Shown in pieces: positions 1-64,000 of a stretch of 64,000 nucleotides of DNA (positions are counted from its first letter, which is position 1; each line of letters opens with the position of its first letter). Origin of the DNA: a virus; the IMG/VR virus record IMGVR_UViG_3300013005_003552, positions 62,001 to 126,000 of that record, one strand, 5' to 3'. The translations under genes were made by a program, and so were the position numbers. The notes beneath the pieces were generated by a model. It was not told the DNA's origin, ran no database searches, and saw only the letters and a program-made list of their open reading frames with translations.

Positions 1-2
1 GT

Positions 3-3000
3 AATCAAACCATTTTAGGCAGCTTGATCATTGACGGCGGACTAAGTGTCAATGGCAACTTTGTTCTAGGCGGCAATGTCACCGTAGATACCATTACCTT
101 TGGTGATGGTAGTAGCATGAACACAGTGGTAAATTTGACACCACTGAACTCTGCTGTGAACGCACTACGAGCCAACCTCACTGCTGCCAATGCAGCGATA
201 CTGATTAATACCAATCGGGTAGCTGCTGCCAATGCTGCAATCACTTTGGCCAATGCTGACATAGTAACTCTATATGCCAATGCAGCTTCACAAAATCTAG
301 CTATCATTTCTCTGCAAGGCGCCAACAGTATTCAATCTGCCAAGTTGGACAGTTTGTTGACTACCAACAATGCACAGACTATTCAGATCAATGAATTACG
401 AGCCAACATCACTGCTGCCAATGCAACCATTGACAGTCATTATGCTATTCATACCAGCAATGCTGCCTCGCAGGCTGTTGCAATTAATTCTCTAAATGCA
501 AATGTGTCAGCTGCCAATGTTGCTATTGCATCCTTAAATGCCAGCAGTGGACTAACGGCTGCCAATGCTGCCATTGCTGCACTTCAAGCCAACATTGCCG
601 CGGCCAATGTTGCTATTATAACTCTTGACTCAGTTACCACAGCCAATGCAATTACGCAGGCCACGCTGTTAAACACCCTCACTGCCAACAGCGTAACTCA
701 GGCACAACAAATTGCCTCTCTCAATGCCAATTTGAGTGCTGCCAATGCACAAATAGCCGCAGCCAATCTTACTATTGCCAATGTGCAGATTGCTGCACTG
801 CGAGCAAATGTAGAGGCGGCAAATGCTGCTATTGCTGCGGTAACAGTGGCCTGGACTGCCAATGCTGCTGCTCAGGCCACTACCCTATCTACCTTGACCA
901 GCAATGCGTCTAGTCAGGCCGTGGCAATCACCAATTTGATTGCCAATGATGTTGTACAACACAATAGTATACAATCATTACAAGCCAATGTTGCTGCGGC
1001 CAATGCGGCAATAGCCAATATAACATTGCCAGACCTGTCAGGTAATGTGATCATGGGCAATGTTCGAGCATACCATGGCAATTTCTCTGTGGTCAGTGGA
1101 ACAATCTTAACCGCAGCACAACCAAACATAACCACAGTCGGCACTCTTGACGACCTAGATGTTGACGGCAACATCACCGCGGATCGCTTGACCTCTAGTC
1201 AAATTTTTGGCCCATTGAGAACTGCATCGCAGCCAAACATCACTGCTGTTGGTAATCTTACCAGCCTCACAGTGGTAGGTAATATTTCATCTGGCAATGT
1301 TTCTGGTGCAACTGGTGCCTTTACTAGTTTGACAGGCACCTTGCTTACACCTGCTCAAACAAACATTACCAGTGTAGGTACTCTTGGAACAATTGCTGTG
1401 AGCGGTAATGCCACAGTGGGCAATTTGAATACTAGTGGTAATGTAAGCGCATTTAGAATGACCGCCAGCGACGGATTTGTTGGTAACATCTTAACCACTG
1501 CGCAAACAGCAATCACTCGTGTTGGTACTTTGGTTAATCTCAGTGTCACTGGCAACACCACAGCAGGTAACTTGACCACCGCTGGCACATTACGAGCAGG
1601 CAATGTTGAAGGCACTGTTCTAACTGCTGCACAACCAAATATTACTACACTGGGCAATTTGACCAATTTGGAAATTGCTGGCAACTTGATAGTGTTTGGT
1701 AATGTCAGCACCATTCAGGCAGCCAATGTAGCATTTGGTAAAGTTTTTACTTCTAACCTAACTGCTCTTACCTTGGTTAGCGACGACATACGCGGACCAA
1801 TAAACACAGGCACTCAGCCCAACATTGTCAGTGTGGGCACACTCAATGGTCTGAATGTAAATGGTCAGGCCAGAGCAGATACTGTAGTCAGCAACAGTAG
1901 TGTCACTGCGGTAACACTGTTGGGTAATCTAGTTGCTACCAATGCTTTTGTAAGCAGCACTTTGTTGGTTGGAAATATAAATGCTAATACTAATATCACA
2001 ACTGGCAATGTAAATGCAGGCAATCTCAATATTACCGGCAACTTGTTCAGCACCGGAACTGGTAGCTATGTACATGCAGACATTGGTGACTTCAGTACTC
2101 TGAATGGTCTATTGTACATCAACTCACAGCCTTACATTACATCAGTTGGTATACTGACAGAACTGCGTGTAAACGGCCCAGTTGAAATATCAGGATCACA
2201 ATTTGTTGCACAAGATTTTTATGTAACAGGCAATTTGTTTGTTAATGGTAATACCACCACAGTCAGTGCTGGAAATGTTACCACATCAGATCTAGATTTA
2301 ACCTTGGCCAATGGCGCAGTGAGTGCCACTGCTGCCCGAGGATCAGGTATTTTAATTGGGCAAGGCGGAGCATTTGGTAATCTTACCATATATGATGGTG
2401 TGTGGACTACTCCAAATGCATTTGCAATTGCAGGCAATGTCAACGCAGGCAATGTCACAGCCACCCAAGGTACATTTAACATAGTTGCAGGTACTCTGCA
2501 AACTGCTGCACAACCTAACATAACCAGTGTGGGAGTATTAAATTCTGTAACAACCTCAGGTGCAATTCTTGGCGCCAATATTGATGTTGTTGGAACTACT
2601 ACTCTTGACCTAAACGCTACCAATGCCAATCTTGGTGTGGTAAGATCTGCATCACATGTTTTTGCACAAGGCAATGTGCTTGGCACCGTTGGAGAATTCA
2701 CTGGCCTAGTGGGTAGTTTACGAACCTCTCTGCAACCAAATATTACACAAATTGGCACACTAGCCAACCTAACCATAACAGGAAACTTAAACACAGGTAA
2801 TGTAAGTGCTGTCACTGGTGCATTTACCGGCCTGGTAGGCACTCTGCTGACACCTGTACAAACTAATATTACATCTGTTGGTACGCTAGGCAATCTTAAT
2901 GTTGCAGGCACAATTACTGCAAATGCGTTTGCTTTTGCTAGCATTGATGCTTCATTTACAATTAGTAACCTTGTTGTAACAGATTTTGGTACTATTAACA

Positions 3001-6000
3001 CGCTTATTGGTAACTCTGCAACATTTGGCAACATCACTGGTACCTTATTGACCAACAGTCAGCCCAATATTACCTCTGTTGGTACACTTGATGCATTGTC
3101 TGTGACTGGCAATGTCAGCACAGGTAATGTAAGCGGTGCCACTGGTACTTTCACTGATGTCACGGTGAGTGATGCATTGGCTGTATTGGGCAATGCCGCT
3201 GTTGGAAATATAACTGCCAGCACTGGAACATTTACAAATGTAGTTGGCACACTGTTAACTAATTCTCAGCCGTTCATAACTGAGATAGGCACACTACCGA
3301 GTTTAACGGTAACCGGAAATATCAGTTCAGGAAACATCAGTGGCAACACAGGATCATTTGCCAATGTAACTACAGTACAACTCAATGCAGACCAAGCTAC
3401 ATTTACTGCGAATGTTAGCACAGGTAATGTGAGTGGCAGCACAGGAACATTTTCAAATATAGTTGGTACACTAGTAACCACAGCTCAGACCAACATTACA
3501 TCAATTGGAAATCTAAGTTCATTGATTGTTACCGGAAATGTAACCAGTGCCAATATTTCAACATTCAAAGGTTCATTCTCACAAGTTGAAGGAACGCTGC
3601 TTACCAATGCACAACCATTCATAACCAGTGTTGGCACTTTGGGTAACCTTACTGTAAGTGGGTTGATAACTGGTAATATAAGTGCAACTCTATTCCAAAA
3701 CGGTTTCTTGACTCAGGCAATTCAACCAAATATCACGCAAGTGGGTCAGTTAAGCAGTCTTACCAGCGCAGGCAATATCACTACATTTGGCTGGGTGATA
3801 AGCCCAATTGTAAAAACAACCAGCATCGAAGGCAGTGTTGTAACACCAAGTCAAACGGCAATTACCACCGTTGGTAATTTGACTAGTTTAGAGGTAGCAA
3901 GCAATATTTCCACCATTGGTAATGTTATAAGCTCTGCAACTGTTTATGCTCAAGATGTTGTGGTTGGCAACAATATCAGTGCAAATAGTATCACTGTAGC
4001 AGCAGGCAACATTGTGGTTAGCAACGCCATTGTCAATAACAGCATCACTGTCGCTGGTAATGTGCTAGCAGGCAACATCAATGCCAATTCTACATTGACC
4101 ACAACCAATTTGACTGTGAATGGTGTTGGTGTAATTGTTGGCAATACATCAATTGGTAATCTAGAAATCAACAACAACCTTGTGGTGTCAAACGGCAATG
4201 TTGTTGCGCTTGCTGCAAACTTATTTGTTAGTGCAGCTAATATCACTTCTAACCTAACTGCTAATGTTGTTCGCATTACTAGCACTACTGACAGTTTTTC
4301 TCCTCTAGAAGGTGCATTACTTGTGGCCGGTGGTGTTGGTATTGGCGCTAACATTGCAGTGTTAGGCAATGTTATTTCTAATGAAAGCGGTTACTTTGCA
4401 AGCAATTTGTTTACATTTGGAAATGCTCATATAGGTGGAGACATCTATTTCAACAGCTCTCAAACCAGTGTAGACTTCAAGAGCAATGTTGGTAATATCA
4501 GTCTTTTCTCTAGTAATGTAACAGTGATTGAGATTGGTGGTGAAGCAACCACGGTCAACATAGGTGCATTAAGCGGATTTGGTAACACCACAATTCGAAA
4601 TGATCTGACTGTAAATGGCGGATTGTTCCTGACAGGTGGTTGGGGCGAAGTTGGAATTGGTAATGTTTACATCAACCACGATTTAACAGTTGCTAATGAT
4701 TTGTTTGCAAACAGTCTATTGGCCAATGGCAGCATAACAGCCAATGGCAGCGGGACATTCAATGGCAGCATAACAGCCAATGGAGATATTACAGGCACAG
4801 GTAATATCACAGCCAATGGAAGTTTAACTGGTATAACCAGTATTACTGCATTGAGCGCAAGCATTGCCAACAGTGTGGTAATTGGCGATAGGTTAGTGTT
4901 AGGCAACACATTTGCCAATGCTCACACAATTGGTAATGCAAACATAAACAGTGGTGCTTTACAAGTTCGTGGCGGCGCCAGTTTCCAAAGTAATGTTATC
5001 ATTGGCAAGGCAGTATGGGACACCGATCCTGTTCGCAGCACTAGATCAGAATGGGCTGGGTTGGCTAGCAATGCCAATGTGTATATCAACAGTACAACTC
5101 CAACCTTTAACTCCAACACTGGTGCTCTGCGTGTGTTAGGCGGCATTAGCACTGCTGGTAATCTTTGGGTCAATGGTGATGCTACTATTGTTGGTAATGT
5201 TAACTTTACAGCATTCTTGGCAGCATCTATTAACAACACTCCGATTGGTAATGCAACACCAAGTTCTGGTGTGTTTACTACCATCGGAATGGGCAATGTC
5301 AGACCTGCCAAACGACCAACTATGAATTTTGACTTTGGTAATAGTTCAGAATTACCAATGATATTAACTTTCAGCAGAACTAGCACAGCTACCTACTTTA
5401 CAAAAACTGGTATATTGAAACTAGCATTTGCCGAAGAACCAAGATTTACACATGACCCAAGCAACCTTACGCCCATGGGGATCATGATTGAAGAAAGCCG
5501 ACAGAACCTGCTGCGCGAAAGCAACAGTTTTGCCAATAGCACTGTGTATTTTACTCTTAACGGCAATGTAGACACTGTGAGCAATGCAACAACCAGTCCT
5601 GATAGTTTATACAACGCATTCAAGATCACTGGCGATACCAGCAACAGCATACACGGTATCTATCAAGATGCCACATATCACCCCACATTAGGCATTGGGC
5701 AAGAGGTTGTTGCCAGTGCATTTGTCAAGGCAGCTGAACTAGACCAAGCTACATTAATTTTTGAGAACGAAGGTTCTCCAACAATATTTGATTTGACCAA
5801 TGGCACCGTAGACACCGAAGGCCCAAGTTATAGAAGCAGTATTCAAACTCTAGCCAATGGTTGGTATAGAATTCAAAGCACAGTGACCAAGACCAATACC
5901 AGCGGCAATATATTGCTGGCGCTGGCAGACAGTGGATCTGAACAGTTTTGGGCCAATGGACAAGGCATTTATGGATTTGGATTGCAAATGGAACTTGGTG

Positions 6001-6590
6001 ATTTTGCAACCAGTTATGTTCCGACTACCACGGTGGCCAATACAAGAAGTGCAGATAGTTTGACTGTGAACAATTTTGATTTTGCTAGACTGTATGATTA
6101 TAGTGCCAGCACTGTGTTTGTCGATGCAGCACTAGACTACCGTCCAACCACTGCTGTAAATAACAATCGTCGCAGTACATTTGTAAGTTTTAACGATGGT
6201 ACTGTAAACAATAGAATAACAGTGTTGGCAGAAAACAAAAATGCACCAGTGGATCGCACAGCCAATTTAATAATTTACTCCGGTGGTGTGTTGCAAACCA
6301 ACACAAGTATATTGACCGCAAATGTGGCAACTGCTAACCTTAATACTGGCACAGACAAAATAGCGGTTTATTTCAAGAAAAACATGATAGGCCGAGCGTT
6401 CAACAACATTGCCAATGTTTTTGTAACCACCGGCAATATTCCTCAATCAGTTTCGCGTATTGAATTTGGTACAGGCCCAGGAACTGATTCATTGAACGGC
6501 ACAATTCGTAAGATACAGATTTATCCTGGCATCGTTGACGGCAACGAATTACGCACACTATCCATCAACAAGTCAGAAGGAACATTCTAA
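3..6590 (+). CDS. Giant repetitive tail-fibre protein, 5' end outside window
   Basis: The reading frame is open from the first bases (no stop before the TTG at 24), so the gene very probably begins upstream and about 2195 residues are visible. The first ~330 residues are Ala/Asn-rich with recurring AANAAI and SLNAN units, likely an elongated coiled coil or beta-helical shaft. Next come 16 copies of a module of roughly 35-60 residues with the core Q-P/T-N-I-T-x-V-G-x-L, then a few G-A-L-x-V-x-G-G-V-G-I units. The last ~430 residues start with the phage-fibre signature PRFTHDP...GIMIEESRQNLL and look like a beta-sandwich receptor-binding or carbohydrate-binding tip. It presumably forms a trimeric virion fibre; that role is inferred from composition and from neighbouring fibre genes. 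Its stop codon overlaps the next start by one base. Confidence 0.8.
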   Translation, partial: NQTILGSLIIDGGLSVNGNFVLGGNVTVDTITFGDGSSMNTVVNLTPLNSAVNALRANLTAANAAILINTNRVAAANAAITLANADIVTLYANAASQNLAIISLQGANSIQSAKLDSLLTTNNAQTIQINELRANITAANATIDSHYAIHTSNAASQAVAINSLNANVSAANVAIASLNASSGLTAANAAIAALQANIAAANVAIITLDSVTTANAITQATLLNTLTANSVTQAQQIASLNANLSAANAQIAAANLTIANVQIAALRANVEAANAAIAAVTVAWTANAAAQATTLSTLTSNASSQAVAITNLIANDVVQHNSIQSLQANVAAANAAIANITLPDLSGNVIMGNVRAYHGNFSVVSGTILTAAQPNITTVGTLDDLDVDGNITADRLTSSQIFGPLRTASQPNITAVGNLTSLTVVGNISSGNVSGATGAFTSLTGTLLTPAQTNITSVGTLGTIAVSGNATVGNLNTSGNVSAFRMTASDGFVGNILTTAQTAITRVGTLVNLSVTGNTTAGNLTTAGTLRAGNVEGTVLTAAQPNITTLGNLTNLEIAGNLIVFGNVSTIQAANVAFGKVFTSNLTALTLVSDDIRGPINTGTQPNIVSVGTLNGLNVNGQARADTVVSNSSVTAVTLLGNLVATNAFVSSTLLVGNINANTNITTGNVNAGNLNITGNLFSTGTGSYVHADIGDFSTLNGLLYINSQPYITSVGILTELRVNGPVEISGSQFVAQDFYVTGNLFVNGNTTTVSAGNVTTSDLDLTLANGAVSATAARGSGILIGQGGAFGNLTIYDGVWTTPNAFAIAGNVNAGNVTATQGTFNIVAGTLQTAAQPNITSVGVLNSVTTSGAILGANIDVVGTTTLDLNATNANLGVVRSASHVFAQGNVLGTVGEFTGLVGSLRTSLQPNITQIGTLANLTITGNLNTGNVSAVTGAFTGLVGTLLTPVQTNITSVGTLGNLNVAGTITANAFAFASIDASFTISNLVVTDFGTINTLIGNSATFGNITGTLLTNSQPNITSVGTLDALSVTGNVSTGNVSGATGTFTDVTVSDALAVLGNAAVGNITASTGTFTNVVGTLLTNSQPFITEIGTLPSLTVTGNISSGNISGNTGSFANVTTVQLNADQATFTANVSTGNVSGSTGTFSNIVGTLVTTAQTNITSIGNLSSLIVTGNVTSANISTFKGSFSQVEGTLLTNAQPFITSVGTLGNLTVSGLITGNISATLFQNGFLTQAIQPNITQVGQLSSLTSAGNITTFGWVISPIVKTTSIEGSVVTPSQTAITTVGNLTSLEVASNISTIGNVISSATVYAQDVVVGNNISANSITVAAGNIVVSNAIVNNSITVAGNVLAGNINANSTLTTTNLTVNGVGVIVGNTSIGNLEINNNLVVSNGNVVALAANLFVSAANITSNLTANVVRITSTTDSFSPLEGALLVAGGVGIGANIAVLGNVISNESGYFASNLFTFGNAHIGGDIYFNSSQTSVDFKSNVGNISLFSSNVTVIEIGGEATTVNIGALSGFGNTTIRNDLTVNGGLFLTGGWGEVGIGNVYINHDLTVANDLFANSLLANGSITANGSGTFNGSITANGDITGTGNITANGSLTGITSITALSASIANSVVIGDRLVLGNTFANAHTIGNANINSGALQVRGGASFQSNVIIGKAVWDTDPVRSTRSEWAGLASNANVYINSTTPTFNSNTGALRVLGGISTAGNLWVNGDATIVGNVNFTAFLAASINNTPIGNATPSSGVFTTIGMGNVRPAKRPTMNFDFGNSSELPMILTFSRTSTATYFTKTGILKLAFAEEPRFTHDPSNLTPMGIMIEESRQNLLRESNSFANSTVYFTLNGNVDTVSNATTSPDSLYNAFKITGDTSNSIHGIYQDATYHPTLGIGQEVVASAFVKAAELDQATLIFENEGSPTIFDLTNGTVDTEGPSYRSSIQTLANGWYRIQSTVTKTNTSGNILLALADSGSEQFWANGQGIYGFGLQMELGDFATSYVPTTTVANTRSADSLTVNNFDFARLYDYSASTVFVDAALDYRPTTAVNNNRRSTFVSFNDGTVNNRITVLAENKNAPVDRTANLIIYSGGVLQTNTSILTANVATANLNTGTDKIAVYFKKNMIGRAFNNIANVFVTTGNIPQSVSRIEFGTGPGTDSLNGTIRKIQIYPGIVDGNELRTLSINKSEGTF
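4725..4783 (+). repeat. 23-nt direct repeat inside the fibre gene
   Basis: A 23-nt sequence starting AATGGCAGCATAACAG occurs identically at 4725-4747 and 4761-4783, a period of 36 nt (12 codons). It encodes N-G-S-I-T-A-N-G units. Nucleotide-level identity, not only protein similarity, points to recent duplication or slippage. Confidence 0.85.
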
Positions 6591-7000
6591 TGGCAATCAA
6601 TATCATAGGTAACGCCCCAAACCAGATCCCAACAAATGCAGATTTGGGTTCTTTGGCATTTGAAGATCATGATCCATATGTTGATAACCGTAGTGTCCGA
6701 CGAACCGTGGCTGCTGCAACAACTACTGTGCTTGATCGTTTTTCCGTAGACAGATTTAGAACTGTAAAATATGTTGTACAGGCAACTTACAGCACATTTG
6801 TATTTGCCAGTGAAATCCTGCTTACTCATGACAGCAACTCTGTGTATTACACCGAATATGCTAGACTGAGTAATCAACCCAGTCTTTTGCTGGCAACTTT
6901 TGACGCAGTTATTGTGGGCACACAGGTTAACTTTAGATTCACTAACAATGTTGGCACCAATGTGGAAATCACTGTTACCAGAGCTGCATTTACAAGTTGA
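6590..7000 (+). CDS. Small probable virion protein of the fibre block
   Basis: 136 residues with no family recognised. It starts on the last base of the fibre stop codon (TAATG), so it is probably translationally coupled to it. The N-terminus (AINIIGNAPNQIPTNADLGSLAF) resembles the starts of small phage fibre-associated proteins. The rest is beta-strand-like, with no signal peptide, membrane segment or cysteine cluster. Position between two fibre genes suggests a structural or fibre-attachment role; this is inference only. Confidence 0.6.
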   Translation: MAINIIGNAPNQIPTNADLGSLAFEDHDPYVDNRSVRRTVAAATTTVLDRFSVDRFRTVKYVVQATYSTFVFASEILLTHDSNSVYYTEYARLSNQPSLLLATFDAVIVGTQVNFRFTNNVGTNVEITVTRAAFTS

Positions 7001-7013
7001 CCAGAGTCGCACG

Positions 7014-7021
7014 AATAAATA
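7014..7021 (+). promoter_or_regulatory. T4-late-like promoter octamer AATAAATA
   Basis: AATAAATA in the 39-nt gap, 18 nt before the ATG at 7040; one mismatch to the T4 late consensus TATAAATA. Confidence 0.5.
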
Positions 7022-7039
7022 TGACAAATAGGATTACAA

Positions 7040-7924
7040 ATGGCAATTTCTGAAATTAATGTTGGCGCAATACCCAATGATGGCACCGGGGATAGTATTC
7101 GCGATGCTTTCATCAAGGCCAACGATAACTTCACATTTTTAGATGAAGCTAGACAAAATTTAGTCACTGGTAATCTCACGGCGTCAGGAAACATTTCACT
7201 CACAGCAGTGCAACCCAGTTATCTCAGTGGTACTTTTTTCCTAAATGGTGTGCAGATAGCCACAGTGGGGACATTGTTCTCTGGTGGTGCTGTTGCCAAC
7301 CCAACCACATTTCAATCCACCACACCCAGCTCCAGTAATATTACAGGTGCAGTGGTAATTGCCGGCGGCCTGGGCGTTGGCGGTTCTGCCTATACCAGTG
7401 AGCTGTTTGCAAGAAGCTTTACCAGCGAAACCAGCATTGCCGGTGCTACACTTACCATTGGTGGTTTAACTCAGTTGCAAGCTGGTGTAGAAACCGGCAA
7501 TGTCACTACCACAGGATTCAACACCACCAGCGGCAATATCACAGGTGCAAATGTTGCAGGCTTCAAAGGATCATATACACAGCTTACTGGCACACTGTTG
7601 ACCAATGCTCAACCTCATGTGACCAGTGTTGGTAGTTTGACCACACTCAGTGTGGTTGGAAATATTACAGCGTCTAACCTTACGCTCACCTGGGGAAACT
7701 TAACGGCTGCTAATGCGTCGTTGTCTGGCAAATTAACCACAGCTAATCTCTTGGTAACTGCCAACACAACAATTCAGGCTAATCTCACAGCAGGAAATGT
7801 TATCTCAGGTATAGGCACATTTGGTAACTTGACGGTGACAACGATTCCTACACCAAAAAGCGTAACTACCAAAGAATATGTAACGGCAACCGTAGTGGGG
7901 TTCGCCATTGGATTAGGATCATAA
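7040..7924 (+). CDS. Tail-fibre protein, short modular
   Basis: 294 residues. The N-terminus (INVGAIPNDGTGDSIRDAFIKANDNF) is an attachment-domain signature often found at the start of myovirus fibre proteins. It also carries one G-A-V-V-I-A-G-G-L-G-V-G-G unit (about residues 103-115) and one full Q-P-H-V-T-S-V-G-S-L module (about 196-205), the same units that are amplified in the neighbouring giant fibres. The C-terminus (PTPKSVTTKEYVTA) resembles fibre ends. It is probably a separate fibre or connector made from shared modules. A late-type octamer lies 18 nt upstream. Confidence 0.7.
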   Translation: MAISEINVGAIPNDGTGDSIRDAFIKANDNFTFLDEARQNLVTGNLTASGNISLTAVQPSYLSGTFFLNGVQIATVGTLFSGGAVANPTTFQSTTPSSSNITGAVVIAGGLGVGGSAYTSELFARSFTSETSIAGATLTIGGLTQLQAGVETGNVTTTGFNTTSGNITGANVAGFKGSYTQLTGTLLTNAQPHVTSVGSLTTLSVVGNITASNLTLTWGNLTAANASLSGKLTTANLLVTANTTIQANLTAGNVISGIGTFGNLTVTTIPTPKSVTTKEYVTATVVGFAIGLGS

Positions 7925-7940
7925 TCGGAGTAATTTCTAA

Positions 7941-10900
7941 ATGGCAAAAAGACAAGTTCGAAAATATTTATTTGTACCAGGCGGCGTGGGTGCAGGACGC
8001 AGTGGTGGTGACGGGTTCAGCGGTTATATCGCGGTTGAAGGAAAACAGGATCTGTTCAAACTGCTGCTGATCACAAATGTCACTCGTGGAGTAATCTATT
8101 ATAACTTTGCTGACACACAAAACACAGGCGCAACTGTAACCTATAGGCCCGGTGGTATCAAAACCAACGATGCTGACAACACCGTGGTAACTTATGATAA
8201 CATACCTGCAGGCACAGGCACGGTTGGTACTGCATTACTACAAAATGCCATTACACTAGGCGAAACCTATATCTATATAACTGATATTGATACCAGCACA
8301 CACAACCCCAGCGATGAGATTAGTATTTTCATTGAAGAACAATACCAATTGGTACGAACCTGGAATGACTTTGGCACAGACGCCATTGAACGCCAGCGTG
8401 TGGCCAATCCTCAATCACAGATTGACGCTGACTTTGAATATGGTTTACAAGGTACCAAATGGCAAGGCTTTGAAACAGTAAACGCATATCCCAGCGTTTA
8501 TGAATTACCAGGTGCTGAACTGCCAGTTACTGCTGTGGAAACAAATGGTAGCAATCCAAGTTTAGTTACTGTGACATCTGTATTTCATGGACTAGTAGTA
8601 AACGATGCATTTACTTTACAGCAACTGGATGTGAATGCTCCTGGATTCACACGAGGTCAAGGAACTTCACTAGTATACTCTGTTACAGCCAACACGTTTA
8701 CATACTTTGCCAAAGGAGAGATCACTTCGTTCTGGGCAGGTACCAACAACAGTATTATTAGTCCTAGAACAATTGTGCGCAAAGGCGGTTTTTATTCTGG
8801 TGCTGATCTACCTGTTATTCAATTCAACAGCAACGGCGCAACTCCTAGTAGTATCACTATACATTTCAGTTCGCCGCATGGGTTCACGCCCGGTATGCCT
8901 TTAATGATTGGTGCAAATTCAACAGTTAGTGCTGGACAATTTGCTAATTTACCGGGCGGGTATTATGCCAACAGCATACCTACAGCTTATCAAGTAGAAT
9001 TTGCCGCTCGTGGACAAGTTATAACAGGGGGCAATATTGCTCCTGATACAAATACAAACCAGTTTAGAGTGTACACTCGCAATGACGGATTTTTCCTACA
9101 TAGACCAGGTGACGGCGGTGTATTACTTGGAACTGCCAGTGCTGTACATGGTGCGGCTGCAACTCGCCAAAGTAAAAAATATTTCCGATATCAGTCTGGT
9201 AAAGGATTTTTGTACACCACCGGTGTGCTGTTTGCTCCCAACTATGATGTAACAGATGTTCAGTCCAGTGGGGTTGGCATAGGCTCAACAATTACCATTG
9301 AGACTGCGGTACCGCATGGATGTCAAATTGGTGCAGTAATTAGACTACAAGGTATCGCTACCGGTGGTTACAATGCTCAATACACTGTGATTGCAGTGGA
9401 CAGCGATGTACAACTTAAGGTTATTGCGGTGCAATTGCTGGACAGTACTGAGGGCGATTTGAGCAAGGTGCCAAAACTCTATATGTTTAGATGGCATGGC
9501 TCAGTGATTAGAACAGGCCCGCATGATGATGCCAATGGCATGTTCTTGGAATATGACGGAAGTCAATTTAACGCAGTCAAGCGAACAAGCACACTTCAGC
9601 TGGCAGGTACTGCTACCTTTACTGTGGGGTCAAATACCATTTATGGTGCAAATACTCTGTGGGGCCAACAGCTTAAAATTGGCGACCGTGTGGTAATTAA
9701 AGGCATGGTCCACAAAGTAAACTTTATCACCACCGGCACAGAAATTTCAGTGACTCCGGATTTTAGAGGCAGTGTTACTTCAGACGGCAACTACATGTAC
9801 AAGGTGGAAGAAGTTCGAATAAAGCAAGAAGATTTTAATTACGACACTGTGGATGGCAGTGGGTCAAGTGGTTATAAATTTGATCCAAATCACATGCAAA
9901 TGATTGGTATTCAGTTTACATGGTATGGCGCAGGTTTTATGGACTTCATGATTCGTGGCACCGATGCAAACTTTATTATCATGCATCGTATGAAGCAAAA
10001 CAACATTAATGTTACCGCATCCATGCGCAGTGCCAACTTGCCAGTGCGCTATGAGGTTAATAATGAAGGTGCCGCAGGTGTAACTGCACTAAAAACAAGT
10101 GTTTTAGGAGCTTCTATAACAGCTACCATGGCTGTGGAAAATGCAGACTTCTTCCCAGACAGTGGTTTTGTGTACATGAACTATGAATTAATAAAGTATA
10201 ATTCGATTTCTCGTAACGACATACCGTGGCCAACATTGAACAGCCTAACTAGATGTGCCGGTGCCAATGTGTTCTTGGGAGGCGCATATAGAACTATTCA
10301 TGGCCGTCCAGTGCCGCAGAGTCACGGCGAAGGATCCGGCGTTGAGCTGGTTAGTCTAGTAGCAAGTCCAAACATGAGCCACTGGGGTAGTTCATATATC
10401 ATGGATGGCGGGTTTGATCTTGACCGGGGTTATGCGTTCTCATATTCACAAACGCCGACTCCAGTATACAGTAATCTTCAGGCATACTTTGGTATTAGAC
10501 TAGCACCAAGTGCAAGTAATGGATTGACCGGAGATCTAGGAGTAAAAGAACTGCTCAATCGAGCTCAGCTGTTACTGCAAGACATTGATGTTACTGTGGG
10601 CAATGTACAAGTAGCAGTAGGAGCAGGAGATGCACCAGGCCTGGCTAGAGTCCAAACTGGAGCTAACACCAGCATATTAGTTCAGGGTATTCTTAACCCT
10701 GCAAACTACAGCGAAAACGAAACCTGGACATCTTTGAATGCCACAACATATGGTAATCAGCCGAGTTTTACACAAATAGCAACAATTCCAACTTTTGCCC
10801 CTACTACAGGAAATGCAGCGATAGCAGGTGAAAAAATATTTGAATTTGTGTCTAGCCCCGGGCAGTCGAATCAATTGGATTTGAGCGGAATTAAAGAATT

Positions 10901-11051
10901 GACTCAAAGTGCCATTGGTGGGCGCGGTACATTCCCAAATGGATCAGACACACTGTATATTAATATGGCGCTATATCCAACTGATAGCACAGGCGACCGC
11001 ATTATTGGCAATGTAAGTGCAACGCTTCGTTGGAACGAAGCACAGGCCTAA
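7941..11051 (+). CDS. Large virion structural / fibre protein
   Basis: 1036 residues with no clear domain assignment. It starts MAKRQVRKYLFVPGGVGAG and is rich in beta-strand-forming residues, Gly, Asn and Thr, with almost no cysteine. Repeated V-T-x-x-x-x-H-G-L/F/C patterns (for example SVFHGLVVNDAF, SSPHGFTPGMPL, AVPHGCQIGAVI) look like small beta-roll domains repeated at least three times, near residues 210, 308 and 453. Its size, composition and place in the fibre block suggest a tail-fibre or baseplate-associated protein. It is separated from the previous gene by 16 nt and followed by a 41-nt gap holding a late-type promoter. Confidence 0.6.
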   Translation: MAKRQVRKYLFVPGGVGAGRSGGDGFSGYIAVEGKQDLFKLLLITNVTRGVIYYNFADTQNTGATVTYRPGGIKTNDADNTVVTYDNIPAGTGTVGTALLQNAITLGETYIYITDIDTSTHNPSDEISIFIEEQYQLVRTWNDFGTDAIERQRVANPQSQIDADFEYGLQGTKWQGFETVNAYPSVYELPGAELPVTAVETNGSNPSLVTVTSVFHGLVVNDAFTLQQLDVNAPGFTRGQGTSLVYSVTANTFTYFAKGEITSFWAGTNNSIISPRTIVRKGGFYSGADLPVIQFNSNGATPSSITIHFSSPHGFTPGMPLMIGANSTVSAGQFANLPGGYYANSIPTAYQVEFAARGQVITGGNIAPDTNTNQFRVYTRNDGFFLHRPGDGGVLLGTASAVHGAAATRQSKKYFRYQSGKGFLYTTGVLFAPNYDVTDVQSSGVGIGSTITIETAVPHGCQIGAVIRLQGIATGGYNAQYTVIAVDSDVQLKVIAVQLLDSTEGDLSKVPKLYMFRWHGSVIRTGPHDDANGMFLEYDGSQFNAVKRTSTLQLAGTATFTVGSNTIYGANTLWGQQLKIGDRVVIKGMVHKVNFITTGTEISVTPDFRGSVTSDGNYMYKVEEVRIKQEDFNYDTVDGSGSSGYKFDPNHMQMIGIQFTWYGAGFMDFMIRGTDANFIIMHRMKQNNINVTASMRSANLPVRYEVNNEGAAGVTALKTSVLGASITATMAVENADFFPDSGFVYMNYELIKYNSISRNDIPWPTLNSLTRCAGANVFLGGAYRTIHGRPVPQSHGEGSGVELVSLVASPNMSHWGSSYIMDGGFDLDRGYAFSYSQTPTPVYSNLQAYFGIRLAPSASNGLTGDLGVKELLNRAQLLLQDIDVTVGNVQVAVGAGDAPGLARVQTGANTSILVQGILNPANYSENETWTSLNATTYGNQPSFTQIATIPTFAPTTGNAAIAGEKIFEFVSSPGQSNQLDLSGIKELTQSAIGGRGTFPNGSDTLYINMALYPTDSTGDRIIGNVSATLRWNEAQA

Positions 11052-11063
11052 TCCAGTTTTGCA

Positions 11064-11088
11064 GTTCCATAAATACATAAAATGGAAC
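11064..11088. repeat. 7-bp inverted repeat enclosing a late-type promoter
   Basis: GTTCCAT (11064-11070) and ATGGAAC (11082-11088) are perfect inverted copies flanking aaatacataaa. The late octamer CATAAATA (11068-11075) lies across the left arm and loop. Confidence 0.5.
11068..11075 (+). promoter_or_regulatory. T4-late-like promoter octamer CATAAATA
   Basis: CATAAATA ends 17 nt before the ATG at 11093; one mismatch to TATAAATA. Confidence 0.55.
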
Positions 11089-11092
11089 AGAC

Positions 11093-14000
11093 ATGGCAAA
11101 ACTACGCTGGATAACACCTGAAGGCAATTTAGGTACCTACGCAGAAAACACAGAAGTAAGTCTGCAACTGGATGTAGAAAATCCAGTTGCACCTGCCCCT
11201 TCTGCAGGCTTTGACCCCAGGGACAGTATCACAGGAAATGGTATTGAAAATGCTGTGCAAACCAGTATCCTAACAGACAAAACCACATGGCGTATTCAAA
11301 CAAATAATCTCACTGGACTGGTCACAGTTGGGGCATTTCCAAATGACAAAAATCTCAACAGAATAGCTGCACAGTCAATCGACTTACTTACCCCTTACCG
11401 AGGCGGCCTAAATCGAGTGGCATTGGTACAAACTCCGGTCAGCACTGGTGTGATTGGTATTAGCGCAGTTGGCATTGTGCTGTTTGCGCCTGCATCTGAA
11501 ACAACAATCACATCATTTGATTCAAATTGGACTGTGAATGCAGTAGCAGCTGGAGTACTAGGAGAAGATGCCAGTGGAGGTCAGCCAGCAGCAAATGGTA
11601 CCTATAACTATCGTACCAGTCAATTTATAAATGCAGATGCTTGGCAAAACTTGCTTGCATGGAAATCAGGATATCGACACACCGACGGTCATAGCAAAAT
11701 ACTAGGATGGGCCATTGATGGTTATCCTATTTACGGTCCGTATGGATATGATAACCCAAGCACCATTGGTGGTGTGGTAAGAATGCGTTCAGGCTATACT
11801 CTTGTTGAAAAATCAGGGCGCCCGTTGCCCGCAAGTGTAAGTGTATTACCAGGCCGGTATCCCGGTACTCAAATTCCAGTAAGCACCACACAAGGATTGT
11901 ATCCTGGTATGGAACTGCGCGGCCCCTGGCCAGCAAAAACCTATAAAATTGTGCGGGTGCTTTCAAATGCAATACAAGTGAACGCAGAAATAAATTATGA
12001 GTTCAGAACTGATACCAGGGTGCAAGGTATCTGGCCATTGGGTATCTTTGTACAAGATTATGAATATACCGCTCCTAGCGGTACAACATTAGATCAAAGC
12101 AATGGAAGATTTTGTGTAACTCCAGAATTTCCCAATGGCACCTATGCCTATTTCATGTCACAAGATTTGGATGATCAGCCAACATTTCCGTACATAGTTG
12201 GAGCCAGATTCTACGGCAGTCTCAGTAGTGACGAAGTTTCCGGTGTGGCAAACATTGAACCTCAAGCAAGCAATTTAACCTATAGTTTGCTCAGTGGACA
12301 ACTTCCTCCAGGACTACAGGTAGTACCAAGCGGTAGAATTTATGGTTTTCCTCAGGTTGTAACCTCCGGCGATCCTGTGGCTAGAGAATTCCGTTTTACT
12401 ATAAGAGTCAAGAATACCGTAAATCAAATTGCCGACAGAACATTTAGCATATTTGTAAATCAGATTGTGCTTCCTACGATTTTGCCAACAGGAGTGCGCG
12501 GCGAAGGAGTTGGTCAAACACGAGGTAACATTAATTTAAGTTTCACCAACAGAGGCAGTGGGTATTTTGCTGCAAATGTAGCTGTAAGTATAAGTGCGCC
12601 CGACCTCCTAGACAGTGAATCGGCTTTGCCGGGCAAAATATTTTTATTTGCCAATGGTGCAATCAAAAGCATTGGGTTGACCAAGGCCGGCACCGGATAT
12701 ACCTCTATTCCTACAATCACATTTAGTGGTGCCAATACAACCACAGCCAGTGCCACCATCGACAATCTTACCAGCTTTGGTATCGAAGATCTAGGGTACT
12801 TCTTTGACAGTGACCCAGTGGTACTTCAAATCAACGCTCTAGAAACCAGCCCAACTGGCAAATTAGAATGGAGTGTGAGTCAAGGCAGATTACCTCCAGG
12901 ACTTGCACTCAGTCAATCAGGGTTGATCAGTGGGTTTGCACTAGCTCCGTCGGCAGCCGGAGAAGCAGGCACTTCAGCATATGATGTTGGCGGTTACGAT
13001 CAATATGTATGGGATTTTGAAGGCGCTGCCGACAGTCGTAGATACCAATTTACCATTCGAATCTATGATGGAATAAATTATTCTTATCAAAGATATTCCA
13101 TTGGAATTTATGCTAGATCATTTTTCTTGGTTGACAATGAATTAATTACTGCTGATAGCACATTATATTCTGTTGATCGAGATGGGTACTTGTATCCAAG
13201 TATTATAACAACCTCGGTTGAGTTGCCGCCTGTACGACAATTGCAAAGTTATGCCTATAGATTTCAGGCCTATTATGCAAATCCAAATGGCCAAGTAAAG
13301 TGGTCAGTTAATGCATCTGGGCCTGCTAGGTTTGATCAAGGTGCCGCACCATCCCCTGACGATCAGGATAATGTGTATACTATTGTTCCATTTGACAACA
13401 AAAGTTTTGATCAATCTGATCTAAGCCTGCCGGGTGGTATTTTTCTTGATCTTAATACTGGCTGGTTACTAGGTACACTAGGTACCAGTACATCATACGA
13501 ATCCACTTATGAATTTATAGTGACAGCTTATGTTGATGTTCCTATTAGTGAATCTGTTACCAGTCGACGCAGTAGTCAGCCTGTTAAATTTACCCTAAAA
13601 GTGCTGAGTGCAGCCCAAGACCTTGTAACTTGGAACACACCAACTAATTTAGATTCCATTGACAACGGTGCTATAAGCACTTTACAAATTGAAGCTACCA
13701 GCAGAAGTAATACTAGTTTGACTTATAGAGTCAAGAGCGGACAATACCTACGAATTCCACAAGGTCTACGACTGTTACCTAATGGACTTATCAGCGGTAG
13801 AACATCATTTGATTTTTTTAGCATAGACAGGAACACTAGTCAAATACAGTTTGATACAGGTACAAATACCTATGATAGTAAATTTACATTCACAGTCATT
13901 GCAGAAGATGTTACAGGACAAATTTACAGTGAAAAAGAATTTTCACTAGTGGTGAAAAATATAAATCAACGACCTTTTGAAAATTTATATCTCAAGGCTT

Positions 14001-17000
14001 TGTTACCAGCTGGCCTTAGACAGGTGTTTAGATCTATTGTAACTGACGCAAATCTAAGCAGCAATGATTTGATATATCGTCCAAATGATCCATATTTTGG
14101 AGTACATCTTGATCTGACTATGCTGGTTCAGGCAGGGCTACGAGCAGAAACAGCAGCACATTATGTGGATGCAATGAGTGATCATCATATCAATAAAAAA
14201 ATAAACTTTGGCACTATTCGCAAGGCTGTGGCTAGAAACATAGATGGATCTATCAAATACGAAGTATTGTATGTAGATGTACTGGATTATAACTCAGCCA
14301 ATCGTCCAGGAGAAATAATCAGTGTGCGCAGAAACACAGGTATAGATTATGGAACCTTGATTTCTCCTGGTCTGGACATTGATGATTATCACAGTGTGGA
14401 CGATAGAATAACACGAACTGACGATTTTGGACTTATTACCAGCGACGATCTCACAGGCGAAAACACAGTATATACCAATAGCTTTGCCAACATGGCAAAA
14501 GACATTGAGCGTATTGGGTACGAATTTCAAGGAGCATTGCCAGACTGGATGTTGAGTGTCCAGCCAGAAACCAATCAGCCACTGGGCCTGACTAGAGGGT
14601 TGGTTCTGGCTTATGCTAATCCCGGCGAAGGTGATAAATTGCTGTATCGTTATCAAGCGGCTTTGGAGCAAAGCGGATTCAGTGTCGGCGATATCATGAA
14701 CTCGTTCAAATTTACTGCCGACAGATATCAATGGGATAGAACTCTGAGCGAAAACTACAACGCAGATTCAAACTCTTTTGTGCGTAGTCAGACCACAACT
14801 TTTAATAGGATTCCCAGTGTTGGTATAGTAGATAAAGGAGCATGGCTGATTGAAACCAGTGGCACAGGCAACCAACTTACCAGTATAGCATACAAAGTTG
14901 GCGCAGGCTATCTTGCCATTGGTGCCAACAGTGCCATACTTCAAAGTCGTAGTGGAGAAAAATGGGCTGCTGACAATGCAAGAATAAACTTTACATATAC
15001 TTTGGGAATATTGAACAGTCTCACTGCTGGCAGCACAAGCGTGATAAGATTTCCGTCTACCTCGGTAGTAAAGATCGGTGACGAAATTGCACAGTCAAGT
15101 ATTTTTGTATCCAACGCAAGAAGTTTTGTTACAGCAATTGAAAACAGTATTCGGGTGAGTAGTAATATAGCCAATACCATTGTGTCAGGCACTGCGTTAG
15201 AATTTGTGTCATGGCAAGATGGTACTAAATTTTACGCTAATGTTACTCGTACAGCCGCCGCCGGCCATAGCGAAGTGTATATTGACACAGCAACAAATAT
15301 TCAAACAGGGTATGCTGTGTATACCAAAGGCATTGACTTGGCCAATGCAGCAGTAATTACAGCCAATGTTGGCAACACTCTGTTTCTTAGCAATGTCACT
15401 ACCAATGTTATACCCACAGGCACTAGTATTACCTTTGACGACCTACGAGGAAATATAGAGGTATTGGTCACAGCAAATACTACACCGGCTTTTGTCAACA
15501 ACATAACTTTTACCAGTGTTGGCAATGTATCTGCTAACTACTATCCAAGATTAACTGCTATCAATGCTGGTGCTACAGTTCTAACCAAATACATTTATGC
15601 CAACATCAGTGTGCCACCAAGTGCAAATATTCAAGCTGGGTCAGACCTAACGCTGGTGCATCGAATCACAACCACGGCTATGGCAGGCAACTCTGTGATT
15701 AATGTTAGTGACACAACCTTGTTGCCAATTGGTAGTCAAATTTTCAATGTTACAGAAATTGCAAACAGCGATAATACTGCGGCCTGGGCCTCAGTAACAC
15801 CTTTTGGGACCAGCATGTACATCACAGTTCGCACAGCTGGCATTAATGGTAGCATCTTTAGAGGAATGAATGTGGTTGGCCCTGGGATTCCAATTACTGC
15901 TAGAATAGCAGAAATATCTGCCAATGCCACTTATAGTAATTTGACTGTGGTGTTTGCTAATTCAACAGTAGCAGCGCAAAGCAATGTTTCAATCAACTTC
16001 AGTACACCAGAATCAGTGTTGGAAAATACTTCTATCATTGCAAAAACAGATACTTCCATTACACTGAGCAACCCATTGACTGCAAACATAAATGTTGGAT
16101 ACGACAATGTAATAACATTTGGTCTTACTGGGGTGGTATTGAATAAAGTTATTAGTGTGGCAGATCGTTGGTTAGCAGTAGGCGATCGAGGATTAATTAT
16201 TCAAAAATCTGTTGCAGATCGTGCATGGAGTCAGCAGTTTGGTTTGTTGTACGGCGATTTGAAGTCAGTCGGAGTGCGTAGTTACACCAGCGGCGTAAAC
16301 ACATTGTATACCTATGTTGCAGTTGGAAATGAGGGTACTGTGATCCGCAGCACCAATGGCGAAATTTGGAGCTTGCCAATTATTACTCTGGCCAATAGAA
16401 CACTAACTGCTGTGTATCACAATGTTGATACATGGATTGCAGTGGGGGAGGGTGGGCAAATTATTACCAGTGTCGACGATGGGCTGACTTGGACCTTAGA
16501 TAATTCTACCACTAGCCTAAACTTGTATGATGTTTATTATGCAGGCCAGTGGGTGATAGTAGGGCAAAAGGGCAGTGTATGGTTGAAAAATCAGGAAGAT
16601 ACAGTTTGGCAACGTTACACAGCCGGTGTTACAGACACCTTGAGATCTGTGGCTTTTGTAAACAATCAATATGTTGCAGTAGGCGATAGAGGTTCTATTG
16701 TGTACAGCACCGATGGCACCAGCTGGCGCCAGTCCGATCGTTTTGTGAACAATCAATTGAATGCAGTAAGTAGAGACACGGTAATACCAGTGGCAGTTGG
16801 CACAGCAGGTGTTGTACTGCGCGAGTCTCCAAACTTTACAGTGACCTGGGCCATACGCAATGTGCGATTTGATCAAATTAATCTCAACACAGTTCAATCT
16901 GTGACACAGCGTGGATACAGCTTACAAACTGGAGACACCTTGATTTTTGCACAACAAGAAGGGTTTGGCGGTGTAAATGATGGTTGGAACTTGTTTAACG

Positions 17001-17419
17001 AAACATTTGGTTCAGAACCCAGTTCTGGTTCAGGATTTGATACAGGTGCATATGATGAACTCACAATTATTCCAGGATATCTAGACAGTATTAATACCAA
17101 CATCAGCAACCAACGAGCAGGTATTTGGCAAGTGGAAATTGCCAACGATTTGGTTGTCCTGACTTTTATACGACAAATTCTGCTTAACCAAGTGGTTACA
17201 GTAATTAGAGAAACAACCAAGCTGTTTTATGACCCGTTGATCAAGACGGGTAAAACAGTACCAGAGTATAGTTTGATCAGTACTAACCTGCCAGATAGCA
17301 CTCAAAACACCAGTTTTGACACCGAAGGCACCCGTTTTGTTAGCAACAGAGACAACTATACCGAACCAGGAGCTCTGGATAAATATATCAAGTTCCCTAA
17401 AACCGGAGTATTTAGATAA
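11093..17419 (+). CDS. 2108-aa fibre protein with YHYH, putative-Ig and Ycf48-like segments
   Basis: A mosaic giant protein. Around residues 195-215 it has DGHSKILGWAIDGYPIYGPYG, the signature of YHYH domains. Four putative-Ig (He_PIG-like) ends of the form LPPGL-x4-SG-x-I-x-G are visible, for example near 405, 600 and 895. Residues ~1686-1905 hold at least four beta-propeller-like units of the type W/Y-x-A-V-G-x-x-G-x-I followed by S-T-D/N-G-x-x-W (Ycf48/BNR-like). Between them lies a long beta-rich Asn/Thr stretch. It is likely a virion fibre or baseplate adhesin. The stop overlaps the next ATG by one base (TAATG). Domain calls are by eye. Confidence 0.7.
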   Translation: MAKLRWITPEGNLGTYAENTEVSLQLDVENPVAPAPSAGFDPRDSITGNGIENAVQTSILTDKTTWRIQTNNLTGLVTVGAFPNDKNLNRIAAQSIDLLTPYRGGLNRVALVQTPVSTGVIGISAVGIVLFAPASETTITSFDSNWTVNAVAAGVLGEDASGGQPAANGTYNYRTSQFINADAWQNLLAWKSGYRHTDGHSKILGWAIDGYPIYGPYGYDNPSTIGGVVRMRSGYTLVEKSGRPLPASVSVLPGRYPGTQIPVSTTQGLYPGMELRGPWPAKTYKIVRVLSNAIQVNAEINYEFRTDTRVQGIWPLGIFVQDYEYTAPSGTTLDQSNGRFCVTPEFPNGTYAYFMSQDLDDQPTFPYIVGARFYGSLSSDEVSGVANIEPQASNLTYSLLSGQLPPGLQVVPSGRIYGFPQVVTSGDPVAREFRFTIRVKNTVNQIADRTFSIFVNQIVLPTILPTGVRGEGVGQTRGNINLSFTNRGSGYFAANVAVSISAPDLLDSESALPGKIFLFANGAIKSIGLTKAGTGYTSIPTITFSGANTTTASATIDNLTSFGIEDLGYFFDSDPVVLQINALETSPTGKLEWSVSQGRLPPGLALSQSGLISGFALAPSAAGEAGTSAYDVGGYDQYVWDFEGAADSRRYQFTIRIYDGINYSYQRYSIGIYARSFFLVDNELITADSTLYSVDRDGYLYPSIITTSVELPPVRQLQSYAYRFQAYYANPNGQVKWSVNASGPARFDQGAAPSPDDQDNVYTIVPFDNKSFDQSDLSLPGGIFLDLNTGWLLGTLGTSTSYESTYEFIVTAYVDVPISESVTSRRSSQPVKFTLKVLSAAQDLVTWNTPTNLDSIDNGAISTLQIEATSRSNTSLTYRVKSGQYLRIPQGLRLLPNGLISGRTSFDFFSIDRNTSQIQFDTGTNTYDSKFTFTVIAEDVTGQIYSEKEFSLVVKNINQRPFENLYLKALLPAGLRQVFRSIVTDANLSSNDLIYRPNDPYFGVHLDLTMLVQAGLRAETAAHYVDAMSDHHINKKINFGTIRKAVARNIDGSIKYEVLYVDVLDYNSANRPGEIISVRRNTGIDYGTLISPGLDIDDYHSVDDRITRTDDFGLITSDDLTGENTVYTNSFANMAKDIERIGYEFQGALPDWMLSVQPETNQPLGLTRGLVLAYANPGEGDKLLYRYQAALEQSGFSVGDIMNSFKFTADRYQWDRTLSENYNADSNSFVRSQTTTFNRIPSVGIVDKGAWLIETSGTGNQLTSIAYKVGAGYLAIGANSAILQSRSGEKWAADNARINFTYTLGILNSLTAGSTSVIRFPSTSVVKIGDEIAQSSIFVSNARSFVTAIENSIRVSSNIANTIVSGTALEFVSWQDGTKFYANVTRTAAAGHSEVYIDTATNIQTGYAVYTKGIDLANAAVITANVGNTLFLSNVTTNVIPTGTSITFDDLRGNIEVLVTANTTPAFVNNITFTSVGNVSANYYPRLTAINAGATVLTKYIYANISVPPSANIQAGSDLTLVHRITTTAMAGNSVINVSDTTLLPIGSQIFNVTEIANSDNTAAWASVTPFGTSMYITVRTAGINGSIFRGMNVVGPGIPITARIAEISANATYSNLTVVFANSTVAAQSNVSINFSTPESVLENTSIIAKTDTSITLSNPLTANINVGYDNVITFGLTGVVLNKVISVADRWLAVGDRGLIIQKSVADRAWSQQFGLLYGDLKSVGVRSYTSGVNTLYTYVAVGNEGTVIRSTNGEIWSLPIITLANRTLTAVYHNVDTWIAVGEGGQIITSVDDGLTWTLDNSTTSLNLYDVYYAGQWVIVGQKGSVWLKNQEDTVWQRYTAGVTDTLRSVAFVNNQYVAVGDRGSIVYSTDGTSWRQSDRFVNNQLNAVSRDTVIPVAVGTAGVVLRESPNFTVTWAIRNVRFDQINLNTVQSVTQRGYSLQTGDTLIFAQQEGFGGVNDGWNLFNETFGSEPSSGSGFDTGAYDELTIIPGYLDSINTNISNQRAGIWQVEIANDLVVLTFIRQILLNQVVTVIRETTKLFYDPLIKTGKTVPEYSLISTNLPDSTQNTSFDTEGTRFVSNRDNYTEPGALDKYIKFPKTGVFR

Positions 17420-20400
17420 TGGCCAGCTTAGTAAATCCGTTTAATATCAATGGTAATTACCCAATCGCAGGGCAAGACAATGACAGTCAAGGCTTCCGCG
17501 ATAACTTTACCAACATCAAAAACAACTTCATTTTTATCAAACAAGAAGTTGAAGACCTGCAATCCAAAGTTATTCTTAAGAGTGCGCTCAGCGGAAGCTC
17601 GTTGGATAACAACTTTTTGGGCAGTCAGGTAAAAAATATTCAAACCAAGAATCAAAGTGAAACAGTGTATGACTGGGGCGAAGTAGGCGCAGCCACCGCT
17701 ACAGAAATTCAGCTGGATCTGGCTCTTGGCAATATTCACAAACTTAATGCAACTGGTTCAATCAAGATCAACTCTGTGATCAAGAACTGGCCAGCGGCGC
17801 TTCAGTTTGCACGATTGTTATTTTATGTTAACATCAGCAGTGTAGAAAACACATTGGAATTACCAAGTACACTGACCACCGATTTGTCTGGAATTCCTGG
17901 TTTGCGCACAGTGAGTTCCAGTAGGCTGATTACCTTTACTGATCCTGGTGATTACATTTTTGAATTCTCCAGTGTTGACAGTGGTACAACTACTTTTGTT
18001 CGCGAACTCACTCGCGGCAACCCAGTGTTCCGTGATCCCAACTTCTACATGGCCGGCATTGGCGGTTATCCAACTCCTACGCTGAGACTGGGATGGGGCA
18101 ATTTGTTTGCCGTAAGTGCCAAGATTGACAGTAACACCAAGGCAGGCACAGACACTTTCAGTGTGCGCGGCGGAGTAACTTCATTCCAGAATTTTGCAGA
18201 TGGCGGAAATAATCCTGCCACAATGACACAGGCCGGTTTTAGCGTTGCTAAAAGTCGTACTGCTGACCCAGGTGCAGCAGGTGCTGCCAATCCAACTGAA
18301 ACTGTGGTCAACACTGGTGACTACATTGGTTATTTTAACGGCCTAGCTTTCACAAAGAACAAAGACGATAGCAACAACAGTTATCAACAGGTAGCAGCCA
18401 TTGGCATGTATGCCACTGGTAGTAATACTTCATACGGCCTAGGCGGCAACATTGTGATCAGCACCAAGCGCGATGGTGGTGTAATGACTCCTGCAGTTAC
18501 CATTGACAACGATCAAAATGTTATTATCACTGGCTGCTTGACTGTTAATGGTACCACAACAACTATCAATTCTACTGTGATGACAGTGGATGACAAAAAC
18601 ATAATTGTGGCCAGCGGTGCAGCATCAGCAACCTTGGCCAATGGCGCTGGTCTCAGCGTGGATACAGCGTTTGCAAACATTGAATATGTAAACAGTGGGT
18701 TAACTTTGGCCAGCGACGATCGTTGGAGTTTCAACAAAGCAGTGACCATTGGCATGCCTTCTACACTTTCAAACAGCACAGCAACTGGTGCTTTAGTGGT
18801 ACAAGGCGGTGTAGGTGTTGGTGGTGACTTGAATGTGGGTGGTACATTTGGCCTGGCCAGCACCACAGATGCTACTAGCTCAACCACAGGTGCGTTTTCT
18901 GTGGCTGGCGGTATCAGTGCTCAAAAGAATATAATTGCCGGGACAAACTTATACTCAAACGCGACTACCACTGCAAGTAACTTGAATGCTGGAGCTTTCC
19001 AGGTACAAGGTGGTGCAGCCATCAAAGGTAATTTGTATGTTGGCGGGCAAACTGTTGACGGAGCTCTCAAAGGCGGTATGTTTGTGTTGGCAGGCAGTAG
19101 AGCCACAGATGTTTCTACAGGTGCATTGGTAGTCAAAGGCGGGGTTGGTATTGCAGGTAATTTGTATGTTGGTGACGCAGGCGGTGCAAATGGCCTGGTA
19201 ATTACCAGTACACTGCGTACCAATGGTACTGCAATGATTAACAGCAATGCAGATGCAAGGAGTGCTACAGCAGCATTGCGAGTGATTGGCGGCACACTGT
19301 TTGAAAGCAATGTGGTCATTGGAATTGGTTCTGGCTCACAAGGTCGTGTGTTCATTGACAATTCTGAAAATGTCACAGCTGGAGATATTTCCACAGGCGG
19401 CCTAGTACTAGGCAACGGCTCGGCTCGTGTGGGCATGAGCGTAAGCGGTGATATCAATATTGGTACCAGTGACTCCGGTTCTATATTCATTCTCAATAGA
19501 GAAGCCGCCCGGGGCACTCCTACCACATCACCAATCAAGCCAAACGAAACTGTACTAACTGGCGGCAATCCAACTTTGGGTGCTATGACTGCGCTGGGTG
19601 GCGTAAATGTGTTTGGTAACCTACACATAGGACAACCACACGACGGCACATCGTATGATAACAATACCAATACATGGTCTGGCGTTTACAACGGTGCAAC
19701 TACAAAACCAGTTGGTGCGTGGAGTGGCAACCTGGTACTCAACAGCGGCGCCTGGGCCACAAACTTCAACAGTGGCGCACTACAAATCAAACAAGTTATC
19801 CTTGCTGACGGCAGCACCAGTGATGGCGGGCTAGGTGTTGCAGGTAATGTGTATGCCAATGGCGCCAGCTATCTGGGTGGTTTAGGGTTCAGCAGTTCTT
19901 ATGCTAACCTGGTTGCAGCAAGTTCAACCGAAAGTACCAAAGGCGGAACAGATCCAAACGGTAGTCTGACAGTGCTAGGTGGCGCTGGTATTCAAAGCAA
20001 ACTCAATGTTGGCGGTGTTATTGCAGCCAATGCTGGAATCAACAGTACATCCAAGACTATCGGTTCTATTGTTATAACCGGCTCAGGCGGTCTTGGTGTG
20101 GGCGGCGGCATTACTGCTGCAAACATCAGTCTAGATGCAGCAACCAACACTCAAGAAAGTTTGCTTGTTCCGACCGGCACGCTGCTAACCACACCAAAAG
20201 TTGGCGCAGTTGAATTTGCTAGTGGAGTTTGGTATGCTACCCCAACCACCAGCAGCCGTGCTGTTATTCAAACACCACACATGTACGTTATCAGTGGCAA
20301 TGCTGCATTTAACAATGGTAGCCTTATTCCTACTGCTGGAACAAATACTGCTTATGGTATATTTGGCGGTACTTCTGGCACAGCAGGGCAATTGACCGTG

Positions 20401-20856
20401 GCAGCATCAACCACATATGAATTTGAGATTCAACTCAACATTACTCATGCTCTTACTCCTTCCAGTGGTACACTGTTGTTTAATTTTGGAGGTACAGCAA
20501 CATATACCATGTATCATTATCAAGTGTCGGTAGTTCCACAGGTGTACACCGATGGAGTAGCCACAGCAGCAGCTCCTACAAGTCCAGTAGATACAGTATG
20601 GTCTGGCACAACAACATTGCCCAGTATATCAACTGGTCAAGCCATAATACTAACTGCAAATACACTTGCAAATAAATCTATTAGAGCTAAAGGTATCTTG
20701 GTTATAAATGTTGGCGGAACTGTAATTCCTCAGATTGGATTTGGTGCTCCTAATGCACCTGGTGTGATCACTAGGGCTCTACAAGGATCATACTGGAAGA
20801 TGTCACCTGTTGGTGGTGCATCCGACATCTCAACTGGTAATTTTGCTGCATCATAA
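17419..20856 (+). CDS. 1145-aa tail-fibre protein with GG-V-G-I-x-G-N-L repeats
   Basis: The N-terminus (PIAGQDNDSQGFRDNFTNIK) is a common phage-fibre attachment signature and is followed by a short coiled coil (NNFIFIKQEVEDLQSK). From about residue 375 onward the protein carries at least six copies of a module with the core G-A-L-x-V-x-G-G-V-G-I-x-G-N-L-x-V-G, also found singly in the two fibre genes upstream. The last ~200 residues are a different, beta-rich globular region, likely the distal tip. It closes the virion block; a strong stem-loop follows immediately. Confidence 0.75.
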   Translation: MASLVNPFNINGNYPIAGQDNDSQGFRDNFTNIKNNFIFIKQEVEDLQSKVILKSALSGSSLDNNFLGSQVKNIQTKNQSETVYDWGEVGAATATEIQLDLALGNIHKLNATGSIKINSVIKNWPAALQFARLLFYVNISSVENTLELPSTLTTDLSGIPGLRTVSSSRLITFTDPGDYIFEFSSVDSGTTTFVRELTRGNPVFRDPNFYMAGIGGYPTPTLRLGWGNLFAVSAKIDSNTKAGTDTFSVRGGVTSFQNFADGGNNPATMTQAGFSVAKSRTADPGAAGAANPTETVVNTGDYIGYFNGLAFTKNKDDSNNSYQQVAAIGMYATGSNTSYGLGGNIVISTKRDGGVMTPAVTIDNDQNVIITGCLTVNGTTTTINSTVMTVDDKNIIVASGAASATLANGAGLSVDTAFANIEYVNSGLTLASDDRWSFNKAVTIGMPSTLSNSTATGALVVQGGVGVGGDLNVGGTFGLASTTDATSSTTGAFSVAGGISAQKNIIAGTNLYSNATTTASNLNAGAFQVQGGAAIKGNLYVGGQTVDGALKGGMFVLAGSRATDVSTGALVVKGGVGIAGNLYVGDAGGANGLVITSTLRTNGTAMINSNADARSATAALRVIGGTLFESNVVIGIGSGSQGRVFIDNSENVTAGDISTGGLVLGNGSARVGMSVSGDINIGTSDSGSIFILNREAARGTPTTSPIKPNETVLTGGNPTLGAMTALGGVNVFGNLHIGQPHDGTSYDNNTNTWSGVYNGATTKPVGAWSGNLVLNSGAWATNFNSGALQIKQVILADGSTSDGGLGVAGNVYANGASYLGGLGFSSSYANLVAASSTESTKGGTDPNGSLTVLGGAGIQSKLNVGGVIAANAGINSTSKTIGSIVITGSGGLGVGGGITAANISLDAATNTQESLLVPTGTLLTTPKVGAVEFASGVWYATPTTSSRAVIQTPHMYVISGNAAFNNGSLIPTAGTNTAYGIFGGTSGTAGQLTVAASTTYEFEIQLNITHALTPSSGTLLFNFGGTATYTMYHYQVSVVPQVYTDGVATAAAPTSPVDTVWSGTTTLPSISTGQAIILTANTLANKSIRAKGILVINVGGTVIPQIGFGAPNAPGVITRALQGSYWKMSPVGGASDISTGNFAAS

Positions 20857-20869
20857 TCATTGACTCTTG

Positions 20870-20896
20870 GTCCAGTTAGTGTTAAACTAACTGGAC
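20870..20896 (+). terminator. Perfect 11-bp stem-loop after the fibre block
   Basis: GTCCAGTTAGT (20870-20880) pairs fully with ACTAACTGGAC (20886-20896) around the 5-nt loop gttaa. There is no U-run after it, so a classical intrinsic terminator is doubtful; it may instead protect the 3' end or weaken read-through. It ends 11 nt before the ATG at 20908 and therefore sits in the leader of the MazG-like gene. Confidence 0.6.
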
Positions 20897-20907
20897 TGGA
20901 GATCAAC

Positions 20908-21342
20908 ATGAACATTGACCTAAACAAATATTCCGAATTCGTTGGTGCAGTAACCAGCGAAGCTTCTCGTGACTTAACCACATTCATGAACCGTCTAGAC
21001 TACTTGGACGGAAATTTTGATTACGAAAAAGACGCTCACGGGCCAGACATCAATGTCCCGCTGCTGCTGACAGGTGCTCTGGGACTTGCCGCAGAAACCG
21101 GTGAATTTTGTGAAATTCCAAAAAAGATCTTTTTTCAAGGCAAACCACTTACCGAAGAAAATGTGTTTCACATGAAACGCGAACTAGGCGATATCATGTG
21201 GTACTGGATTAATGCATGTAGAGCTTTGAATCTAGATCCAAACGAAGTCATTGCTGAGAATGTAAATAAATTGAAAGCTCGTTACCCAGGTGGCGAATTT
21301 GATGTACATCACAGCGAACACAGACAACAAGGCGATATATAA
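20908..21342 (+). CDS. MazG-like nucleotide pyrophosphohydrolase
   Basis: 144 residues from the ATG at 20908 (M-N-I-D-L); an upstream in-frame start at 20860 would run through the hairpin and is less likely. The alpha-helical MazG pattern is visible: E63-x-x-E66 (AAETGEFCE) and, after a spacer, E92-x-x-D95 in KRELGDIMWYW, the metal-binding acidic residues of the all-alpha NTP pyrophosphohydrolases. Such enzymes hydrolyse (d)NTPs to monophosphates, and phage copies have been proposed to adjust the nucleotide pool or alarmone level. The GGAG just upstream (20896-20899 region, within CTGGAG) serves as ribosome-binding site. The stop overlaps the next ATG (TAATG). Confidence 0.7.
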   Translation: MNIDLNKYSEFVGAVTSEASRDLTTFMNRLDYLDGNFDYEKDAHGPDINVPLLLTGALGLAAETGEFCEIPKKIFFQGKPLTEENVFHMKRELGDIMWYWINACRALNLDPNEVIAENVNKLKARYPGGEFDVHHSEHRQQGDI

Positions 21343-21587
21343 TGGGATTTCATCCATTAGTTGACAGTGTGACTCATCTAAAAGACGAAGAACTGTACAA
21401 CAAAATAACCGAACTTACAAATAAGATGAATTCTGCTTATAGACTAGGATCCGGGGATGCTTTGCGGCAAATGCAAATGATCATGCAACACTATCAAGAC
21501 GAGCTAGCAAATAGAAATCGCAAGCGTCTTGAGGACATGGAAAAGAACAGTAAAAACTTTAGCAAAATCATAGATATCAAAAAATGA
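21342..21587 (+). CDS. Small helical protein, unknown
   Basis: 81 residues, highly charged and predicted helical (KDEELYNKITELTNKMNSAY, later QDELANRNRKRLEDMEKNSKN), probably coiled coil. No family recognised. It overlaps its upstream neighbour by one base and its downstream neighbour by four (ATGA), so it belongs to the same transcript as the MazG-like and Pol III alpha-like genes. Confidence 0.6.
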   Translation: MGFHPLVDSVTHLKDEELYNKITELTNKMNSAYRLGSGDALRQMQMIMQHYQDELANRNRKRLEDMEKNSKNFSKIIDIKK

Positions 21588-22096
21588 AATACGATCAATA
21601 CGGAGTAGCGTATGCCAGCTGTGACGAGCTTTGCGACCTATTGTATCAAAAACCTGCACTTGACCTAGGCAAGGTTCATGTTATAGATCCCACTATCTAC
21701 AACTATGCGGTAGCTGCTTTGTATGCAGAATTTCCATCTCTTCAGATTTATAATCCTGATGTTGTGGATATAGAATCTTTTGATCATACTAACCAACAGC
21801 AATGGCTCATGCCTGAATCTTATCAATCGTTGGATATTGCAGAGCATGTGTTGTCATTATGCACAAATGATGCAGAACTACAACGAGTTGGCACTGAGCT
21901 GCTGCTGTTTCAAGAACGCAACTTATTCAACTTGCTCAAATATCTAAAATATCTTGTGGACACCATGCGAGCACACAACATTGTGTGGGGTGTTGGGCGA
22001 GGTAGTAGTGTGGCTAGTTATGTACTGTTTCTGCTGGGTGTGCATAAGATTAACAGTTTATATTATGATTTAGATCCCAATGAATTCCTCAAATAA
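21584..22096 (+). CDS. DNA polymerase III alpha-like fragment (PHP-less, non-catalytic)
   Basis: 170 residues. The C-terminal part (V134-K170) reads W-G-V-G-R-G-S-S-V-A-S-Y-V-L-F-L-L-G-V then YYDLDPNEFLK. It matches the P-G-R-G-S-A-A-G-S-L-V ... YDLLFERFL block of bacterial DnaE/PolC family C polymerases. The protein stops just before the place where the catalytic PD-x-D-x-D motif would follow, so it cannot be a polymerase. It overlaps the preceding gene by 4 nt (ATGA). The phage already has a family B polymerase at 51591-54248, so this stand-alone module may bind nucleotide, DNA or a host replisome partner; that part is inference. Confidence 0.6.
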   Translation: MKYDQYGVAYASCDELCDLLYQKPALDLGKVHVIDPTIYNYAVAALYAEFPSLQIYNPDVVDIESFDHTNQQQWLMPESYQSLDIAEHVLSLCTNDAELQRVGTELLLFQERNLFNLLKYLKYLVDTMRAHNIVWGVGRGSSVASYVLFLLGVHKINSLYYDLDPNEFLK

Positions 22097-22099
22097 ATA
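22092..22099 (+). promoter_or_regulatory. T4-late-like promoter octamer AATAAATA
   Basis: AATAAATA overlaps the stop of the Pol III-like gene and ends 19 nt before the ATG at 22119; a good TTAGGAG ribosome site lies between. Confidence 0.5.
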
Positions 22100-22118
22100 T
22101 CTACCTTAGGAGAATAAA

Positions 22119-22547
22119 ATGGCAAAACAAATTTATAGAACAGCACAAGGCAAACCCATTGATTTGGATGCGCTTAGAGTGCGCAACGAACAGTCAGTGG
22201 CTGTGGGCAATATGAAAACCAATGCCCGCGGCGACGAACTTGGTCCGGGCGGTATTGTGGTACGCACACGCGAACAAGTGATGAAAGAATACTACAATAC
22301 CAATGCTGTGTACACCAAAGAACGAGTAGAGCAGCAACGAGAAGATGCTCAAAATGCCAGAGCAAATGTGCCACCTGTGAATACTGGCATTCCAGACGAA
22401 ATACTAGAGCAAGATCAAACCATGGATGAAATTGAGCAACCAAAAATGCGCGGTGCACTTGCAGACGCAGTGGCCAAGAGTACCAAGGTTGAACAAAAAC
22501 TTCTTCAACCAAAAAAGAACAATGGCAACGGACCGTCGAGGATCTAA
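22119..22547 (+). CDS. Conserved-looking phage protein, possible structural
   Basis: 142 residues, hydrophilic, starting MAKQIYRTAQGKPIDLDAL. A motif NARGDELGPGGIVVRTREQVM (residues ~36-56) has the look of a conserved marine T4-like phage family, but I cannot name its function. The C-terminus is Lys/Asn-rich and disordered. It has its own TTAGGAG ribosome site and a late-type promoter, which favours a virion or assembly role. The stop is directly followed by the next ATG. Confidence 0.6.
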   Translation: MAKQIYRTAQGKPIDLDALRVRNEQSVAVGNMKTNARGDELGPGGIVVRTREQVMKEYYNTNAVYTKERVEQQREDAQNARANVPPVNTGIPDEILEQDQTMDEIEQPKMRGALADAVAKSTKVEQKLLQPKKNNGNGPSRI

Positions 22548-22967
22548 ATGAGCGAATTACCAATTGGACAAGGATTATTTCCCACACAAGGAAGTTATCG
22601 ACATACTCATCACATAGAAAAACTTCGCCCATTGGGCAACAATGTCTTGATCAAGGACATGAATTTTAGTGGTAGAACTCTTTCCAGTGGTATAGTGTTG
22701 TTAGGAGACGATGCCACTACCACCGGTATTCGTCCGCGCTGGGCGCAGGTATATGAAGTTGGTCCAGAACAACAAGATGTTGTTCCAGGACAATGGATCT
22801 TGGTAGAACACGGTCGCTGGAGTCGAGGCATTGAGGTTGAAATTGATAATGAGCAATTCACCTTAAGGCGAGTTGACCCAAACTGTATCATTTTTGTAAG
22901 TGACCACGCACCAGACGCCGATGATACCATTAGCTCTGCCGTCCAGGCACATAGCAAAACAAGATAA
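22548..22967 (+). CDS. GroES-like co-chaperonin (gp31-type candidate)
   Basis: 139 residues. The stretch from about 26 to 116 follows the GroES/Cpn10 fold order: LRPLGNNVLIKDM (strand 1), GIRPRWAQVYEVGPEQQDVVPGQWILVEHG (the G-x-V-x-x-V-G-x-G ... V-x-x-G-D-x-V core), and a final strand with FTLRRVDPNCIIFV. T4 makes gp31, a GroES substitute, to fold its major capsid protein with host GroEL; this protein could do the same. No GroEL is present in the window. It sits between an unknown protein and the clamp-loader cluster. The family call is by pattern and moderately sure. Confidence 0.6.
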   Translation: MSELPIGQGLFPTQGSYRHTHHIEKLRPLGNNVLIKDMNFSGRTLSSGIVLLGDDATTTGIRPRWAQVYEVGPEQQDVVPGQWILVEHGRWSRGIEVEIDNEQFTLRRVDPNCIIFVSDHAPDADDTISSAVQAHSKTR

Positions 22968-22971
22968 CCAA

Positions 22972-23214
22972 ATGGGATTCCGAAAGCCCAGCCTTGAGGA
23001 TGCTTACGCAGCTATCCGTACAAGTCTGTTAGAAATAAATTCTCCGTACAACGATGGTTTCACCGGAATAGCTTGCAAGCAAGAGCTATATCAGTTAAAA
23101 TGCTGGTTAGAGGACAACTATGATAGTTTACCAATCTTTGATGGAGAAGACAAATGGGAACAGGAACGGATGATTCAAATCTTAAAGAGGAAGCCAAAAA
23201 ACGCAGCCACATGA
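22972..23214 (+). CDS. Small unknown protein
   Basis: 80 residues from the ATG at 22972, four bases after the preceding stop; a longer in-frame version from 22900 would overlap the GroES-like gene by 68 nt and is rejected. The sequence (FRKPSLEDAYAAIRTSLLEINSPYNDGFTG...) is mixed alpha/beta with no recognised domain. Confidence 0.55.
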   Translation: MGFRKPSLEDAYAAIRTSLLEINSPYNDGFTGIACKQELYQLKCWLEDNYDSLPIFDGEDKWEQERMIQILKRKPKNAAT

Positions 23215-23609
23215 CGGCTCGTCTTTATCGAGGCTTGCTTGATATTCTCAAAACCAAAAACGAACATCTAAGCACTGCGTTGGTTGCGCATATTCGCAGT
23301 TTTGATCGCGGCGAAGAATCAGAATTTAGCTACACCGAAATGATGGGCTTCTGGCGCATGCTCATGGAGTTGATTTTTAATGTGTATGTTCAAACAGTAC
23401 ACTTTGTTGGCGTACTACTGGTTGCCACACTGGTGGTCGTTGCATGGCCGCTGCGGTGCTTGATAGAATTGTTCACAGGCAGTTGGTTTGGCAAAAATTA
23501 TCAACATCAGGATGAGCCAGGGCAAGAACCTGTGTTTGACAAATCAGAAGAATCAAAAAATGTTGTGCGCCGAGTGGTGTACGAAGAAGCCAAGGTTGAG
23601 AAAAAATGA
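23154..23609 (+). CDS. Small membrane protein
   Basis: 151 residues if it starts at 23154, which has GGAGAA five bases upstream; a second ATG at 23211 makes an ATGA overlap with the previous stop and would give 132 residues. A hydrophobic hairpin spans residues ~66-107 (FWRMLMELIFNVYV, then VHFVGVLLVATLVVVAWPL), giving one long or two short membrane helices, followed by a charged tail. It overlaps the clamp-loader start by 4 nt. Function unknown. Confidence 0.55.
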   Translation: MGTGTDDSNLKEEAKKRSHMTARLYRGLLDILKTKNEHLSTALVAHIRSFDRGEESEFSYTEMMGFWRMLMELIFNVYVQTVHFVGVLLVATLVVVAWPLRCLIELFTGSWFGKNYQHQDEPGQEPVFDKSEESKNVVRRVVYEEAKVEKK

Positions 23610-24523
23610 AAGAACTATGGGTTGAAAAATATCGTCCTTGTACCGTAAAAGAGTATGTGTTCATTGACAACAATCAACGAGAACAAGTTGTACAATGGAT
23701 CAAGGAAGGCCACATCCCACATCTCTTACTCAGTGGCGGCCCCGGTACCGGTAAAACCACACTAGCTCGTATGTTAATTCACGAACTTAAAGTGGACGAG
23801 TATGATGTGTTGCAGGTAAATGCAAGCAACGAAACCAAGGTTGAGACCATGAGAGACAAGGTGCTGGGATTTGCCAGCACCATGCCGTTTGGTGAGTTTA
23901 AGATAATTCTATTGGACGAAGCAGATTATCTTAGTCAAAACAGCCAGGCACTGTTGCGCAATGCTATGGAAACATATCATGCCAGTGTGCGATTTATTTT
24001 TACTTGTAACGCACCGCACAAGATAATCCCAGCACTGCACAGTCGTTGCCAAGGTTTCCACATTGCCAAACAGGATCACACAGAGTTTACTGCACGAGTG
24101 GCCACTGTGTTGGTTAGTGAAGGCATAGAATTTGATCTGGATACCTTGGACAGCTATGTCAAAGCAACATATCCAGATCTGCGTAAATGTTTGAATCTTG
24201 TGCAATTAAACAGCAACGACGGACATCTGAACAAGCCTCGCGAGGGCGATAAAGCAGTTGGGGACTGGAAACTGGATGCTGTTGAATTGTTCAAAGCTGG
24301 CAAAATTCGTGAAGCTCGTGTGTTGTTATGTTCACAAGCAGCACCAGAAGAAATGGAAGATATCTTTCGATGGATGTATGACAACATCACTTTATGGGGT
24401 ACCACGCACGAGAAACAAGACGAAGCAATCAAGATCATTCGTACAGGTCTTGTGAATCATGTGAGTTGTGCCGACCCTGAGATCAATCTCAGCGCAACCA
24501 TTATTGAACTGTCACAGATCTAA
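23606..24523 (+). CDS. 44: Clamp-loader ATPase subunit (gp44-like)
   Basis: 305 residues, an AAA+ protein of the replication factor C / T4 gp44 family. Visible are the RFC box WVEKYRP (5-11), Walker A SGGPGTGKTT (43-52), Walker B LLDEAD (102-107) and the arginine-finger S-R-C (146-148). It would load the sliding clamp (gene at 55272) onto primer-template for the family B polymerase (51591). In T4 the small subunit gene 62 follows gene 44; here a radical SAM gene follows instead, and no gp62-like gene was recognised. The length is close to T4 gp44 (319). Start ATGA overlaps the preceding gene. Confidence 0.88.
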   Translation: MKELWVEKYRPCTVKEYVFIDNNQREQVVQWIKEGHIPHLLLSGGPGTGKTTLARMLIHELKVDEYDVLQVNASNETKVETMRDKVLGFASTMPFGEFKIILLDEADYLSQNSQALLRNAMETYHASVRFIFTCNAPHKIIPALHSRCQGFHIAKQDHTEFTARVATVLVSEGIEFDLDTLDSYVKATYPDLRKCLNLVQLNSNDGHLNKPREGDKAVGDWKLDAVELFKAGKIREARVLLCSQAAPEEMEDIFRWMYDNITLWGTTHEKQDEAIKIIRTGLVNHVSCADPEINLSATIIELSQI

Positions 24524-25611
24524 TGCCGGTTTGTTTAGAGCCTCTTGCCCAGCCGGGTCATGCTCCTAGTTTTTTATTAGACTGGGAGCTTACCATGAAG
24601 TGTAATCTAGACTGTTCGTATTGTGGCACTGGATTGTATGGCGGGCATGATAATACCACTGCGCATCCACCCTTACAAGATTGTCTTAACACCATTGATT
24701 TCATGTATGCGTATGCTGATGCATATTTGGCATACAAGACACGAGGTTTACAAAAAGTAGTTTTGAATGTGTATGGCGGCGAAGCTCTCCATCATCCCCA
24801 CATAGTAAGCATCCTTGAGGCTGCAAAACAAAAGCATCAAGATTACGCATGGCCAATTACCATTACCACTACCACCAATGCTATTATTAGCGAAAAAAAG
24901 TTACAGTCGTTGCTGCCGTTGATTGATCAGTTTACTGTGAGCTATCATCCAGAGTCAACTGATAAACACAAACAACAATTTAGAAACAATCTACTTGTTA
25001 TAAAAAACAGCGGTCGAGCAATAAAGTGTGTGGTACTAATGCATCCTCAATATTTCGAAGACGCTCAACAGCAGGTACAGTGGTGTCAAGAACATGAAAT
25101 TGCCTGTCAACCCAAGGCCATTGACCATCCCAAAGAATGGCCACAGTTTAACTATGACCCCAAACAGGTTATTTGGCTTAATCAACTGTACAACACAGAT
25201 ATCTCTCCGGCTGCTAGCACAGATGTAAGTGAGCAAGGCAGGGCCTGTTGCGGAAGCAGGCAATTGTTTCATGACGAAAACTATAAACAATCTGTGTCGT
25301 TTGTTTACAATAAATTTCCAGACTGGTATTGTTCAGTCAATTGGTTCTTTGTATATGTTAAACAAGTCAACGGAGAAGTGTTTGTCAACAAAGATTGTAT
25401 GATGAACTTTGACGGCTCCGTGGGACCAATTGGAAATCTAAGCGAGTCTACACAGTTACTGGATAAATTAAAAACACAGTTACAAAACAATTCGCTACCT
25501 GTTATTCAGTGCAAGAAGCATAGTTGCTGGTGTGGATTGTGTGCGCCCAAAGCACAGACCATGGAAAAATACACAAGCATCATGCAAAAATATCAGAGGA
25601 GAATATCATGA
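24523..25611 (+). CDS. Radical SAM enzyme with extra C-terminal cysteines
   Basis: 362 residues. C27-x3-C31-x2-C34 (CNLDCSYC) is the canonical motif for the SAM-binding 4Fe-4S cluster, and VVLNVYGGEAL (~84-94) matches the following GGE SAM-contact motif. Further cysteines cluster in the C-terminal half (GRACCGS, WYCSVNW, NKDCMMN, CKKHSCWCGLC), suggesting an auxiliary SPASM/twitch-like cluster as in peptide- or sugar-modifying radical SAM enzymes. It starts on the last base of the clamp-loader stop and overlaps the next gene by 4 nt, forming a unit with an unknown protein, a cupin and a methyltransferase. The substrate is unknown. Confidence 0.8.
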   Translation: MPVCLEPLAQPGHAPSFLLDWELTMKCNLDCSYCGTGLYGGHDNTTAHPPLQDCLNTIDFMYAYADAYLAYKTRGLQKVVLNVYGGEALHHPHIVSILEAAKQKHQDYAWPITITTTTNAIISEKKLQSLLPLIDQFTVSYHPESTDKHKQQFRNNLLVIKNSGRAIKCVVLMHPQYFEDAQQQVQWCQEHEIACQPKAIDHPKEWPQFNYDPKQVIWLNQLYNTDISPAASTDVSEQGRACCGSRQLFHDENYKQSVSFVYNKFPDWYCSVNWFFVYVKQVNGEVFVNKDCMMNFDGSVGPIGNLSESTQLLDKLKTQLQNNSLPVIQCKKHSCWCGLCAPKAQTMEKYTSIMQKYQRRIS

Positions 25612-26012
25612 AAGAAAAAAGCATTTATCTGGTTGCAACCTATATCATGAAACCCAAGGATCATGTTAATACCAGCAAAAAAGGATGGAAGGATGATCCT
25701 GCAAACATCAGGTATGATGAAAAGATTGAGATAACTCGCGGAGTTAAAAAAAGAGACATGGATTCAGCCAATGTAATTTTAGATCTAAGCAACTTGCGTA
25801 TTGATCGTAATACTTTCAAAACTGAACGAACCTTTGATGAAATTTTTAGATACTATTTTAACAATTACAACAAATATTTGATTCCAGTAATGGGACAACT
25901 GCATCCAGACTATCTTGATCAAATGGCCAAAGAAATTGAACAAGAATTATCTGCCATACCCACAGATGATAATATCACGGAAGCAAAATATGAAGAACTG
26001 GAAACTAAGTGA
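25608..26012 (+). CDS. Unknown protein in the radical SAM cluster
   Basis: 134 residues from the ATG at 25608, which has AGAGGAG upstream and an ATGA overlap with the radical SAM stop; the longer frame from 25524 is a read-back into that gene. The sequence is basic and soluble (MKEKSIYLVATYIMKPKDHVNT). Motifs such as KRDMDSANVILDLSNLRI and FDEIFRYYFNNYNKYL give no family. It could be an accessory or substrate protein for the radical SAM enzyme; this rests only on position. Confidence 0.6.
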   Translation: MKEKSIYLVATYIMKPKDHVNTSKKGWKDDPANIRYDEKIEITRGVKKRDMDSANVILDLSNLRIDRNTFKTERTFDEIFRYYFNNYNKYLIPVMGQLHPDYLDQMAKEIEQELSAIPTDDNITEAKYEELETK

Positions 26013-26310
26013 AACTGGCGCCCGCGGCTGGTTCATAGGAGATTTCCCTGAGGCTGTATGGCGTACTAAAGATTTTGAAGTGAACTGGCAGACCAACGAA
26101 CCTGGTCATGCCACCAGCCACTATCACAAGGTGGTACATGAAATACAATTGGTCACGCGAGGACGCATATTGGTCAATGGTCAGATATATGAGGCCGGGG
26201 ACATATTCATGTTTGAACCTGGTGATCTTTGCCAGGTAGAATTTCTAGAACAAACAGACACTGTGGCTGTGAAAGTTCCCAGTGTGCCCAACGACAAATA
26301 TTATCTATAA
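25990..26310 (+). CDS. Cupin-fold protein
   Basis: 106 residues from the ATG at 25990 (GGAAG seven bases upstream); it overlaps the previous gene by 23 nt. Cupin motif 1 is clear: H44-x-H46-x4-E51-x6-G58 (SHYHKVVHEIQLVTRG). Motif 2 is seen as GDIFMFEPGDLCQVEF, where the usual His is replaced by Cys. Small cupins bind metal and act as isomerases, epimerases or dioxygenases, or bind sugars. The adjacency to a methyltransferase and a radical SAM enzyme suggests a small-molecule or sugar-modification set. Confidence 0.7.
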   Translation: MKNWKLSETGARGWFIGDFPEAVWRTKDFEVNWQTNEPGHATSHYHKVVHEIQLVTRGRILVNGQIYEAGDIFMFEPGDLCQVEFLEQTDTVAVKVPSVPNDKYYL

Positions 26311-26312
26311 AC

Positions 26313-27014
26313 ATGCACAGCTCTGCTCTCACCAATGCCAAAAAGTTCTTTGACACCTATTCAACTGCCATGCCCGATGGCGCCATTGTGGTAGATGTAG
26401 GCAGCATGGATATCAATGGCAGCATCAAAGATGTGTGTCCAACTCGATTCAATTATGTGGGCATAGATTTCGAGTCAGGTAAAAATGTAGATCTGGTCAT
26501 GTTGGATCCCTATGTTGTGCCTGTGCATGACGAAAAAGTCGACATCGTCACAGCCAGCAGTGTGTTTGAGCACAGCGAAATGTTCTGGGTGCTGTTCTTG
26601 GACATCATGCGCATACTCAAACCCAATGGATTGTTTTATCTCAATGTGCCCAGCAATGGTGCTTTTCACCGCCATCCAGTGGATTGCTGGCGTTTTTATC
26701 CGGACGCAGCCGAAGCATTGGTCACTTGGGCAGCTCGCAATGGACTCAATGTGGCTTTTTTAGAAAGCTGGTTCAGCAAAAAAGGTGACGATGACAGCGC
26801 ATGGAATGATTTTGTGGCAGTGTTTGTCAAGAACAAAGATTCGGCGTCAGAATATCCCAGTCGCATGGCCTACGATTTAGTGGACGGAAAATATCGTTGG
26901 AAGGTAAAAGCCGGCGAAATTTACAACGGCAGATTTTTTGGACAAGGAAGAGAATCTATTTTGGATTTGCAAGACTTCCCTGAAGGCGGACAGCCGCCAC
27001 GCACAAGAGCATAA
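26313..27014 (+). CDS. SAM-dependent methyltransferase (class I)
   Basis: 233 residues from the ATG at 26313; the longer frame from 26229 reads back through the cupin gene. Motif I is VVDVGSMDINGS, followed by the acidic strand-2 end YVGIDFE and the motif ASSVFEHSEMF, then RILKPNGLFYLNVPS, as in Methyltransf_11/25 proteins. The region GAFHRHPVDCWRFYPDAAEAL resembles methyltransferases of surface-sugar clusters. It stands two bases after the cupin stop. Target unknown. Confidence 0.75.
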   Translation: MHSSALTNAKKFFDTYSTAMPDGAIVVDVGSMDINGSIKDVCPTRFNYVGIDFESGKNVDLVMLDPYVVPVHDEKVDIVTASSVFEHSEMFWVLFLDIMRILKPNGLFYLNVPSNGAFHRHPVDCWRFYPDAAEALVTWAARNGLNVAFLESWFSKKGDDDSAWNDFVAVFVKNKDSASEYPSRMAYDLVDGKYRWKVKAGEIYNGRFFGQGRESILDLQDFPEGGQPPRTRA

Positions 27015-27017
27015 ATA
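27010..27017 (+). promoter_or_regulatory. T4-late-like octamer CATAAATA, unusually close to a start codon
   Basis: CATAAATA ends 4 nt before the ATG at 27022. Initiation would fall at or inside that codon, so it is either a promoter for a leaderless or downstream message or a chance match. Confidence 0.35.
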
Positions 27018-27021
27018 CTGT

Positions 27022-27261
27022 ATGAATCCAAAGTTTCTTAAAGCCATGAAGGCAAAGAAAAAGCGGGTGATGGATCCTAATATTCCACGCCCTAATTTGT
27101 TTTCGCATGACAAAGAAATTCGTGGAATTAAAACAACCAACGAAACAGTAGCACAACAAATCACGCATTTGCAGGATCAGGTGCGTAAGTTAGAACGCAA
27201 AGTGCAGGCACAAGCAGACTATATTGGTGCCCTGAATCAGCGGGTAGTGCTAAAAAAGTAA
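27022..27261 (+). CDS. Small basic coiled-coil protein
   Basis: 79 residues from the ATG at 27022. Lys-rich N-terminus (MNPKFLKAMKAKKKRVMDPNIPRPNLF), then a helical region (TVAQQITHLQDQVRKLERKVQAQADYI) with clear heptad spacing. There is no good ribosome site at 27022. Function unknown; possibly a DNA-binding or virion protein. Confidence 0.5.
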   Translation: MNPKFLKAMKAKKKRVMDPNIPRPNLFSHDKEIRGIKTTNETVAQQITHLQDQVRKLERKVQAQADYIGALNQRVVLKK

Positions 27262-27347
27262 CACTTTTTAGCTGATTTTGCTATTTTTGCAACAAAAAAC
27301 CCTGTAAAATCAAGCACTTACAGCATCTGAAATTGCTGCAAAAACGG

Positions 27348-27376
27348 TTGACCGTATTGGTCCATTTTGCTATACT
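27348..27376 (+). promoter_or_regulatory. Sigma70-like promoter
   Basis: TTGACC (27348-27353), 17-bp spacer, TATACT (27371-27376), with the predicted start near 27383. It is 24 nt upstream of the AAGGAG/ATG of the gene at 27407. The 145-nt gap before this gene also holds an imperfect A/T-rich stem (27249-27272) over the preceding stop codon. Confidence 0.75.
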
Positions 27377-27406
27377 AGTGGCATAGTGATTAATAAGGAG
27401 CCCAAA

Positions 27407-27676
27407 ATGTCCACAGCAACATACGATGCACTCACCGAGCAACAAAAGCGCGAAGTGCGCATGTACGGATGCACTGAAGCGCAAATGCGCGAAGCAGTAG
27501 AGTCCAGCATTACATTCAAGCTCAGCGGTCCTGCTATGATAGCCGCCAGCATGATGTCGGATGCACAAGAGATGATGGCATACGAACAGCCCGATTTCAA
27601 CACCATTGAAGATCAGCGTCAACTGCTGAACCGTGCCAAATTTGTGTTGTTTACTTATGTTATGGAGAACAAATAA
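27407..27676 (+). CDS. Small unknown protein, probable early gene
   Basis: 89 residues from the ATG at 27407, with AAGGAG (27395-27400). It follows the only sigma70-like promoter of this stretch, so it likely heads an early operon running to about 29479. The sequence is helical (YDALTEQQKREVRMYGCTEAQMREAVE, AMIAASMMSDAQEMMAYEQ). No family recognised. Confidence 0.6.
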   Translation: MSTATYDALTEQQKREVRMYGCTEAQMREAVESSITFKLSGPAMIAASMMSDAQEMMAYEQPDFNTIEDQRQLLNRAKFVLFTYVMENK

Positions 27677-27939
27677 TGTACACCGTTGAAATCTACAAAG
27701 CAGACAAGCGCAAGAAGTCAGGCGAGCGTCAGGTGCTCAAGCAGGACTACGACACCAACAACCTCAGCATGCTGGAGCACACTGTCAAACACACCTGGCT
27801 CAAGCGTGATGGCTATCGTTACGAAATCCACAAAACCTTTGTGACCAAGACTAACTTAATGAGTGGGCAGGAGTTCCAAGAGCGTTATGACCGTCCCTAC
27901 TACTGCTCACCTTCGAGCGAAACTTATTGGAGCATGTAA
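27676..27939 (+). CDS. Small basic protein, unknown
   Basis: 87 residues, starting on the last base of the preceding stop (TAATG). Basic N-terminus (MYTVEIYKADKRKKSGERQ), mixed alpha/beta. No recognised domain. Part of the early-type operon from 27407. Confidence 0.55.
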   Translation: MYTVEIYKADKRKKSGERQVLKQDYDTNNLSMLEHTVKHTWLKRDGYRYEIHKTFVTKTNLMSGQEFQERYDRPYYCSPSSETYWSM

Positions 27940-27941
27940 TC

Positions 27942-28097
27942 ATGACAAAATTTGCCAAACAGGTTTTGACCCTAGCCGAACAAATAGGTGACCCAACTGG
28001 CTTCAGCGAAGAAACCATAGACTACATTGCCTGTGAGTTACAGGTAAGCTATGATGATGTTGAAGAAGTTTTTGAAGAACTTAGTTTTACTGATTAA
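27942..28097 (+). CDS. 51-aa acidic peptide, unknown
   Basis: An ATG at 27942 with GGAG nine bases upstream opens 51 codons ending in TAA (28095-28097). The product is acidic and helical (QVLTLAEQIGDPTGFSEETI ... SYDDVEEVFEELSFTD). The tight spacing to both neighbours (2 and 17 nt) supports it as a real gene. No family recognised. Confidence 0.55.
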   Translation: MTKFAKQVLTLAEQIGDPTGFSEETIDYIACELQVSYDDVEEVFEELSFTD

Positions 28098-28114
28098 CAT
28101 TGGAGCACATGAAC

Positions 28115-28801
28115 ATGGCCAAGACCTACAAGATTGAATCTCGCGAACTGGTTGCCCTGGCCTTTGCGGCTCAGCGTGTGAACGGCGCCATGTACAAAGA
28201 CACCTCGTTCTTTGACACCGAAAAGGACGCGGTTGTCGAAGTGGTGCCAAACAAGACGCTGATGTTCAACAGTTTTGCCTTTGAGCCTGGTAGCAATCCA
28301 GAACTGGTACCCACAGACGAAGACCGTGCTCAAGCAGATGCTGCCATCACTGCAATCCAGGGAGATGTGCTGATCAAGAAGCTGGCAGACCGTCGTGTGA
28401 GCGATTTCATATTTTCACTCAGCGAAGCCATCAGCCAGCCCACTTGCACCCAACGTGACTGCGGCTTGGTTGCGTTTGTGCCCAAGACCTATGCTGGCAT
28501 GCTAGAGCGCCAGGAAAAAGATGAAGCCAAAATTGGACTGGCCAGTACCAGCGAATACCTGGGCCGTGTGGGCGAAAAGATCCAATTGGACTTTGCCCTG
28601 ATTGACAGCAGATACCTTCAGCAGTATAATTGTTACAGTGTAACTGGGCATGACGGCTGCGGCAACATGGTCAGCTTCTTGACCGCGCATCAAAATTTGG
28701 CAGTCAGCGGGCGCATACAGGGCAAGGTCAAGCGCACCGAAGTCAGCCAGTATCACAATGGTGCTAAGACCACCCAACTGAATTTTGTAAAAAGGGTTTA
28801 A
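28115..28801 (+). CDS. Unknown 228-aa protein
   Basis: Start chosen at ATG 28115 (M-A-K-T-Y-K), nine bases after GGAG; an in-frame ATG at 28109 is also possible. The sequence is soluble and alpha/beta. Residues ~104-135 include CTQRDCGLVAF and the C-terminal region has TGHDGCGNMVSFLTAH ... LAVSGRIQGKVKRTE, which could form a small OB-like domain. It is codon-wise and spatially part of the 27407-29479 operon. Function unknown. Confidence 0.55.
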   Translation: MAKTYKIESRELVALAFAAQRVNGAMYKDTSFFDTEKDAVVEVVPNKTLMFNSFAFEPGSNPELVPTDEDRAQADAAITAIQGDVLIKKLADRRVSDFIFSLSEAISQPTCTQRDCGLVAFVPKTYAGMLERQEKDEAKIGLASTSEYLGRVGEKIQLDFALIDSRYLQQYNCYSVTGHDGCGNMVSFLTAHQNLAVSGRIQGKVKRTEVSQYHNGAKTTQLNFVKRV

Positions 28802-28806
28802 TAGTA

Positions 28807-29199
28807 ATGGAATTTGAAAAAAAAGTACATTGGCAAACTCACACTGGTGATGTAAACGGTCTGTGGAGCAATGCGGCCAAGGCTGTTACCATCCTTGAGG
28901 TATCGTTACGCAATGTCAATGACGAGGGTGATTTTGGCGAACTGTGTGCAAGATTTGACACCAAAACCTGGAACTGCAATCAGGACGGTTTAATCTACAC
29001 AGATGGTATCTGGATCAACGAGTTCCGTGCGCTCATGCGCTCGTTGGGTTTTACTCGCAACGCTGTGAACGACATCAACTACAGTGAGCAGGGCATGCAA
29101 GGCTACAACTTTGTGAGCATGGATGTGGGCCCAGAATTCCTGCGCGAAGTAGAACCCATGTATCGTTTTACCATCAACAAAGAGGCTATCAATGCTTGA
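28807..29199 (+). CDS. Unknown 130-aa protein
   Basis: 130 residues, soluble. Recognisable only as MEFEKKVHWQTHTGDVNGLW at the start and a Trp/Asn-rich middle (TKTWNCNQDGLIYTDGIWINEF). There is no signal or membrane segment. It overlaps the next gene by 8 nt. Confidence 0.55.
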   Translation: MEFEKKVHWQTHTGDVNGLWSNAAKAVTILEVSLRNVNDEGDFGELCARFDTKTWNCNQDGLIYTDGIWINEFRALMRSLGFTRNAVNDINYSEQGMQGYNFVSMDVGPEFLREVEPMYRFTINKEAINA

Positions 29200-29479
29200 T
29201 TTTAGTGGTTATCATGTTCCCAATCATACACAAACTGCGCTGACAGACTATATTGAGCGTGGTATTCCTGTGGGCGGATTCTTGCATGCTGTACTCAGCA
29301 ACGATCTTTTTGGTGCTGTGGGTCGTGCTGACGCACAAAATTTGCCCGCACTCAAGGACATCACCGGCTGGATTTTTATGCAGGCTCCACAGGGCAGTTG
29401 GGGTAGTGAAGCCCTGGTACTTCGTTGGATACAAGAACATCCTTCAACGAAGTCAAGAGGTCCAAAAGATATTGCTTAA
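29192..29479 (+). CDS. Unknown 95-aa protein
   Basis: 95 residues. The pattern GIPVGGFLHAVLSNDLFGAVGRAD (~29-53) resembles small phage proteins that pair with host or phage helicase partners, but I cannot name a family. Last gene before the dnaK promoter. Confidence 0.5.
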   Translation: MLDFSGYHVPNHTQTALTDYIERGIPVGGFLHAVLSNDLFGAVGRADAQNLPALKDITGWIFMQAPQGSWGSEALVLRWIQEHPSTKSRGPKDIA

Positions 29480-29480
29480 T

Positions 29481-29509
29481 TTGCGGTTATCTGTTAAACT
29501 TGGTATAAA
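29481..29509 (+). promoter_or_regulatory. Sigma70-like promoter of dnaK
   Basis: TTGCGG (29481-29486), 17-bp spacer, TATAAA (29504-29509). The same bases form a perfect late octamer TATAAATA (29504-29511), so dnaK could be read by both the early/host and the late machinery. Predicted start near 29516. Confidence 0.7.
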
Positions 29510-29511
29510 TA
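29504..29511 (+). promoter_or_regulatory. T4-late promoter octamer TATAAATA (dnaK)
   Basis: Exact match to the T4 late consensus, overlapping the sigma70 -10 hexamer. Confidence 0.6.
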
Positions 29512-29514
29512 TTT

Positions 29515-29543
29515 GCATGTGGGTGCCCTCGGGGCCCACATGC
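29515..29543 (+). promoter_or_regulatory. 5'-terminal stem-loop in the dnaK leader
   Basis: GCATGTGGG (29515-29523) pairs perfectly with CCCACATGC (29535-29543). It starts at the predicted transcript 5' end, so the mRNA would open with a hairpin, as in stabilised bacterial messages. It ends 28 nt before the dnaK ATG, leaving AAGGAG (29559-29564) free. Confidence 0.6.
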
Positions 29544-29570
29544 AAAACCATTTGTTTAAGGAGATAAAAA

Positions 29571-31496
29571 ATGGCCAAAATCATAGGTATCGACCTAGGT
29601 ACCACCAACTCTTGCGTCGCCGTAATGGAAGGCGACAAACCCAAAGTAATTGAAAACTCAGAAGGCGCCCGTACTACACCTAGTATCGTGGCCTATGCCA
29701 ACGATGAAATACTGGTGGGTGCCAGTGCCAAGCGCCAGGCAGTGACCAATTCAAAGAACACCATCTACGCTGCCAAGCGCCTGATTGGTCGTAAATTCAA
29801 AGAAGAAGCTGTGCAAAAAGACATCAACATGATGCCTTTCAAAATTGTTGAAGCCAAGAATGGCGATGCATGGATCAATGCAAACAACGAAGACCTAGCA
29901 CCACCGCAAATCTCTGCTGAAGTCCTGCGCAAGATGAAGCAAACAGCAGAAGCCTATCTTGGCCACGAAGTCACAGAAGCTGTGATCACGGTGCCTGCTT
30001 ACTTCAATGACAGCCAGCGTCAAGCAACCAAGGATGCAGGTAAGATTGCAGGTCTAGATGTCAAGCGCATTATCAATGAGCCCACTGCGGCTGCACTGGC
30101 CTATGGTATGGACAAGGCCACAAAGAAAGACGCCAAGGTTGCTGTGTACGACCTAGGCGGTGGTACCTTTGATATTTCAATCATTGAAATTGCCAACATT
30201 GATGGTGACAAACAGTTTGAAGTGCTTGCCACCAATGGTGATACATTCCTAGGCGGTGAAGACTTTGATCAACGCATTATGGACTTCCTGGTCGACGAAT
30301 TCAAGCGTGAGTCAGGTACAGACCTTGCCAAGGATACTTTGGCACTACAACGACTCAAGGATGCAGCCGAGAAGGCAAAAATTGAACTTTCGTCAAGTGC
30401 GCAAACTGAGATTAATTTGCCATATATCACTGCTGACGCCAGTGGGCCAAAACACATGGCTATTAAACTAAGTCGTAGCAAACTTGAAAGTCTTGTGACA
30501 GATCTGGTTGAGCGCAGTATAGAGCCGTGTCGTACTGCTCTCAAGGATGCAGGGCTGGTTGCTGCCGACATCGACGACATCATACTTGTGGGTGGACAAA
30601 CTCGCATGCCCATGGTGCAAGGCTATGTGGAAAGTTTCTTTGGCAAGGCTCCACGAAAGGATGTTAATCCAGACGAGGCAGTTGCCGCAGGTGCTGCCAT
30701 TCAAGGTGCTGTGTTAGCAGGAGACAAGAAGGATGTGTTGCTACTAGATGTTACACCATTGTCATTGGGTATTGAAACACAAGGTGGCATCATGGCCAAG
30801 GTAGTTACCAAGAATACAACTATTCCAACCAAACAGACACAGGTGTTTTCAACTGCGGACGACAACCAACCAGCAGTAACCATCAAAGTATACCAGGGTG
30901 AACGCGAAATGGCACAGCATAACAAACTGCTGGGCGAGTTTAACCTAGAAGGTATTCCAGCGGCACCACGCGGTACACCACAAATTGAAGTGGCGTTTGA
31001 TATTGATGCCAATGGTATTCTCAAGGTTAGTGCCAAGGACAAAAACACAGGCAAGCAAAACAACATCACAATCAAGGCCAACTCAGGTTTGAGTGAAGAA
31101 GAAATACAGAAAATGGTTGCGGATGCCGAAGCAAATGCAGAAACAGATGCCAAAGCCAAAGAACTTGCAGAAACCAAGAATGCTGCCGAACATCAGATCT
31201 GGGGTGTGGAAAAGAATCTCAAAGAGCACGGCGATAAACTGCAAGATGAACAACGCGAAGCAATCAAAACTGGCTTGCATGATCTCAAAGAGCTGTTGAA
31301 AACAGAAACTGATCCAGATAAAATTACCGAGGCGTTACAAGCATTTGTGCCAAAGAGTATGCCTTTGTTTGATCTAGTAGGTCAAGCTGAAGCAGAAAAA
31401 CAAACAGCTGACGCCGAAGAAGTCAAAGCCAAGAAAACTGGCAATGATGAAACAGTGGTAGATGCTCAGTTCACCGAAGTCAAAGACAACAAGTAA
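29571..31496 (+). CDS. dnaK: Hsp70 chaperone DnaK, full length
   Basis: 641 residues, close to bacterial DnaK (E. coli 638). The ATPase domain begins with [17 protein letters not shown] and contains [11 protein letters not shown] and the later VGGQTRMP. The linker [16 protein letters not shown] and the substrate-binding domain follow, and the C-terminus ends in [14 protein letters not shown], like the EEVKDKK-type tail of proteobacterial DnaK. It binds unfolded segments in an ATP cycle driven by DnaJ and GrpE. DnaJ is encoded at 38466; no GrpE was found, so host GrpE is presumably used. It stands between its own promoter/leader hairpin and an intrinsic terminator, as a single-gene unit. A phage-encoded complete DnaK is unusual and was probably acquired from a bacterium. 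Confidence 0.97.
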
Positions 31497-31502
31497 ACTC
31501 AC

Positions 31503-31522
31503 TAAGGGGCTTCGGCCCCTTA
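31503..31522 (+). terminator. Intrinsic terminator after dnaK
   Basis: TAAGGGGC (31503-31510), UUCG tetraloop, GCCCCTTA (31515-31522), then CTTTT. A textbook GC-rich stem with UUCG loop; the short U-run makes it moderate. Confidence 0.85.
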
Positions 31523-31527
31523 CTTTT

Positions 31528-32010
31528 ATGAAAACACTATATTTAGACATGGACGGCGTGGTAGCCGATTTTGATGAATATGCTGCACGGACTCTTGGGG
31601 TACCACCTAGTGCAGGAATCTATCCTGATCAAGTATGGTACAATCTGGCCACGAATGCTAGACTCTATAGAGATCTTGTCAAGACACCCTATGCCGATGA
31701 ATTAGTCAACAACTGCAAAGCCATATGTGCCGTTCAGGGCTGGGAACTGATGTTTTTAACTGCGGTACCTAAAGGCAACGATGTTCCGTGGGCATTCTAC
31801 GATAAGGTTGTCTGGGCGCAGAATTACTTCCCGGATATTCCAGTTATGTTTGGTCCTTTTAGCAAGGACAAATGGACACACTGTAAGCCTGGCGATATAC
31901 TGATTGATGATCGCAAGAGCAATATTGCTGAATGGCGAGCAGCAGGCGGTAACGCAATACATCATGTGGATTACGAAACCACCTTGGCTGCGCTGAATCA
32001 ATTTAGTTAA
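31528..32010 (+). CDS. 5'(3')-deoxyribonucleotidase-like HAD phosphatase
   Basis: 160 residues from the ATG at 31528. HAD motif I is L-D7-M-D9-G-V-V-A-D-F-D; motif II is FLTAVPKG; the end has PGDILIDDRKSNIAEWRAAGG as motif IV. This order is that of NT5C-type nucleotidases, which dephosphorylate deoxynucleoside monophosphates, fitting nucleotide-pool control. The start lies six bases after the terminator stem with no Shine-Dalgarno between, so expression may depend on read-through or be weak. Its TAA shares bases with the phoH stop (TTAA, 32007-32010) in convergent orientation. Confidence 0.75.
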   Translation: MKTLYLDMDGVVADFDEYAARTLGVPPSAGIYPDQVWYNLATNARLYRDLVKTPYADELVNNCKAICAVQGWELMFLTAVPKGNDVPWAFYDKVVWAQNYFPDIPVMFGPFSKDKWTHCKPGDILIDDRKSNIAEWRAAGGNAIHHVDYETTLAALNQFS

Positions 32011-32777
32011 ATTTCTTTGTAAATTTTCAACACCTCCAAGACTGCAGGATGTCTATGAATGTCCCTGCCCGACAATTCAACACCAGCGACATACTGGCTT
32101 TGTTTGTACTGTTCAACCAAACGCCTAAAATCCAGTAGTCCGTTGTCTGGATCAGCGCGGTCGGCCTGACGAGTGTCGCCAGTAACCACAATTTTAGAAC
32201 CTTCACCTAAACGAGTAAGCAGCATCTTCATTTGCCCTGGTGTGGCGTTTTGCATTTCATCTGCGATGATCCATGCGTTCTTAAATGTTCGCCCTCGCAT
32301 GTATGCCAGTGGAGAAATCTCTATCAATTGGTCTTCTAGCATACGGGTGATTTCTTGTGGTTTATAGTACTCCTTTAGAATATCAAAAATAGGTCGAGTC
32401 CAAGGCTCCATCTTGGCATTTATATCGCCGGGTAAAAAACCATGTTTTTCGTCATCTACACCCACAGCTGGACGAGTGATTATCAACTTGTTTACCTGCC
32501 CTGAACGCAAAGCTCTAACCGCTGCTACAACTGCCAACATGGTTTTACCTGTGCCGGCAGGGCCTGTGGCAAACACGATTTTACGCTCATCGTCTTTGAG
32601 TAGATCAATGTAGATTTCTTGATTACGACTTTTTGGAATTAATACCGGATCTTTTCTTTGATAACTGTATTCTTTGAAACTTATTGTGTTATCTGCATGG
32701 ACTGGCTGAAGGGCTAGTCTATTTTTCCTTTTACTCAAGGGTAACTCTCCTGTGATTGATGTTGTAGAGTTTGTCAT
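32007..32777 (-). CDS. phoH: PhoH-like ATPase
   Basis: 256 residues, the only convincing minus-strand gene. Walker A is TGPAGTGKT (71-79), followed by the family signature ITRPAVGVDDEKHGFLPGD, then IADEMQNATPGQMKMLLTRLG and a sensor-like VVTGD. This is the PhoH P-loop ATPase family, widespread in marine phages and often discussed as a phosphate-starvation or RNA-metabolism protein; its phage function is unsettled. It converges on the HAD gene. Its leader has two overlapping inverted repeats and no obvious ribosome site, suggesting control. Confidence 0.92.
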   Translation of the reverse strand: MTNSTTSITGELPLSKRKNRLALQPVHADNTISFKEYSYQRKDPVLIPKSRNQEIYIDLLKDDERKIVFATGPAGTGKTMLAVVAAVRALRSGQVNKLIITRPAVGVDDEKHGFLPGDINAKMEPWTRPIFDILKEYYKPQEITRMLEDQLIEISPLAYMRGRTFKNAWIIADEMQNATPGQMKMLLTRLGEGSKIVVTGDTRQADRADPDNGLLDFRRLVEQYKQSQYVAGVELSGRDIHRHPAVLEVLKIYKEI

Positions 32778-32780
32778 ATT

Positions 32781-32807
32781 AGCAAGTTAGACTTGCTACA
32801 CAAGTCT
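32781..32807 (-). promoter_or_regulatory. Overlapping, mutually exclusive hairpins in the phoH leader
   Basis: AGCAAGT/ACTTGCT (32781-32787 with 32791-32797, 3-nt loop) and AGACTTG/CAAGTCT (32789-32795 with 32801-32807, 5-nt loop) are perfect 7-bp inverted repeats that share bases. In the minus-strand mRNA the second one ends 3 nt before the start codon. Confidence 0.6.
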
Positions 32808-32927
32808 ACACAAATATTTACGGACATTCTCTTCACTGGATAAGTGTACTGTTTCTTTTGATAAAATAAAGCTAAGTATTAGGCTACCACTGATTTTTTG
32901 GTAGATCCAACAACACCTGCGTTCGTT

Positions 32928-32935
32928 GATAAATA
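32928..32935 (+). promoter_or_regulatory. T4-late-like promoter octamer GATAAATA
   Basis: GATAAATA lies 18 nt before the ATG at 32954, in the 176-nt divergent gap between phoH and the next gene. The rest of that gap is A/T-rich with the phoH leader repeats at its left end. Confidence 0.55.
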
Positions 32936-32953
32936 CCCGTAGAGGGCTTTATC

Positions 32954-33706
32954 ATGACACCTAACAGCAAGTATCATATCATAGTTTGTGCACCGCCAGG
33001 CGGACTGGCAAAACAATTAAGTCTGTTGATTGATTACGCAATAAATCGCGCATCCGAAACACCAGACTGGGCTGTTCCGGTGTTGCCAGACTACGCAGAT
33101 AAACAGGATATTTTATTTGCCCAGTCTGTACTGGATGTTAAACAATTACTTGGTTTATTGCATGCAGAATCTGACATACCAGTTAGATTTTCCAGTTTGC
33201 CAGCAGAGACCATTAGACAACAATACAGTAATTGCAAAATCATACAGGTAGTTTGCGACAGACAAGACTACTTGCAAATGGCCTGGAATCATGTGTACGA
33301 AGATCAATTCAAAAGTATGGGGCATTTGTTTGTAGATGATTATTTCATCAACTTTGTAAAAAATGCTCATAATGATCCAGATTTAGACTTCATTGAGCTA
33401 CTAAAAGACCCCCAAAGTTACTCAGATCCTAGACTTACTTTATTACTGAACCTGTTGAGTAGAGGACACAACATATGGCCCTATGCCATCAGTTATTATC
33501 ATAATGAAGTGTTTGAAACAGCAAGCCAATCATTCTTACCAATCAGTTTCAAAGAGCTGTGCATTCCAGAACATGGCAACACTGATGATGCCATTGTTAA
33601 AGTTATAAATTTCCTAGGCAATGAAGTTTTACGCAACAATGAAGTTGTAACCAACAGCTGGCGCCAATTGATGAAGCGTTTGAGCAGCATCGAAAAAACA
33701 AAATAA
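32954..33706 (+). CDS. Unknown 250-aa protein, possibly P-loop-like
   Basis: 250 residues. The N-terminus YHIIVCAPPGGLAKQLSLLID is a strand followed by a Gly-rich loop and helix, reminiscent of a sulfotransferase-type P-loop but without the lysine-serine/threonine signature. The remainder is soluble alpha/beta with no recognised motif. A late-type promoter precedes it, suggesting a late or virion-related role. Confidence 0.55.
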   Translation: MTPNSKYHIIVCAPPGGLAKQLSLLIDYAINRASETPDWAVPVLPDYADKQDILFAQSVLDVKQLLGLLHAESDIPVRFSSLPAETIRQQYSNCKIIQVVCDRQDYLQMAWNHVYEDQFKSMGHLFVDDYFINFVKNAHNDPDLDFIELLKDPQSYSDPRLTLLLNLLSRGHNIWPYAISYYHNEVFETASQSFLPISFKELCIPEHGNTDDAIVKVINFLGNEVLRNNEVVTNSWRQLMKRLSSIEKTK

Positions 33707-33709
33707 ATA
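33702..33709 (+). promoter_or_regulatory. T4-late-like promoter octamer AATAAATA
   Basis: AATAAATA overlaps the preceding stop region and ends 16 nt before the ATG at 33726; ACGGAGA is the ribosome site. Confidence 0.5.
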
Positions 33710-33725
33710 TACTACGGAGATAAAA

Positions 33726-34274
33726 ATGCCAGCTTCACTCAAGGACATCATTGAAAATACCAAGGACATCTATATGACAGATAGTGCCCTTAATATCTTG
33801 CTGGACTTTGAGCGTGTGCTTGATGAATTAGATTTATATGCATTCCGCAACTGGAAAAAAGGCGAGTTGGTAGAAGGTCCCACTATTGAAAAATATTTTG
33901 TAACTTGCATTTTTATGTGGCCTTACAAACTCATGCCAGATCCTCGCGGTGCAGAGCGATTGACAGAATATGATATTGAAATCCGTTACAAGCGTGAGAG
34001 ATTAGAATCTCCTCGCCGAGTAAAAAGCCCAGACGACTACGAACCAGGGACCAAATATCCACGCATGGATAGCAAACCAATTTGGTTAGTTGAAATGGTC
34101 ATGCCCAAGAGCCTGATTACAGAAATAAATCAAGGCAGTTTAGAACTAGAAGATGATGTGATTGACATGCAGGACGTTGATCAGGCCTACGAAGCAGGTA
34201 CCGACGATGATGTAAATCGTACAGAAGAAAATCAGAGCAGTGCAGAACAACCTGCCACTGGAGGACAAGTATGA
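33726..34274 (+). CDS. Unknown late-type protein
   Basis: 182 residues with an alpha/beta body (residues ~1-135) and a very acidic disordered tail (LELEDDVIDMQDVDQAYEAGTDDDVNRTEENQ). Acidic C-termini are frequent in phage assembly and DNA-mimicking proteins, but no homologue is recognised. It overlaps the next gene by 4 nt (ATGA). Confidence 0.6.
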   Translation: MPASLKDIIENTKDIYMTDSALNILLDFERVLDELDLYAFRNWKKGELVEGPTIEKYFVTCIFMWPYKLMPDPRGAERLTEYDIEIRYKRERLESPRRVKSPDDYEPGTKYPRMDSKPIWLVEMVMPKSLITEINQGSLELEDDVIDMQDVDQAYEAGTDDDVNRTEENQSSAEQPATGGQV

Positions 34275-34801
34275 GTCTTGAATACGGCGATCTAAAACGA
34301 CTGGTACACGACGAGCTACACATTGACGAGTTTTCAAGCAAACTAGGCGACAACAAAGATGTGGTAGTAGTGAGCCTTAAGGTAGCAGGTAAAGAACCAT
34401 GTCAAGATATCTGTGCGTTTGTAGAAAAAGGTTATGACTGGGTGCTTGACGCAGATGTAAGTCCAGGCGAGTTGGAAGACGGCGCCCATGTAGTGTTTAT
34501 AGAATTGCCCAGAGACAACAACTGCGTGAAGCATATCTTAGAATTCATGACCGATCTTATGAATCTCACTGAACAAAAGTTAGAGGACTATAGAGTGAAA
34601 TACCGTCATCAATCAATAGAGTATCCTCTAGAATTAGAAACACTTGAAAGAGTTATTCCATGCAGTGCTAAAGAATACAAACGCATGTATAGCAAGCAAG
34701 AAATTGACCAATTAAAAACTGCCGCTGGTATCGATGTCGACACCAAGGCACCTAAGAACGATTTTACCGAAAGCCTGCGAGTAGCAGCAGGCATACTTTA
34801 A
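34271..34801 (+). CDS. Unknown late-type protein
   Basis: 176 residues, acidic alpha/beta. The middle (GYDWVLDADVSPGELEDGAHVVFIELPRD) resembles phage proteins with a small beta-sheet domain. The C-terminal third (KEYKRMYSKQEIDQLKTAAGIDV) is helical. It is co-translated with its upstream neighbour; nine bases separate it from the endolysin. Confidence 0.6.
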   Translation: MSLEYGDLKRLVHDELHIDEFSSKLGDNKDVVVVSLKVAGKEPCQDICAFVEKGYDWVLDADVSPGELEDGAHVVFIELPRDNNCVKHILEFMTDLMNLTEQKLEDYRVKYRHQSIEYPLELETLERVIPCSAKEYKRMYSKQEIDQLKTAAGIDVDTKAPKNDFTESLRVAAGIL

Positions 34802-34810
34802 GGAGCAATT

Positions 34811-35440
34811 ATGAGTTTCAAATTTGAATTCACTGAAGCAAAACTTAGACAGATACTGGTTGGAGCCCCACATGTGGATCAATGGTTCTTGGCCATTCAG
34901 GCCATTCTACCTGACTATGAAATTGACACGCCCGAGCGTGTGGCATGCTGGATAGGGCAGACTGCCCACGAAAGCGGCAACTATAGATTCCTGAGAGAAA
35001 ATCTAAACTATTCAGCAGAAGGCTTGAACAAAATATTTAAGAAGTATTTCCCCACAGTAGAAAGTGCCAAGCCTTATGCTCGCAATCCAGAAAAGATTGC
35101 CAATAGAGTTTATGCTAGCCGCATGGGCAACGGTGATGAGCGATCAGGCGACGGGTGGAAATACCGTGGCCGTGGATTGATTCAACTCACTGGCAAAGAC
35201 AACTACGAAAACTTTGCAATGAGTATTGAAGAAACAGTTGAAGAAACTGTCAAGTTCCTGGAAACATATGAAGGCTCTGTGCAAAGCGCCTGCTGGTTCT
35301 GGGAAGCAAACAACCTCAACAACCAAGCTGACAAGATGGATGTGAAACTGTTGACTAGAAAAATCAACGGCGGTTTCATTGGACTTGAAGATCGTATCAA
35401 ACACATCACCCATGCCATGCATGTGCTGAAAGGGCACTAA
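34811..35440 (+). CDS. GH19 endolysin (chitinase-like lysozyme)
   Basis: 209 residues. The glycoside hydrolase 19 pattern is present: C46-W-I-G-Q-T-A-H-E54-S-G with the catalytic acid E54, a second Glu at E63 (LRENLNYS), and the substrate-groove motif YRGRGLIQLTGKDNY (118-132). GH19 phage lysins cleave the glycan of peptidoglycan. There is no signal peptide, so release through a holin is expected; a 3-TM holin-like gene is at 37885. AAGGAG precedes the start. The following membrane protein and lipoproteins make a lysis region. Confidence 0.88.
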   Translation: MSFKFEFTEAKLRQILVGAPHVDQWFLAIQAILPDYEIDTPERVACWIGQTAHESGNYRFLRENLNYSAEGLNKIFKKYFPTVESAKPYARNPEKIANRVYASRMGNGDERSGDGWKYRGRGLIQLTGKDNYENFAMSIEETVEETVKFLETYEGSVQSACWFWEANNLNNQADKMDVKLLTRKINGGFIGLEDRIKHITHAMHVLKGH

Positions 35441-35442
35441 TC

Positions 35443-35976
35443 ATGAGCTGGTCAGCCATAAGTTGGATGGTCAACTGGTTACCAGATAGTCTGCTCATGT
35501 TGGTTTTTTACGGCTGTTTCTTTCTAGGCATTGCTCTAATATTGATCAGCTGGTTTGTAAGTTTCATTCCATTCATTAATCAATATCGCTTTCCTACTCA
35601 AGTGGTTGGTATTCTAGCCTATGGTCTAGGTGCTTTCATGATTGGTGGTCTGGGCACAGAACTAGGCTGGCGCGAGCGTGTGGCTGAACTGGAGAAAAAG
35701 GTAGCCGAAGCTGAAGTAAAATCTCAACAGGTCAACACTGTGATTCAAACCAAGATAGTGGAAAAAGTCAAGGTCGTCAAAGAAAAAGGCCAGCAACAGA
35801 TAGAGTACATTGATCGTGTGGTCAAAGGCGACACAACAGAAATCATCAAAGACATGAGCGATGAAGAACGCCAAAAGTTCTTGGTCAAACAAAAGGAATT
35901 GGAAGATTCTATCAAGAATTTCTCAGTTCCGCAAATTATAGTGGAAGAACTCAATAAGGCCGCTGAATCAAAATGA
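35443..35976 (+). CDS. Membrane coiled-coil protein, candidate inner-membrane spanin
   Basis: 177 residues. Two hydrophobic helices (about 16-42 and 53-70) are followed by a long charged coiled coil (~76-165: ERVAELEKKVAEAEVKSQQVN, then VVKEKGQQQIEYIDRVVKGD). A membrane anchor plus periplasmic coiled coil, followed by an overlapping lipoprotein gene, is the layout of Rz/Rz1 spanins, which disrupt the outer membrane at the end of lysis. Two transmembrane helices instead of one is atypical. Two bases separate it from the endolysin. Confidence 0.6.
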   Translation: MSWSAISWMVNWLPDSLLMLVFYGCFFLGIALILISWFVSFIPFINQYRFPTQVVGILAYGLGAFMIGGLGTELGWRERVAELEKKVAEAEVKSQQVNTVIQTKIVEKVKVVKEKGQQQIEYIDRVVKGDTTEIIKDMSDEERQKFLVKQKELEDSIKNFSVPQIIVEELNKAAESK

Positions 35977-36239
35977 AAACATATTCAATCGTATTTGCCA
36001 TGTTGCTCACAGGATGTTCCACCACAGTGCCTGTGGTAATGAAATTTCCTGATATTCCCCCTTCGTTAGATCAAAGCTGTGTCACCTTGGACAAAATCCA
36101 AGGTGAAAAAGTCAGCATAGTTGATTTACACAAAACTGTACTAGACAATTATACCAAATATCACGAGTGTTCAATCAAGGTCGAAGGTTGGTTAGAGTGG
36201 TATACCACCCAGAAAAAAATATATGAAAGTTTGAAATGA
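35973..36239 (+). CDS. Lipoprotein, candidate outer-membrane spanin (Rz1-like)
   Basis: 88 residues with a short signal peptide and lipobox L-L-T-G-C (residues 11-15: MKTYSIVFAMLLTGCST), so processing would leave a lipid-modified Cys15. The mature part is small, with a proline-containing start (FPDIPPSLDQ). It overlaps the coiled-coil gene by 4 nt, as expected for a spanin pair. Confidence 0.65.
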   Translation: MKTYSIVFAMLLTGCSTTVPVVMKFPDIPPSLDQSCVTLDKIQGEKVSIVDLHKTVLDNYTKYHECSIKVEGWLEWYTTQKKIYESLK

Positions 36240-36640
36240 AAAAAGTTCTTGCTGTGATATTGTTGACCAGTGCGTTATCAGGCTGTGCTGTTTGGGATGC
36301 CTATTTCATGGCCAAGTTTGATGTCAATGAATACCAATACATAACTCGGATACGCACACATGCTCAGCTGGGGATACCAAAATGTGGAACAGATGCTGTG
36401 GTTGAACATGTGAAGTACATTCATGTGGTGTCTCAAGAGTACAAGAACTATGCAGAAATGATTCCACGCAATGAAAACAGTTTTCAATTGGCCGACACCT
36501 TGACAACAATTACTGATGAGTTTTATAAAAGATATCAAGGCGACAAACCGCCCAGTACTGTTTACTGCAAGGCAAAATTTGCAGCCATTGAACGCAGTGC
36601 AGAAAACATACAAAAAGTAATAGGAGCCAAGCCAAGATGA
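36236..36640 (+). CDS. Second lipoprotein in the lysis region
   Basis: 134 residues with signal peptide and lipobox L-S-G-C (MKKVLAVILLTSALSGCAVW; lipid Cys17). The mature part is mostly helical with two further cysteines. Tandem lipoproteins next to an endolysin are not the usual spanin layout; one could be the outer spanin and the other an outer-membrane or superinfection-exclusion protein. It overlaps both neighbours by 4 nt. Confidence 0.65.
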   Translation: MKKVLAVILLTSALSGCAVWDAYFMAKFDVNEYQYITRIRTHAQLGIPKCGTDAVVEHVKYIHVVSQEYKNYAEMIPRNENSFQLADTLTTITDEFYKRYQGDKPPSTVYCKAKFAAIERSAENIQKVIGAKPR

Positions 36641-36900
36641 AAGCACAAGACATACTAGACAGTGTGCATGGTACTGAAACACAGGATCCTCGTATGGCGC
36701 AGGCTGCTGCCATGCTATCCGAGTATACCATGGAGTTTCAAGCAGGTAGAATGAGCAGCGACGAGTATCAAGAATTGGTCGCTGACCTGCAGGTAGAAAA
36801 CTTGATCAATGCACAATGCGACGATCTGGCTGCCAAAGAAAGATTAAATAGTATTTGTTCAGCTGTGCTAAATGCAGCCAGCTTACTATCCAGCGTATAA
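36637..36900 (+). CDS. Small helical protein, unknown
   Basis: 87 residues, all-helical in appearance (MAQAAAMLSEYTMEFQAGRMSSDEYQELVADLQ), soluble. It overlaps the lipoprotein by 4 nt. No family recognised. Confidence 0.55.
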   Translation: MKAQDILDSVHGTETQDPRMAQAAAMLSEYTMEFQAGRMSSDEYQELVADLQVENLINAQCDDLAAKERLNSICSAVLNAASLLSSV

Positions 36901-36912
36901 GGTAAAATAATT

Positions 36913-37167
36913 ATGATTACATCATCTCACAAAGACAACCTAGACATGTACCACAACATGGGCGGGTGGTTAGGCGACATTGGATTCAAGGCAAAGAATC
37001 TTGTACGCCTGTTTGAAAGCAAAGAAATGCCAGAACCGGCACTTACTCACATGTTCACAGAAATGATGAAAATGACCAGCGTGAATGCCACACCAGACGA
37101 AATTCTAAAGAAGGATGATCTCAATGGTGTGTTGTCTGCTATTATTGCAGAAGCACAAACAGTTTAA
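36913..37167 (+). CDS. Small unknown protein
   Basis: 84 residues (GGWLGDIGFKAKNLVRLFESKEMP), mixed helix, soluble. Twelve bases after its upstream neighbour, eleven before the next gene. No family recognised. Confidence 0.55.
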   Translation: MITSSHKDNLDMYHNMGGWLGDIGFKAKNLVRLFESKEMPEPALTHMFTEMMKMTSVNATPDEILKKDDLNGVLSAIIAEAQTV

Positions 37168-37178
37168 GGAGTTTAACA

Positions 37179-37742
37179 ATGGCAATACAAGATTCTATTC
37201 TCAAATTAATTAACAAAGAACCCAAAGACGACAATGCCCCAAAGCCAGCTCCGGGCAGTCGCAGCGAGCGCGAGGCAAAAATCAAAGACAAAGCAGGTAT
37301 GGTTATTTCTGTATTTGCTTTATTTCTGGCAGTGAATTCCTGGTATGGTGGTAAGTTAAGTTCAACAGTGCTTAACAATACCCTGGGAGCCAACAACACC
37401 TGGGCCCAGTATCAAGCCAAAGCAAGTCGCGGTGTCAGCTACGAAATCGCTGCCAAAACAACTAGTGATCCAAAAATCAAAGCACAGTTCATGGCAGAGA
37501 AAGAGCGCATGGATGCTGACAAGAAAGAAATTGCTGTCAAAGCAAGAGAAATGGAAGCGGCTCGTGAAGAAGCCAAGAAGTCTAGTCCATGGATAGGATA
37601 CGCATCAACTGCATACCAGCTGGCTATTGTGGTGTTGTCTGCTAGCATTTTGGCTGTGAGCACGCCCATGTTCTGGGGCAGTTTTGTAGTGGCCGCAGCT
37701 GGGTTGGCTCTAAGTGCCCAGGGTGTATTTTTATTTCTATAA
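37179..37742 (+). CDS. DUF4337-like membrane protein
   Basis: 187 residues. One membrane helix (~41-60), then NSWYGGKLSSTVLNNTLGANNTWAQYQAKASR, a DUF4337-like stretch, a charged coiled coil (~105-135) and two C-terminal membrane helices (~145-187). The function of DUF4337 proteins is unknown. Sitting between spanin-like and holin-like genes, it could take part in lysis or membrane control. Confidence 0.65.
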   Translation: MAIQDSILKLINKEPKDDNAPKPAPGSRSEREAKIKDKAGMVISVFALFLAVNSWYGGKLSSTVLNNTLGANNTWAQYQAKASRGVSYEIAAKTTSDPKIKAQFMAEKERMDADKKEIAVKAREMEAAREEAKKSSPWIGYASTAYQLAIVVLSASILAVSTPMFWGSFVVAAAGLALSAQGVFLFL

Positions 37743-37754
37743 CGGAGGAGTATC

Positions 37755-37871
37755 ATGCTTGAAACATTATTTTGGTTAGCTATTGGTGCATTCATTGGGT
37801 GGAATTTTCCTCAGCCCGAATTTGCCAAAACCATACAGACAAAAATTTTAGCAGCATTCAAGAAAACATAA
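37755..37871 (+). CDS. 38-aa single-helix membrane peptide
   Basis: An ATG at 37755 preceded by the strong ribosome site CGGAGGAG opens 38 codons to TAA (37869-37871). The first half is hydrophobic (LETLFWLAIGAFIGW) and the second is Lys-rich, a one-helix membrane peptide. Placed between membrane genes of the lysis region; it could modulate the holin. Confidence 0.6.
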   Translation: MLETLFWLAIGAFIGWNFPQPEFAKTIQTKILAAFKKT

Positions 37872-37884
37872 AGGAGCAATCAAA

Positions 37885-38373
37885 ATGGCAGCATTTGGAA
37901 AAACGCCAATTGGCGATCTAGGCGACACAGGCGATGCAGACGGAAGAATTCCTGCAGGCTTACCTAGCAACAGTTTTGGTGCAGTAACTCCGGGCTTTGG
38001 TGCATCACCAAGTCCAACACCAGCATCAGTACCACAAGCAGCACCACAGGGTCATGCACCAGACCGCACAGCCAGTGCAGCCGCGGCAGTGGCCGGCGGC
38101 GCAGAAAGCACCGTGGCCAACACCAACACAGATTGGATCAATAACAAGTGGCGTCCAGCAATGGGTTGGTTGTACATGCTTACCTGTTTCTTTGACTTTG
38201 TTATCTTTCCAATTCTTTGGAGTATTTTGCAAACACTACAAGGCGGGCAGGTTACAAGTCAATGGCAACCACTGACACTACAAGGCGCAGGCCTGTATCA
38301 TATTGCCATGGGTGCTGTGCTTGGTATTGCCGCATACGGTCGTACCAAAGAAAAACTCGGCGACAAGCAGTAG
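37885..38373 (+). CDS. Holin-like protein (3-TM, GTA-holin type)
   Basis: 162 residues. A long Ala/Pro/Gly-rich soluble N-terminus (~1-85) precedes WRPAMGWLYMLTCFFDFVIFPILW (helix 1-2) and YHIAMGAVLGIAAYGRTKEKLG (final helix and charged tail). The R-P-x-x-G-W ... G-x-x-A-x-R/G-x-x-E-K arrangement resembles the 3-TM holin family of gene transfer agents and phages. It would form the lesion that releases the GH19 endolysin, although 2.4 kb separate them. The ribosome site is AAGGAG. Confidence 0.6.
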   Translation: MAAFGKTPIGDLGDTGDADGRIPAGLPSNSFGAVTPGFGASPSPTPASVPQAAPQGHAPDRTASAAAAVAGGAESTVANTNTDWINNKWRPAMGWLYMLTCFFDFVIFPILWSILQTLQGGQVTSQWQPLTLQGAGLYHIAMGAVLGIAAYGRTKEKLGDKQ

Positions 38374-38400
38374 TCAAATAAGTAATTGCATAAACAAGTC

Positions 38401-38431
38401 AGCGGAAATTGCCTAACAAGGGATTTCCGCT
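38401..38431 (+). terminator. Stem-loop between holin-like gene and dnaJ
   Basis: AGCGGAAAT (38401-38409) pairs with ATTTCCGCT (38423-38431), with an inner CCT/AGG helix in the loop. No U-run follows, so termination is uncertain; its last base is also the first base of the dnaJ -35 box. Confidence 0.5.
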
Positions 38432-38459
38432 TGACACATGGTTAATTAACGTGTAAACT
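38431..38459 (+). promoter_or_regulatory. Strong sigma70-like promoter of dnaJ
   Basis: TTGACA (38431-38436), 17-bp spacer, TAAACT (38454-38459). The spacer contains the perfect palindrome GTTAATTAAC (38441-38450), a possible operator. The predicted +1 is 38466, the A of the dnaJ ATG. Confidence 0.75.
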
Positions 38460-38465
38460 ATGCGC

Positions 38466-39302
38466 ATGGACTACTATTCAATACTGGGTGTTCCCCGAGG
38501 GGCATCTGACGAAGATATCAAAAAGGCTTATCGCAAACTAGCGATGAAGCACCATCCGGATCGCGGCGGCGATCAAAATCAATTTCAAAAAATTCAAGAA
38601 GCGTATGCTACTCTAGGCGACTCACAGAAACGCCAGGAATATGATAACCCGCAACCGCAGCATCAAGGATTTCATTTCCATTTTGGTCAAGGAAACCCCC
38701 TTGATGAAATTTTTGCTTCGTTTGGGTTTGGTGGCGCCGGCGGCCCAGATCCATTTGCTCATATGCGGCAACAGCATCGAAAAAATAAAGATTTAAGAAT
38801 TCAAATTGAACTAGAGCTAGAAAGCACACTAAGCGAACAAACCAAAACTATCAGTGTACAAACTACCACCGGCGAAAGACAAACTGTTGAAGTAAAAATA
38901 CCGCGTGGCATAGCAACAGGACATCAAATGCGTTATGCCGGCTTAGGCGATAACATGTTTGCTACTATCCCAAGAGGCGACTTGTATATAAATTTTTTGG
39001 TCAGAGAGGATGTTAGATTTCAACTTGAAGGCATTGATCTTGTGTACAAGGTCAATGTAAACTGTTTAGATGCAATGACTGGTACAGATATAGATGTTCC
39101 TAACATTGAAAACAAAGTGTTTAGACTTTCTATACCAGCCGGTGCTAAACATGGTGCAAGACTAAGACTGCCAAATCAAGGCTTGTATGACATCAACACC
39201 ATGCGTCGTGGTAATCTGATTGTAGAAATCGCTCTGACTGTGCCGGTGATTACAAATCCACAAGCAGTTGACCTGATTGAACAATTAAAGCAAGTTTTAT
39301 AA
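38466..39302 (+). CDS. dnaJ: DnaJ/Hsp40 co-chaperone, type II (no zinc finger)
   Basis: 278 residues from the second ATG ([14 protein letters not shown]). The first ATG at 38460 would add two residues (M-R) and sits directly behind the -10 box. J-domain with H30-P31-D32 and [12 protein letters not shown]; then a Gly/Phe linker (~66-105) with no CxxCxGxG zinc-finger repeats; then two C-terminal beta domains (for example [22 protein letters not shown] [17 protein letters not shown] near 223-239). The overall plan is CbpA-like. It stimulates Hsp70 ATPase, presumably that of the phage DnaK and/or host DnaK. No Shine-Dalgarno is visible; the promoter predicts a leaderless transcript. It is followed by the clpA-type gene after 23 nt. 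Confidence 0.9.
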
Positions 39303-39305
39303 ATA
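39298..39305 (+). promoter_or_regulatory. T4-late promoter octamer TATAAATA
   Basis: Exact late consensus overlapping the dnaJ stop codon, 20 nt before the ATG at 39326. Confidence 0.6.
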
Positions 39306-39325
39306 TCTTTATCTAAAGGCAAAGC

Positions 39326-41626
39326 ATGATACAGGCTAATCCTGAAATTGAACTCATTATTTCTGCTGCTGGCGATAATGCTAAAAGGCACAAACACGAA
39401 TATGTAACCTTGGAGCATCTATTGTATGCCATACTTAATTACCGTCCATTTGGTGATCTTCTCAAGAACTTTGGCACAGATGTTGACGCGATATTAAACG
39501 ATATTGACAGTTACAACAATAGATTTGACAATGGCAATCAAGCCAACGACGAAGATCTGCAACCAAAAAAAACTCATGCGTTAGAGCGTGTGTTTAATCG
39601 TAGTCTAACACAAGTTCTGTTCAGTGGTCGCAATCACATGCAGGTCATGGATTTATTTTTGAGCATCACCGGCGAACAAAACAGTCATGCTGCTTATTTT
39701 ATTATTAAACACGGCATTGACAGAGCCAAGATAATTGAATTCTACAATGAAAACTACAAAGAAGGCAACAGTAGGAAAAATGCCTCTAAGCAACGAGCAA
39801 TCGAAGTACTAAAAGAATACTGCGATGATCTTAACGAATTAGCCACTGAAGGCAAAATTGATCCTGTAATTGGTCGCGAGCACGAGCTCGACGAAATAGC
39901 GCATGTGCTTGCCAAACGAAACAAAAGCAACATTCTCATGGTAGGCGACGCAGGGGTTGGTAAAACAGCTATTGCCGAAGGACTGGCTCGACGCATTGTT
40001 GAAGGAGATGTTCCTGACTATTTGAGAGACTATACTGTTTACAATCTTGACATTGGCAGTTTGCTAGCAGGTAGTAAGTACCGCGGAGAGTTTGAAGAAA
40101 AACTCAAAGATGTAATCAAGGCGCTGAACATTCGTGGCAAAACAATTTTGTTCATTGACGAAGCACATCAAATGCGTGGTGCAGGCTCAGGGTCGGGTAG
40201 CAATGTTGACTTTGCAAACATGATCAAACCTGCATTGACCAAGGGTCGTATCAAAGTGATTGCGTCTACTACTTGGGAAGAATACACTCAAACTTTTGAA
40301 AAAGATCGTGCGCTCATGCGCAGGTTCTATAGACTCACAGTAGACGAACCCACACCGGCTGTGGCCAAAGATATTCTATTTGGCCTCCGTGTTCACTTTG
40401 AAGAATTTCATGGCGGTAATATTTCAGACGATGCAATTGAAAGCGCCGTGGACCTCAGTGTGCGCTATCAAAGTGACAAAAAATTGCCAGACAAAGCAAT
40501 TGATTTGATTGATACTGCTTGTGCCAAAGCCAAGATCTATCAAACAAATTGGACAGTAAATCGTAAAAACATCATTGAATGTTTGAGTAAGTTTACAAAA
40601 ATTCCAGTTGAGCAACTCACCGGCGATGTTGAAGGCGATGGCAGCAACATTCAGAATCTTGAACCAAAAGTAAAGAGCAGACTTTACGGACAAGACAGTG
40701 CAGTTGAAATGGTGCTTGAAAAGATTTATGTAAGTCGTGCAGGACTAAAACCATTGAACAAACCAGTTGGCACATTTTTGTTTACTGGTCCCACAGGCAC
40801 TGGTAAAACTGAGCTTGCCAAGTTGTTGGCTGAGTTTTTAGGCATGAAATTGTTACGCTACGACATGAGCGAGTATCAGGAAAAACACAGTGTGGCCAAA
40901 CTAATTGGCGCACCACCTGGCTATGTTGGATATGATGACAGTAATCTAGGCGGGGGCTTGTTGATCAGTGACATTGAAAAGAATCCCAATGCTATTATTC
41001 TTTTTGACGAAATTGAAAAAGCTCACCCTGATGTCAGCAACATCATGCTCACTGTTATGGATGAAGGCACTGTTACCAGCAGCAATGGCAAAAAAGCAGA
41101 TTGCCGTAATTGCATTGTGATAATGACCAGTAACCTAGGTGCAGCAGACAACGAAAGAAACAATATTGGCTTTGGACGCGACTTGCAAAAGTCAGGTGAA
41201 GACGATAAAGCAGTGAAAAATTACTTTAGGCCAGAGTTTAGAAATAGACTAGATGCAATATGCAAGTTTAACAAGCTAGAAAAGAACAGCATGCGCCTTA
41301 TTGTGAACAAGTTCATCAATGAAATGAATGACTTGTTGATTGACAAAGGCATCAAGGTAAAATTATCTGACTCAGCGATTGAACACATTATTGACCAAGG
41401 CTTTGATCCCAAGATGGGTGCCCGCCCGTTGGGTCGTAAGATTAATGATCTGATAAAGGTTCCGTTAAGTCGTAAAATTCTTTTTGATCGCCTAGGGGCA
41501 AATAACACGGTGTCAGTAGACTATCGTAACGACAAGCTAGAATTTGATATCACCACAACCAATTTGGCAGTAATTCCTTCTATAGACAGCAATGGATACA
41601 TCGTTCTGGACGGCATTAAATCCTAA
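39326..41626 (+). CDS. clpA: ClpA-type AAA+ unfoldase
   Basis: 766 residues (E. coli ClpA 758). The N-domain is [15 protein letters not shown]1 has Walker A GDAGVGKT (207-214); D2 has Walker A GPTGTGKT (488-495) and [16 protein letters not shown]. There is no long coiled-coil insert between D1 and D2, which separates it from ClpB. The I614-G615-F616 tripeptide sits where ClpA carries its ClpP-docking IGL loop, so it probably feeds substrates to host ClpP. No ClpP is visible here. It could degrade host factors or remodel phage assemblies together with DnaK/DnaJ. Preceded by an exact late-type promoter. Confidence 0.92.
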
Positions 41627-42317
41627 TATCCAAATCTTGGATGCTAAGAAACTGCTCCACGGTCAGTACATGTACCGTTTGAGCATGTTGAGCTTTGGCA
41701 GTAGATTACTGCGTGATCTTTCGAGACTAGATTATGAGATTACACATTACAATCAACGAGCCTACAGCTATGGAGGCAGTTGGCGTCAAACTAGACAGTT
41801 AACCGATGAAGATGTTCAACTGTTAAAACTTATTAAGAACATAGTTTATGCAGATGATCTCAGTCACCCTGGCAACTTAAAAGTTAGAATCGAAGACCCG
41901 CATATTCAATTCTACAGCGTTGACGCTGCTGTGCTAAAAGATCTTGCATTGAAGTTAAGACACACAGACAACAGTCATTTTGTAAGTTTCATGTGTCCAG
42001 AATCTGAACAAAATGCAGATCTTCTGAAGCAAGGCTTTGTACTCAAAAAGAAAAAGATTGATTGGCCCTATAGAATTGTTATTCGTGACGGACGGTACAA
42101 TACAGAGTCAAAAACAAACTTAAAAAATTATCTTTTACAACTAGGCGACGAAGTTAAGGCTCCCCGGAATCTTTGGGAACAATTGGAAAAAGGAGGCTGG
42201 ATTTGGGGAGGATACATTTATGTCAAAGACAAACAAATGGCTACCATGTTCAGCATGATAGATGCCAACATGATTGGTCGACTAGAAGAATTTAGAATAA
42301 GCTCTAACACAAAATAA
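41592..42317 (+). CDS. Unknown 241-aa protein
   Basis: 241 residues, starting inside the ClpA-type gene (35-nt overlap), so it is translationally linked. Soluble and basic with aromatic patches (THYNQRAYSYGGSWRQTRQL, EKGGWIWGGYIYVKDKQMATMFSMID). No known domain. Adjacency suggests it could be a partner or adaptor of the unfoldase, but nothing in the sequence proves this. Confidence 0.6.
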   Translation: MDTSFWTALNPNIQILDAKKLLHGQYMYRLSMLSFGSRLLRDLSRLDYEITHYNQRAYSYGGSWRQTRQLTDEDVQLLKLIKNIVYADDLSHPGNLKVRIEDPHIQFYSVDAAVLKDLALKLRHTDNSHFVSFMCPESEQNADLLKQGFVLKKKKIDWPYRIVIRDGRYNTESKTNLKNYLLQLGDEVKAPRNLWEQLEKGGWIWGGYIYVKDKQMATMFSMIDANMIGRLEEFRISSNTK

Positions 42318-42320
42318 ATA
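42313..42320 (+). promoter_or_regulatory. T4-late-like promoter octamer AATAAATA
   Basis: AATAAATA overlaps the preceding stop, 24 nt before the ATG at 42345; ribosome site TTAGGAG. Confidence 0.5.
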
Positions 42321-42344
42321 CATATATTATGTTAGGAGCCCAAA

Positions 42345-42512
42345 ATGGCCACAATCCATGAAGAAATATTAATTATCAAAGTAAGTAAATTGGTTAAGGA
42401 CAACAGCAATACGCCCCAACTGATCACTACTGATACAGCTATCGCATTAGAACAAGTAGCACAAGAACTAGTAGGTGACGGTGTAATTGTTGAAGTTGAA
42501 GAAGCAAAATAA
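42345..42512 (+). CDS. 55-aa acidic protein, unknown
   Basis: An ATG at 42345 with TTAGGAG upstream opens 55 codons to TAA (42510-42512). Product starts MATIHEEILIIKVSKLVKDN and ends in DGVIVEVEEAK; it looks like a small beta-alpha protein. A late-type promoter on each side makes it a likely single-gene late unit. Similar small proteins occur in T4-like marine phages as far as I recall, without known function. Confidence 0.6.
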   Translation: MATIHEEILIIKVSKLVKDNSNTPQLITTDTAIALEQVAQELVGDGVIVEVEEAK

Positions 42513-42532
42513 AACGGCATCTGCAATGCCAA

Positions 42533-42540
42533 AGTAAATA
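42533..42540 (+). promoter_or_regulatory. Weak late-like octamer AGTAAATA
   Basis: AGTAAATA, two mismatches to consensus, 27 nt before the ATG at 42568. Confidence 0.35.
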
Positions 42541-42567
42541 CAAAACTGTTTTTCAAAGAGGACCTAA

Positions 42568-43506
42568 ATGTCAGATCAAAACCCACCCCACAAGGGCAAA
42601 AAAATTGTTATCCCTGGGCCTACAACGGCCCAACCTGCTGCGCCCAACGGCGGCACCCCACCTGGTCAACCAATGACTGGTGTGCCAGGTGCTGCTGAAC
42701 AACGCCGTGTGCTGGACGAAATTGCCAAAGTTCAACAACAACAAACTACTACACAACAACAAGGCACACCTTTTGATTTTTCAAAATGCCATTTACACAT
42801 TGGTATTCCTTGCTACGGTGGTATGGTCAGTGAGCCTACAATGACCAGTTTCCTACGCTTTGTGCTGTTAGCACAACAAGTTGGATTAAACTGGAGTTTG
42901 GACACAATGGTCAACGAAAGTTTGATTCCTCGTGGACGCAACAACTTAATGGCCAAGATGATGACCAATCAAAGTGCCACGCATTTTATGTTCATTGACG
43001 CAGACATTCGCTTTCAGCCTGAAAGCATTTTGCAAATGATAGCCTATGACAAAGAAGTTATTGGCGGCTTGTATCCTAAGAAAAGCCTGCCTATCAACTA
43101 TGTTATTAATTTGAAACCACAGGTTACTGTGCAAGGTGACATCTACACTGTAGATACCATGGGCACTGGATTCTTGTTGTTCAAACGACAGGTATACGAG
43201 AAATTGATCAAGGCTCACCCAGAAACCAAATATGTAGACGACATCGGACTAGGCAAACAGTACGAACCCATGATGTACGCTATTTTTGATACTGAAATTG
43301 ATCATCGTGGTCACTATTTGAGCGAAGACTGGACTTTCTGCCGTCGCTGGCAAGCACTAGGTGGCGACATCTGGGCACACAGCAAAACATTGTTGAATCA
43401 TATTGGTCATTATGAATTCCAGGGCGACATTGCAAAACTGGATATTAATACTATGGCTCAACAGGCCCACGCTCAGACCAATCCTACACCAAGTGAGCAA
43501 CGATAG
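42568..43506 (+). CDS. Glycosyltransferase (GT-A fold)
   Basis: 312 residues. A Pro/Gln-rich disordered N-terminus (~1-70) precedes a GT-A-like catalytic domain: CHLHIGIPCYGGMVSEPTM (strand 1), SLIPRGRNNLMAKMM, the D-x-D metal motif in HFMFIDADIRF, then GGLYPKK and the acceptor-side loop SEDWTFCRRWQALGGDIW. It would transfer a sugar from a nucleotide-sugar to an unknown acceptor (DNA, virion protein or host glycan). GalE (62667) could supply UDP-galactose. The downstream gene overlaps by 14 nt. Confidence 0.8.
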   Translation: MSDQNPPHKGKKIVIPGPTTAQPAAPNGGTPPGQPMTGVPGAAEQRRVLDEIAKVQQQQTTTQQQGTPFDFSKCHLHIGIPCYGGMVSEPTMTSFLRFVLLAQQVGLNWSLDTMVNESLIPRGRNNLMAKMMTNQSATHFMFIDADIRFQPESILQMIAYDKEVIGGLYPKKSLPINYVINLKPQVTVQGDIYTVDTMGTGFLLFKRQVYEKLIKAHPETKYVDDIGLGKQYEPMMYAIFDTEIDHRGHYLSEDWTFCRRWQALGGDIWAHSKTLLNHIGHYEFQGDIAKLDINTMAQQAHAQTNPTPSEQR

Positions 43507-44017
43507 TATTCAAAAGCTAGATTTTGAGATTACCCTAAGTGGCACCTACTGGGGTAATCGTAATCCAGCATTTGAAATATTAATAAATGATCAGATTGTG
43601 ATCGACAGTGTTATTGCAGCACCTCCAAGCAAAAAAGGAATCCCAGAACAGGATTTTATGACTGCTGCCCAGGTGCTGCAAACTCTACATACTGAAAAAT
43701 TTAGTGTGGATCTGGCCCCAGGATCACATGTGCTGGGCATACGACTCAAGAACAAACTCCCAACTGACACCTGCGGGTTCAATGACGACGGTACTTACAC
43801 AAGAGATGTGTTACTAAACATTGAAAAAGTCAAAATTGACAGCATGGATCTTGGTAATTTGATCTACGAAGAGTCAATCTATGAGCTTGATTCTCCTACA
43901 CAAATCAACGGAACAGAACTAGAGATATTGGAACGCTGTATAAATCTTGGGTTCAATGGTGTGTACAAGCTGCGTTTTAGCATACCCTTTTACATTTGGT
44001 TACTGGAACGCCTGTAG
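43493..44017 (+). CDS. Carbohydrate-binding-like beta-sandwich protein
   Basis: 174 residues if started at the GTG 43493 (14-nt overlap with the glycosyltransferase); no ATG fits better, since the longer frame from 43403 is a read-back. The first half (FEITLSGTYWGNRNPAFEILINDQIV ... FSVDLAPGSHVLGIRLKNK) has the strand pattern of calcium-dependent carbohydrate-binding modules. The second half is unassigned. It likely binds glycan and may work with the glycosyltransferase. Confidence 0.5.
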   Translation: MSNDSIQKLDFEITLSGTYWGNRNPAFEILINDQIVIDSVIAAPPSKKGIPEQDFMTAAQVLQTLHTEKFSVDLAPGSHVLGIRLKNKLPTDTCGFNDDGTYTRDVLLNIEKVKIDSMDLGNLIYEESIYELDSPTQINGTELEILERCINLGFNGVYKLRFSIPFYIWLLERL

Positions 44018-44027
44018 TCTAAATCAG

Positions 44028-44035
44028 CATAAATA
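44028..44035 (+). promoter_or_regulatory. T4-late-like promoter octamer CATAAATA
   Basis: CATAAATA ends 23 nt before the ATG at 44059. Confidence 0.55.
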
Positions 44036-44058
44036 AGTGATCTAGAGTAAAGATTACT

Positions 44059-45228
44059 ATGTTTATTGCGCAACTGTTTGAAAATAAAGCCAAAAGGATT
44101 GTTGTAACATATCCTGGGCGTTTTCAGCCTTTTCATAAAGGGCACCGTGAAGTTTTTGCCAGTCTGCAACGCAAATTTGGCAGCGACAATGTTTTTATTA
44201 TCACCAGTAATAACACTGACGGTGTAAAAAGTCCATTCAACTTCAGTGATAAAATACGCTTCATGCATGCCATGGGTGTTCCTGACAACCAGGTGATTGA
44301 AAGCAGCAATGTGTATAATTTGCCTGCTCAATTTGAACCAATCAAAGATCAAGTAGTTTTTATTACCGCAGTAGGTCAACCAGACGAAAAAAGACTTCAA
44401 CCAGGGCGTGTAAAAAAAGATGGTAGCCCAGGTTTTTTTCAACCAGTACCCAATGACAGCAAAGATTTCAAAACAGCCGACGAGCACGGATATGTAATCA
44501 TTGCACCCGAATATCCGCAAAGCATTAGCATAGGCGGTAAGAATTACGACGCCAGTCACGGCACTCAAACTCGAGAACTGTGGAATCAGGTGCGTGACAA
44601 CCCAGAACAACGCAAAGAATTTTTACAACAACTGTACGGGCGCACTGATCCAGAACTAGGACACATACTTGACAAAATTCCACATGGCGCCCTAGAACCT
44701 GTAGAGCCTCCCGCGGCTAAAATGAAAAATGCAAAAAAAGATCTTGTGCAAGTGCCTGCTGTCAAGCCCAAAAAACTCAAAAAGGATACTGTGTCTGCTG
44801 ATGATGCTCCATTGGCCGAAGACGAGTTTGATGAAGGCAGTTATAAAAATCTGCATCTTAACTACAAGAAAAATAGATTCCGCTCATTGAAAAAACTTGA
44901 CCCGTTTGCTGAAAGTGATGTAGAGGAAAGCATGTATCAATATGATAAGGATGACCCTTACAACAGCGAATTTGCTCCTGATGTGGGCATGGGCAGAATG
45001 ACTCTACGAAGTTGGAAGTTGAGCATGATTCGTCGAGTAAAAGAATTTGCAGCAGAGCTAGAACGCAATGGTCAAGATCTTGACAGAGCAGCGTTATGGG
45101 ATCATATTCACAAAAAACTCAAAAGCATGAATCTTGATCCAATAGCGCAAGAAATTGAATTGGCACATCAAGAGCTTGAAAACATCAGGCGTCGTGGTGG
45201 TGTAAGATCAAGGGCGTTCAAGAAATGA
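44059..45228 (+). CDS. NMN adenylyltransferase-like nucleotidyltransferase with leader and long tail
   Basis: 389 residues. After a short leader (MFIAQLFENK) comes IVVTYPGRFQPFHKGH (14-29), where G-R-F-x-P-F-H-x-G-H is the nucleotidyltransferase motif of NMNAT/cytidylyltransferase families, followed by FIITSN and HGTQTRELW-like loops. The catalytic part ends near residue 215; the rest is a Lys-rich linker and a helical domain of unknown function. Possible reactions are NAD salvage (NMN + ATP) or CTP activation of an alcohol phosphate. The leader is shared with small neighbours (45560, 45736, 46404) and may be a head-targeting signal. A late promoter precedes it. Confidence 0.75.
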   Translation: MFIAQLFENKAKRIVVTYPGRFQPFHKGHREVFASLQRKFGSDNVFIITSNNTDGVKSPFNFSDKIRFMHAMGVPDNQVIESSNVYNLPAQFEPIKDQVVFITAVGQPDEKRLQPGRVKKDGSPGFFQPVPNDSKDFKTADEHGYVIIAPEYPQSISIGGKNYDASHGTQTRELWNQVRDNPEQRKEFLQQLYGRTDPELGHILDKIPHGALEPVEPPAAKMKNAKKDLVQVPAVKPKKLKKDTVSADDAPLAEDEFDEGSYKNLHLNYKKNRFRSLKKLDPFAESDVEESMYQYDKDDPYNSEFAPDVGMGRMTLRSWKLSMIRRVKEFAAELERNGQDLDRAALWDHIHKKLKSMNLDPIAQEIELAHQELENIRRRGGVRSRAFKK

Positions 45229-45551
45229 AACAGCCAATAAAATTAGAATACGAAGTGCATTGGACTTTGAATACAGAAAAAATGCTCAAGGATCCAATGG
45301 GTAGAGGACTGAGAGCCCTTGGTAAACAGGTACCTTATCGAATCTATCTGGAGCCTAGCAATGAACTGCTGAGTGATAGAATGTTTGATATTTTTAATCC
45401 ATTCTTTATATATGAAACGCACCATCTGAGTCTTGACCACGGCAGTTATAAATTAACAGTTCAGGACCCAAGTGGCTGGCTGGATATATCATTAAAAAAT
45501 ATTAAACTTAACACTGTGGGCATATCCCAGGCACAATTTTCACTTGAGTAA
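45225..45551 (+). CDS. Unknown 108-aa protein
   Basis: 108 residues, 4-nt ATGA overlap with the nucleotidyltransferase. The body (LEYEVHWTLNTEKMLKDPMGRGLRAL ... VPYRIYLEPSNELLSDRMFDI) and the beta-strand-rich end (SYKLTVQDPSGWLDISLKNIKL) show resemblance in style to the C-terminal region of the sandwich protein at 43493. No domain can be named. Confidence 0.55.
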   Translation: MKQPIKLEYEVHWTLNTEKMLKDPMGRGLRALGKQVPYRIYLEPSNELLSDRMFDIFNPFFIYETHHLSLDHGSYKLTVQDPSGWLDISLKNIKLNTVGISQAQFSLE

Positions 45552-45559
45552 ATATTATA

Positions 45560-45739
45560 ATGAAAATAAAAGAAATAGTTTCTAGACCGTTGCAAGAATT
45601 TGCTACCAGTGGCAGTTCCAGTGCCGGCGGCATGGCCAGTTTTATTAAGCCAGGTGCCGGCACTTTGTTTGGCGGAGAATATCAACAAAGAGATAATCCT
45701 TTTCGACAGCCGGCAAAAAAAACAAGGAAGAAAAAATGA
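45560..45739 (+). CDS. 59-aa basic peptide with leader-like N-terminus
   Basis: An ATG at 45560 opens 59 codons to TGA (45737-45739). The N-terminus is MKIKEIVSRPLQEFATSG, then Gly/Ser-rich, ending in a basic KKTRKKK tail. The amphipathic start resembles those of the neighbours at 44059, 45736 and 46404. Small basic proteins with such leaders occur as internal head proteins in T4-like phages. No clear Shine-Dalgarno; a weak late-like AGTAAATA (45547-45554) precedes it. Confidence 0.5.
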   Translation: MKIKEIVSRPLQEFATSGSSSAGGMASFIKPGAGTLFGGEYQQRDNPFRQPAKKTRKKK

Positions 45740-46404
45740 GTAATATGCGCAAGCTGTTAGAAAGTATTGATAAATTTTCTGGCGAACCAAAACAAAAGCC
45801 TGGGGATCAGGTACGCGGCCATGAAAAGGCCAAAAGCAGCAACAGTAAAAAACATCCTTTTGCAGGACGCCTGGTTGGCGCCAATGAAAGCAAAGAAGAC
45901 CACGATGATGACCTGGTCCAAAGTCTTATGTTAGAATATAAAATGTTTGAAGTTGGTAATCTTGCACAGAACCAAACCAACTCAGATCAACCTAATAGTC
46001 CTGTAGCACAGATCAATCCACCAGGAATGGGTACTGCTAATACCAATCCTGCTTTACAAGCACAGGATGATCAAAAATCTAGTTTGGCCAGCAAAGCCAA
46101 TGATCAACCTGGTCAACCACAACAAAACCAGCAACAACCAGCAACAAGTCAACAAGCTGCGCAAAAAATGAAACAGTCAGCTGACTTAACAAAAAATATA
46201 ACAGGCTTAAAAAGTTTAGATCCAACACTGAACATTCAAAAAACGGTAGATGCGATTGAAAAAGATCCACAACATGTTACTGCCGCAGACGCCGAAGCTC
46301 TTGCTCATGTGGTAAATGCTATTGAACCAATGTTAAAAAATAATCAGGCAGCAGCAGGACTAACCAGCAATCTCAAACGCATGATGACAAAAGGACCACA
46401 ATAA
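45736..46404 (+). CDS. Low-complexity Gln/Asn-rich protein, candidate internal head protein
   Basis: 222 residues. N-terminal MSNMRKLLESIDKF, then a basic region (KAKSSNSKKHPFAGRLVGANES), a Gln/Pro/Asn-rich low-complexity middle (~80-145) and a helical end. It overlaps the small basic gene by 4 nt (ATGA) and touches the next start (TAATG). No enzymatic motif. The leader LLESI has the L-x-x-E form expected at T4-type prohead protease sites. Confidence 0.5.
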   Translation: MSNMRKLLESIDKFSGEPKQKPGDQVRGHEKAKSSNSKKHPFAGRLVGANESKEDHDDDLVQSLMLEYKMFEVGNLAQNQTNSDQPNSPVAQINPPGMGTANTNPALQAQDDQKSSLASKANDQPGQPQQNQQQPATSQQAAQKMKQSADLTKNITGLKSLDPTLNIQKTVDAIEKDPQHVTAADAEALAHVVNAIEPMLKNNQAAAGLTSNLKRMMTKGPQ

Positions 46405-46763
46405 TGTTTATATACGAATTGTTTGAAGGCAAGGAGTATAAATGTACTTGTTTGCCAAACGACAAGGATCCAGATTGTCCCAAGCACGGGTTAGAGCCAA
46501 TGGATGTTGGTGATGCATTGGATGTAAAAAATGAAGCCAAACAGCGTCTTGACCCCAAGTGCTGGACTGGTTACAAAAAACAAGGTACTAAAATGAAGGG
46601 CGATGTTCGCGTGAACAACTGCGTGCCTATAGAAGAAGAAAACAAAGGACTGTACTACAATGTGAACAAGCGCAAAAAGGCCGGCACAAGTAGAGACAAA
46701 GATCATCCCAAAGCACCCACAGCACAGGCCTGGAAGGACGCTGCTAAAACTGCGAAAAAATAA
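46404..46763 (+). CDS. Small Lys-rich protein with leader MFIYELFEG
   Basis: 119 residues. After MFIYELFEGKEY come CTCLPNDKDPDCPKHG (two to three Cys and a His, possibly a metal site) and then RLDPKCWTGYKKQGTKMKGDVRVNNC, a motif with repeated look in marine phage proteins, and a basic C-terminus. Likely a DNA-associated or head-internal protein by composition and by the shared leader; function not established. Confidence 0.5.
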   Translation: MFIYELFEGKEYKCTCLPNDKDPDCPKHGLEPMDVGDALDVKNEAKQRLDPKCWTGYKKQGTKMKGDVRVNNCVPIEEENKGLYYNVNKRKKAGTSRDKDHPKAPTAQAWKDAAKTAKK

Positions 46764-46765
46764 TC

Positions 46766-47812
46766 ATGCCTTTGTACAATTTCACATTTGCTTCTCGCGC
46801 ACAACGAATAACAATACCCAGTGGGTTCCAGCCACAGGCTACCATTTATCTATGGGGCGCAGGTGGTGGTGCAGGCGGTGACGATAGTCCTGGGGCAGGT
46901 GGTGCAGGAGCCTGCGGTAATGCAATTAAAATTGTTCTTAATCTTTCTGCAGGAGATGTACTAGAATTTGGTATTGGTAATAAAGGCACAGCAGGCACCG
47001 GTGGTAAACGCACCGCAGGAGGCGCAGCAGGTGAATCTTACATTGATACCAGTAACAATCGTTACGGTGGTGGCACAGGCGGGCCTTGCGGAGCTAGAGG
47101 CAGTTCCGGCAGTGGCGGTGGCGGTGGCGGCGCAACAGTGCTGTTGCTCAATGATACCATAGTTGCTATTGCAGCCGGTGGCGCTGGTGGCGGTGGCGGT
47201 GGCAATGTTGGCACTACACCAGGCGAAAATGCAAGTGCAACGCCTTCCACTGGTGCAAATAGCAGTAGCACTGGGCAAAACGGTCAAGGAAAAGACGGAG
47301 ACGGTGGTGGCGGTGGTGGCGGCGGTGGCGGAAAGTTTGGCGGAGTGTTTGGCGGACTACGCAGCGGTGACCAAGGTGCTTTAGCTGGTGGAACTGGTGC
47401 AAGTTTTGTAGCCTCTGTTGGTGGAGCAGTTGTAAGCGCAACCACATATACAGGCAGTGGCAGAACTCCTCCTGCGATTGATGGATACACAGTAACACCC
47501 ACTTTTGCCACTGGCGGAGTATCAGGAAGAGTTGCAGCAAGTGGCACAAGTGGCACTCCTGGGCATATGATTGTATCACTGGAGCCAGTTGCCATGCCTT
47601 ATGTAAAAGTAGATGGTGTATGGAAGCCAGTTACCAACGCCTATATCAAAACAGATGAATCTACTTGGGTTGAACTTGACGAAACTTACATTAAAGTAGC
47701 AAGTACATGGCGTCGACTTAGTCAAGATCAATCATTGTCGTCAACTGAGTTGGCGGAAAATCTCAGATATGGCAGTGGCGGCACTAGAGCTGCACCTGCA
47801 GACGACTCTTAA
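46766..47812 (+). CDS. Glycine-rich virion adhesin
   Basis: 348 residues. After a beta-rich start (FASRAQRITIPSGFQPQATIYLWGAG) there is a ~200-residue Gly-rich region with GGGGGGA and GGGGGGGGG runs (about 33-240), then a structured C-terminal part (YVKVDGVWKPVTNAYIKTDESTWVELDETYIKVASTWRRLS). Poly-Gly sandwiches are known in T-even receptor-binding adhesins and fibre tips. It is separated from the giant fibre block, so it may be a second host-recognition tip. Confidence 0.7.
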   Translation: MPLYNFTFASRAQRITIPSGFQPQATIYLWGAGGGAGGDDSPGAGGAGACGNAIKIVLNLSAGDVLEFGIGNKGTAGTGGKRTAGGAAGESYIDTSNNRYGGGTGGPCGARGSSGSGGGGGGATVLLLNDTIVAIAAGGAGGGGGGNVGTTPGENASATPSTGANSSSTGQNGQGKDGDGGGGGGGGGGKFGGVFGGLRSGDQGALAGGTGASFVASVGGAVVSATTYTGSGRTPPAIDGYTVTPTFATGGVSGRVAASGTSGTPGHMIVSLEPVAMPYVKVDGVWKPVTNAYIKTDESTWVELDETYIKVASTWRRLSQDQSLSSTELAENLRYGSGGTRAAPADDS

Positions 47813-47828
47813 GTATTAGGATATTACA

Positions 47829-48266
47829 ATGGAACAACTACACAAAGCATTAAAAATAGCTTTTGCAAGCGAGTTTAGCTTTTACCTAAAAGCTCACAAC
47901 TATCACTGGAATGTGACAGGCCCGTTCTTTAGCCAACTGCATGACTTGTTTGGAAAAATTTACGAAGAAGTGTATGGCAGCATTGATCATTTTGCAGAAG
48001 AAATTCGCAGTGCTGGGGCTTTTGTTCCTGCCAGCTACACTAGATTCAGTATGTTGAGTCAGATTGAAGATGAGACCAGTATCCCTGACGACGGCGACAT
48101 GGTTGCAGAATTATTAGCCGATAGTGATAAAATGGTGAAAATTTTGAAATATGTGTTTGATATTGCAACAGAACTAGGCGAAGAAGGTCTGGCAGATTTT
48201 GTTGCACAGCGCATGGATGCACATCGCAAACACTCCTGGATGTTGAGAGCAACAATCTCACAATGA
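47829..48266 (+). CDS. dps: Dps-like ferritin-fold protein
   Basis: 145 residues, typical size for the family. Ferritin-like four-helix pattern with the Dps signature FYLKAHNYHWNVTGPFFSQLHDLF (H26/H29-W) and a following helix YEEVYGSIDHFAEEIRSAG that provides the E-x3-D/E type iron ligands near the dimer interface. Dps proteins form dodecamers that bind iron, protect DNA from oxidants and often coat DNA. A phage copy could protect phage DNA or lower reactive oxygen in the cell. It overlaps the next gene by 4 nt. Confidence 0.82.
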   Translation: MEQLHKALKIAFASEFSFYLKAHNYHWNVTGPFFSQLHDLFGKIYEEVYGSIDHFAEEIRSAGAFVPASYTRFSMLSQIEDETSIPDDGDMVAELLADSDKMVKILKYVFDIATELGEEGLADFVAQRMDAHRKHSWMLRATISQ

Positions 48267-48583
48267 AAAAAACTTGTCCTAAACAAACCAGAACTCAGTG
48301 TGTCTGGTGGGAAGTTGCAGGCATAAGTTTGCTGGTGTTTCTTGCGGTGTATTCTATTGTGACACATGTGCCAGGATACACACTGAGCAAAGAATTGGTA
48401 ATTGCAGCTGGGGCCAGTTTTTCTGTGCTTTGGTGTCTTTGGATAGTGCGCACATTTAGAAATATAATGACCTGGTGGGTGGATCTTCAGCTAAGTATTG
48501 ATCATGCTACCAAACTATTAGAAGAAACCAAACAAGACCTTAAAGAAATAAAATCGATCAAACATGAGTTTTCTAGTCGCTAA
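48263..48583 (+). CDS. Two-helix membrane protein
   Basis: 106 residues: a short cysteine-containing N-terminus, two membrane helices (~17-36 and ~45-64) and a soluble coiled-coil tail (DHATKLLEETKQDLKEIKSI). Function unknown; co-transcribed with dps. Confidence 0.6.
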   Translation: MKKTCPKQTRTQCVWWEVAGISLLVFLAVYSIVTHVPGYTLSKELVIAAGASFSVLWCLWIVRTFRNIMTWWVDLQLSIDHATKLLEETKQDLKEIKSIKHEFSSR

Positions 48584-49199
48584 CATCCCCCCTGTACACT
48601 GTTATATTTGCAAAGAATTTTTGTATGACTTTGAAAAAGGCCACGGCGAATATGAACCATGTATATGGGTATCAATTAAAAGTATTCGTGGACAAGCATT
48701 TAGAATAGAGGCATACTTACCCAACTATGGCGCACTTTATGACAAACTACCTCTCCATGCGTTTGTATCACGCACAGAGAATCTTGACCCTAAACTGTTT
48801 TTACCTTTAGACACACTGCAAATTTGGGACTGCTTTGATTACAACATAGCAGTCATTCAAAAAGCATTTTTACGAAATCTCAGCTGTCAATTCTATGCCA
48901 AAGACAAAAACATGTATTCTGGCAACTACATGTTTACAGTAGACAATGCACATCCAGATCACAACTTGATAGATACGGGATACAGTGAATGGCCCGAAGA
49001 TCACAAAAGTTTTAACTTTATAGAATTGGATAATGGTCAATACGCTGCGCAGCCTAATAATCGTTGTTTGTTCTTTGATGCAGCAAGTAATCCTCGAGAA
49101 ATGAAGTTTCCAGACTTCAAGGTTTGCACCAAAAAATATGTAGTAGAACAAAATCCCAAATGGCGACTAGGTGATTCTGATTTAGTCACTTACGAGTAA
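48564..49199 (+). CDS. Unknown 211-aa protein
   Basis: 211 residues, overlapping its neighbour by 20 nt. Soluble, with a Trp/Cys-containing N-terminal region (HCYICKEFLYDFEKGHGEYEPCIWVSIKS) and a KFLP/PNNRCLFFDAA region. No known domain; the style resembles conserved T4-like phage proteins. Confidence 0.6.
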   Translation: MSFLVANIPPVHCYICKEFLYDFEKGHGEYEPCIWVSIKSIRGQAFRIEAYLPNYGALYDKLPLHAFVSRTENLDPKLFLPLDTLQIWDCFDYNIAVIQKAFLRNLSCQFYAKDKNMYSGNYMFTVDNAHPDHNLIDTGYSEWPEDHKSFNFIELDNGQYAAQPNNRCLFFDAASNPREMKFPDFKVCTKKYVVEQNPKWRLGDSDLVTYE

Positions 49200-49225
49200 A
49201 CAAACACCTAGAGAGAACAATTCCA

Positions 49226-49930
49226 TTGATTGAAATACTATACACTCTGATTGCAACACACATTACTATAGCCTGTGTGACACTGTATCTACATCGTAGT
49301 CAGGCACATCGTGGAGTGACATTTCATCCGGTGGTAGCACATGCCATGCGTTTTTGGTTATGGCTTACCACAGGTATGGTTACCAAGCAGTGGGTGGCTA
49401 TACATCGCAAACATCACCAACATTCTGATCATGCCGGTGATCCACATTCACCGCATGTGTTTGGTATTTTCAAAGTAGTAACACAAGGAGCATTGTTATA
49501 TCATGCAGCGTCAAAAGATAAAGTCATGGTTAATTCATACGGTGCTGGTACTCCTGATGATTGGATTGAGCACAACTTATACAGTGCTCACTCCAGACTT
49601 GGCATTGGCATTCTCTTTTTGTTCAACATCATCGTCTTTGGTTGGGTTGGCGCCATAATATGGGGCATACAAATGTTGTGGATCCCATTCTGGGCCGCAG
49701 GTGTGATCAACGGCATCGGACATTGGTGGGGGTATCGTAATGGCACAACACGAGATCAATCTAGAAATATTGCTCCATGGGGTATTGTTATTGGCGGCGA
49801 AGAGCTGCACAATAATCACCATTTGGACCCTGCTAACCCAAAGCTATCGTTAAAGCCCTGGGAATTTGACATTGGTTGGTTTTATATACGCATATTACAA
49901 CACATGCGACTTGCACACTTACGATCCTAA
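49226..49930 (+). CDS. Membrane fatty acid desaturase
   Basis: 234 residues, started at the TTG 49226 (GAGAG upstream); no ATG occurs before the first His box, so TTG is required. Three histidine boxes for the di-iron site are H23-R-S-Q-A-H28, H60-R-K-H-H64 and H195-N-N-H-H199, with hydrophobic helices between (for example FLFNIIVFGWVGAIIWGIQMLW). This is the acyl-lipid/acyl-CoA desaturase family, which inserts double bonds in fatty acids at the membrane. A phage copy could adjust host membrane fluidity. It is shorter than typical bacterial enzymes. Confidence 0.85.
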   Translation: MIEILYTLIATHITIACVTLYLHRSQAHRGVTFHPVVAHAMRFWLWLTTGMVTKQWVAIHRKHHQHSDHAGDPHSPHVFGIFKVVTQGALLYHAASKDKVMVNSYGAGTPDDWIEHNLYSAHSRLGIGILFLFNIIVFGWVGAIIWGIQMLWIPFWAAGVINGIGHWWGYRNGTTRDQSRNIAPWGIVIGGEELHNNHHLDPANPKLSLKPWEFDIGWFYIRILQHMRLAHLRS

Positions 49931-49937
49931 ATAAATA
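49930..49937 (+). promoter_or_regulatory. T4-late-like promoter octamer AATAAATA
   Basis: AATAAATA at the end of the desaturase gene, 70 nt before the ATG at 50008; the rest of the 77-nt gap has a TGATTCC/GGAATCA inverted repeat (49966-49972, 49994-50000). Confidence 0.45.
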
Positions 49938-50007
49938 CTCTAGAGCTCAATTAAGTTACAAACTCTGATTCCGTCAATTAAAATGAAAAACCGGGAATCA
50001 AAGAGGA

Positions 50008-50781
50008 ATGGATCCGTTAACGCTGTTTGCACTGGCCAATGGTGCGGTCAAGTTAGTCAAAGAAGGGTGCAAACTTTATAAAGATATAAAAGGCGCCGCT
50101 GGGGATGTCAAGGACATCCTCAAGGATCTTGATGACCAATTTCACAACAGATTCCGAGACCGTGCTCCTACAGTAGCAGAAAAAAATCAGTACATTAGCG
50201 AAAAAAATCGCATCATTGACCTAAACAAGCGCGATGGCGAAACCACCAACATCTACACAGAGATTGGCAATCATTTGGGCACATACTTTGACAACTACCA
50301 CAAGTGCTTTGCTATTTTCGAAGAAGAAGAGCGCCGCAGCAAAACTGAAGTTTACACCGGAGAAGCCAGTCTAGGCAAGCGAGCACTGCAACGAGTGCTG
50401 ATGAAAAAGCAGCTGGAGCACATGGGCGCCGAACTGCGCGAAATCATGGTGTACCAAAGCCCACCGGAACTAGGCGCCTTGTGGACGGATGTCAACGATA
50501 TGATGCAGGTCATGGGCAAAGAGCAAAAGGTTGCCATTGCCAATCAAATGCGTCGTGCCACAGAAGCTGCTAAAGTTGCCCGTAGAAAGCGCAAGAAGTT
50601 AATGTACAAAATCACCTGCTGGAGTTTGGTTTCCATGTTCGTCGCAGGAATAGTTTTAATCTTTGGCATAGTAGTTCAAAATAGAATTGAACGCTTTCCG
50701 GAACTGGGCAACTGCATTCCGCCCAAGGGATCATGGCTGTACAAAAAGTGGACAAACTTGATATGGGCCACTTGCGAATAA
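50008..50781 (+). CDS. Unknown membrane-anchored helical protein
   Basis: 257 residues. Long alpha-helical cytosolic region rich in charges (KAIKGAAGDVKDILKDLDDQF-like, AEKNQYISEKNRIIDLNKRD), a basic stretch ARRKRKKLMYK, one membrane helix (~204-224: SLVSMFVAGIVLIFGIVV) and a short Cys/Trp tail. No family recognised. Ribosome site AGAGGA. Confidence 0.6.
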   Translation: MDPLTLFALANGAVKLVKEGCKLYKDIKGAAGDVKDILKDLDDQFHNRFRDRAPTVAEKNQYISEKNRIIDLNKRDGETTNIYTEIGNHLGTYFDNYHKCFAIFEEEERRSKTEVYTGEASLGKRALQRVLMKKQLEHMGAELREIMVYQSPPELGALWTDVNDMMQVMGKEQKVAIANQMRRATEAAKVARRKRKKLMYKITCWSLVSMFVAGIVLIFGIVVQNRIERFPELGNCIPPKGSWLYKKWTNLIWATCE

Positions 50782-50794
50782 TCGCTCATAGGTG

Positions 50795-50823
50795 TTGCGG
50801 TATGCGTAAGTAAAGTGTATAAT
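50795..50823 (+). promoter_or_regulatory. Sigma70-like promoter
   Basis: TTGCGG (50795-50800), 17-bp spacer, TATAAT (50818-50823); predicted start near 50830, before the AGGAGA/ATG at 50847. Confidence 0.75.
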
Positions 50824-50846
50824 GTGTTTTTCAATCAGGAGATATC

Positions 50847-51107
50847 ATGTCAACTAGAATGTTTGGTTCCGCCGAAAAGGCCAAGCTCACTCAATTAATC
50901 AACGAAGGCATGCAGGTCATGCAAGAAGTTGAAACACTACAAGAAGGTCTCAAAGACACAGTAAAGGCCATTGCTGAAGAATTAGAAATCAAGCCTGCTG
51001 TGTTGAGCAAGGCCATTCGCATTGCTCACAAATCCAAGTTGGGAGAAACCAACAAAGAAAACGAAGAATTAAATACCATTCTTGAAACTGTAGGAAAAAC
51101 CCTGTGA
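50847..51107 (+). CDS. DsbA-like double-stranded DNA-binding protein
   Basis: 86 residues, helical. The pattern (LTQLINEGMQVMQEVETLQEGLKDTVKAIAEELEI, then LSKAIRIAHKSKL) resembles T4 DsbA and related small dsDNA-binding proteins that precede replication genes. It is led by a sigma70-like promoter and precedes the DNA polymerase region. The product may bind DNA or affect late transcription; moderately sure. Confidence 0.6.
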   Translation: MSTRMFGSAEKAKLTQLINEGMQVMQEVETLQEGLKDTVKAIAEELEIKPAVLSKAIRIAHKSKLGETNKENEELNTILETVGKTL

Positions 51108-51391
51108 ACAATGTAGTATCCGGCACAGTAGAGTGGATCAAAAGTGATTACAAAAGTCATAGAATTCGTTTTTGTTTTGAGGTCCTTGCTTGGGCTATAT
51201 CTATTGGCTGTTCTATCACTATGGCCCTCACCGTGCCTACTCCACCCCTTATTATCTTGTACCCAATCTGGATTGTTGGTTGTGCTATGTACGCTGGGTG
51301 TGCTTACAGTCGTGGTTCCTTTGGTATGTTGGCTAATTACCTACTGCTTACCACAATCGACACCATTGGGTTAGTGCGGATGCTCACATGA
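51104..51391 (+). CDS. Small membrane protein, GTG start
   Basis: 95 residues, started at GTG 51104 overlapping the DsbA-like stop (GTGA). Two to three hydrophobic helices (AWAISIGCSITMAL, LIILYPIWIVGCAMYAGCAY, MLANYLLLTTIDTIGLV). Function unknown. Confidence 0.55.
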   Translation: MNNVVSGTVEWIKSDYKSHRIRFCFEVLAWAISIGCSITMALTVPTPPLIILYPIWIVGCAMYAGCAYSRGSFGMLANYLLLTTIDTIGLVRMLT

Positions 51392-51516
51392 CTCTTGTGG
51401 CTCTAGAAATCTTTGGCTACTGGATTGGCATGGGAGTGGCCATGTGGGTCATAATGTACACAGCACTAACATTTGCTAGATTATGTGAATACATTACTGC
51501 TCATTTGTTTCGTTAA
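51388..51516 (+). CDS. 42-aa single-helix membrane peptide
   Basis: ATGA overlap with the preceding stop; 42 codons to TAA (51514-51516). Hydrophobic (EIFGYWIGMGVAMWVIMYTAL). The precise overlap supports it as a real gene; function unknown. Confidence 0.55.
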   Translation: MTLVALEIFGYWIGMGVAMWVIMYTALTFARLCEYITAHLFR

Positions 51517-51557
51517 ATATTTTTGTCTCGCCGGACACAAAACGGCATGAAGAGTAG

Positions 51558-51577
51558 GCACCAGCTAGAAGTGGTGC
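51558..51577 (+). promoter_or_regulatory. Candidate translational operator of the DNA polymerase gene
   Basis: GCACCA (51558-51563), 8-nt loop gctagaag, TGGTGC (51572-51577), then GGAG (51580-51583) and the ATG at 51591. The 6-bp stem with an 8-nt loop immediately before the ribosome site mirrors the T4 gene 43 operator, to which gp43 binds to repress its own translation. The loop sequence differs from T4. Confidence 0.65.
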
Positions 51578-51590
51578 ATGGAGAATATAA

Positions 51591-54248
51591 ATGAGTTATG
51601 TAGACGCTCTGTTTGACAGAGACAAAGACCGTATTCATGTTGTTGAGCGCAATGCCAGCGGCAGAGAGTACAGAGAATTTCCTGCAGAATATATTTTTTA
51701 CTACGACGATCCCCGTGGTAAATTTCGAACCATATACGATACTCCAGTAAGCAGATTTGCTACTCGTAACAGCAAAGAATTTCATAAAGAAATTAGAATC
51801 AACTCTGGCAAACGCATATGGGAAAGCGATATTAATCCCATTTTCCGATGTTTAGAACACAACTATTTGGGTGCCAAGTCACCCAAATTACAAACTGCGT
51901 TTTTTGACATTGAGGTAGACTTTGATCCTGTACGAGGGTTCTCCAGACCAGAGGACCCCTTTAATGCGGTGACTGCTATCAGCATTTATCTAGACTGGTT
52001 AAACAAACTGGTAACCTTGGTTGTTCCGCCCAAGAACATGAGCTGGGAGACCGCACAAGAAATTGCAACCAAATACGATAACTGTTTCTTGTTTGAACAA
52101 GAGGCAGAGTTATTAAACACTTTTCTTGACATCATCGAGGACGCTGATGTACTAAGTGGATGGAACTCCGAGGGTTTTGATATTCCGTATCTGGTCATGC
52201 GTACCACTCGTGTGCTGAGCAAAGATGATTGCCGGCGATTTTGCTTGTGGGGTCAACTGCCAAAAGAAAGACACTTTGAACGCTTTGGGGCTGAAAATTT
52301 AACTTTTGATTTAATTGGCCGTGTGCATCTTGACTATATGCAACTGTACCGCAAGTACACATATGAAGAACGCCATAGTTACAGTTTGGATGCAATTGGC
52401 GAGTATGAACTAGATGAGCGTAAGGTTGCATATGAAGGTACCTTGGATCAGCTGTACAACAAAGACTTTGAAAATTTCATCGACTACAATAGACAAGATG
52501 CCATGCTGGTGGCTAAACTAGATAAAAAATTGCGTTTCCTAGATCTAGCCAATGAACTGGCACATGACAACACTGTGCTGCTGCAAACCACCATGGGTGC
52601 AGTAGCAGTCACCGAGCAGGCTATTATCAACGAAGCACATCAACTGGGATTAATTGTGCCTAATAGGAGAAGAGATGATCAAGGAGATACGCAAGCAGCA
52701 GGTGCCTATGTTGCTTTCCCCAAAAGGGGCATGCACGACTGGGTTGGCGCCATCGACATCAACAGTCTCTACCCGTCAGCGATCCGTGCTCTTAACATGG
52801 GACCGGAAACAATTGTTGCTCAACTTAGACCGATAATGACAGATCGGCTCATTGCCGAACGCATAGCGACAGGAACTACCTTTACAGATGCATGGGAAGG
52901 TTTGTTTGGTACACTAGAGTACACGGCTGTGATGGAAAATCAACCAGGCACAGAAATTACCATTGATTGGGAGGATGGTAATACTACCTTGCACTCCGCA
53001 GCAGAAGTCTGGCGGTTGATCTTTGACTCAAATCAGCCGTGGACACTGAGCGCCAATGGTACTATCTTCACTTACGAAAAGAAGGGCATTATTCCTGGAT
53101 TGCTAGAACGCTGGTATGCAGAACGGAAAGAAATGCAGGCCAAAAAGAAAGAAGCAGACACCGACGAAGACAAAGCCTTTTGGGACAAACGACAGTTGGT
53201 TAAAAAGATTAACTTGAACAGTCTATACGGAGCTATCCTCAACCCAGGTTGTCGTTTCTTCGACAAGAGAATTGGTCAGAGCACTACTCTGACAGGAAGA
53301 ATTATTGCTAGGCACATGGATGCATATATCAATGAGTGCATCATGGGCACATACGACCATGTGGGTGATGCCATTATCTATGGAGACACTGATAGCTGTT
53401 ATTTCACAGCCTGGCCTGCTATTAAAGACGAAGTTGCCGCAGGACACATGGAATGGAGCAAGGAAACTTGTGTTCAGTTGTACGACACTATTGCAGAACA
53501 GGTTAATGCCAGCTTCCCAGGATTTATGGAACGGGCATGTCACTGTCCACGCAGCATGGGCAGTTTAATCAAAGGCGGACGAGAACTTGTAGCAGAAAAA
53601 GGTCTTTATCTTAAGAAAAAGCGTTATGCTGTGCTAATTTTTGACATGGAGGGCAACAGGTTAGACACTCATGGCAAACCAGGCAAGGTCAAAGCCACTG
53701 GTCTAGATCTCAAACGCAGCGATACCCCCAAAATAGTTCAAGATTTTCTTAGCAGTCTGCTGTTGGATGTGCTGACAGGTTGTAACAAAGAACATGTGTA
53801 TGACAAAGTGCGGGAATTCAAATACTCCTTTCAAGATCGTCCTGCCTGGGAAAAAGGTACCCCCAAGCGTGTTAACAATTTAACAAAATACACAAGAGAC
53901 GAAGAAAGGTTAGGCAAGGCTAACATGCCAGGACATGTTCGAGCTGCCATGAACTGGAATAATCTGCGACGCATGCATAGCGACAATTACAGTATGTCAA
54001 TCGTGGATGGTATGAAAACCATTGTGTGCAAGCTCAAAGACAATCCTTTAGGATTTACCAGTGTTGGTTATCCAACTGATGAATTACATATCCCAGCATG
54101 GTTCAAAGAACTTCCATTTGATGATGCATTAATGGAAACTACCATTGTGGATCAAAAAGTAGAAAACTTACTGGGTGTGTTGAACTGGAAGATTCCTGAA
54201 AACACAGAAATCAGCACCACATTTGAAGCATTGTTTACATTCGAATAA
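51591..54248 (+). CDS. 43: Family B DNA polymerase (gp43-like)
   Basis: 885 residues (T4 gp43 898). The exonuclease motif is F105-D106-I107-E108; the polymerase motifs are D389-I-N-S-L-Y-P-S (motif A), KKINLNSLYGA (motif B) and YGD599-T-D601-S (motif C). A terminal ...TTFEALFTFE stretch could be the clamp-binding end, as gp43 ends in a clamp-interaction tail. This is the replicative polymerase with 3'-5' proofreading. A hairpin in the leader suggests gp43-type autoregulation. Confidence 0.97.
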   Translation: MSYVDALFDRDKDRIHVVERNASGREYREFPAEYIFYYDDPRGKFRTIYDTPVSRFATRNSKEFHKEIRINSGKRIWESDINPIFRCLEHNYLGAKSPKLQTAFFDIEVDFDPVRGFSRPEDPFNAVTAISIYLDWLNKLVTLVVPPKNMSWETAQEIATKYDNCFLFEQEAELLNTFLDIIEDADVLSGWNSEGFDIPYLVMRTTRVLSKDDCRRFCLWGQLPKERHFERFGAENLTFDLIGRVHLDYMQLYRKYTYEERHSYSLDAIGEYELDERKVAYEGTLDQLYNKDFENFIDYNRQDAMLVAKLDKKLRFLDLANELAHDNTVLLQTTMGAVAVTEQAIINEAHQLGLIVPNRRRDDQGDTQAAGAYVAFPKRGMHDWVGAIDINSLYPSAIRALNMGPETIVAQLRPIMTDRLIAERIATGTTFTDAWEGLFGTLEYTAVMENQPGTEITIDWEDGNTTLHSAAEVWRLIFDSNQPWTLSANGTIFTYEKKGIIPGLLERWYAERKEMQAKKKEADTDEDKAFWDKRQLVKKINLNSLYGAILNPGCRFFDKRIGQSTTLTGRIIARHMDAYINECIMGTYDHVGDAIIYGDTDSCYFTAWPAIKDEVAAGHMEWSKETCVQLYDTIAEQVNASFPGFMERACHCPRSMGSLIKGGRELVAEKGLYLKKKRYAVLIFDMEGNRLDTHGKPGKVKATGLDLKRSDTPKIVQDFLSSLLLDVLTGCNKEHVYDKVREFKYSFQDRPAWEKGTPKRVNNLTKYTRDEERLGKANMPGHVRAAMNWNNLRRMHSDNYSMSIVDGMKTIVCKLKDNPLGFTSVGYPTDELHIPAWFKELPFDDALMETTIVDQKVENLLGVLNWKIPENTEISTTFEALFTFE

Positions 54249-54249
54249 C

Positions 54250-55215
54250 ATGACACATGATCAACTGAGTAGATTTCCAAGGTTGGCAGAACTACGCAAT
54301 CTACTGAAAAACTTTGGCAACGCAACTGATATTACGCCACAAATACAAAAAACTCAAGAGCTCATGGCACTGTTGCCTGATGTGGACCAATTGGTTGAAA
54401 AAGAGTTAGATAGTCTAGCACAGTGCAAAGATCTGCTGTTTGCTGGCCACACACGATTGATGGATCTTAAACAGCAGGTAGAAAATGAATACCAACAGAT
54501 CTTGGACCATGTGAGTGATTGTGTATGGTTCAAACAACATCTTGAGATTGCAGATCATCAACGAGATAAATGGCTGTGCAATCCTAATCAAGTTCAAGAT
54601 TTGTTGTTGGTATGGAGTCGCACCAACGACGCATGGAAATACCCTGTGACCATGATAAATGCTCAACACGACGAAGTAATAAAAATATTAATCAGTTACT
54701 ATCTGTTGTACATGGTTGACACAGATAGAGATCTATTAATTAAAAAATACAACAGCATCGAGAACAGTGTGCAACCTAGAGTAAAATTTCACACAGTACC
54801 AAGTTGGAATGATTTAGATTGGGCTACTAAACTTGGTTACAACGAACATCAAATGCACTGGGGCGTGCCTATGGGACAAATGGGTCTTGTGGTGGTGTGG
54901 AATCTATTTGAAAGATTCAATTTGTATGCAGCTGAAAATTTCTTAACTCAGGTAAAACCACTGTTACGACCTGGAGGACAAGTTTTTTTCAACATGTTTG
55001 ATGCTGACAGTAGTAACGCTGCTGCCTTCATCAGTGATGGCAAAATTGGAGGCATGAACAGAGCACAAATAGATGCTCTGGCTCTCAAACTAGGAATGGA
55101 AATATCTATGTGGGTCAATCGCGGATCTGACTTGATTTCAGTGTCACTGAGTGTGCCCGGTGTTTTACAATCTGACAAAACTAAATGGCCAATGGGCATA
55201 GTAAAAAAGTCCTAG
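54250..55215 (+). CDS. Methyltransferase-like protein
   Basis: 321 residues from the ATG at 54250, one base after the polymerase stop. The N-terminal half is helical and coiled-coil-like (LAELRNLLKNFGNATDIT, LDLKQQVENEYQQI-like). The C-terminal half has a Rossmann-like end with LLRPGGQVFFNMFDADSSNAAAF, the LxPGG strand-loop typical of class I methyltransferases, but the Gly-rich SAM motif is not evident. Function is uncertain. Confidence 0.5.
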   Translation: MTHDQLSRFPRLAELRNLLKNFGNATDITPQIQKTQELMALLPDVDQLVEKELDSLAQCKDLLFAGHTRLMDLKQQVENEYQQILDHVSDCVWFKQHLEIADHQRDKWLCNPNQVQDLLLVWSRTNDAWKYPVTMINAQHDEVIKILISYYLLYMVDTDRDLLIKKYNSIENSVQPRVKFHTVPSWNDLDWATKLGYNEHQMHWGVPMGQMGLVVVWNLFERFNLYAAENFLTQVKPLLRPGGQVFFNMFDADSSNAAAFISDGKIGGMNRAQIDALALKLGMEISMWVNRGSDLISVSLSVPGVLQSDKTKWPMGIVKKS

Positions 55216-55220
55216 TACTG

Positions 55221-55249
55221 TTGACGATCTAAATAGATCATGTTACAAT
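55221..55249 (+). promoter_or_regulatory. Sigma70-like promoter of the sliding clamp
   Basis: TTGACG (55221-55226), 17-bp spacer, TACAAT (55244-55249). The spacer holds the palindrome GATCTAaaTAGATC (55226-55239). Start predicted near 55256, before AAGGAG and the ATG at 55272. Confidence 0.75.
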
Positions 55250-55271
55250 CAATTAACTCAAAGGAGAATCT

Positions 55272-56000
55272 ATGAAAGACTACTTACACGACATCGTGCA
55301 ACACACGCACAGCCTTGGTATTATTGACCTAGTGAAGATTACTGGCAATGACCAAGAAACCTGTATTGACAGTATCGCCGAAGATCGCAGTGTGATCGTA
55401 CAAGCCAAATTCAAGAACCCAGTTCCTGAATTTGTTGGAGTATTTGGCATGCCCAATCTTGGCAAACTAAACACTATCCTTAACATTCCTGAATACAAAG
55501 AAGATGCAAAACTGACCATACTAAGCCAAGATCGTAACGGCAATCAGGTACCAGTTGGTATCCACTTTGAAAACAAAAATGGCGACTTCAAAAACGAGTA
55601 TCGTTTTATGGCCAGCGAAATCATTAGCGACAAATTAAAAAGCGTGAAGATGAAACAGGTCAAATGGAATGTGGAATTCAATCCCACTGTGTCTAATATT
55701 CAAAGACTCAAGTTCCAGGCCAGTGCCAACAGTGAAGAGCCCACATTCATTGCTAAAACCGACAATGGAAAACTAAAGTTTTTCTTTGGGGATCACAGCA
55801 GTCATGCAGGAGATTTTGTTTTTCAAGATGGTGTAGGTACACTGAGCAAGCCTTGGAACTGGCCAGTGAATGCAGTGATTGGCATCCTGGGCTTGGCGGG
55901 TGACAAGAGTATGAAGATCAGTGATGAAGGTGTTATGCAGATCACTGTTGATTCAGGTATTGCAGAATACAACTATCTCTTACCAGCACAACAAAAATGA
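55272..56000 (+). CDS. 45: Sliding clamp (gp45-like)
   Basis: 242 residues (T4 gp45 228). The pattern VGVFGMPNLGKLNTILNIPEY, FKNEYRFMASEII and the late strand SMKISDEGVMQITVDSGIAEYNYLLP fits the two-domain DNA-clamp fold. It would tether the polymerase and, in T4, also activate late transcription. Identity to gp45 is low, so the call rests on fold pattern and the presence of gp43 and gp44. It has its own sigma70-like promoter. Ends with the typical Gln/Lys tail. It overlaps the next gene by 4 nt (ATGA). Confidence 0.75.
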   Translation: MKDYLHDIVQHTHSLGIIDLVKITGNDQETCIDSIAEDRSVIVQAKFKNPVPEFVGVFGMPNLGKLNTILNIPEYKEDAKLTILSQDRNGNQVPVGIHFENKNGDFKNEYRFMASEIISDKLKSVKMKQVKWNVEFNPTVSNIQRLKFQASANSEEPTFIAKTDNGKLKFFFGDHSSHAGDFVFQDGVGTLSKPWNWPVNAVIGILGLAGDKSMKISDEGVMQITVDSGIAEYNYLLPAQQK

Positions 56001-56353
56001 TAACCAGTCTTACAGGCACCGCTGGAGTGACAATATACGGAGGATTAAGTCCTCCGTATATTAACATGACACAGCCCAGCGCAGGTATGGTGCGCTACAA
56101 TGGTTCCAGTCAGCTCATGGAGGTGTACGATGGTACTGTTTGGTTACAGATGGGAAGTCATCCTACCATACAACTGGATGCCCGTGTGCAAGAAATATTG
56201 TACTGGGCAGAAAAGAAAATGCGTGAGGATCAAGAACTAGAAAAGCGCATGGAGCAGCATCCGGGTCTTAGAGATGCCTATGAAAAATTCAAGGTAATGG
56301 ATGTTCTCACACAAGAGAATGATAATAAAAAAGGAATCTATACCCGTGCTTGA
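55997..56353 (+). CDS. Small protein with beta-turn repeat style; contains a perfect hairpin
   Basis: 118 residues. The first half (MVRYNGSSQLMEVYDGTVWLQM) is of a style common in phage fibre-associated small proteins; the second half is helical (ARVQEILYWAEKKMREDQELEKRM). A 13-bp perfect inverted repeat (56032-56062) lies inside its first ~70 bases, encoding the TIYGGLSPPYIN part. Function unknown. Confidence 0.55.
   Translation: MITSLTGTAGVTIYGGLSPPYINMTQPSAGMVRYNGSSQLMEVYDGTVWLQMGSHPTIQLDARVQEILYWAEKKMREDQELEKRMEQHPGLRDAYEKFKVMDVLTQENDNKKGIYTRA
56032..56062. repeat. 13-bp perfect inverted repeat inside a coding sequence
   Basis: AATATACGGAGGA (56032-56044) is fully complementary to TCCTCCGTATATT (56050-56062), with loop TTAAG. 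It is the longest perfect stem I found in the window. Confidence 0.85.
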
Positions 56354-57938
56354 ACAAGACAATCTAACTGCCAAGCAAAGCGACTATGCTGTGTTCTTGC
56401 CGGCTATTTCAGGATTCTATGCAACCTTTATAGGAAAACAGCGTGTTAACAATGACTATGTTGATCCTGCTCGTATGCCTGCGGGCATGCAGGACATGGA
56501 ACAGATGAACTGGTTGAACAGCCAAAAAAGTTTGTTTCCTTATCGGTGGAGTCTTTATTCAGGCGGTCACGCTAATCTCAATCTTGACAAGGATGATGCC
56601 AGCGAAGACATGGTTCGCAAGCGTGAGCCAGGTACATTCATGCTTGGTGACTCTGGTGGATTCCAGATTGCCAAAGGCCTATGGGAAGGTGACTGGAAGG
56701 CCAATTCGGGTTGTGCCAAAGCACAAAAGAAGCGAGACGCAATTCTCAAATGGCTCGACGGTATCGCTGACTATGGCATGATCCTAGATATTCCAACCTG
56801 GGTCATTCACGACAAGAAGGCCAGTGCAGCCTGTCAGATTACCACGCTGGAAGAAGCAGTAGACGCTACCAAGTTCAATAATGATTATTTCATGCAGCAC
56901 AGAAAAGGCAAACGCAATGGTGGTGCCAAGTTCTTGAATGTGCTACAAGGTGACAATCATGCCAGTGCCGAAGAATGGTACCAGATCATGAAACACTACT
57001 GTGATCCTGTTCAGTATCCCGACACGCATTTTGACGGGTGGGCCATGGGCGGACAGAACATGTGTGATGTGCATCTTGTGCTCAGACGCTTGGTGGCTTT
57101 GCGACATGACAATTTACTACAAGAAGGTGTGCATGACTGGATGCATTTCTTGGGTACCAGTAAACTTGAATGGGCACTGTTACTCACTGACATACAAAGA
57201 GCAATTAGAAAATATGTTAACCCTGCTTTTACCATTAGTTTTGATTGTGCAAGCCCGTTTCTTGCCACTGCCAACGGGCAGATGTATCATCAGATAGATT
57301 TGCCGCATAATGACAAATGGTGTTATCGCATGGGGCCCAGCGCAGACGATAAAAAGTATGCTCTGGACACCAGACCGTTCAAGGATGTGGTTCTAGCAGA
57401 CAAGGTGTTCAATCACTTTGACGAAAGTCCTATCAGTCAACATCTTCAGATCAAGGATGTGTGCATATACAAACCCGGCGATTTGAACAAAATTGGCAAG
57501 GAAGGCAAGACCTCATGGGACAGTTTCAGCTATGCACTCATGATGGGTCATAATGTTTGGATGCACATTGAAGCTGTGCAGAGAGCCAATCGTGAATATG
57601 ATTCAGGCACTTGGCCCAACATGCTGTGGAATCAAGGCACCAAAGGTCGTACTGGCGATCATGCAAAATTTAGAGACATTGTTGATGCTATATTTGCTAC
57701 CAGTGACAAACAAGAAAGTTTAGACATTATCGAGCACTACAGTAGATATTGGATGGATATCATTGGCACTCGCGGTTTCAAAGGCGACAAAACCATGAAT
57801 GCTCATAGTCAATTTAATTCACTGTTTGAATTTGTAGAACCAGAGGCTGAGGAGACCGAACGCGATGAGAAAATGGCAGAAGATGCAGCAGAAGATCGAC
57901 TTGAACAACTTGCAAGAATCGAACGAGGAGGAGACTGA
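56346..57938 (+). CDS. dpdA: tRNA-guanine transglycosylase-like (DpdA-like) enzyme
   Basis: 530 residues from the GTG 56346 (AAGGA nine bases upstream; 8-nt overlap). An ATG at 56301 would add 15 residues and overlap 53 nt. TGT-fold motifs in order: FMLGD102-S-G-G-F-Q107 (catalytic base Asp), FLNVLQGD (196-203), WAMGGQ (232-237), HFLGTS (267-272) and F-D300-C-A-S-P (the FDC-x-P nucleophile site). The Cys-rich zinc site of bacterial TGT (CxCxxC) is not seen. Phage members (DpdA) put 7-deazaguanines into phage DNA, blocking restriction; an RNA substrate cannot be excluded. It is longer than bacterial TGT (~375), with an acidic C-terminus (EPEAEETERDEKMAEDAAED). Confidence 0.75.
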   Translation: MLEQDNLTAKQSDYAVFLPAISGFYATFIGKQRVNNDYVDPARMPAGMQDMEQMNWLNSQKSLFPYRWSLYSGGHANLNLDKDDASEDMVRKREPGTFMLGDSGGFQIAKGLWEGDWKANSGCAKAQKKRDAILKWLDGIADYGMILDIPTWVIHDKKASAACQITTLEEAVDATKFNNDYFMQHRKGKRNGGAKFLNVLQGDNHASAEEWYQIMKHYCDPVQYPDTHFDGWAMGGQNMCDVHLVLRRLVALRHDNLLQEGVHDWMHFLGTSKLEWALLLTDIQRAIRKYVNPAFTISFDCASPFLATANGQMYHQIDLPHNDKWCYRMGPSADDKKYALDTRPFKDVVLADKVFNHFDESPISQHLQIKDVCIYKPGDLNKIGKEGKTSWDSFSYALMMGHNVWMHIEAVQRANREYDSGTWPNMLWNQGTKGRTGDHAKFRDIVDAIFATSDKQESLDIIEHYSRYWMDIIGTRGFKGDKTMNAHSQFNSLFEFVEPEAEETERDEKMAEDAAEDRLEQLARIERGGD

Positions 57939-57939
57939 T

Positions 57940-58113
57940 ATGGAAAGCACCAGCAATCGAGTCCGTCATTTGGAAGAAATGCATAGAGTTTTGGACTTAA
58001 AAATAACAGAAATGCAACAGCATCCACATGTGGACGAACAAAAGGTTGCAGAATATAAGAAACAGAAGTTACAATACAAGGACGAAATTTCTAGACTTAG
58101 GTGTCAAGAATAG
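57940..58113 (+). CDS. 57-aa DUF465-like coiled-coil protein
   Basis: 57 residues, start ATG 57940 preceded by GAGGAGGAG. The sequence (RHLEEMHRVLDLKITEMQQH ... YKKQKLQYKDEISRLR) has the DUF465/YdcH layout (hydrophobic heptads with a K-K-x-K-L-x-x-K-D-E-I end). DUF465 is of unknown function. Two bases after the previous stop. Confidence 0.6.
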   Translation: MESTSNRVRHLEEMHRVLDLKITEMQQHPHVDEQKVAEYKKQKLQYKDEISRLRCQE

Positions 58114-58147
58114 AAACAACAACACAAACAATTGTCCGAGGACTACA

Positions 58148-58471
58148 ATGATCACTAAAGGTTTTTACAAGTGGCTGGCCCAAAAAATTTCTTCTGCACA
58201 AGAGGACAACCAAGACGAGCTGCGGCATAATCTATCAAAGTTTGGACAAGGCATTCCGGCAGGGCATACCAGAGTGTATGATGAGGTGGATGCCACTTTG
58301 GATTTGCACTTCCGCATGAGCAAAGCCGAAAACGGTTATGTAATGTCAGTTAGACACACTGATCGTAAAACTGAAAGATCAAATAATACACTGTATTTGA
58401 TAGCAGATCATGAAGATCTTGGTCAAAGTATTTCTCATATAATCACTGTTGAAAGTTTGAAAATCAAATGA
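58148..58471 (+). CDS. Unknown 107-aa protein
   Basis: 107 residues from the ATG at 58148 with GAGGA upstream; a longer frame from 58028 would overlap the previous gene. Soluble, basic and beta-rich. No domain recognised. Overlaps the next gene by 4 nt. Confidence 0.55.
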   Translation: MITKGFYKWLAQKISSAQEDNQDELRHNLSKFGQGIPAGHTRVYDEVDATLDLHFRMSKAENGYVMSVRHTDRKTERSNNTLYLIADHEDLGQSISHIITVESLKIK

Positions 58472-58983
58472 ATCGTCAAGGACATGAAACTGTGAAATTC
58501 TTTGTTGGCCAAGAAGTTGAGCACTCGCCTGCTTACGGCATGCGCACACTGTTTGTGATTGGTTTGCAAAACCCAACTGATATAATTGGATGGGCTCAGC
58601 AGTGTGAATGTCAGCACATCTATTTTGGTGCCAATCAAACTTTTCCCAATCCTGGCATCAATGACAGTGACACATGGCGACCTTGGGAAAACATGATCAA
58701 GGCTGCACTGGACTCTGGTGCATGGTGTACGCTGGATCTTGATGTGAGTGCAGTCGAAGCCTTGCACGAAAGTGGCTTGTGCGAATATGCTAGATTCATT
58801 CCCATGATCAGTGTTAAACTGCCCTACATTAGTTTGCTCAATTACAATACCACAATTAAACTAGATGACCGAGACTTTGAATCAACCAACCCTGGCGTGT
58901 GGTGCCATAGTCTACATGATTTGAAAAATCGTGCAGTGTTCACTGACTGGTCTAAATATTCTCAAGATGAGGTGATAACATGA
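58468..58983 (+). CDS. Unknown 171-aa protein, conserved-looking
   Basis: 171 residues, soluble alpha/beta. Notable segments are HSPAYGMRTLFVIGLQNPTDIIGWAQ, CQHIYFGANQTF and YARFIPMISVKLPYISLLNYNT. It resembles conserved proteins in T4-like marine phages but no function is known. It lies between the TGT-like and QueD-like genes and so may belong to the same modification set. 4-nt overlaps with both neighbours. Confidence 0.55.
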   Translation: MNRQGHETVKFFVGQEVEHSPAYGMRTLFVIGLQNPTDIIGWAQQCECQHIYFGANQTFPNPGINDSDTWRPWENMIKAALDSGAWCTLDLDVSAVEALHESGLCEYARFIPMISVKLPYISLLNYNTTIKLDDRDFESTNPGVWCHSLHDLKNRAVFTDWSKYSQDEVIT

Positions 58984-59183
58984 AAGAGTTTTTAATAAGA
59001 GACGAACCTGCATTTAGATTAAAAGGGCGAATGAGCCAGTGTCTGAGCCCAGAGAATCTTTGGTGCGTGGAATTCACTGGGCAAAGTCTAAATGACAAAG
59101 GTGAAGTGGTTAATAATAGTACCTATCAGTTTTTCCTTGAGGACGCACATATACAAAACATGGTAAAAGGATTACTGTCATGA
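58980..59183 (+). CDS. 67-aa small protein, unknown
   Basis: 67 residues, ATGA overlap. Sequence FRLKGRMSQCLSPENLWCVEFTGQSLNDKG. No family; one member of the small-gene cluster. Confidence 0.5.
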   Translation: MKEFLIRDEPAFRLKGRMSQCLSPENLWCVEFTGQSLNDKGEVVNNSTYQFFLEDAHIQNMVKGLLS

Positions 59184-59332
59184 CCTGCGAAACCTGTGGC
59201 AAAGACTACTCCCCAGCCTGTGACTTTCAGCAAGGTCGCTGTCCGTTGCATCCACCCATGTGGAACTTGACACCATATCATTTTCGCTATCTCACACTTG
59301 TCAACACTATCAAAGGTTGGTTTCGCTCATGA
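59180..59332 (+). CDS. 50-aa Cys-rich small protein
   Basis: ATGA overlap at 59180; 50 codons ending TGA (59330-59332). C3-x2-C6-G, C14, C21-P-L-H: four cysteines and a histidine suggest a zinc-binding knuckle, followed by a hydrophobic aromatic tail. Function unknown. Confidence 0.55.
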   Translation: MTCETCGKDYSPACDFQQGRCPLHPPMWNLTPYHFRYLTLVNTIKGWFRS

Positions 59333-59769
59333 ATACACAAATGGACAGATCACAAACAGACATAAACAGTGAAGTTGCAGATCGCATGATATGGGTGCGT
59401 TTTGAAAAAGAGGGTATTCATAAATATCCAGCAGCACTGGAGGATCCTAAACTTGCGGATGTATCTTTTCTTGGCTTTCCTCATCGCCATATTTTTCACT
59501 TCCGGGTGTCAATCAGTGTGTTCCATAATGACAGGGACATCGAATTCATCCAGTTCAAACGATGGCTGGAGAGTCTGTATAGCGATTCCACTCTAGAACT
59601 CAATTATAAATCCTGCGAGATGATTGCAGACGACTTATATATCCAAATTAACTTGCGTTACCCCGGCAGGCATGTTATTATCTCAGTTAGCGAAGACGAC
59701 GAAAACGGTTGCGAAATTGTTTATCGAGATCCCCGCACCCCAGAAAAAACTTTTTACCATCCAGTATAA
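59329..59769 (+). CDS. QueD-like (6-carboxytetrahydropterin synthase-like) protein
   Basis: 146 residues from the ATG at 59329 (ATGA overlap). The order of features matches the T-fold of QueD/PTPS: IHKYPAAL (H31), P-H52-R-H54-I-F (the H-G-H zinc site), then DIEFIQFKRWL (the DF-x-x-L-K helix), SCEMIADDL (the T-S-E-N-L-A helix) and ISVSEDDENGCEIVY (the E-T-x4-A-x-Y end). The catalytic cysteine expected just before the H-x-H site is absent, so activity is uncertain. It probably converts a dihydroneopterin triphosphate-type substrate in the 7-deazaguanine pathway, in line with FolE downstream and the TGT-like gene upstream. Confidence 0.5.
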   Translation: MNTQMDRSQTDINSEVADRMIWVRFEKEGIHKYPAALEDPKLADVSFLGFPHRHIFHFRVSISVFHNDRDIEFIQFKRWLESLYSDSTLELNYKSCEMIADDLYIQINLRYPGRHVIISVSEDDENGCEIVYRDPRTPEKTFYHPV

Positions 59770-59783
59770 TAGGAGAAATCAAG

Positions 59784-60092
59784 ATGGCGCACCCAAAGTG
59801 GCTTACCAAATACTTTGTTATGAAGTCCGAAGTTAATCAAATCTATGATGACTTAGAAAAATATCGTGAGTTCTGTGTTTCACACGGTCGTGTGTTCAAT
59901 GAAGCGGCACTGTACAATGAACGCGACAGAGATTTTTCTGATTTCATGCGTTTCAAAGAACGAGGATATAGCAAGAATCATTGGAACTGGGCCAACAAAG
60001 ATCCTAACGAACAGCGTAAACCCTTCAACAAAGACAACCGAGGCCCTCGTGGTTTTAACAACTATCGCTCAGGATACAATCGCAATGCGTAA
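59784..60092 (+). CDS. Unknown 102-aa basic protein
   Basis: 102 residues from the ATG at 59784 with AGGAGA; the longer frame from 59709 reads back into the QueD-like gene. Aromatic/basic with Asn/Arg-rich C-terminus (NKDNRGPRGFNNYRSGYN), like RNA-binding tails. Overlaps the next gene by 8 nt. Confidence 0.55.
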   Translation: MAHPKWLTKYFVMKSEVNQIYDDLEKYREFCVSHGRVFNEAALYNERDRDFSDFMRFKERGYSKNHWNWANKDPNEQRKPFNKDNRGPRGFNNYRSGYNRNA

Positions 60093-61275
60093 GTTATACT
60101 ACATGGGTCTTGAAAGTTACAAAGCTCGGTACACACTACAGCTAACAGAATGGAATCGTCGTGTGTTCGAACGACGCGGACTTGATGTTAGTTATGTACC
60201 AGGACTTACTCTGGACAATGGAGAAAAGATTGTGGTTGGTCAGGTGCTGGATGCACATGGTCGCACATACTTTGGCATGAGCCAGCTGATGAATCTAGTT
60301 AGACTAATGCAGCAAGGAGAAGTAACCAGTGAAGATGTTATCTACTTTGAAGACATGTTTCAGCCCGGTATTGAGAGCTTACCTTATATTCTCAATCAAG
60401 TGCCTGCTAATCTGCGTCCTCGCATTTTTGTCCGTTGTCTTGCTCAAGCCATTGATCCTGATGACTTCGTACATGTATGGGGCATGTCTAAGTGGATGGG
60501 CTTGTATGAAAAAATGGTATGCGAACTTGTCCGGGACTCAGGAGGCGCAGTACTAGCCACCAATGAAGAAATGGTCATGCACATGAAGATTGCAGGATGG
60601 GATTGTCCTATCTACAACATTTCAGGCCTGGCCTTTGGCAAGGATGAAGTGCGTGAGCGTGTACCTGGCGAACTCAAACCATTCCTTGAACGCAGTATGC
60701 GTGTGGGCTTTGCAGCTCGCTGGGATCAAGAGAAACAGCCCAACTTTTACATGGACTTGATTGAACTCTACCATGAGCGCAATCCCGGCAACACAGTAGA
60801 GTTTGCTGTGTTCTCTGGTGCGCCATTGCGTACCAACAATGACAGCTACATGGCTCGTACACGACAAATGCAAGCCGAAGGCAAACTGACAATCTATGAA
60901 GATCTAGAAAAGAACGACTACTATGCTCTTCTTGCTGACACTCGGGTGTTGTTCAATTGTGCTTTACAAGACTGGGTTTCTAACACAGTGAGCGAAGCAG
61001 ATACTCTTGGTTGCAATGTACTTTATCCTGCTTACCGTAGTTTCCCCGAGTCCTTTGGCAATGATCACACTAGATTGTATGTGCCTTGGTCATTGAAAGA
61101 CGCTTGTAAGAAACTGGAGAAACTTTTGTACCTGGAAAGTTCTCGTATGGGCAAGATCAGTGACTGGACCAATGGCACTGTAGATCGTATTGTCGACATC
61201 ATCGAAGGCCAAGGCGAGCAATGGTTGCGCATGAGTACAGACTATCGTAAACACACTCACGAAAGTAAATTCTAA
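60085..61275 (+). CDS. GT-B-like glycosyltransferase candidate
   Basis: 396 residues from the ATG at 60085, MRKLYYMGLESYKARYTLQL; a much longer frame upstream is spurious. The first half has a Rossmann-like part with HVWGMSKWMG and GAVLATNEEM. The second half has RVGFAARWDQEKQPNFYMDLIEL and LADTRVLFNCALQDWVSNTVSEADTLGCNVLYP, like the GT-B sugar-nucleotide site (E-x7-E variant SEADTLG). It could glycosylate DNA, phage or host surface. The donor may come from GalE (62667). Confidence 0.55.
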   Translation: MRKLYYMGLESYKARYTLQLTEWNRRVFERRGLDVSYVPGLTLDNGEKIVVGQVLDAHGRTYFGMSQLMNLVRLMQQGEVTSEDVIYFEDMFQPGIESLPYILNQVPANLRPRIFVRCLAQAIDPDDFVHVWGMSKWMGLYEKMVCELVRDSGGAVLATNEEMVMHMKIAGWDCPIYNISGLAFGKDEVRERVPGELKPFLERSMRVGFAARWDQEKQPNFYMDLIELYHERNPGNTVEFAVFSGAPLRTNNDSYMARTRQMQAEGKLTIYEDLEKNDYYALLADTRVLFNCALQDWVSNTVSEADTLGCNVLYPAYRSFPESFGNDHTRLYVPWSLKDACKKLEKLLYLESSRMGKISDWTNGTVDRIVDIIEGQGEQWLRMSTDYRKHTHESKF

Positions 61276-61277
61276 TT

Positions 61278-61382
61278 ATGATTTATGTCATTGGAATCCT
61301 TTTGGTGGTCGCCATGTACTTTTTCATCTGCATGGTAGACAGCGAAACCAAACATCACGACCAGGATTCCAATGGACTTTGA
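61278..61382 (+). CDS. 34-aa single-helix membrane peptide
   Basis: ATG 61278 to TGA 61380-61382, 34 codons: IYVIGILLVVAMYFFICMV then an acidic/His-rich tail. Two bases after the previous stop, overlapping the next gene. Small membrane peptide, function unknown. Confidence 0.45.
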   Translation: MIYVIGILLVVAMYFFICMVDSETKHHDQDSNGL

Positions 61383-61611
61383 GCTGTGGCATCAATTGTT
61401 AACTGAAACTGTGTATTGGCAAGACATCAACCCTCACAGGTCTCTTGATATTTTGCAACGCACTGCTGTGGCCTGGGCACATGATCAGAAGTATTTTATG
61501 CAATCTGGTCCTGACCGGGTGGATTTGACAAAACTCTACGAACAATATAAACTACTAGAAACTCTCAAAGGAACTTATCATGGCGAAGAAATCGGATCAG
61601 AACACTGCTGA
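61372..61611 (+). CDS. Unknown 79-aa protein
   Basis: 79 residues, overlapping the small membrane peptide by 11 nt and the next gene by 32 nt. Helical and soluble (WHQLLTETVYWQDINPHRSL, LTKLYEQYKLLETLKG). No known family. Confidence 0.5.
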   Translation: MDFELWHQLLTETVYWQDINPHRSLDILQRTAVAWAHDQKYFMQSGPDRVDLTKLYEQYKLLETLKGTYHGEEIGSEHC

Positions 61612-62656
61612 ACCAGTGAACCCAGAACATGAACATCTAATCGAGGTACTAAAGTTCACTCCGCGTACTTACAAAATCCAGCTATGGGGTTACGGCGGTG
61701 AGTACGCCATGGGCACTGTGGACCGAAACATATATGATTACTTTCGTAGGCGTAGATTGAGCGTGGCTGATTTTGCCTGGGACAGTGACTATGCTGAAAC
61801 TCATAACATACCAGAATCCATGTGGCCATTTGTTCCAGGATCTTGGTATGAATGCGAAAACATGGGACATGTGTACGGAGTAGACCGAGCATCTGGCACC
61901 ATGCAGATTTTGGATGAAAATGGCGAAGTGGTGTATGAACGCAGCTTGGAAGAACTTGATGGTTGTGATGTAGAGCTTAACACTCGCGACGAAATTTGGA
62001 TTGATAGTCAACCCAAAGATACTGTTGTATTTTTTGGTTACACCGCTGACAAAGGAACCTTCTTTGAAGCTGACATAGAGCTTGGTGCTCCTTTTGATCC
62101 AGAAAAACTATGCTTGGTTATTGATGATTTTGATTCAAATGAGATCATCACAGGTGCAGAGTACGATGGCGAAGAACTGTGCAACGACGGCGGAGATACC
62201 AATGGCAAAGGATCTGATTTTGCATTCTACATTGCAGGCAGTAACAAAGGCCAGGGCTATGAGAGATATCGCGACATGGACGATATCAAATACAATCTTA
62301 CCAATTGGTTTCCTAGCAAAATCAAGCCTGTAGTTGCAGGTATATATGAAGTGGAAGCCAAACAAGGACATATCTATCATGCTGTGTGGTCTGGCGAGTT
62401 CTGGCACAATGAATGGAGTGATACAAAAGAACCATTGAAAATCAAGCAATGGCGAGGCATCGCCTATGATCCAGACGAGCAATTTCTTCGTGATGAGTTA
62501 GATCAAATATACTTGTCGCTTGTTGTTGAAGACCAAGATGCTGAAGTACTAAATTGCGAACATTGCGGCTGGAGCGGCAGTGCCAACAACACCAATGACT
62601 GGGATGGCCAAATGTGTTGCCCTGACTGTGGCGAACCTGTACAATCTATCAATTGA
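61580..62656 (+). CDS. Unknown 358-aa protein with C-terminal zinc ribbon
   Basis: 358 residues. The body is acidic and soluble with no recognised enzyme motif. The last ~30 residues form a zinc-ribbon-like pair: C-E-H-C-G-W-S-G and, 17 residues on, C-C-P-D-C-G-E-P. It may bind nucleic acid or a protein partner. Confidence 0.6.
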   Translation: MAKKSDQNTAEPVNPEHEHLIEVLKFTPRTYKIQLWGYGGEYAMGTVDRNIYDYFRRRRLSVADFAWDSDYAETHNIPESMWPFVPGSWYECENMGHVYGVDRASGTMQILDENGEVVYERSLEELDGCDVELNTRDEIWIDSQPKDTVVFFGYTADKGTFFEADIELGAPFDPEKLCLVIDDFDSNEIITGAEYDGEELCNDGGDTNGKGSDFAFYIAGSNKGQGYERYRDMDDIKYNLTNWFPSKIKPVVAGIYEVEAKQGHIYHAVWSGEFWHNEWSDTKEPLKIKQWRGIAYDPDEQFLRDELDQIYLSLVVEDQDAEVLNCEHCGWSGSANNTNDWDGQMCCPDCGEPVQSIN

Positions 62657-62666
62657 GAAAAATAAA

Positions 62667-63647
62667 ATGATCAAAGTATTTGTTACAGGAGCAACTGGCT
62701 ATATTGGTAGCCATGTATGCAAGAAATTAAAAGAAGATGGCTATGAAGTAATTGGTCTTGACCGTGTGCGCAGAGAACACACCCTGCAATACATGGATCA
62801 ATTTATAGAAGCAGACTATCATAGTCAAACCTGCATTGATGCACTGGTGCAGCATGCACCCCAAGCAGTTATTCATCTAGCAGGTACTAGTCTAGTAGGA
62901 CCCAGTGTGAGTGATCCTGGCGAATACTATACAAACAATGTGGCCAAGACTGCTGCATTGCTAAATGCCATACGGTTTCTAGAACACATGCCAGTGGTAG
63001 TTTTTTCTAGCAGTGCCGCGGTGTATGGTGCACCAGAAAAAGACCTGATACACGAAAACGATCCTTATAGCCCACTGAGTCCATATGGACAAAGCAAGGC
63101 CATGATTGAAATCATGCTAACGGATTTTTTCAAGGCCTACGGCATGTGCAGTGCCAGTCTGCGTTACTTCAATGCCTGTGGTGCTGACGAGTCTGGAACT
63201 CTTGGTCAAGCACCTGGTGCAACACACATTGTGGCTAGATTATTAGAAAGTGCTAGAGATAAAACAAAATTTACTCTTTACGGTAATGATTATAATACCG
63301 CAGATGGTACTTGTGTGAGAGATTATGTGCATGTGAGTGATCTAGCCTCGGCTCATAGCCTAGCAGTGTCGTACCTAATGAGCGATATGGATCCTTGCTT
63401 TGCTCTAAATCTTGGCACAGGCCAAGGATACAGCAATCAAGAAGTCATTGACACAGTTATCCAAACTGTTGGGTCTGTTGACATTTCTGTTGGCCCACGA
63501 CGAGCCGGAGATCCTGATCAACTGGTAGCAGGAAATGTGTTAGCCAAAGCAAAACTAGGTTGGCATCCAGAAAACTCTAATTTGTCCAATATTGTAACTT
63601 CTGCATGGAAGTGGTATAATAACCCATCAAATCAAGTTGACAACTGA
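62667..63647 (+). CDS. galE: UDP-glucose 4-epimerase-like (GalE/SDR)
   Basis: 326 residues from the ATG at 62667. NAD-binding motif VTGATGYIGSH (6-16), VIHLAGTSLVGPSV, SSSAAVYGAPE and the catalytic Y-G-Q-S-K (YxxxK), then RYFNACGAD, the GalE signature. Interconverts UDP-glucose and UDP-galactose; it could feed the glycosyltransferases at 42568 and 60085. Slightly shorter than E. coli GalE (338). Confidence 0.9.
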   Translation: MIKVFVTGATGYIGSHVCKKLKEDGYEVIGLDRVRREHTLQYMDQFIEADYHSQTCIDALVQHAPQAVIHLAGTSLVGPSVSDPGEYYTNNVAKTAALLNAIRFLEHMPVVVFSSSAAVYGAPEKDLIHENDPYSPLSPYGQSKAMIEIMLTDFFKAYGMCSASLRYFNACGADESGTLGQAPGATHIVARLLESARDKTKFTLYGNDYNTADGTCVRDYVHVSDLASAHSLAVSYLMSDMDPCFALNLGTGQGYSNQEVIDTVIQTVGSVDISVGPRRAGDPDQLVAGNVLAKAKLGWHPENSNLSNIVTSAWKWYNNPSNQVDN

Positions 63648-63665
63648 TCTAAATAAGTTTACAAT
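63637..63665 (+). promoter_or_regulatory. Sigma70-like promoter of folE
   Basis: TTGACA (63637-63642), 17-bp spacer, TACAAT (63660-63665), very similar to the clamp promoter; the spacer shares GATCTAAATA. Start predicted near 63672; the leader to the ATG at 63704 has CGGAGAG. Confidence 0.75.
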
Positions 63666-63703
63666 ACACAACTAGCCATCCTCGGCTATAACTCGGAGAG
63701 CAA

Positions 63704-64000
63704 ATGGTTTACAACAAAGCATACATTAGCAATGACGAAGAAACCGCACTAGACGCCATGGCAGGCGATGGCGGTTATGCCCTGGGGCAAGCACACAAAC
63801 AGATTGCAGCAAAAATGCGCCGTGAAGGCAAGCGATTCTGGGCAGGCGATAACATCAGCGACTATGTTGACGATAAGGCCAAAGAACAACTGATTGACGA
63901 AGCGCGAGCTGCATTTGAACTTGTGCTAGACACACTGCTAATTGATCGACACAATGATCCTAACAGCCACGGCACAGCACAACGCTTGGCCAAGATGTAT
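63704..64000 (+). CDS. folE: GTP cyclohydrolase I (FolE), 3' end outside window
   Basis: 99 residues visible to the window end. The sequence ARAAFELVLDTLLIDRHNDPNSHGTAQRLAKMY is the N-terminal helix and the D-P-N-x-x-G-T-x-x-R-x-A-K-M-Y signature of FolE. The catalytic zinc-binding Cys and His lie downstream, outside the window. FolE turns GTP into dihydroneopterin triphosphate, the first step of both folate and 7-deazaguanine (preQ0) synthesis; the QueD-like and TGT-like genes in this window favour the latter. Sigma70-like promoter upstream. Confidence 0.75.
   Translation, partial: MVYNKAYISNDEETALDAMAGDGGYALGQAHKQIAAKMRREGKRFWAGDNISDYVDDKAKEQLIDEARAAFELVLDTLLIDRHNDPNSHGTAQRLAKMY

Follow-up and report, generated by a model that had tools for sequence, protein, structure and literature searches.

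Why does a bacteriophage encode a DnaK, a J-protein, a Clp unfoldase and a GroES-like protein of its own, and which partners would it have to find in its host? The DNA that raises this question, here called the window, is a stretch of 64,000 nt (positions 62,001 to 126,000 of the 144,265-base record IMGVR_UViG_3300013005_003552) and comes from a jumbo phage, a bacterial virus of very large size. All four genes reported in the initial annotation (GroES-like, DnaK, DnaJ and ClpA) are open, intact and located where it placed them, with one adjustment: the J-protein gene is real and zinc-finger-less, but it starts at 38460, and 38466 is the second in-frame Met. The genes and their neighbors are arranged as follows.

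22548–22967, + strand: putative GroES/T4 gp31-like co-chaperonin, 139 aa (Cpn10, 24.1 bits; cut-off 21.1)
23606–24523, + strand: T4 gp44-type clamp loader, marking the left side of the DnaK block (PHROG 168, 244.5 bits)
29571–31496, + strand: full-length DnaK (Hsp70), 641 aa (HSP70, 852.7 bits)
32007–32777, − strand: PhoH-like ATPase, marking the right side of the DnaK site (PhoH, 234.3 bits)
34811–35440, + strand: endolysin, first gene of the lysis cassette that precedes J-ClpA (PHROG 181, 253.5 bits)
35973–36239, + strand: Rz1-like spanin lipoprotein, a weak assignment (PHROG 456, 25.1 bits; LysC, 24.2 bits, under the cut-off of 27)
37885–38373, + strand: holin-like membrane protein, immediately 5′ of the J-protein gene (GTA_holin_3TM, 28 bits; cut-off 24.8)
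38460–39302, + strand: class B J-protein (J-domain, 85.6 bits; DnaJ_C, 114.3 bits)
39326–41626, + strand: ClpA unfoldase, 766 aa (Clp_N, two AAA modules, D2-small)

Our preferred answer, to which gene content and gene order lead us to assign a probability of roughly 0.6, is that the phage carries a protein quality-control network for holding, folding and degrading proteins, to which the host would contribute GrpE and GroEL. The pairing of the J-protein gene with that of ClpA and the pairing of HSP20 with ClpS are nearly invariant, and both link a Clp component to a chaperone or co-chaperone. The other parts are ClpP, ClpX, the gp31/GroES-like protein and, in some lineages, DnaK. IMG/VR locus counts given below refer to the best 80 loci per collection scan, and the linkage counts (J-ClpA, HSP20-ClpS and dnaK-hsp20) include near-identical loci. 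Most records, many of the 21-record set included, are fragments, so gene absences weigh little.

The J-protein consists of a J-domain with an HPD motif, a G/F-rich linker and two C-terminal domains, the architecture of class B, and a domain profile search detects no zinc finger in it. T. thermophilus DnaJ is the best Foldseek match of its AlphaFold model (mean pLDDT 86), and HPD is kept in all 76 homologues of more than 200 aa. ClpA starts 23 nt after the J-protein ends. Its best solved relative is E. coli ClpA (705 bits, vs 589 for ClpC, 559 for ClpB and 564 for a ClpB/ClpA fusion chain), and it combines an N-domain and two AAA+ modules with the ClpP-docking tripeptide IGF, which is invariant in the five closest homologues; a simple window scan finds IGF, IGL or VGF in 75 of the best 80 ClpA homologues. 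ClpB and Hsp104 dock DnaK through a coiled-coil middle domain. The alignment of the window ClpA has a gap across this long insertion between the AAA modules, ruling out a ClpB-type disaggregase. A J-protein precedes ClpA in each of the 76 loci, among the best 80 fetched, that have 900 nt or more of upstream sequence, at a distance of 300 nt or less in 74. The pairing is not universal: RaK2, GAP32, Vibrio phage 2.275 and SCTP-2 have a ClpA with no annotated J-protein just upstream, and a J-protein search returns no match in these four phages.

ClpP, reported as not found, is indeed missing from the window because its gene lies outside it, at 12598–13188 of the same record. The 196-aa protein (CLP_protease, 260.3 bits) is 60% identical to E. 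coli ClpP and retains the Ser/His/Asp peptidase triad (S111, H136 and D185 in E. coli numbering). An overlapping contig, assigned to the window's own phage by 99.97% identity over 19.7 kb (19,716 b), encodes clpX, bS21, hsp20 and clpS in a row. This ClpX also carries IGF, and docking of phage ClpA and ClpX to phage ClpP is predicted from these tripeptides. ClpP was found in just six of the 23 J-ClpA records without DnaK and had no match in six of 21 other records, which may reflect incompleteness or a real lack. The ClpS fold is matched at 82.3 bits; N34, D35, T38, M40, H66 and L99 are kept, of which N34, D35, M40 and H66 are N-degron pocket residues, and the differences are D36E, M62T and V65I. 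Of 79 loci examined, 74 extend 700 nt or more upstream of ClpS, and in all 74 HSP20 lies within 300 nt upstream of it. Each protein is present in 19 of 24 records, the five misses being fragments of no more than 144.3 kb.

The GroES-like assignment is weak but above its cut-off. PHROG 931, ‘head morphogenesis’, matches the protein at 45 bits, the alignment places GIVLLG at the mobile-loop position (vs GIVLTG in E. coli GroES), and homologues are found shortly before gp44 in Paride, Phosso and Atu_ph07. The sequence has no significant match among solved structures, and its AlphaFold model, built with four sequences, is unusable (pLDDT 38). In agreement with the initial annotation, profile searches at E ≤ 0.01 detect neither GrpE (0/21 records; positive controls 13/14) nor GroEL (0/21; 14/14) in a set with many fragments. 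Because of these absences, the phage probably borrows both from its host. The earlier suggestion that it brings substrate-selecting parts and borrows host engines is not supported: the phage encodes the protease engine, with ClpP, ClpA, ClpX and the adaptor ClpS, as well as the holdase HSP20.

The HSP70 match spans nearly the whole of the phage DnaK, which is 67% identical to E. coli DnaK and has the nucleotide-binding and substrate-binding domains, linker and C-terminus (a VVDAxFxEVKD-type tail in the alignment) of a bacterial Hsp70. Its reading frame is open in all six DnaK loci L007–L012, of which L007 is the same phage as the window and L008–L012 are five other relatives from four other samples. 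In these relatives DnaK, J-protein and ClpA are intact and keep their order; the L008 ClpA is cut by the end of the locus and is whole in L235, from the same contig. DnaK dN/dS values among relatives are 0.05–0.12, with dS saturated in most pairs, and 0.05 in the one pair with unsaturated dS. The initial concern that DnaK or ClpA might be broken in related phages is thereby removed.

Comparison with bacterial and phage sequences, which had been recommended as a check, places 33 of 33 phage DnaKs in one clade (support 100), separate from the 44 Pseudomonadota DnaKs that were sampled. This mixture-model tree of 77 rows comprises 33 of 53 phage DnaKs, 12 of 30 earlier bacterial sequences, E. coli, Acinetobacter and 30 new bacterial sequences, with the huge-phage and Firmicute rows left out. 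The loci were found by similarity to the window DnaK, so the clade covers these phage DnaKs and not all phage DnaKs; those of Lak and of 484–735 kb phages fall far from it in a first, simple-model tree of 92 rows, and neither tree contained moraphage or Bacteroidota sequences. The window DnaK groups with the phage clade close to Pseudomonadota. Betaproteobacteria come out as the nearest bacterial group, on a starred branch with support of 97 in the simple-model tree but on an unstarred one with 93 in the mixture-model tree, where it is very short (length 0.001) and the root is a midpoint. The nearest bacterial DnaKs found (68–76% identical by best segment) lie outside the phage clade, and recent capture from a host by the window phage is rejected. 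A phage-only clade points to an old phage gene and also bears on the artifact that the initial annotation feared, an assembly chimera or host contamination, which would explain why DnaK and ClpP look bacterial. With the gene order identical in the six loci and no grpE match in the 21 records, searched over their full length, or in the best 80 DnaK loci, an artifact has practically no chance of being correct, and we rule it out.

DnaK is, on the gene distributions, an accessory and optional part of the set. It occurs in only one of the 24 J-ClpA records drawn by ClpA (24 of 25 records of at least 100 kb, leaving out that of L211, the window's own phage), and the 23 records without it indicate that the rest of the set does not need it. 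Conversely, a J-domain protein is found in 16 of 21 records, and the five without one (G008, G010, G014, G016 and G017; 14–278 kb) all carry DnaK, showing that the two are not always together; joint inheritance of DnaK and J-protein is not borne out. On the ClpA tree, DnaK presence changes at least five times, a biased count, since DnaK-positive rows outside the window clade came from the DnaK search and several DnaK-negative rows are fragments. Position varies too. In the window sub-clade dnaK lies between gp44 and PhoH, outside the chaperone operon. With the window clade excluded, hsp20 is the next gene 3′ of dnaK in 61 of 69 DnaK loci with room (among the best 80), and 25 of the 52 loci retrieved with ClpS have dnaK immediately before hsp20-clpS. 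Many bacteria have the partner genes grpE or dnaJ beside dnaK. No grpE ORF adjoins dnaK in the 80 phage loci (best 80 of 401; flanks of up to 10 kb, some much shorter), where the sole dnaJ-like matches nearby are the phage's own J-protein, 4.8–7.9 kb away in L007–L012.

In the network we propose, HSP20 would hold unfolding proteins during the burst of virion protein synthesis, and the J-protein would hand them to the phage DnaK or, in phages without one, to that of the host; either DnaK would cycle with host GrpE. The gp31-like lid would work with host GroEL; T4 gp31 and host GroEL fold the T4 capsid protein. Clients that fail to fold would be unfolded by phage ClpA or ClpX and cut by phage ClpP or a mixed phage/host ClpP; the same would happen to host or phage proteins whose N-termini ClpS can read. 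With more of this machinery, and with J and ClpS as selectors under its control, the phage would keep its late proteins in solution and decide which proteins are broken down. DnaK could serve as a booster cassette that is exchanged between these phages or relocates within them. A bolder version, which we hold only tentatively, is a chaperone-to-protease relay not known from bacteria: J would have co-evolved with ClpA, sending Hsp70 clients to ClpAP rather than ClpB, HSP20 with ClpS, which would bring held clients to this machine as well, and the old, phage-only DnaK would plug in. If true, each invariant pair would tie a chaperone that catches clients to an entry point of the Clp machinery, and ClpAP would degrade or refold them.

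Host takeover by targeted proteolysis would use the same Clp parts differently, with ClpS-ClpA-ClpP and ClpX-ClpP breaking down selected host or defence proteins and the chaperones feeding the protease. The retained N-degron pocket of ClpS, the tripeptides of ClpA and ClpX and the phage's own ClpP all suit this account, and Iyer et al. (PMC7824862) propose that ClpS of phages recruits targets for the host's ClpAP. We nevertheless consider it unlikely: HSP20, the J-protein and often DnaK are holding and folding parts that a pure protease would not need, and J-ClpA neighbors the lysis cassette (an endolysin homologue precedes ClpA in 52 of 73 related loci and a holin-like homologue in 56 of 73), which suggests late rather than early expression.

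A scheme centered on the Hsp70 side has J and DnaK titrating host partners, stabilising sigma32 and raising heat-shock proteins, GrpE and GroEL included. There is precedent in RB43 Rki, which binds host DnaK and stabilises sigma32 (PMC3486835), and the J-protein is kept where no DnaK was found and would have to meet host DnaK there. However, Rki is described there as no generic co-chaperone, whereas the window J-protein has full class B architecture, and the Clp parts would go unexplained; we regard such retuning as quite improbable. There is slimmer prospect still for virion assembly factors, in which J-ClpA would remodel a tail, portal or lysis complex and ClpP would be a prohead protease apart from general proteostasis. 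ClpA does lie near tail and lysis genes, and the phage ClpP finds its best PHROG match in one named ‘head maturation protease’, but this ClpP is closer to the cellular E. coli enzyme than is Paride_0070 (60% vs 46%), and HSP20-ClpS, ClpX and DnaK better suit a general network.

Bacteria provide the reference systems, the DnaK-DnaJ-GrpE-ClpB disaggregase and the ClpS-ClpA-ClpP protease. The phage has the same protein families except GrpE and ClpB, but its J-protein gene is paired with a ClpA that has no middle domain rather than with DnaK or ClpB, and there is no grpE. Single parts have been described in jumbo phages before; neither the linked pairs nor this DnaK clade was found in the literature. 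The statement that DnaK is rare in phages does not apply to this group, as 401 IMG/VR stretches encode a relative of the window DnaK and moraphages encode DnaK as well (PMC12619734), whereas the presence of several chaperone genes in one phage is supported. Within the available text of that paper, moraphages are large, mostly aquatic phages, eight of which encode DnaK; some have DnaJ and HSP20, and most a ClpA VOG. Seven of the eight DnaKs fall within Flavobacteriaceae, unlike the window group, which in the trees above forms its own clade among Pseudomonadota-type DnaKs; that text has no occurrence of GrpE or GroE, and the order dnaK-hsp20-clpS was not found in it. Likewise, DnaK and DnaJ do not occur in the accessible text on bS21-encoding large phages (PMC9723584). 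For the Sinorhizobium jumbo phage AP-J-162, GroES, six Clp proteins, Hsp20 and DnaJ are reported, and ‘DnaK’ is absent from the portion of the paper at hand (PMC11242549).

The closest cultured counterparts are informative. The jumbo phages Atu_ph07 (Agrobacterium; PMC6102473) and Phosso (Sinorhizobium) share with the window phage a J-protein before ClpA, a GroES-like gene before gp44, PhoH, ClpP, ClpS and HSP20, and Atu_ph07 has a ClpX-like gene. They differ in gene spacing: in Atu_ph07, for which ClpB is also reported, a thymidine kinase gene lies between hsp20 and clpS, and in Phosso a peptide deformylase lies between J and ClpA. A phage collection search gave no DnaK match for either, nor for PA5oct/Paride (Arenbergviridae). 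The Pseudomonas phage Paride has MazG, a polymerase piece, GroES-like, gp44, PhoH and ClpA in the same order, and the window gp44 is 56% identical to that of PA5oct/Paride. The Paride J-protein before ClpA, however, is cut to 229 aa, without the G/F region, and is annotated only as hypothetical, and the Paride ClpP is more divergent, with 46% identity to that of E. coli. The HSP20-ClpS pair is present in Paride.

A single virus lineage encodes most parts of a bacterial hold/fold/degrade system, in fixed gene pairs, which makes the system testable. The pairs point to possible direct cooperation of J-protein with ClpA and of HSP20 with ClpS, and the Hsp70 lineage is a long-standing resident of phages. 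Its presence in about half of the ClpS-drawn loci offers a natural gain/loss experiment on the proteostasis needs of large viruses, and deletions are feasible in Paride and Atu_ph07, which carry related pairs.

The four open reading frames singled out in the initial annotation, encoding GroES-like, DnaK, DnaJ and ClpA proteins, are all open and belong to the families named. Its observation is confirmed, and its interpretation, a partial chaperone network that borrows host engines, is partly supported. For the J-protein, the gene and family stand, and the start at 38466 gives way to 38460, the former being the second in-frame Met. The reading frames discussed below are as follows.

22548-22967, GroES-like protein
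23606-24523, gp44
29571-31496, DnaK
32007-32777, PhoH
38460-39302, J-protein
39326-41626, ClpA

The GroES-like protein is the weakest of the four calls (24.1 bits, cut-off 21.1); it also matches PHROG 931, and its GIVLLG aligns with GIVLTG of E. coli GroES. Conventional GroES proteins (69-105 bits) are found in the related phage records G004, G011, G012 and G019, in G004 in addition to the gp31-like gene seen in locus L010.

The order MazG, polymerase piece, GroES-like protein, gp44, PhoH, further genes and ClpA is common to the window and three phages, Pseudomonas phage Paride (Arenbergviridae), Sinorhizobium phage Phosso and Agrobacterium phage Atu_ph07. Most of the neighborhood also recurs in five IMG/VR relatives (L008-L012), of which one lies on a contig of 355 kb. 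The record of locus L007 (168 kb) is 99.97% identical to the left end of the window record over 19,716 bases and therefore represents the same phage. Given the shared block, the 355-kb relative and this overlap, the window record very likely covers only part of a jumbo phage genome. The polymerase piece (21584-22096) is a free-standing 170-residue match to a DNA polymerase family (PHROG 11127), with homologues in Paride, Phosso and Atu_ph07; the full DNA polymerase lies at 51591-54248. Between gp44 and DnaK the sequence is variable; the radical SAM protein encoded there (24523-25611) is matched, among the other loci, only in L008.

GrpE and GroEL, reported as not found in the initial annotation, also escape detection beyond the window: each is found in 0 of 21 records, including Atu_ph07, Paride, Phosso and the 355- and 364-kb contigs, with positive controls recovered in 13/14 and 14/14 cases, respectively. 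ClpP, listed with them as not found, is encoded by the window record itself (12598-13188 of the record), with 60% identity to E. coli ClpP and the triad kept, and occurs in 15 of the 21 records, this one among them. In G009, G010, G013, G016, G037 and Phosso, the cellular-type ClpP is accompanied by another ClpP-like protein that is divergent (93-115 bits). HSP20 and ClpS are each present in 19 of 24 records; the records with no match to either (G000, G002, G003, G004 and G006) are fragments of at most 144.3 kb. On an overlapping contig of the window phage, clpX, bS21, hsp20 and clpS follow one another in that order, about 6-9 kb past the end of the window record. A bS21 (62.9 bits) lies between clpX and hsp20 at 119224-119478 of record G001 (L299:8224-8478). 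With ClpP on the window record and clpX, hsp20 and clpS on the same-phage contig, the window phage has ClpA, ClpX, ClpP, ClpS, HSP20, a J-protein, DnaK and a GroES-like protein. Borrowing from the host is thus probable for GrpE and GroEL only, as the phage has its own ClpP and ClpX.

Among the best 80 loci from a scan with a ClpA alignment, near-identical loci included, 76 have at least 900 nt upstream, and in all 76 a J-protein precedes ClpA on the same strand, within 300 nt in 74 and at 414 and 483 nt in the other two. All 76 J-proteins longer than 200 residues contain HPD, and none of them (0/76) carries the zinc-finger repeat. The predicted model of the window J-protein (mean pLDDT 86) has as its top structural match Thermus DnaJ, a class B J-protein. 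ClpB docks DnaK through its middle domain; by alignment, the window-phage ClpA is without this domain, so the ClpB mode of docking is unavailable to it. An endolysin lies upstream of ClpA in 52 of 73 loci and a holin homologue in 56 of 73, a lysis-cassette neighborhood that suggests late expression of the J-ClpA pair. Also in the lysis region is a DUF4337 protein (37179-37742, 87.2 bits), with a homologue upstream of ClpA in 13/73 loci. Loci L263 and L264, from a single 117,666-base contig, hold two ClpA copies on opposite strands with identical figures, and both copies have a J-protein 8 nt upstream; this is a duplicated or inverted contig end, possibly an assembly effect.

A ClpS scan (best 80 loci, near-identical ones included; 79 new ones examined) places HSP20 no more than 300 nt upstream of ClpS in 74/74 loci with at least 700 nt upstream. 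RaK2, GAP32, Vibrio phage 2.275 and SCTP-2 have ClpA, but no annotated J-protein directly before it and no J match. In Phosso, a peptide deformylase gene separates J and ClpA, and in Atu_ph07, a thymidine kinase gene separates hsp20 and clpS. The two pairs are a mark of the window's phage group and not of all jumbo phages.

Beyond gene content and linkage, the sequences retain catalytic and docking motifs, namely the ClpP triad, IGF in ClpA and ClpX, HPD and the ClpS pocket residues. In the most likely mechanism, which is inferred, HSP20 would hold client proteins, which the J-protein and DnaK would refold using host GrpE. The gp31-like lid would pair with host GroEL, and the remaining clients would be disposed of by ClpS, ClpA and ClpX with the phage ClpP.

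Many of these components have been described. The Atu_ph07 paper lists ClpX, ClpA, ClpB, ClpP, ClpS and DnaJ (PMC6102473); Iyer et al. report Hsp10, Hsp20, DnaJ, ClpA, ClpP and ClpS across jumbo phages, and the word 'DnaK' does not occur there (PMC7824862). Moraphages carry DnaK, DnaJ and HSP20 (PMC12619734), HSP20 and Clp genes near bS21 have been counted (PMC9723584), and an RB43 J-protein binds host DnaK (PMC3486835). By title or the opening of the abstract, no phage-genome study combining ClpS, Hsp20 and DnaK turned up in a literature that covers few subscription papers and no preprints, nor did any paper on 'phage-encoded DnaK'; work there on ClpS and ClpA in jumbo phages is mainly that named here.

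DnaK is an optional cassette. In the window clade (the window phage and its five relatives), it lies between gp44 and PhoH wherever the locus covers those ends (6/6), and HSP20 is found in none of the six DnaK loci. Of the best 80 DnaK loci, 74 fall outside this clade, and 69 of these extend 700 nt or more past DnaK; dnaK is immediately followed by hsp20 (<400 nt) in 61 of the 69, with hsp20 further off in five and not in the locus in three. In the 64 loci that have HSP20 and over 1,300 nt of available sequence, ClpS lies within 2.5 kb in 59 and at 2.6-6.4 kb in five. Among loci L013-L086, 70 have more than 700 nt upstream of DnaK; in 55 of these, a same-strand bS21 gene precedes DnaK by up to 3 kb, but by 400 nt or less in only nine. 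The frequency of DnaK differs between samples, since each follows its own query: dnaK directly precedes hsp20 in 25 of the 52 ClpS-drawn loci that reach 2,900 nt or more upstream, and DnaK occurs in one of 24 ClpA-drawn records of at least 100 kb, a count that left out the window phage's own longer contig. That one record, L214 (the record of L011), belongs to the window clade. The DnaK-bearing records G008, G010, G014, G016 and G017 have no J-domain match. In a related phage (L069:10001-11878, L070:8231-10108), DnaK lies in the DNA polymerase block, where it adjoins the counterpart of window ORF 59866-61275; this is a further insertion site.

A DnaK phylogeny against bacteria and phages, called for in the initial annotation, gives the phage proteins retrieved by similarity to the window DnaK a clade of their own. 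An initial tree unites 53 phage DnaKs in a single clade (SH-aLRT 99). Its neighbors (97) are 30 close bacterial DnaKs, whose titles mostly name Burkholderiales; E. coli and Acinetobacter branch outside, and the DnaKs of Lak and other huge phages lie far away. A mixture-model tree, whose bacterial rows include the 30 DnaKs that scored best in a sample of 150 Pseudomonadota genomes, again separates 33/33 phage DnaKs, as one clade (100), from 44 bacterial sequences; none of the bacterial DnaKs sampled nests within the phage clade. In this tree, the branch linking the phage clade to Betaproteobacteria is very short (93), which makes the bacterial origin less certain than the clade itself. The phage-only clade, a GC3 of 0.42-0.45 in line with that of gp44 (0.41-0.46) and a dN/dS of 0.05 from the single unsaturated pair argue that DnaK has long been resident in phages and is under purifying selection. 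Mapped onto the ClpA tree, presence or absence of DnaK requires no fewer than five changes, which points to transfer or repeated loss; this count is biased, as DnaK-positive rows outside the window clade come from the DnaK search and several DnaK-negative rows are fragments.

Follow-up and report, generated by a model that had tools for sequence, protein, structure and literature searches.

A probable QueC-less 7-deazaguanine DNA-modification system with a remote DpdA relative and a linked glycosyltransferase gene in a phage genome

Introduction

The DNA of Vibrio phage nt-1 contains 7-deazaguanines (Hutinet et al. 2019, PMC6884629). The DpdA2 systems, exemplified by nt-1, combine genes for FolE, a QueD-like protein and QueE with a TGT-fold enzyme that lies beyond the PSI-BLAST reach of DpdA1 (PMC6884629). 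Acidovorax phage ACP17, Cellulophaga phiST, Synechococcus BUCT-ZZ01 and Xanthomonas X1 carry FolE, QueD and QueE together with a protein of the phrog_17812 type, and QueC was neither annotated nor found in them; ACP17, X1 and BUCT-ZZ01 also have a glycosyltransferase and DpdA2-type enzymes. Some of these four phages are reportedly dDG/dCDG carriers with ‘DpdL’ (Cui et al. 2023). In the Pseudomonas phages Paride, PA5oct and MIJ3 (Arenbergviridae), a run of seven consecutive genes includes those for a DpdA-like protein, a glycosyltransferase, a T-fold protein, an epimerase-like protein, a phosphoribosyltransferase and QueE. Text searches of the papers on these three phages found no DNA modification of the 7-deazaguanine kind.

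Here, we analysed 64,000 nucleotides (the window; positions 62,001 to 126,000 of IMG/VR record IMGVR_UViG_3300013005_003552) and the flanking sequence of the record. Like nt-1, the window phage has FolE, QueD-like and QueE genes, from which set it departs by the absence of QueC and the addition of a glycosyltransferase and GalE. With ACP17, phiST, BUCT-ZZ01 and X1 it shares the QueC-less combination containing a phrog_17812-type protein, and with all of these except phiST the glycosyltransferase, but its transglycosylase is not of the DpdA2 type found in three of them; it belongs to the same DpdA branch as the proteins of Paride, PA5oct and MIJ3 (34%), in which the QueD genes lie elsewhere and both the DpdA-like and the T-fold gene are listed as hypothetical. 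We consider it likely that these genes constitute a QueC-less 7-deazaguanine DNA-modification system.

Results

The gene at 56346..57938 (+ strand) encodes 530 amino acids from a GTG start behind AAGGAA, and the ATG codons at 56301 and 56319 are less likely starts. The first-pass annotation had read the product as a long TGT-like protein of a possibly divergent branch without the usual zinc Cys cluster, and each of these points was confirmed. The protein contains DSGGFQ (56649), LDIPT (56784), LQG (56943), AMGGQ (57042), HFLG (57144) and ISFDC (57234), the last of which continues as FDCASP, that is, FDC-x-x-P rather than the FDC-x-P given before. The catalytic Asp pair (DSGG-Q, IS(F/Y)D) and the QG and G-G substrate motifs are thus all present, while a motif check of the sequence, which has seven Cys, found no CxCxxC...H zinc site of the tRNA TGT type. 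D97 and D295 (A1 numbering) are invariant among 37 sequences with identity down to 30%, and the motifs are kept in relatives as distant as 30–37% identity. Searches of Pfam, including its TGT family, PHROG and NCBIfam gave no match, a PDB sequence search with the profile of the protein found nothing, and similarity to characterised DpdA proteins was below BLAST reach, with none to the DpdA2 of nt-1, ACP17 or X1. By contrast, hhalign aligned the protein with DpdA2 over the TGT motifs (E 7e-7, prob 92%). An AlphaFold (AF2) model (pLDDT 79.6, pTM 0.82) matched only TGT (6ygl, 6fso) and archaeosine TGT (1iq8) in the PDB at E < 1e-3 (E 5e-6 and 3e-5, respectively, prob 1.00), with moderate TM-scores against TGT of 0.34–0.50. 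Among the top viral fold matches in BFVD was R9TGF0 of nt-1 (E 2e-9), whose 464 amino acids equal the length of the nt-1 DpdA2. The window protein is longer than DpdA2 (about 530 versus 416–464 amino acids), and neither it nor Paride_0115 matches phrog_10773, the DpdA2 family, or any other PHROG. On its motifs, profile alignment and predicted fold, we regard the 530-aa protein as a TGT-superfamily enzyme of a previously unannotated branch, remotely related to DpdA.

At least 598 stretches in IMG/VR hold relatives of this protein, the best 80 of which are 74–100% identical. These many relatives, the conserved motifs and the predicted TGT fold indicate that the open reading frame is more than chance. 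The IMG/VR scan gave no matches with the Paride protein and two loci with that of Phosso, and in a genome collection a single gammaproteobacterial MAG matched, in part. The isolates sharing the branch were only the Paride/PA5oct group, Phosso and Vibrio 2.275.O.

A second protein of the locus, encoded at 59329..59769 (+ strand), belongs to the phrog_17812 family (E 1e-35); its start may be the GTG at 59260 or an ATG at 59329, 59341 or 59386. It had been described as a QueD-like T-fold protein with H-x-H and without the expected Cys. When its family profile was compared with QueD, the alignment was confined to the last third (prob 65%), after which structure prediction was chosen; a PDB sequence search with the profile gave only weak thioredoxin and unrelated matches. 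In the AF2 model (pLDDT 90.2), the fold is that of QueD, and the top 20 PDB matches are all QueD/PTPS structures, including E. coli QueD. The structure predictions proposed for both proteins yielded the TGT fold and the QueD T-fold. The protein shares with E. coli QueD (PTPS family) the fold, a C-terminal Glu region and three zinc-type His (HRH and EGIH-type) that are invariant in 44/44 homologues; GxH, HRH, R..EF, SxE and ED.E are conserved in the family. It differs from E. coli QueD in having no Pfam PTPS match and, according to the homologue alignment, neither the catalytic Cys nor the Asp-His dyad; a Cys of another type (SCEM) occurs in 36/44 homologues. The description of fold, H-x-H motif and missing Cys therefore stands. 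The role of pathway QueD falls to a second protein, encoded beyond the window end (record 129679-130224), that has the catalytic Cys and Asp-His dyad.

The remaining pathway genes follow downstream. folE (63704..64000 and on to window position 64471, + strand; record 125704-126471) is complete, with its end beyond the window, and encodes GTP cyclohydrolase I (Pfam PF01227, GTP_cyclohydroI, E 1e-39 on the full gene; PHROG 2197). The promoter that had been assigned to it corresponds only to a sigma-70-like consensus match at 63637..63665 (+ strand; TTGACA-17-TACAAT, 11/12 positions). Searching the flanking sequence, as had been suggested, located queE about 5 kb downstream of folE, beyond the window end (record 131545-132438), together with the true QueD; the queE product has the Cys pattern and GGEP in common with nt-1 QueE. 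The same search gave no queC: PF06508 had no match in the whole record, which is linear, 144 kb long and possibly incomplete. A further 24 records with the T-fold protein were checked, and a full QueC was found in none of them (24/24); the genomes of ACP17, Paride, Phosso, BUCT-ZZ01, X1, RHph_I1_18 and MA9V-3, which are among them, were deposited as complete. Strong QueC matches (E < 1e-50) occurred only in nt-1, 9g and Vibrio 2.275.O, all three without the T-fold protein. Some records gave weak partial QueC-like matches (E 1e-6 to 1e-2), of which a few exceeded the curated cut-off; these matches probably represent other ATP-pyrophosphatases. These sequence comparisons suggest that the T-fold protein is a QueD-fold paralogue, distinct from the pathway QueD, that substitutes for QueC in the gene set. 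Since QueC is absent and the T-fold protein stands in its place, the product is probably not preQ0, as the first-pass annotation had supposed, and would instead be a carboxy-deazaguanine derivative. The overall assignment to a 7-deazaguanine system with DpdA-like, QueD-like T-fold and FolE proteins is upheld by the hhalign, fold and Pfam matches.

In the pathway that we propose, FolE would convert GTP to H2NTP, the second QueD would convert H2NTP to CPH4, and QueE would make 7-carboxy-7-deazaguanine (CDG). The T-fold protein would then act on CDG, most likely by removing the carboxylate to give 7-deazaguanine. Our best guess is that it is a CDG decarboxylase resembling DpdL, an enzyme reportedly named as such by Cui and colleagues in NAR in 2023; this assignment draws on that reported activity and on the observation that, across phages, the T-fold protein appears where QueC is missing. 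The DpdA-like transglycosylase would exchange guanine in replicated phage DNA for 7-deazaguanine, and the modified genome would be shielded from host restriction. The guanine set free by this exchange may be recycled by a phosphoribosyltransferase of the xanthine/guanine type (record 128356).

The absence of QueC could also mean that the phage supplies FolE, QueD and QueE and depends on host QueC for a preQ0- or preQ1-type base, with the T-fold protein as an accessory QueD. Hosts with the Q pathway could provide QueC, and Bipper, which lacks QueC only, is classed among preQ0 phages (PMC6884629). However, the T-fold protein replaces QueC across unrelated phages, and a phage with a true QueD has no need of a second one without the catalytic Cys and Asp-His, which makes this explanation unlikely. 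In the QueD of the cluster, HGY replaces HGH and the first zinc His is usually missing. These losses are complementary to those of the T-fold protein, which has three His and lacks the Cys and Asp-His, as would be expected if the two formed a mixed T-fold complex for CPH4 synthesis and CDG itself were inserted (dCDG). This seems very unlikely, because HGY-type QueD also occurs in Iggy, RHEph04 and Moby, none of them among the T-fold-carrying records and two with QueC adjoining, indicating that the T-fold partner is not needed.

The DpdA-like, T-fold, folE and QueD genes lie in a conserved block. Among the best 80 of the at least 598 relatives, the order DpdA, 171-aa protein, T-fold protein, glycosyltransferase, GalE, FolE, QueD is fixed in 80/80 loci as far as the contigs extend, and a family B DNA polymerase gene, in the window at 51591..54248 (+ strand; phrog_262, E 3e-191) and regarded as context rather than as part of the pathway, lies just upstream of the DpdA-like gene in 78/80. 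The DpdA genes of 9g, Iggy and RHEph04 likewise have polymerase and clamp genes in their neighbourhood. Membership of the TGT superfamily, and the discussion in a tRNA sense of phages that have Q-pathway genes and no DpdA (PMC6884629), would fit an enzyme that raises queuosine-type modification of host tRNA, but the lack of the zinc cluster, of a Pfam TGT match and of QueC in the record, the resemblance to DpdA2 and the position just behind the DNA polymerase gene in those 78 loci leave this scarcely probable.

Three genes of the block, for the glycosyltransferase, GalE and the 171-aa protein, were absent from the first-pass annotation. In those loci, again from the best 80 of at least 598 relatives, that have enough sequence, they are present in 34/34, 31/31 and 57/57, respectively. 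The conserved 171-aa protein (58468..58983, + strand), encoded between the DpdA-like and T-fold genes, has no Pfam family; among 50,697 phage records it is confined to the PA5oct/Paride group and ACP17, every one of which carries the T-fold protein. It was also considered as a QueE fragment, and hhalign showed no relation to QueE. The gene at 60085..61275 (+ strand) encodes a 396-aa homologue of GT4-type (GT-B) glycosyltransferases, whose profile matched WlaC (E 2e-4) and, less strongly, GT4 enzymes. Its R..EK.P and D/E-x7-E motifs are conserved (R211, K216 and E303 invariant, position 295 D/E in 31/31), from which the C-terminal GT-B donor site of GT4 enzymes (R/K, E-x7-E) is predicted to be present. 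It is 61% identical to the BUCT-ZZ01 protein adjoining the T-fold gene of that phage. GalE, UDP-glucose 4-epimerase, is encoded at 62667..63647 (+ strand; NCBIfam TIGR01179, 326.8 bits against a cut-off of 262.3). The glycosyltransferase family was detected in 20 of 50,697 phage records, 16/20 of which also carry the T-fold protein and span five distinct lineages; the other four matches are weak (24%), and those inspected sit in a different sugar cluster. No gene of the thymidylate synthase/hydroxymethylase family, which could be the source of a hydroxymethylated pyrimidine as sugar acceptor, was found.

Discussion

The gene set appears to be a widespread variation on known 7-deazaguanine systems, in which the DpdA branch was previously unannotated and the added sugar-transfer gene was unexpected. 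It extends DpdA to a branch that goes unmatched in Pfam, PHROG and NCBIfam and that occurs in at least several hundred viral contigs; 7-deazaguanine DNA is therefore probably more widespread among environmental phages than has been estimated.

The gene set predicts that the base is not preQ0, and from the glycosyltransferase linked to it a new hypermodification can be predicted as a possibility. The co-occurrence of glycosyltransferase and T-fold protein, together with the lack of a gene for a hydroxymethylated-pyrimidine acceptor, supports the tentative idea that 7-deazaguanine in the phage DNA is glycosylated: the GT4-type enzyme might add a sugar after the base is installed, with GalE supplying UDP-glucose/galactose and the 171-aa protein assisting. 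We know of no sugar-bearing 7-deazaguanine in DNA. Cultured relatives exist for both predictions, including BUCT-ZZ01, which grows on the cyanobacterial laboratory strain Synechococcus elongatus PCC 7942.

A divergent DpdA branch

The gene set is a real and widespread 7-deazaguanine system for which DNA modification is predicted, and it is new in its DpdA branch, in a QueD paralogue that replaces QueC and in its linked sugar genes. The source record is linear, possibly incomplete and 144,265 bp long; the window is its bases 62001-126000 (record coordinate = window coordinate + 62000), and sequence past the window's end was also included in the analysis. The TGT-like ORF (window 56346-57938, + strand) has a GTG start preceded by AAGGAA and encodes 530 aa. 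The protein had no match in Pfam, PHROG or NCBIfam, a search of the whole record with PF01702 (TGT) gave none with all 14 controls positive, and a CxCxxC zinc site was not present. Along the protein lie DSGGFQ, LDIPT, LQG, AMGGQ, HFLG and ISFDC, arranged as the catalytic motifs are in Z. mobilis TGT, and both Asp residues were invariant in 37 relatives. Profile comparison with a DpdA2 alignment (nt-1, ACP17, X1 and BUCT-ZZ01) gave E 7e-7 and a probability of 92%, with these motifs superposed. In the PDB, the AlphaFold2 model (pLDDT 79.6, pTM 0.82) had no matches at E < 1e-3 other than TGT and archaeosine TGT, and its matches among viral models were uncultured phage proteins, two TGT-annotated phage proteins and a DpdA2-length nt-1 protein. 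TM-scores were moderate, as expected because the protein is longer and divergent. Motifs, profile and model together predict a DpdA-type enzyme of the TGT superfamily outside the DpdA2 sequence family.

In Vibrio phage 2.275.O (stretch L089:19905-26931), the same branch lies alongside QueC, FolE, a QueF-like gene and a YhhQ-like transporter for vitamin uptake, and is therefore not confined to QueC-less sets. Vibrio D479 (L153:8686-9543), Aeromonas Ahp1 (L154:8417-9289) and Cellulophaga phiST (L151:12765-13544) each encode, close to the T-fold gene, a short protein that is annotated as hypothetical and carries TGT-like motifs (HFLG/HCLG, DN-G); these proteins are possibly another DpdA branch.

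A QueD-fold paralogue in place of QueC

The first-pass annotation had counted a lack of other preQ0 genes in the genome against its candidate system; both QueE and QueD were found. The genes folE (record 125704-126471; PF01227 E 1e-39), a second QueD (129679-130224; PF01242 E 6e-15, PHROG 'QueD-like' E 2e-38) and QueE (131545-132438; PHROG 'QueE-like' E 6e-53, 33% to nt-1 QueE) all lie inside 7 kb. QueE keeps C31, C35, C70 and GGEP in the arrangement of nt-1 QueE. Of the two genes to be sought in the flanks, queE was thus located and queC was absent from the whole record.

The T-fold protein (window ~59329-59769) belongs to phrog_17812, function unassigned in PHROG. The top 20 PDB hits of its model (pLDDT 90.2) are without exception PTPS proteins, E. 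coli QueD included, so that the models of both proteins agree with the folds initially proposed. Among 44 homologues, the three zinc-type His (GxH, HRH) and two Glu close to the C terminus are invariant and the Cys within SCEM occurs in 36, and neither the catalytic Cys nor the Asp-His of QueD is retained. Since fold and His are kept and the catalytic residues are gone, the protein is a QueD-fold paralogue and not the pathway QueD; the QueD-like fold and the absent Cys noted earlier held, and the pathway role did not.

Strong QueC (E < 1e-50) was detected in three of 27 phage or IMG/VR records (nt-1, 9g and Vibrio 2.275.O), all without the T-fold protein, whereas the remaining 24, several deposited as complete genomes, all had the T-fold protein and none a full QueC; this exclusion is clean in a small set picked via the genes themselves rather than sampled at random. 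Weak partial QueC matches in several of the 24 look like other ATP-pyrophosphatases. The T-fold protein takes QueC's place across records, and this mutual exclusion places its predicted step after QueE, with 7-carboxy-7-deazaguanine (CDG) as substrate. Cui et al. 2023 (NAR) reportedly gave the name DpdL to a CDG decarboxylase and are said to have detected 2'-deoxy-7-deazaguanine, along with the carboxy form, in phage DNA; DpdL identity for the T-fold protein is a lead. The T-fold protein was not found in the record of Cellulophaga phi38:2, for which PMC11515303 confirms 7-deazaguanine modification and that much only; it is present in phiST, phi13:1 and phi19:2.

In the pathway QueD, HGY replaces HGH and the first zinc His is usually missing, which prompted the idea of a mixed complex with the T-fold protein; this is not supported, because Iggy, RHEph04 and Moby, none among the T-fold records, have the same QueD type, adjoined by QueC in Iggy and RHEph04.

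A phosphoribosyltransferase (record 128356-128925, L002:11356-11925; best match xanthine PRTase) may recycle DpdA-released guanine; this xanthine/guanine type recurs adjoining QueC-less clusters in different phages (also L092:7456-7917 and L087:23946-24380). Between folE and queE (record 127607-131548), cupin-like, cytidylyltransferase-like and HIT-domain proteins and an NAD-dependent epimerase (L002:10607-11077, 11901-12413, 13227-14548) are possible further sugar or small-molecule genes.

A conserved block with linked sugar genes

In the best 80 of at least 598 IMG/VR stretches encoding relatives of the DpdA-like protein, the order DpdA, 58468-protein, T-fold, GT, GalE, FolE, QueD had no exception within contig reach. 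Where sequence sufficed, the 58468-protein was present in 57/57, T-fold in 49/49, GT in 34/34, GalE in 31/31 and FolE in 26/27, with PolB upstream in 78/80; because the loci were selected for resembling the window protein, they come from related viruses, and their conservation is not independent. Independent support for the linkage comes from isolates with DpdA genes of different branches (ACP17, X1, BUCT-ZZ01, Phosso and the Paride/PA5oct group), in which a same-family GT likewise adjoins the T-fold gene or lies close to it. No such system came up when the texts of the Paride, MIJ3 and PA5oct papers were searched. The 58468-protein (window 58468-58983; 171 aa, no assigned fold) occurred among isolates only in the Paride/PA5oct group and ACP17, all T-fold phages.

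The match of the GT profile (window 60085-61275) to GT4 enzymes (WlaC E 2e-4) falls in their C-terminal half, with R211, K216 and a D/E-x7-E pair conserved. The GT shares 61% identity with its counterpart in a Synechococcus phage; for the T-fold protein, QueD and QueE of that phage, identity to the window's proteins is only 39-44%. Two queries found the family in 20 of 50,697 phage records, 16 with the T-fold protein; the remaining four, from three Xanthomonas PhiXhv phages and Erwinia Ep032, are distant, at 24% identity, and in PhiXhv-12, the one read, the gene lies within another sugar cluster. GalE (window 62667-63647) exceeds its equivalog cut-off, and no thymidylate synthase/hydroxymethylase family gene was found. 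GT and GalE possibly serve capsid, tail or other glycosylation. Given the GT linkage to the T-fold protein, GalE and the lack of a thymidylate synthase/hydroxymethylase gene, a sugar borne by the deazaguanine is a reasonable though speculative guess.

PhiXhv-12 (L155:12735-15969) has consecutive GlmS-like aminotransferase, GlcNAc-malate deacetylase-like and glycosyltransferase genes, a run that resembles a further phage cluster for sugar or base hypermodification. Record 139426-141893 (L003:3926-6393) appears from its sequence to encode a MoxR-type AAA ATPase and, after it, a VWA-domain-like protein. Between PolB and DpdA, a 242-aa protein (window 55272-56000; phrog_12062), found in 79 of the best 80 loci, could by position be a sliding clamp.
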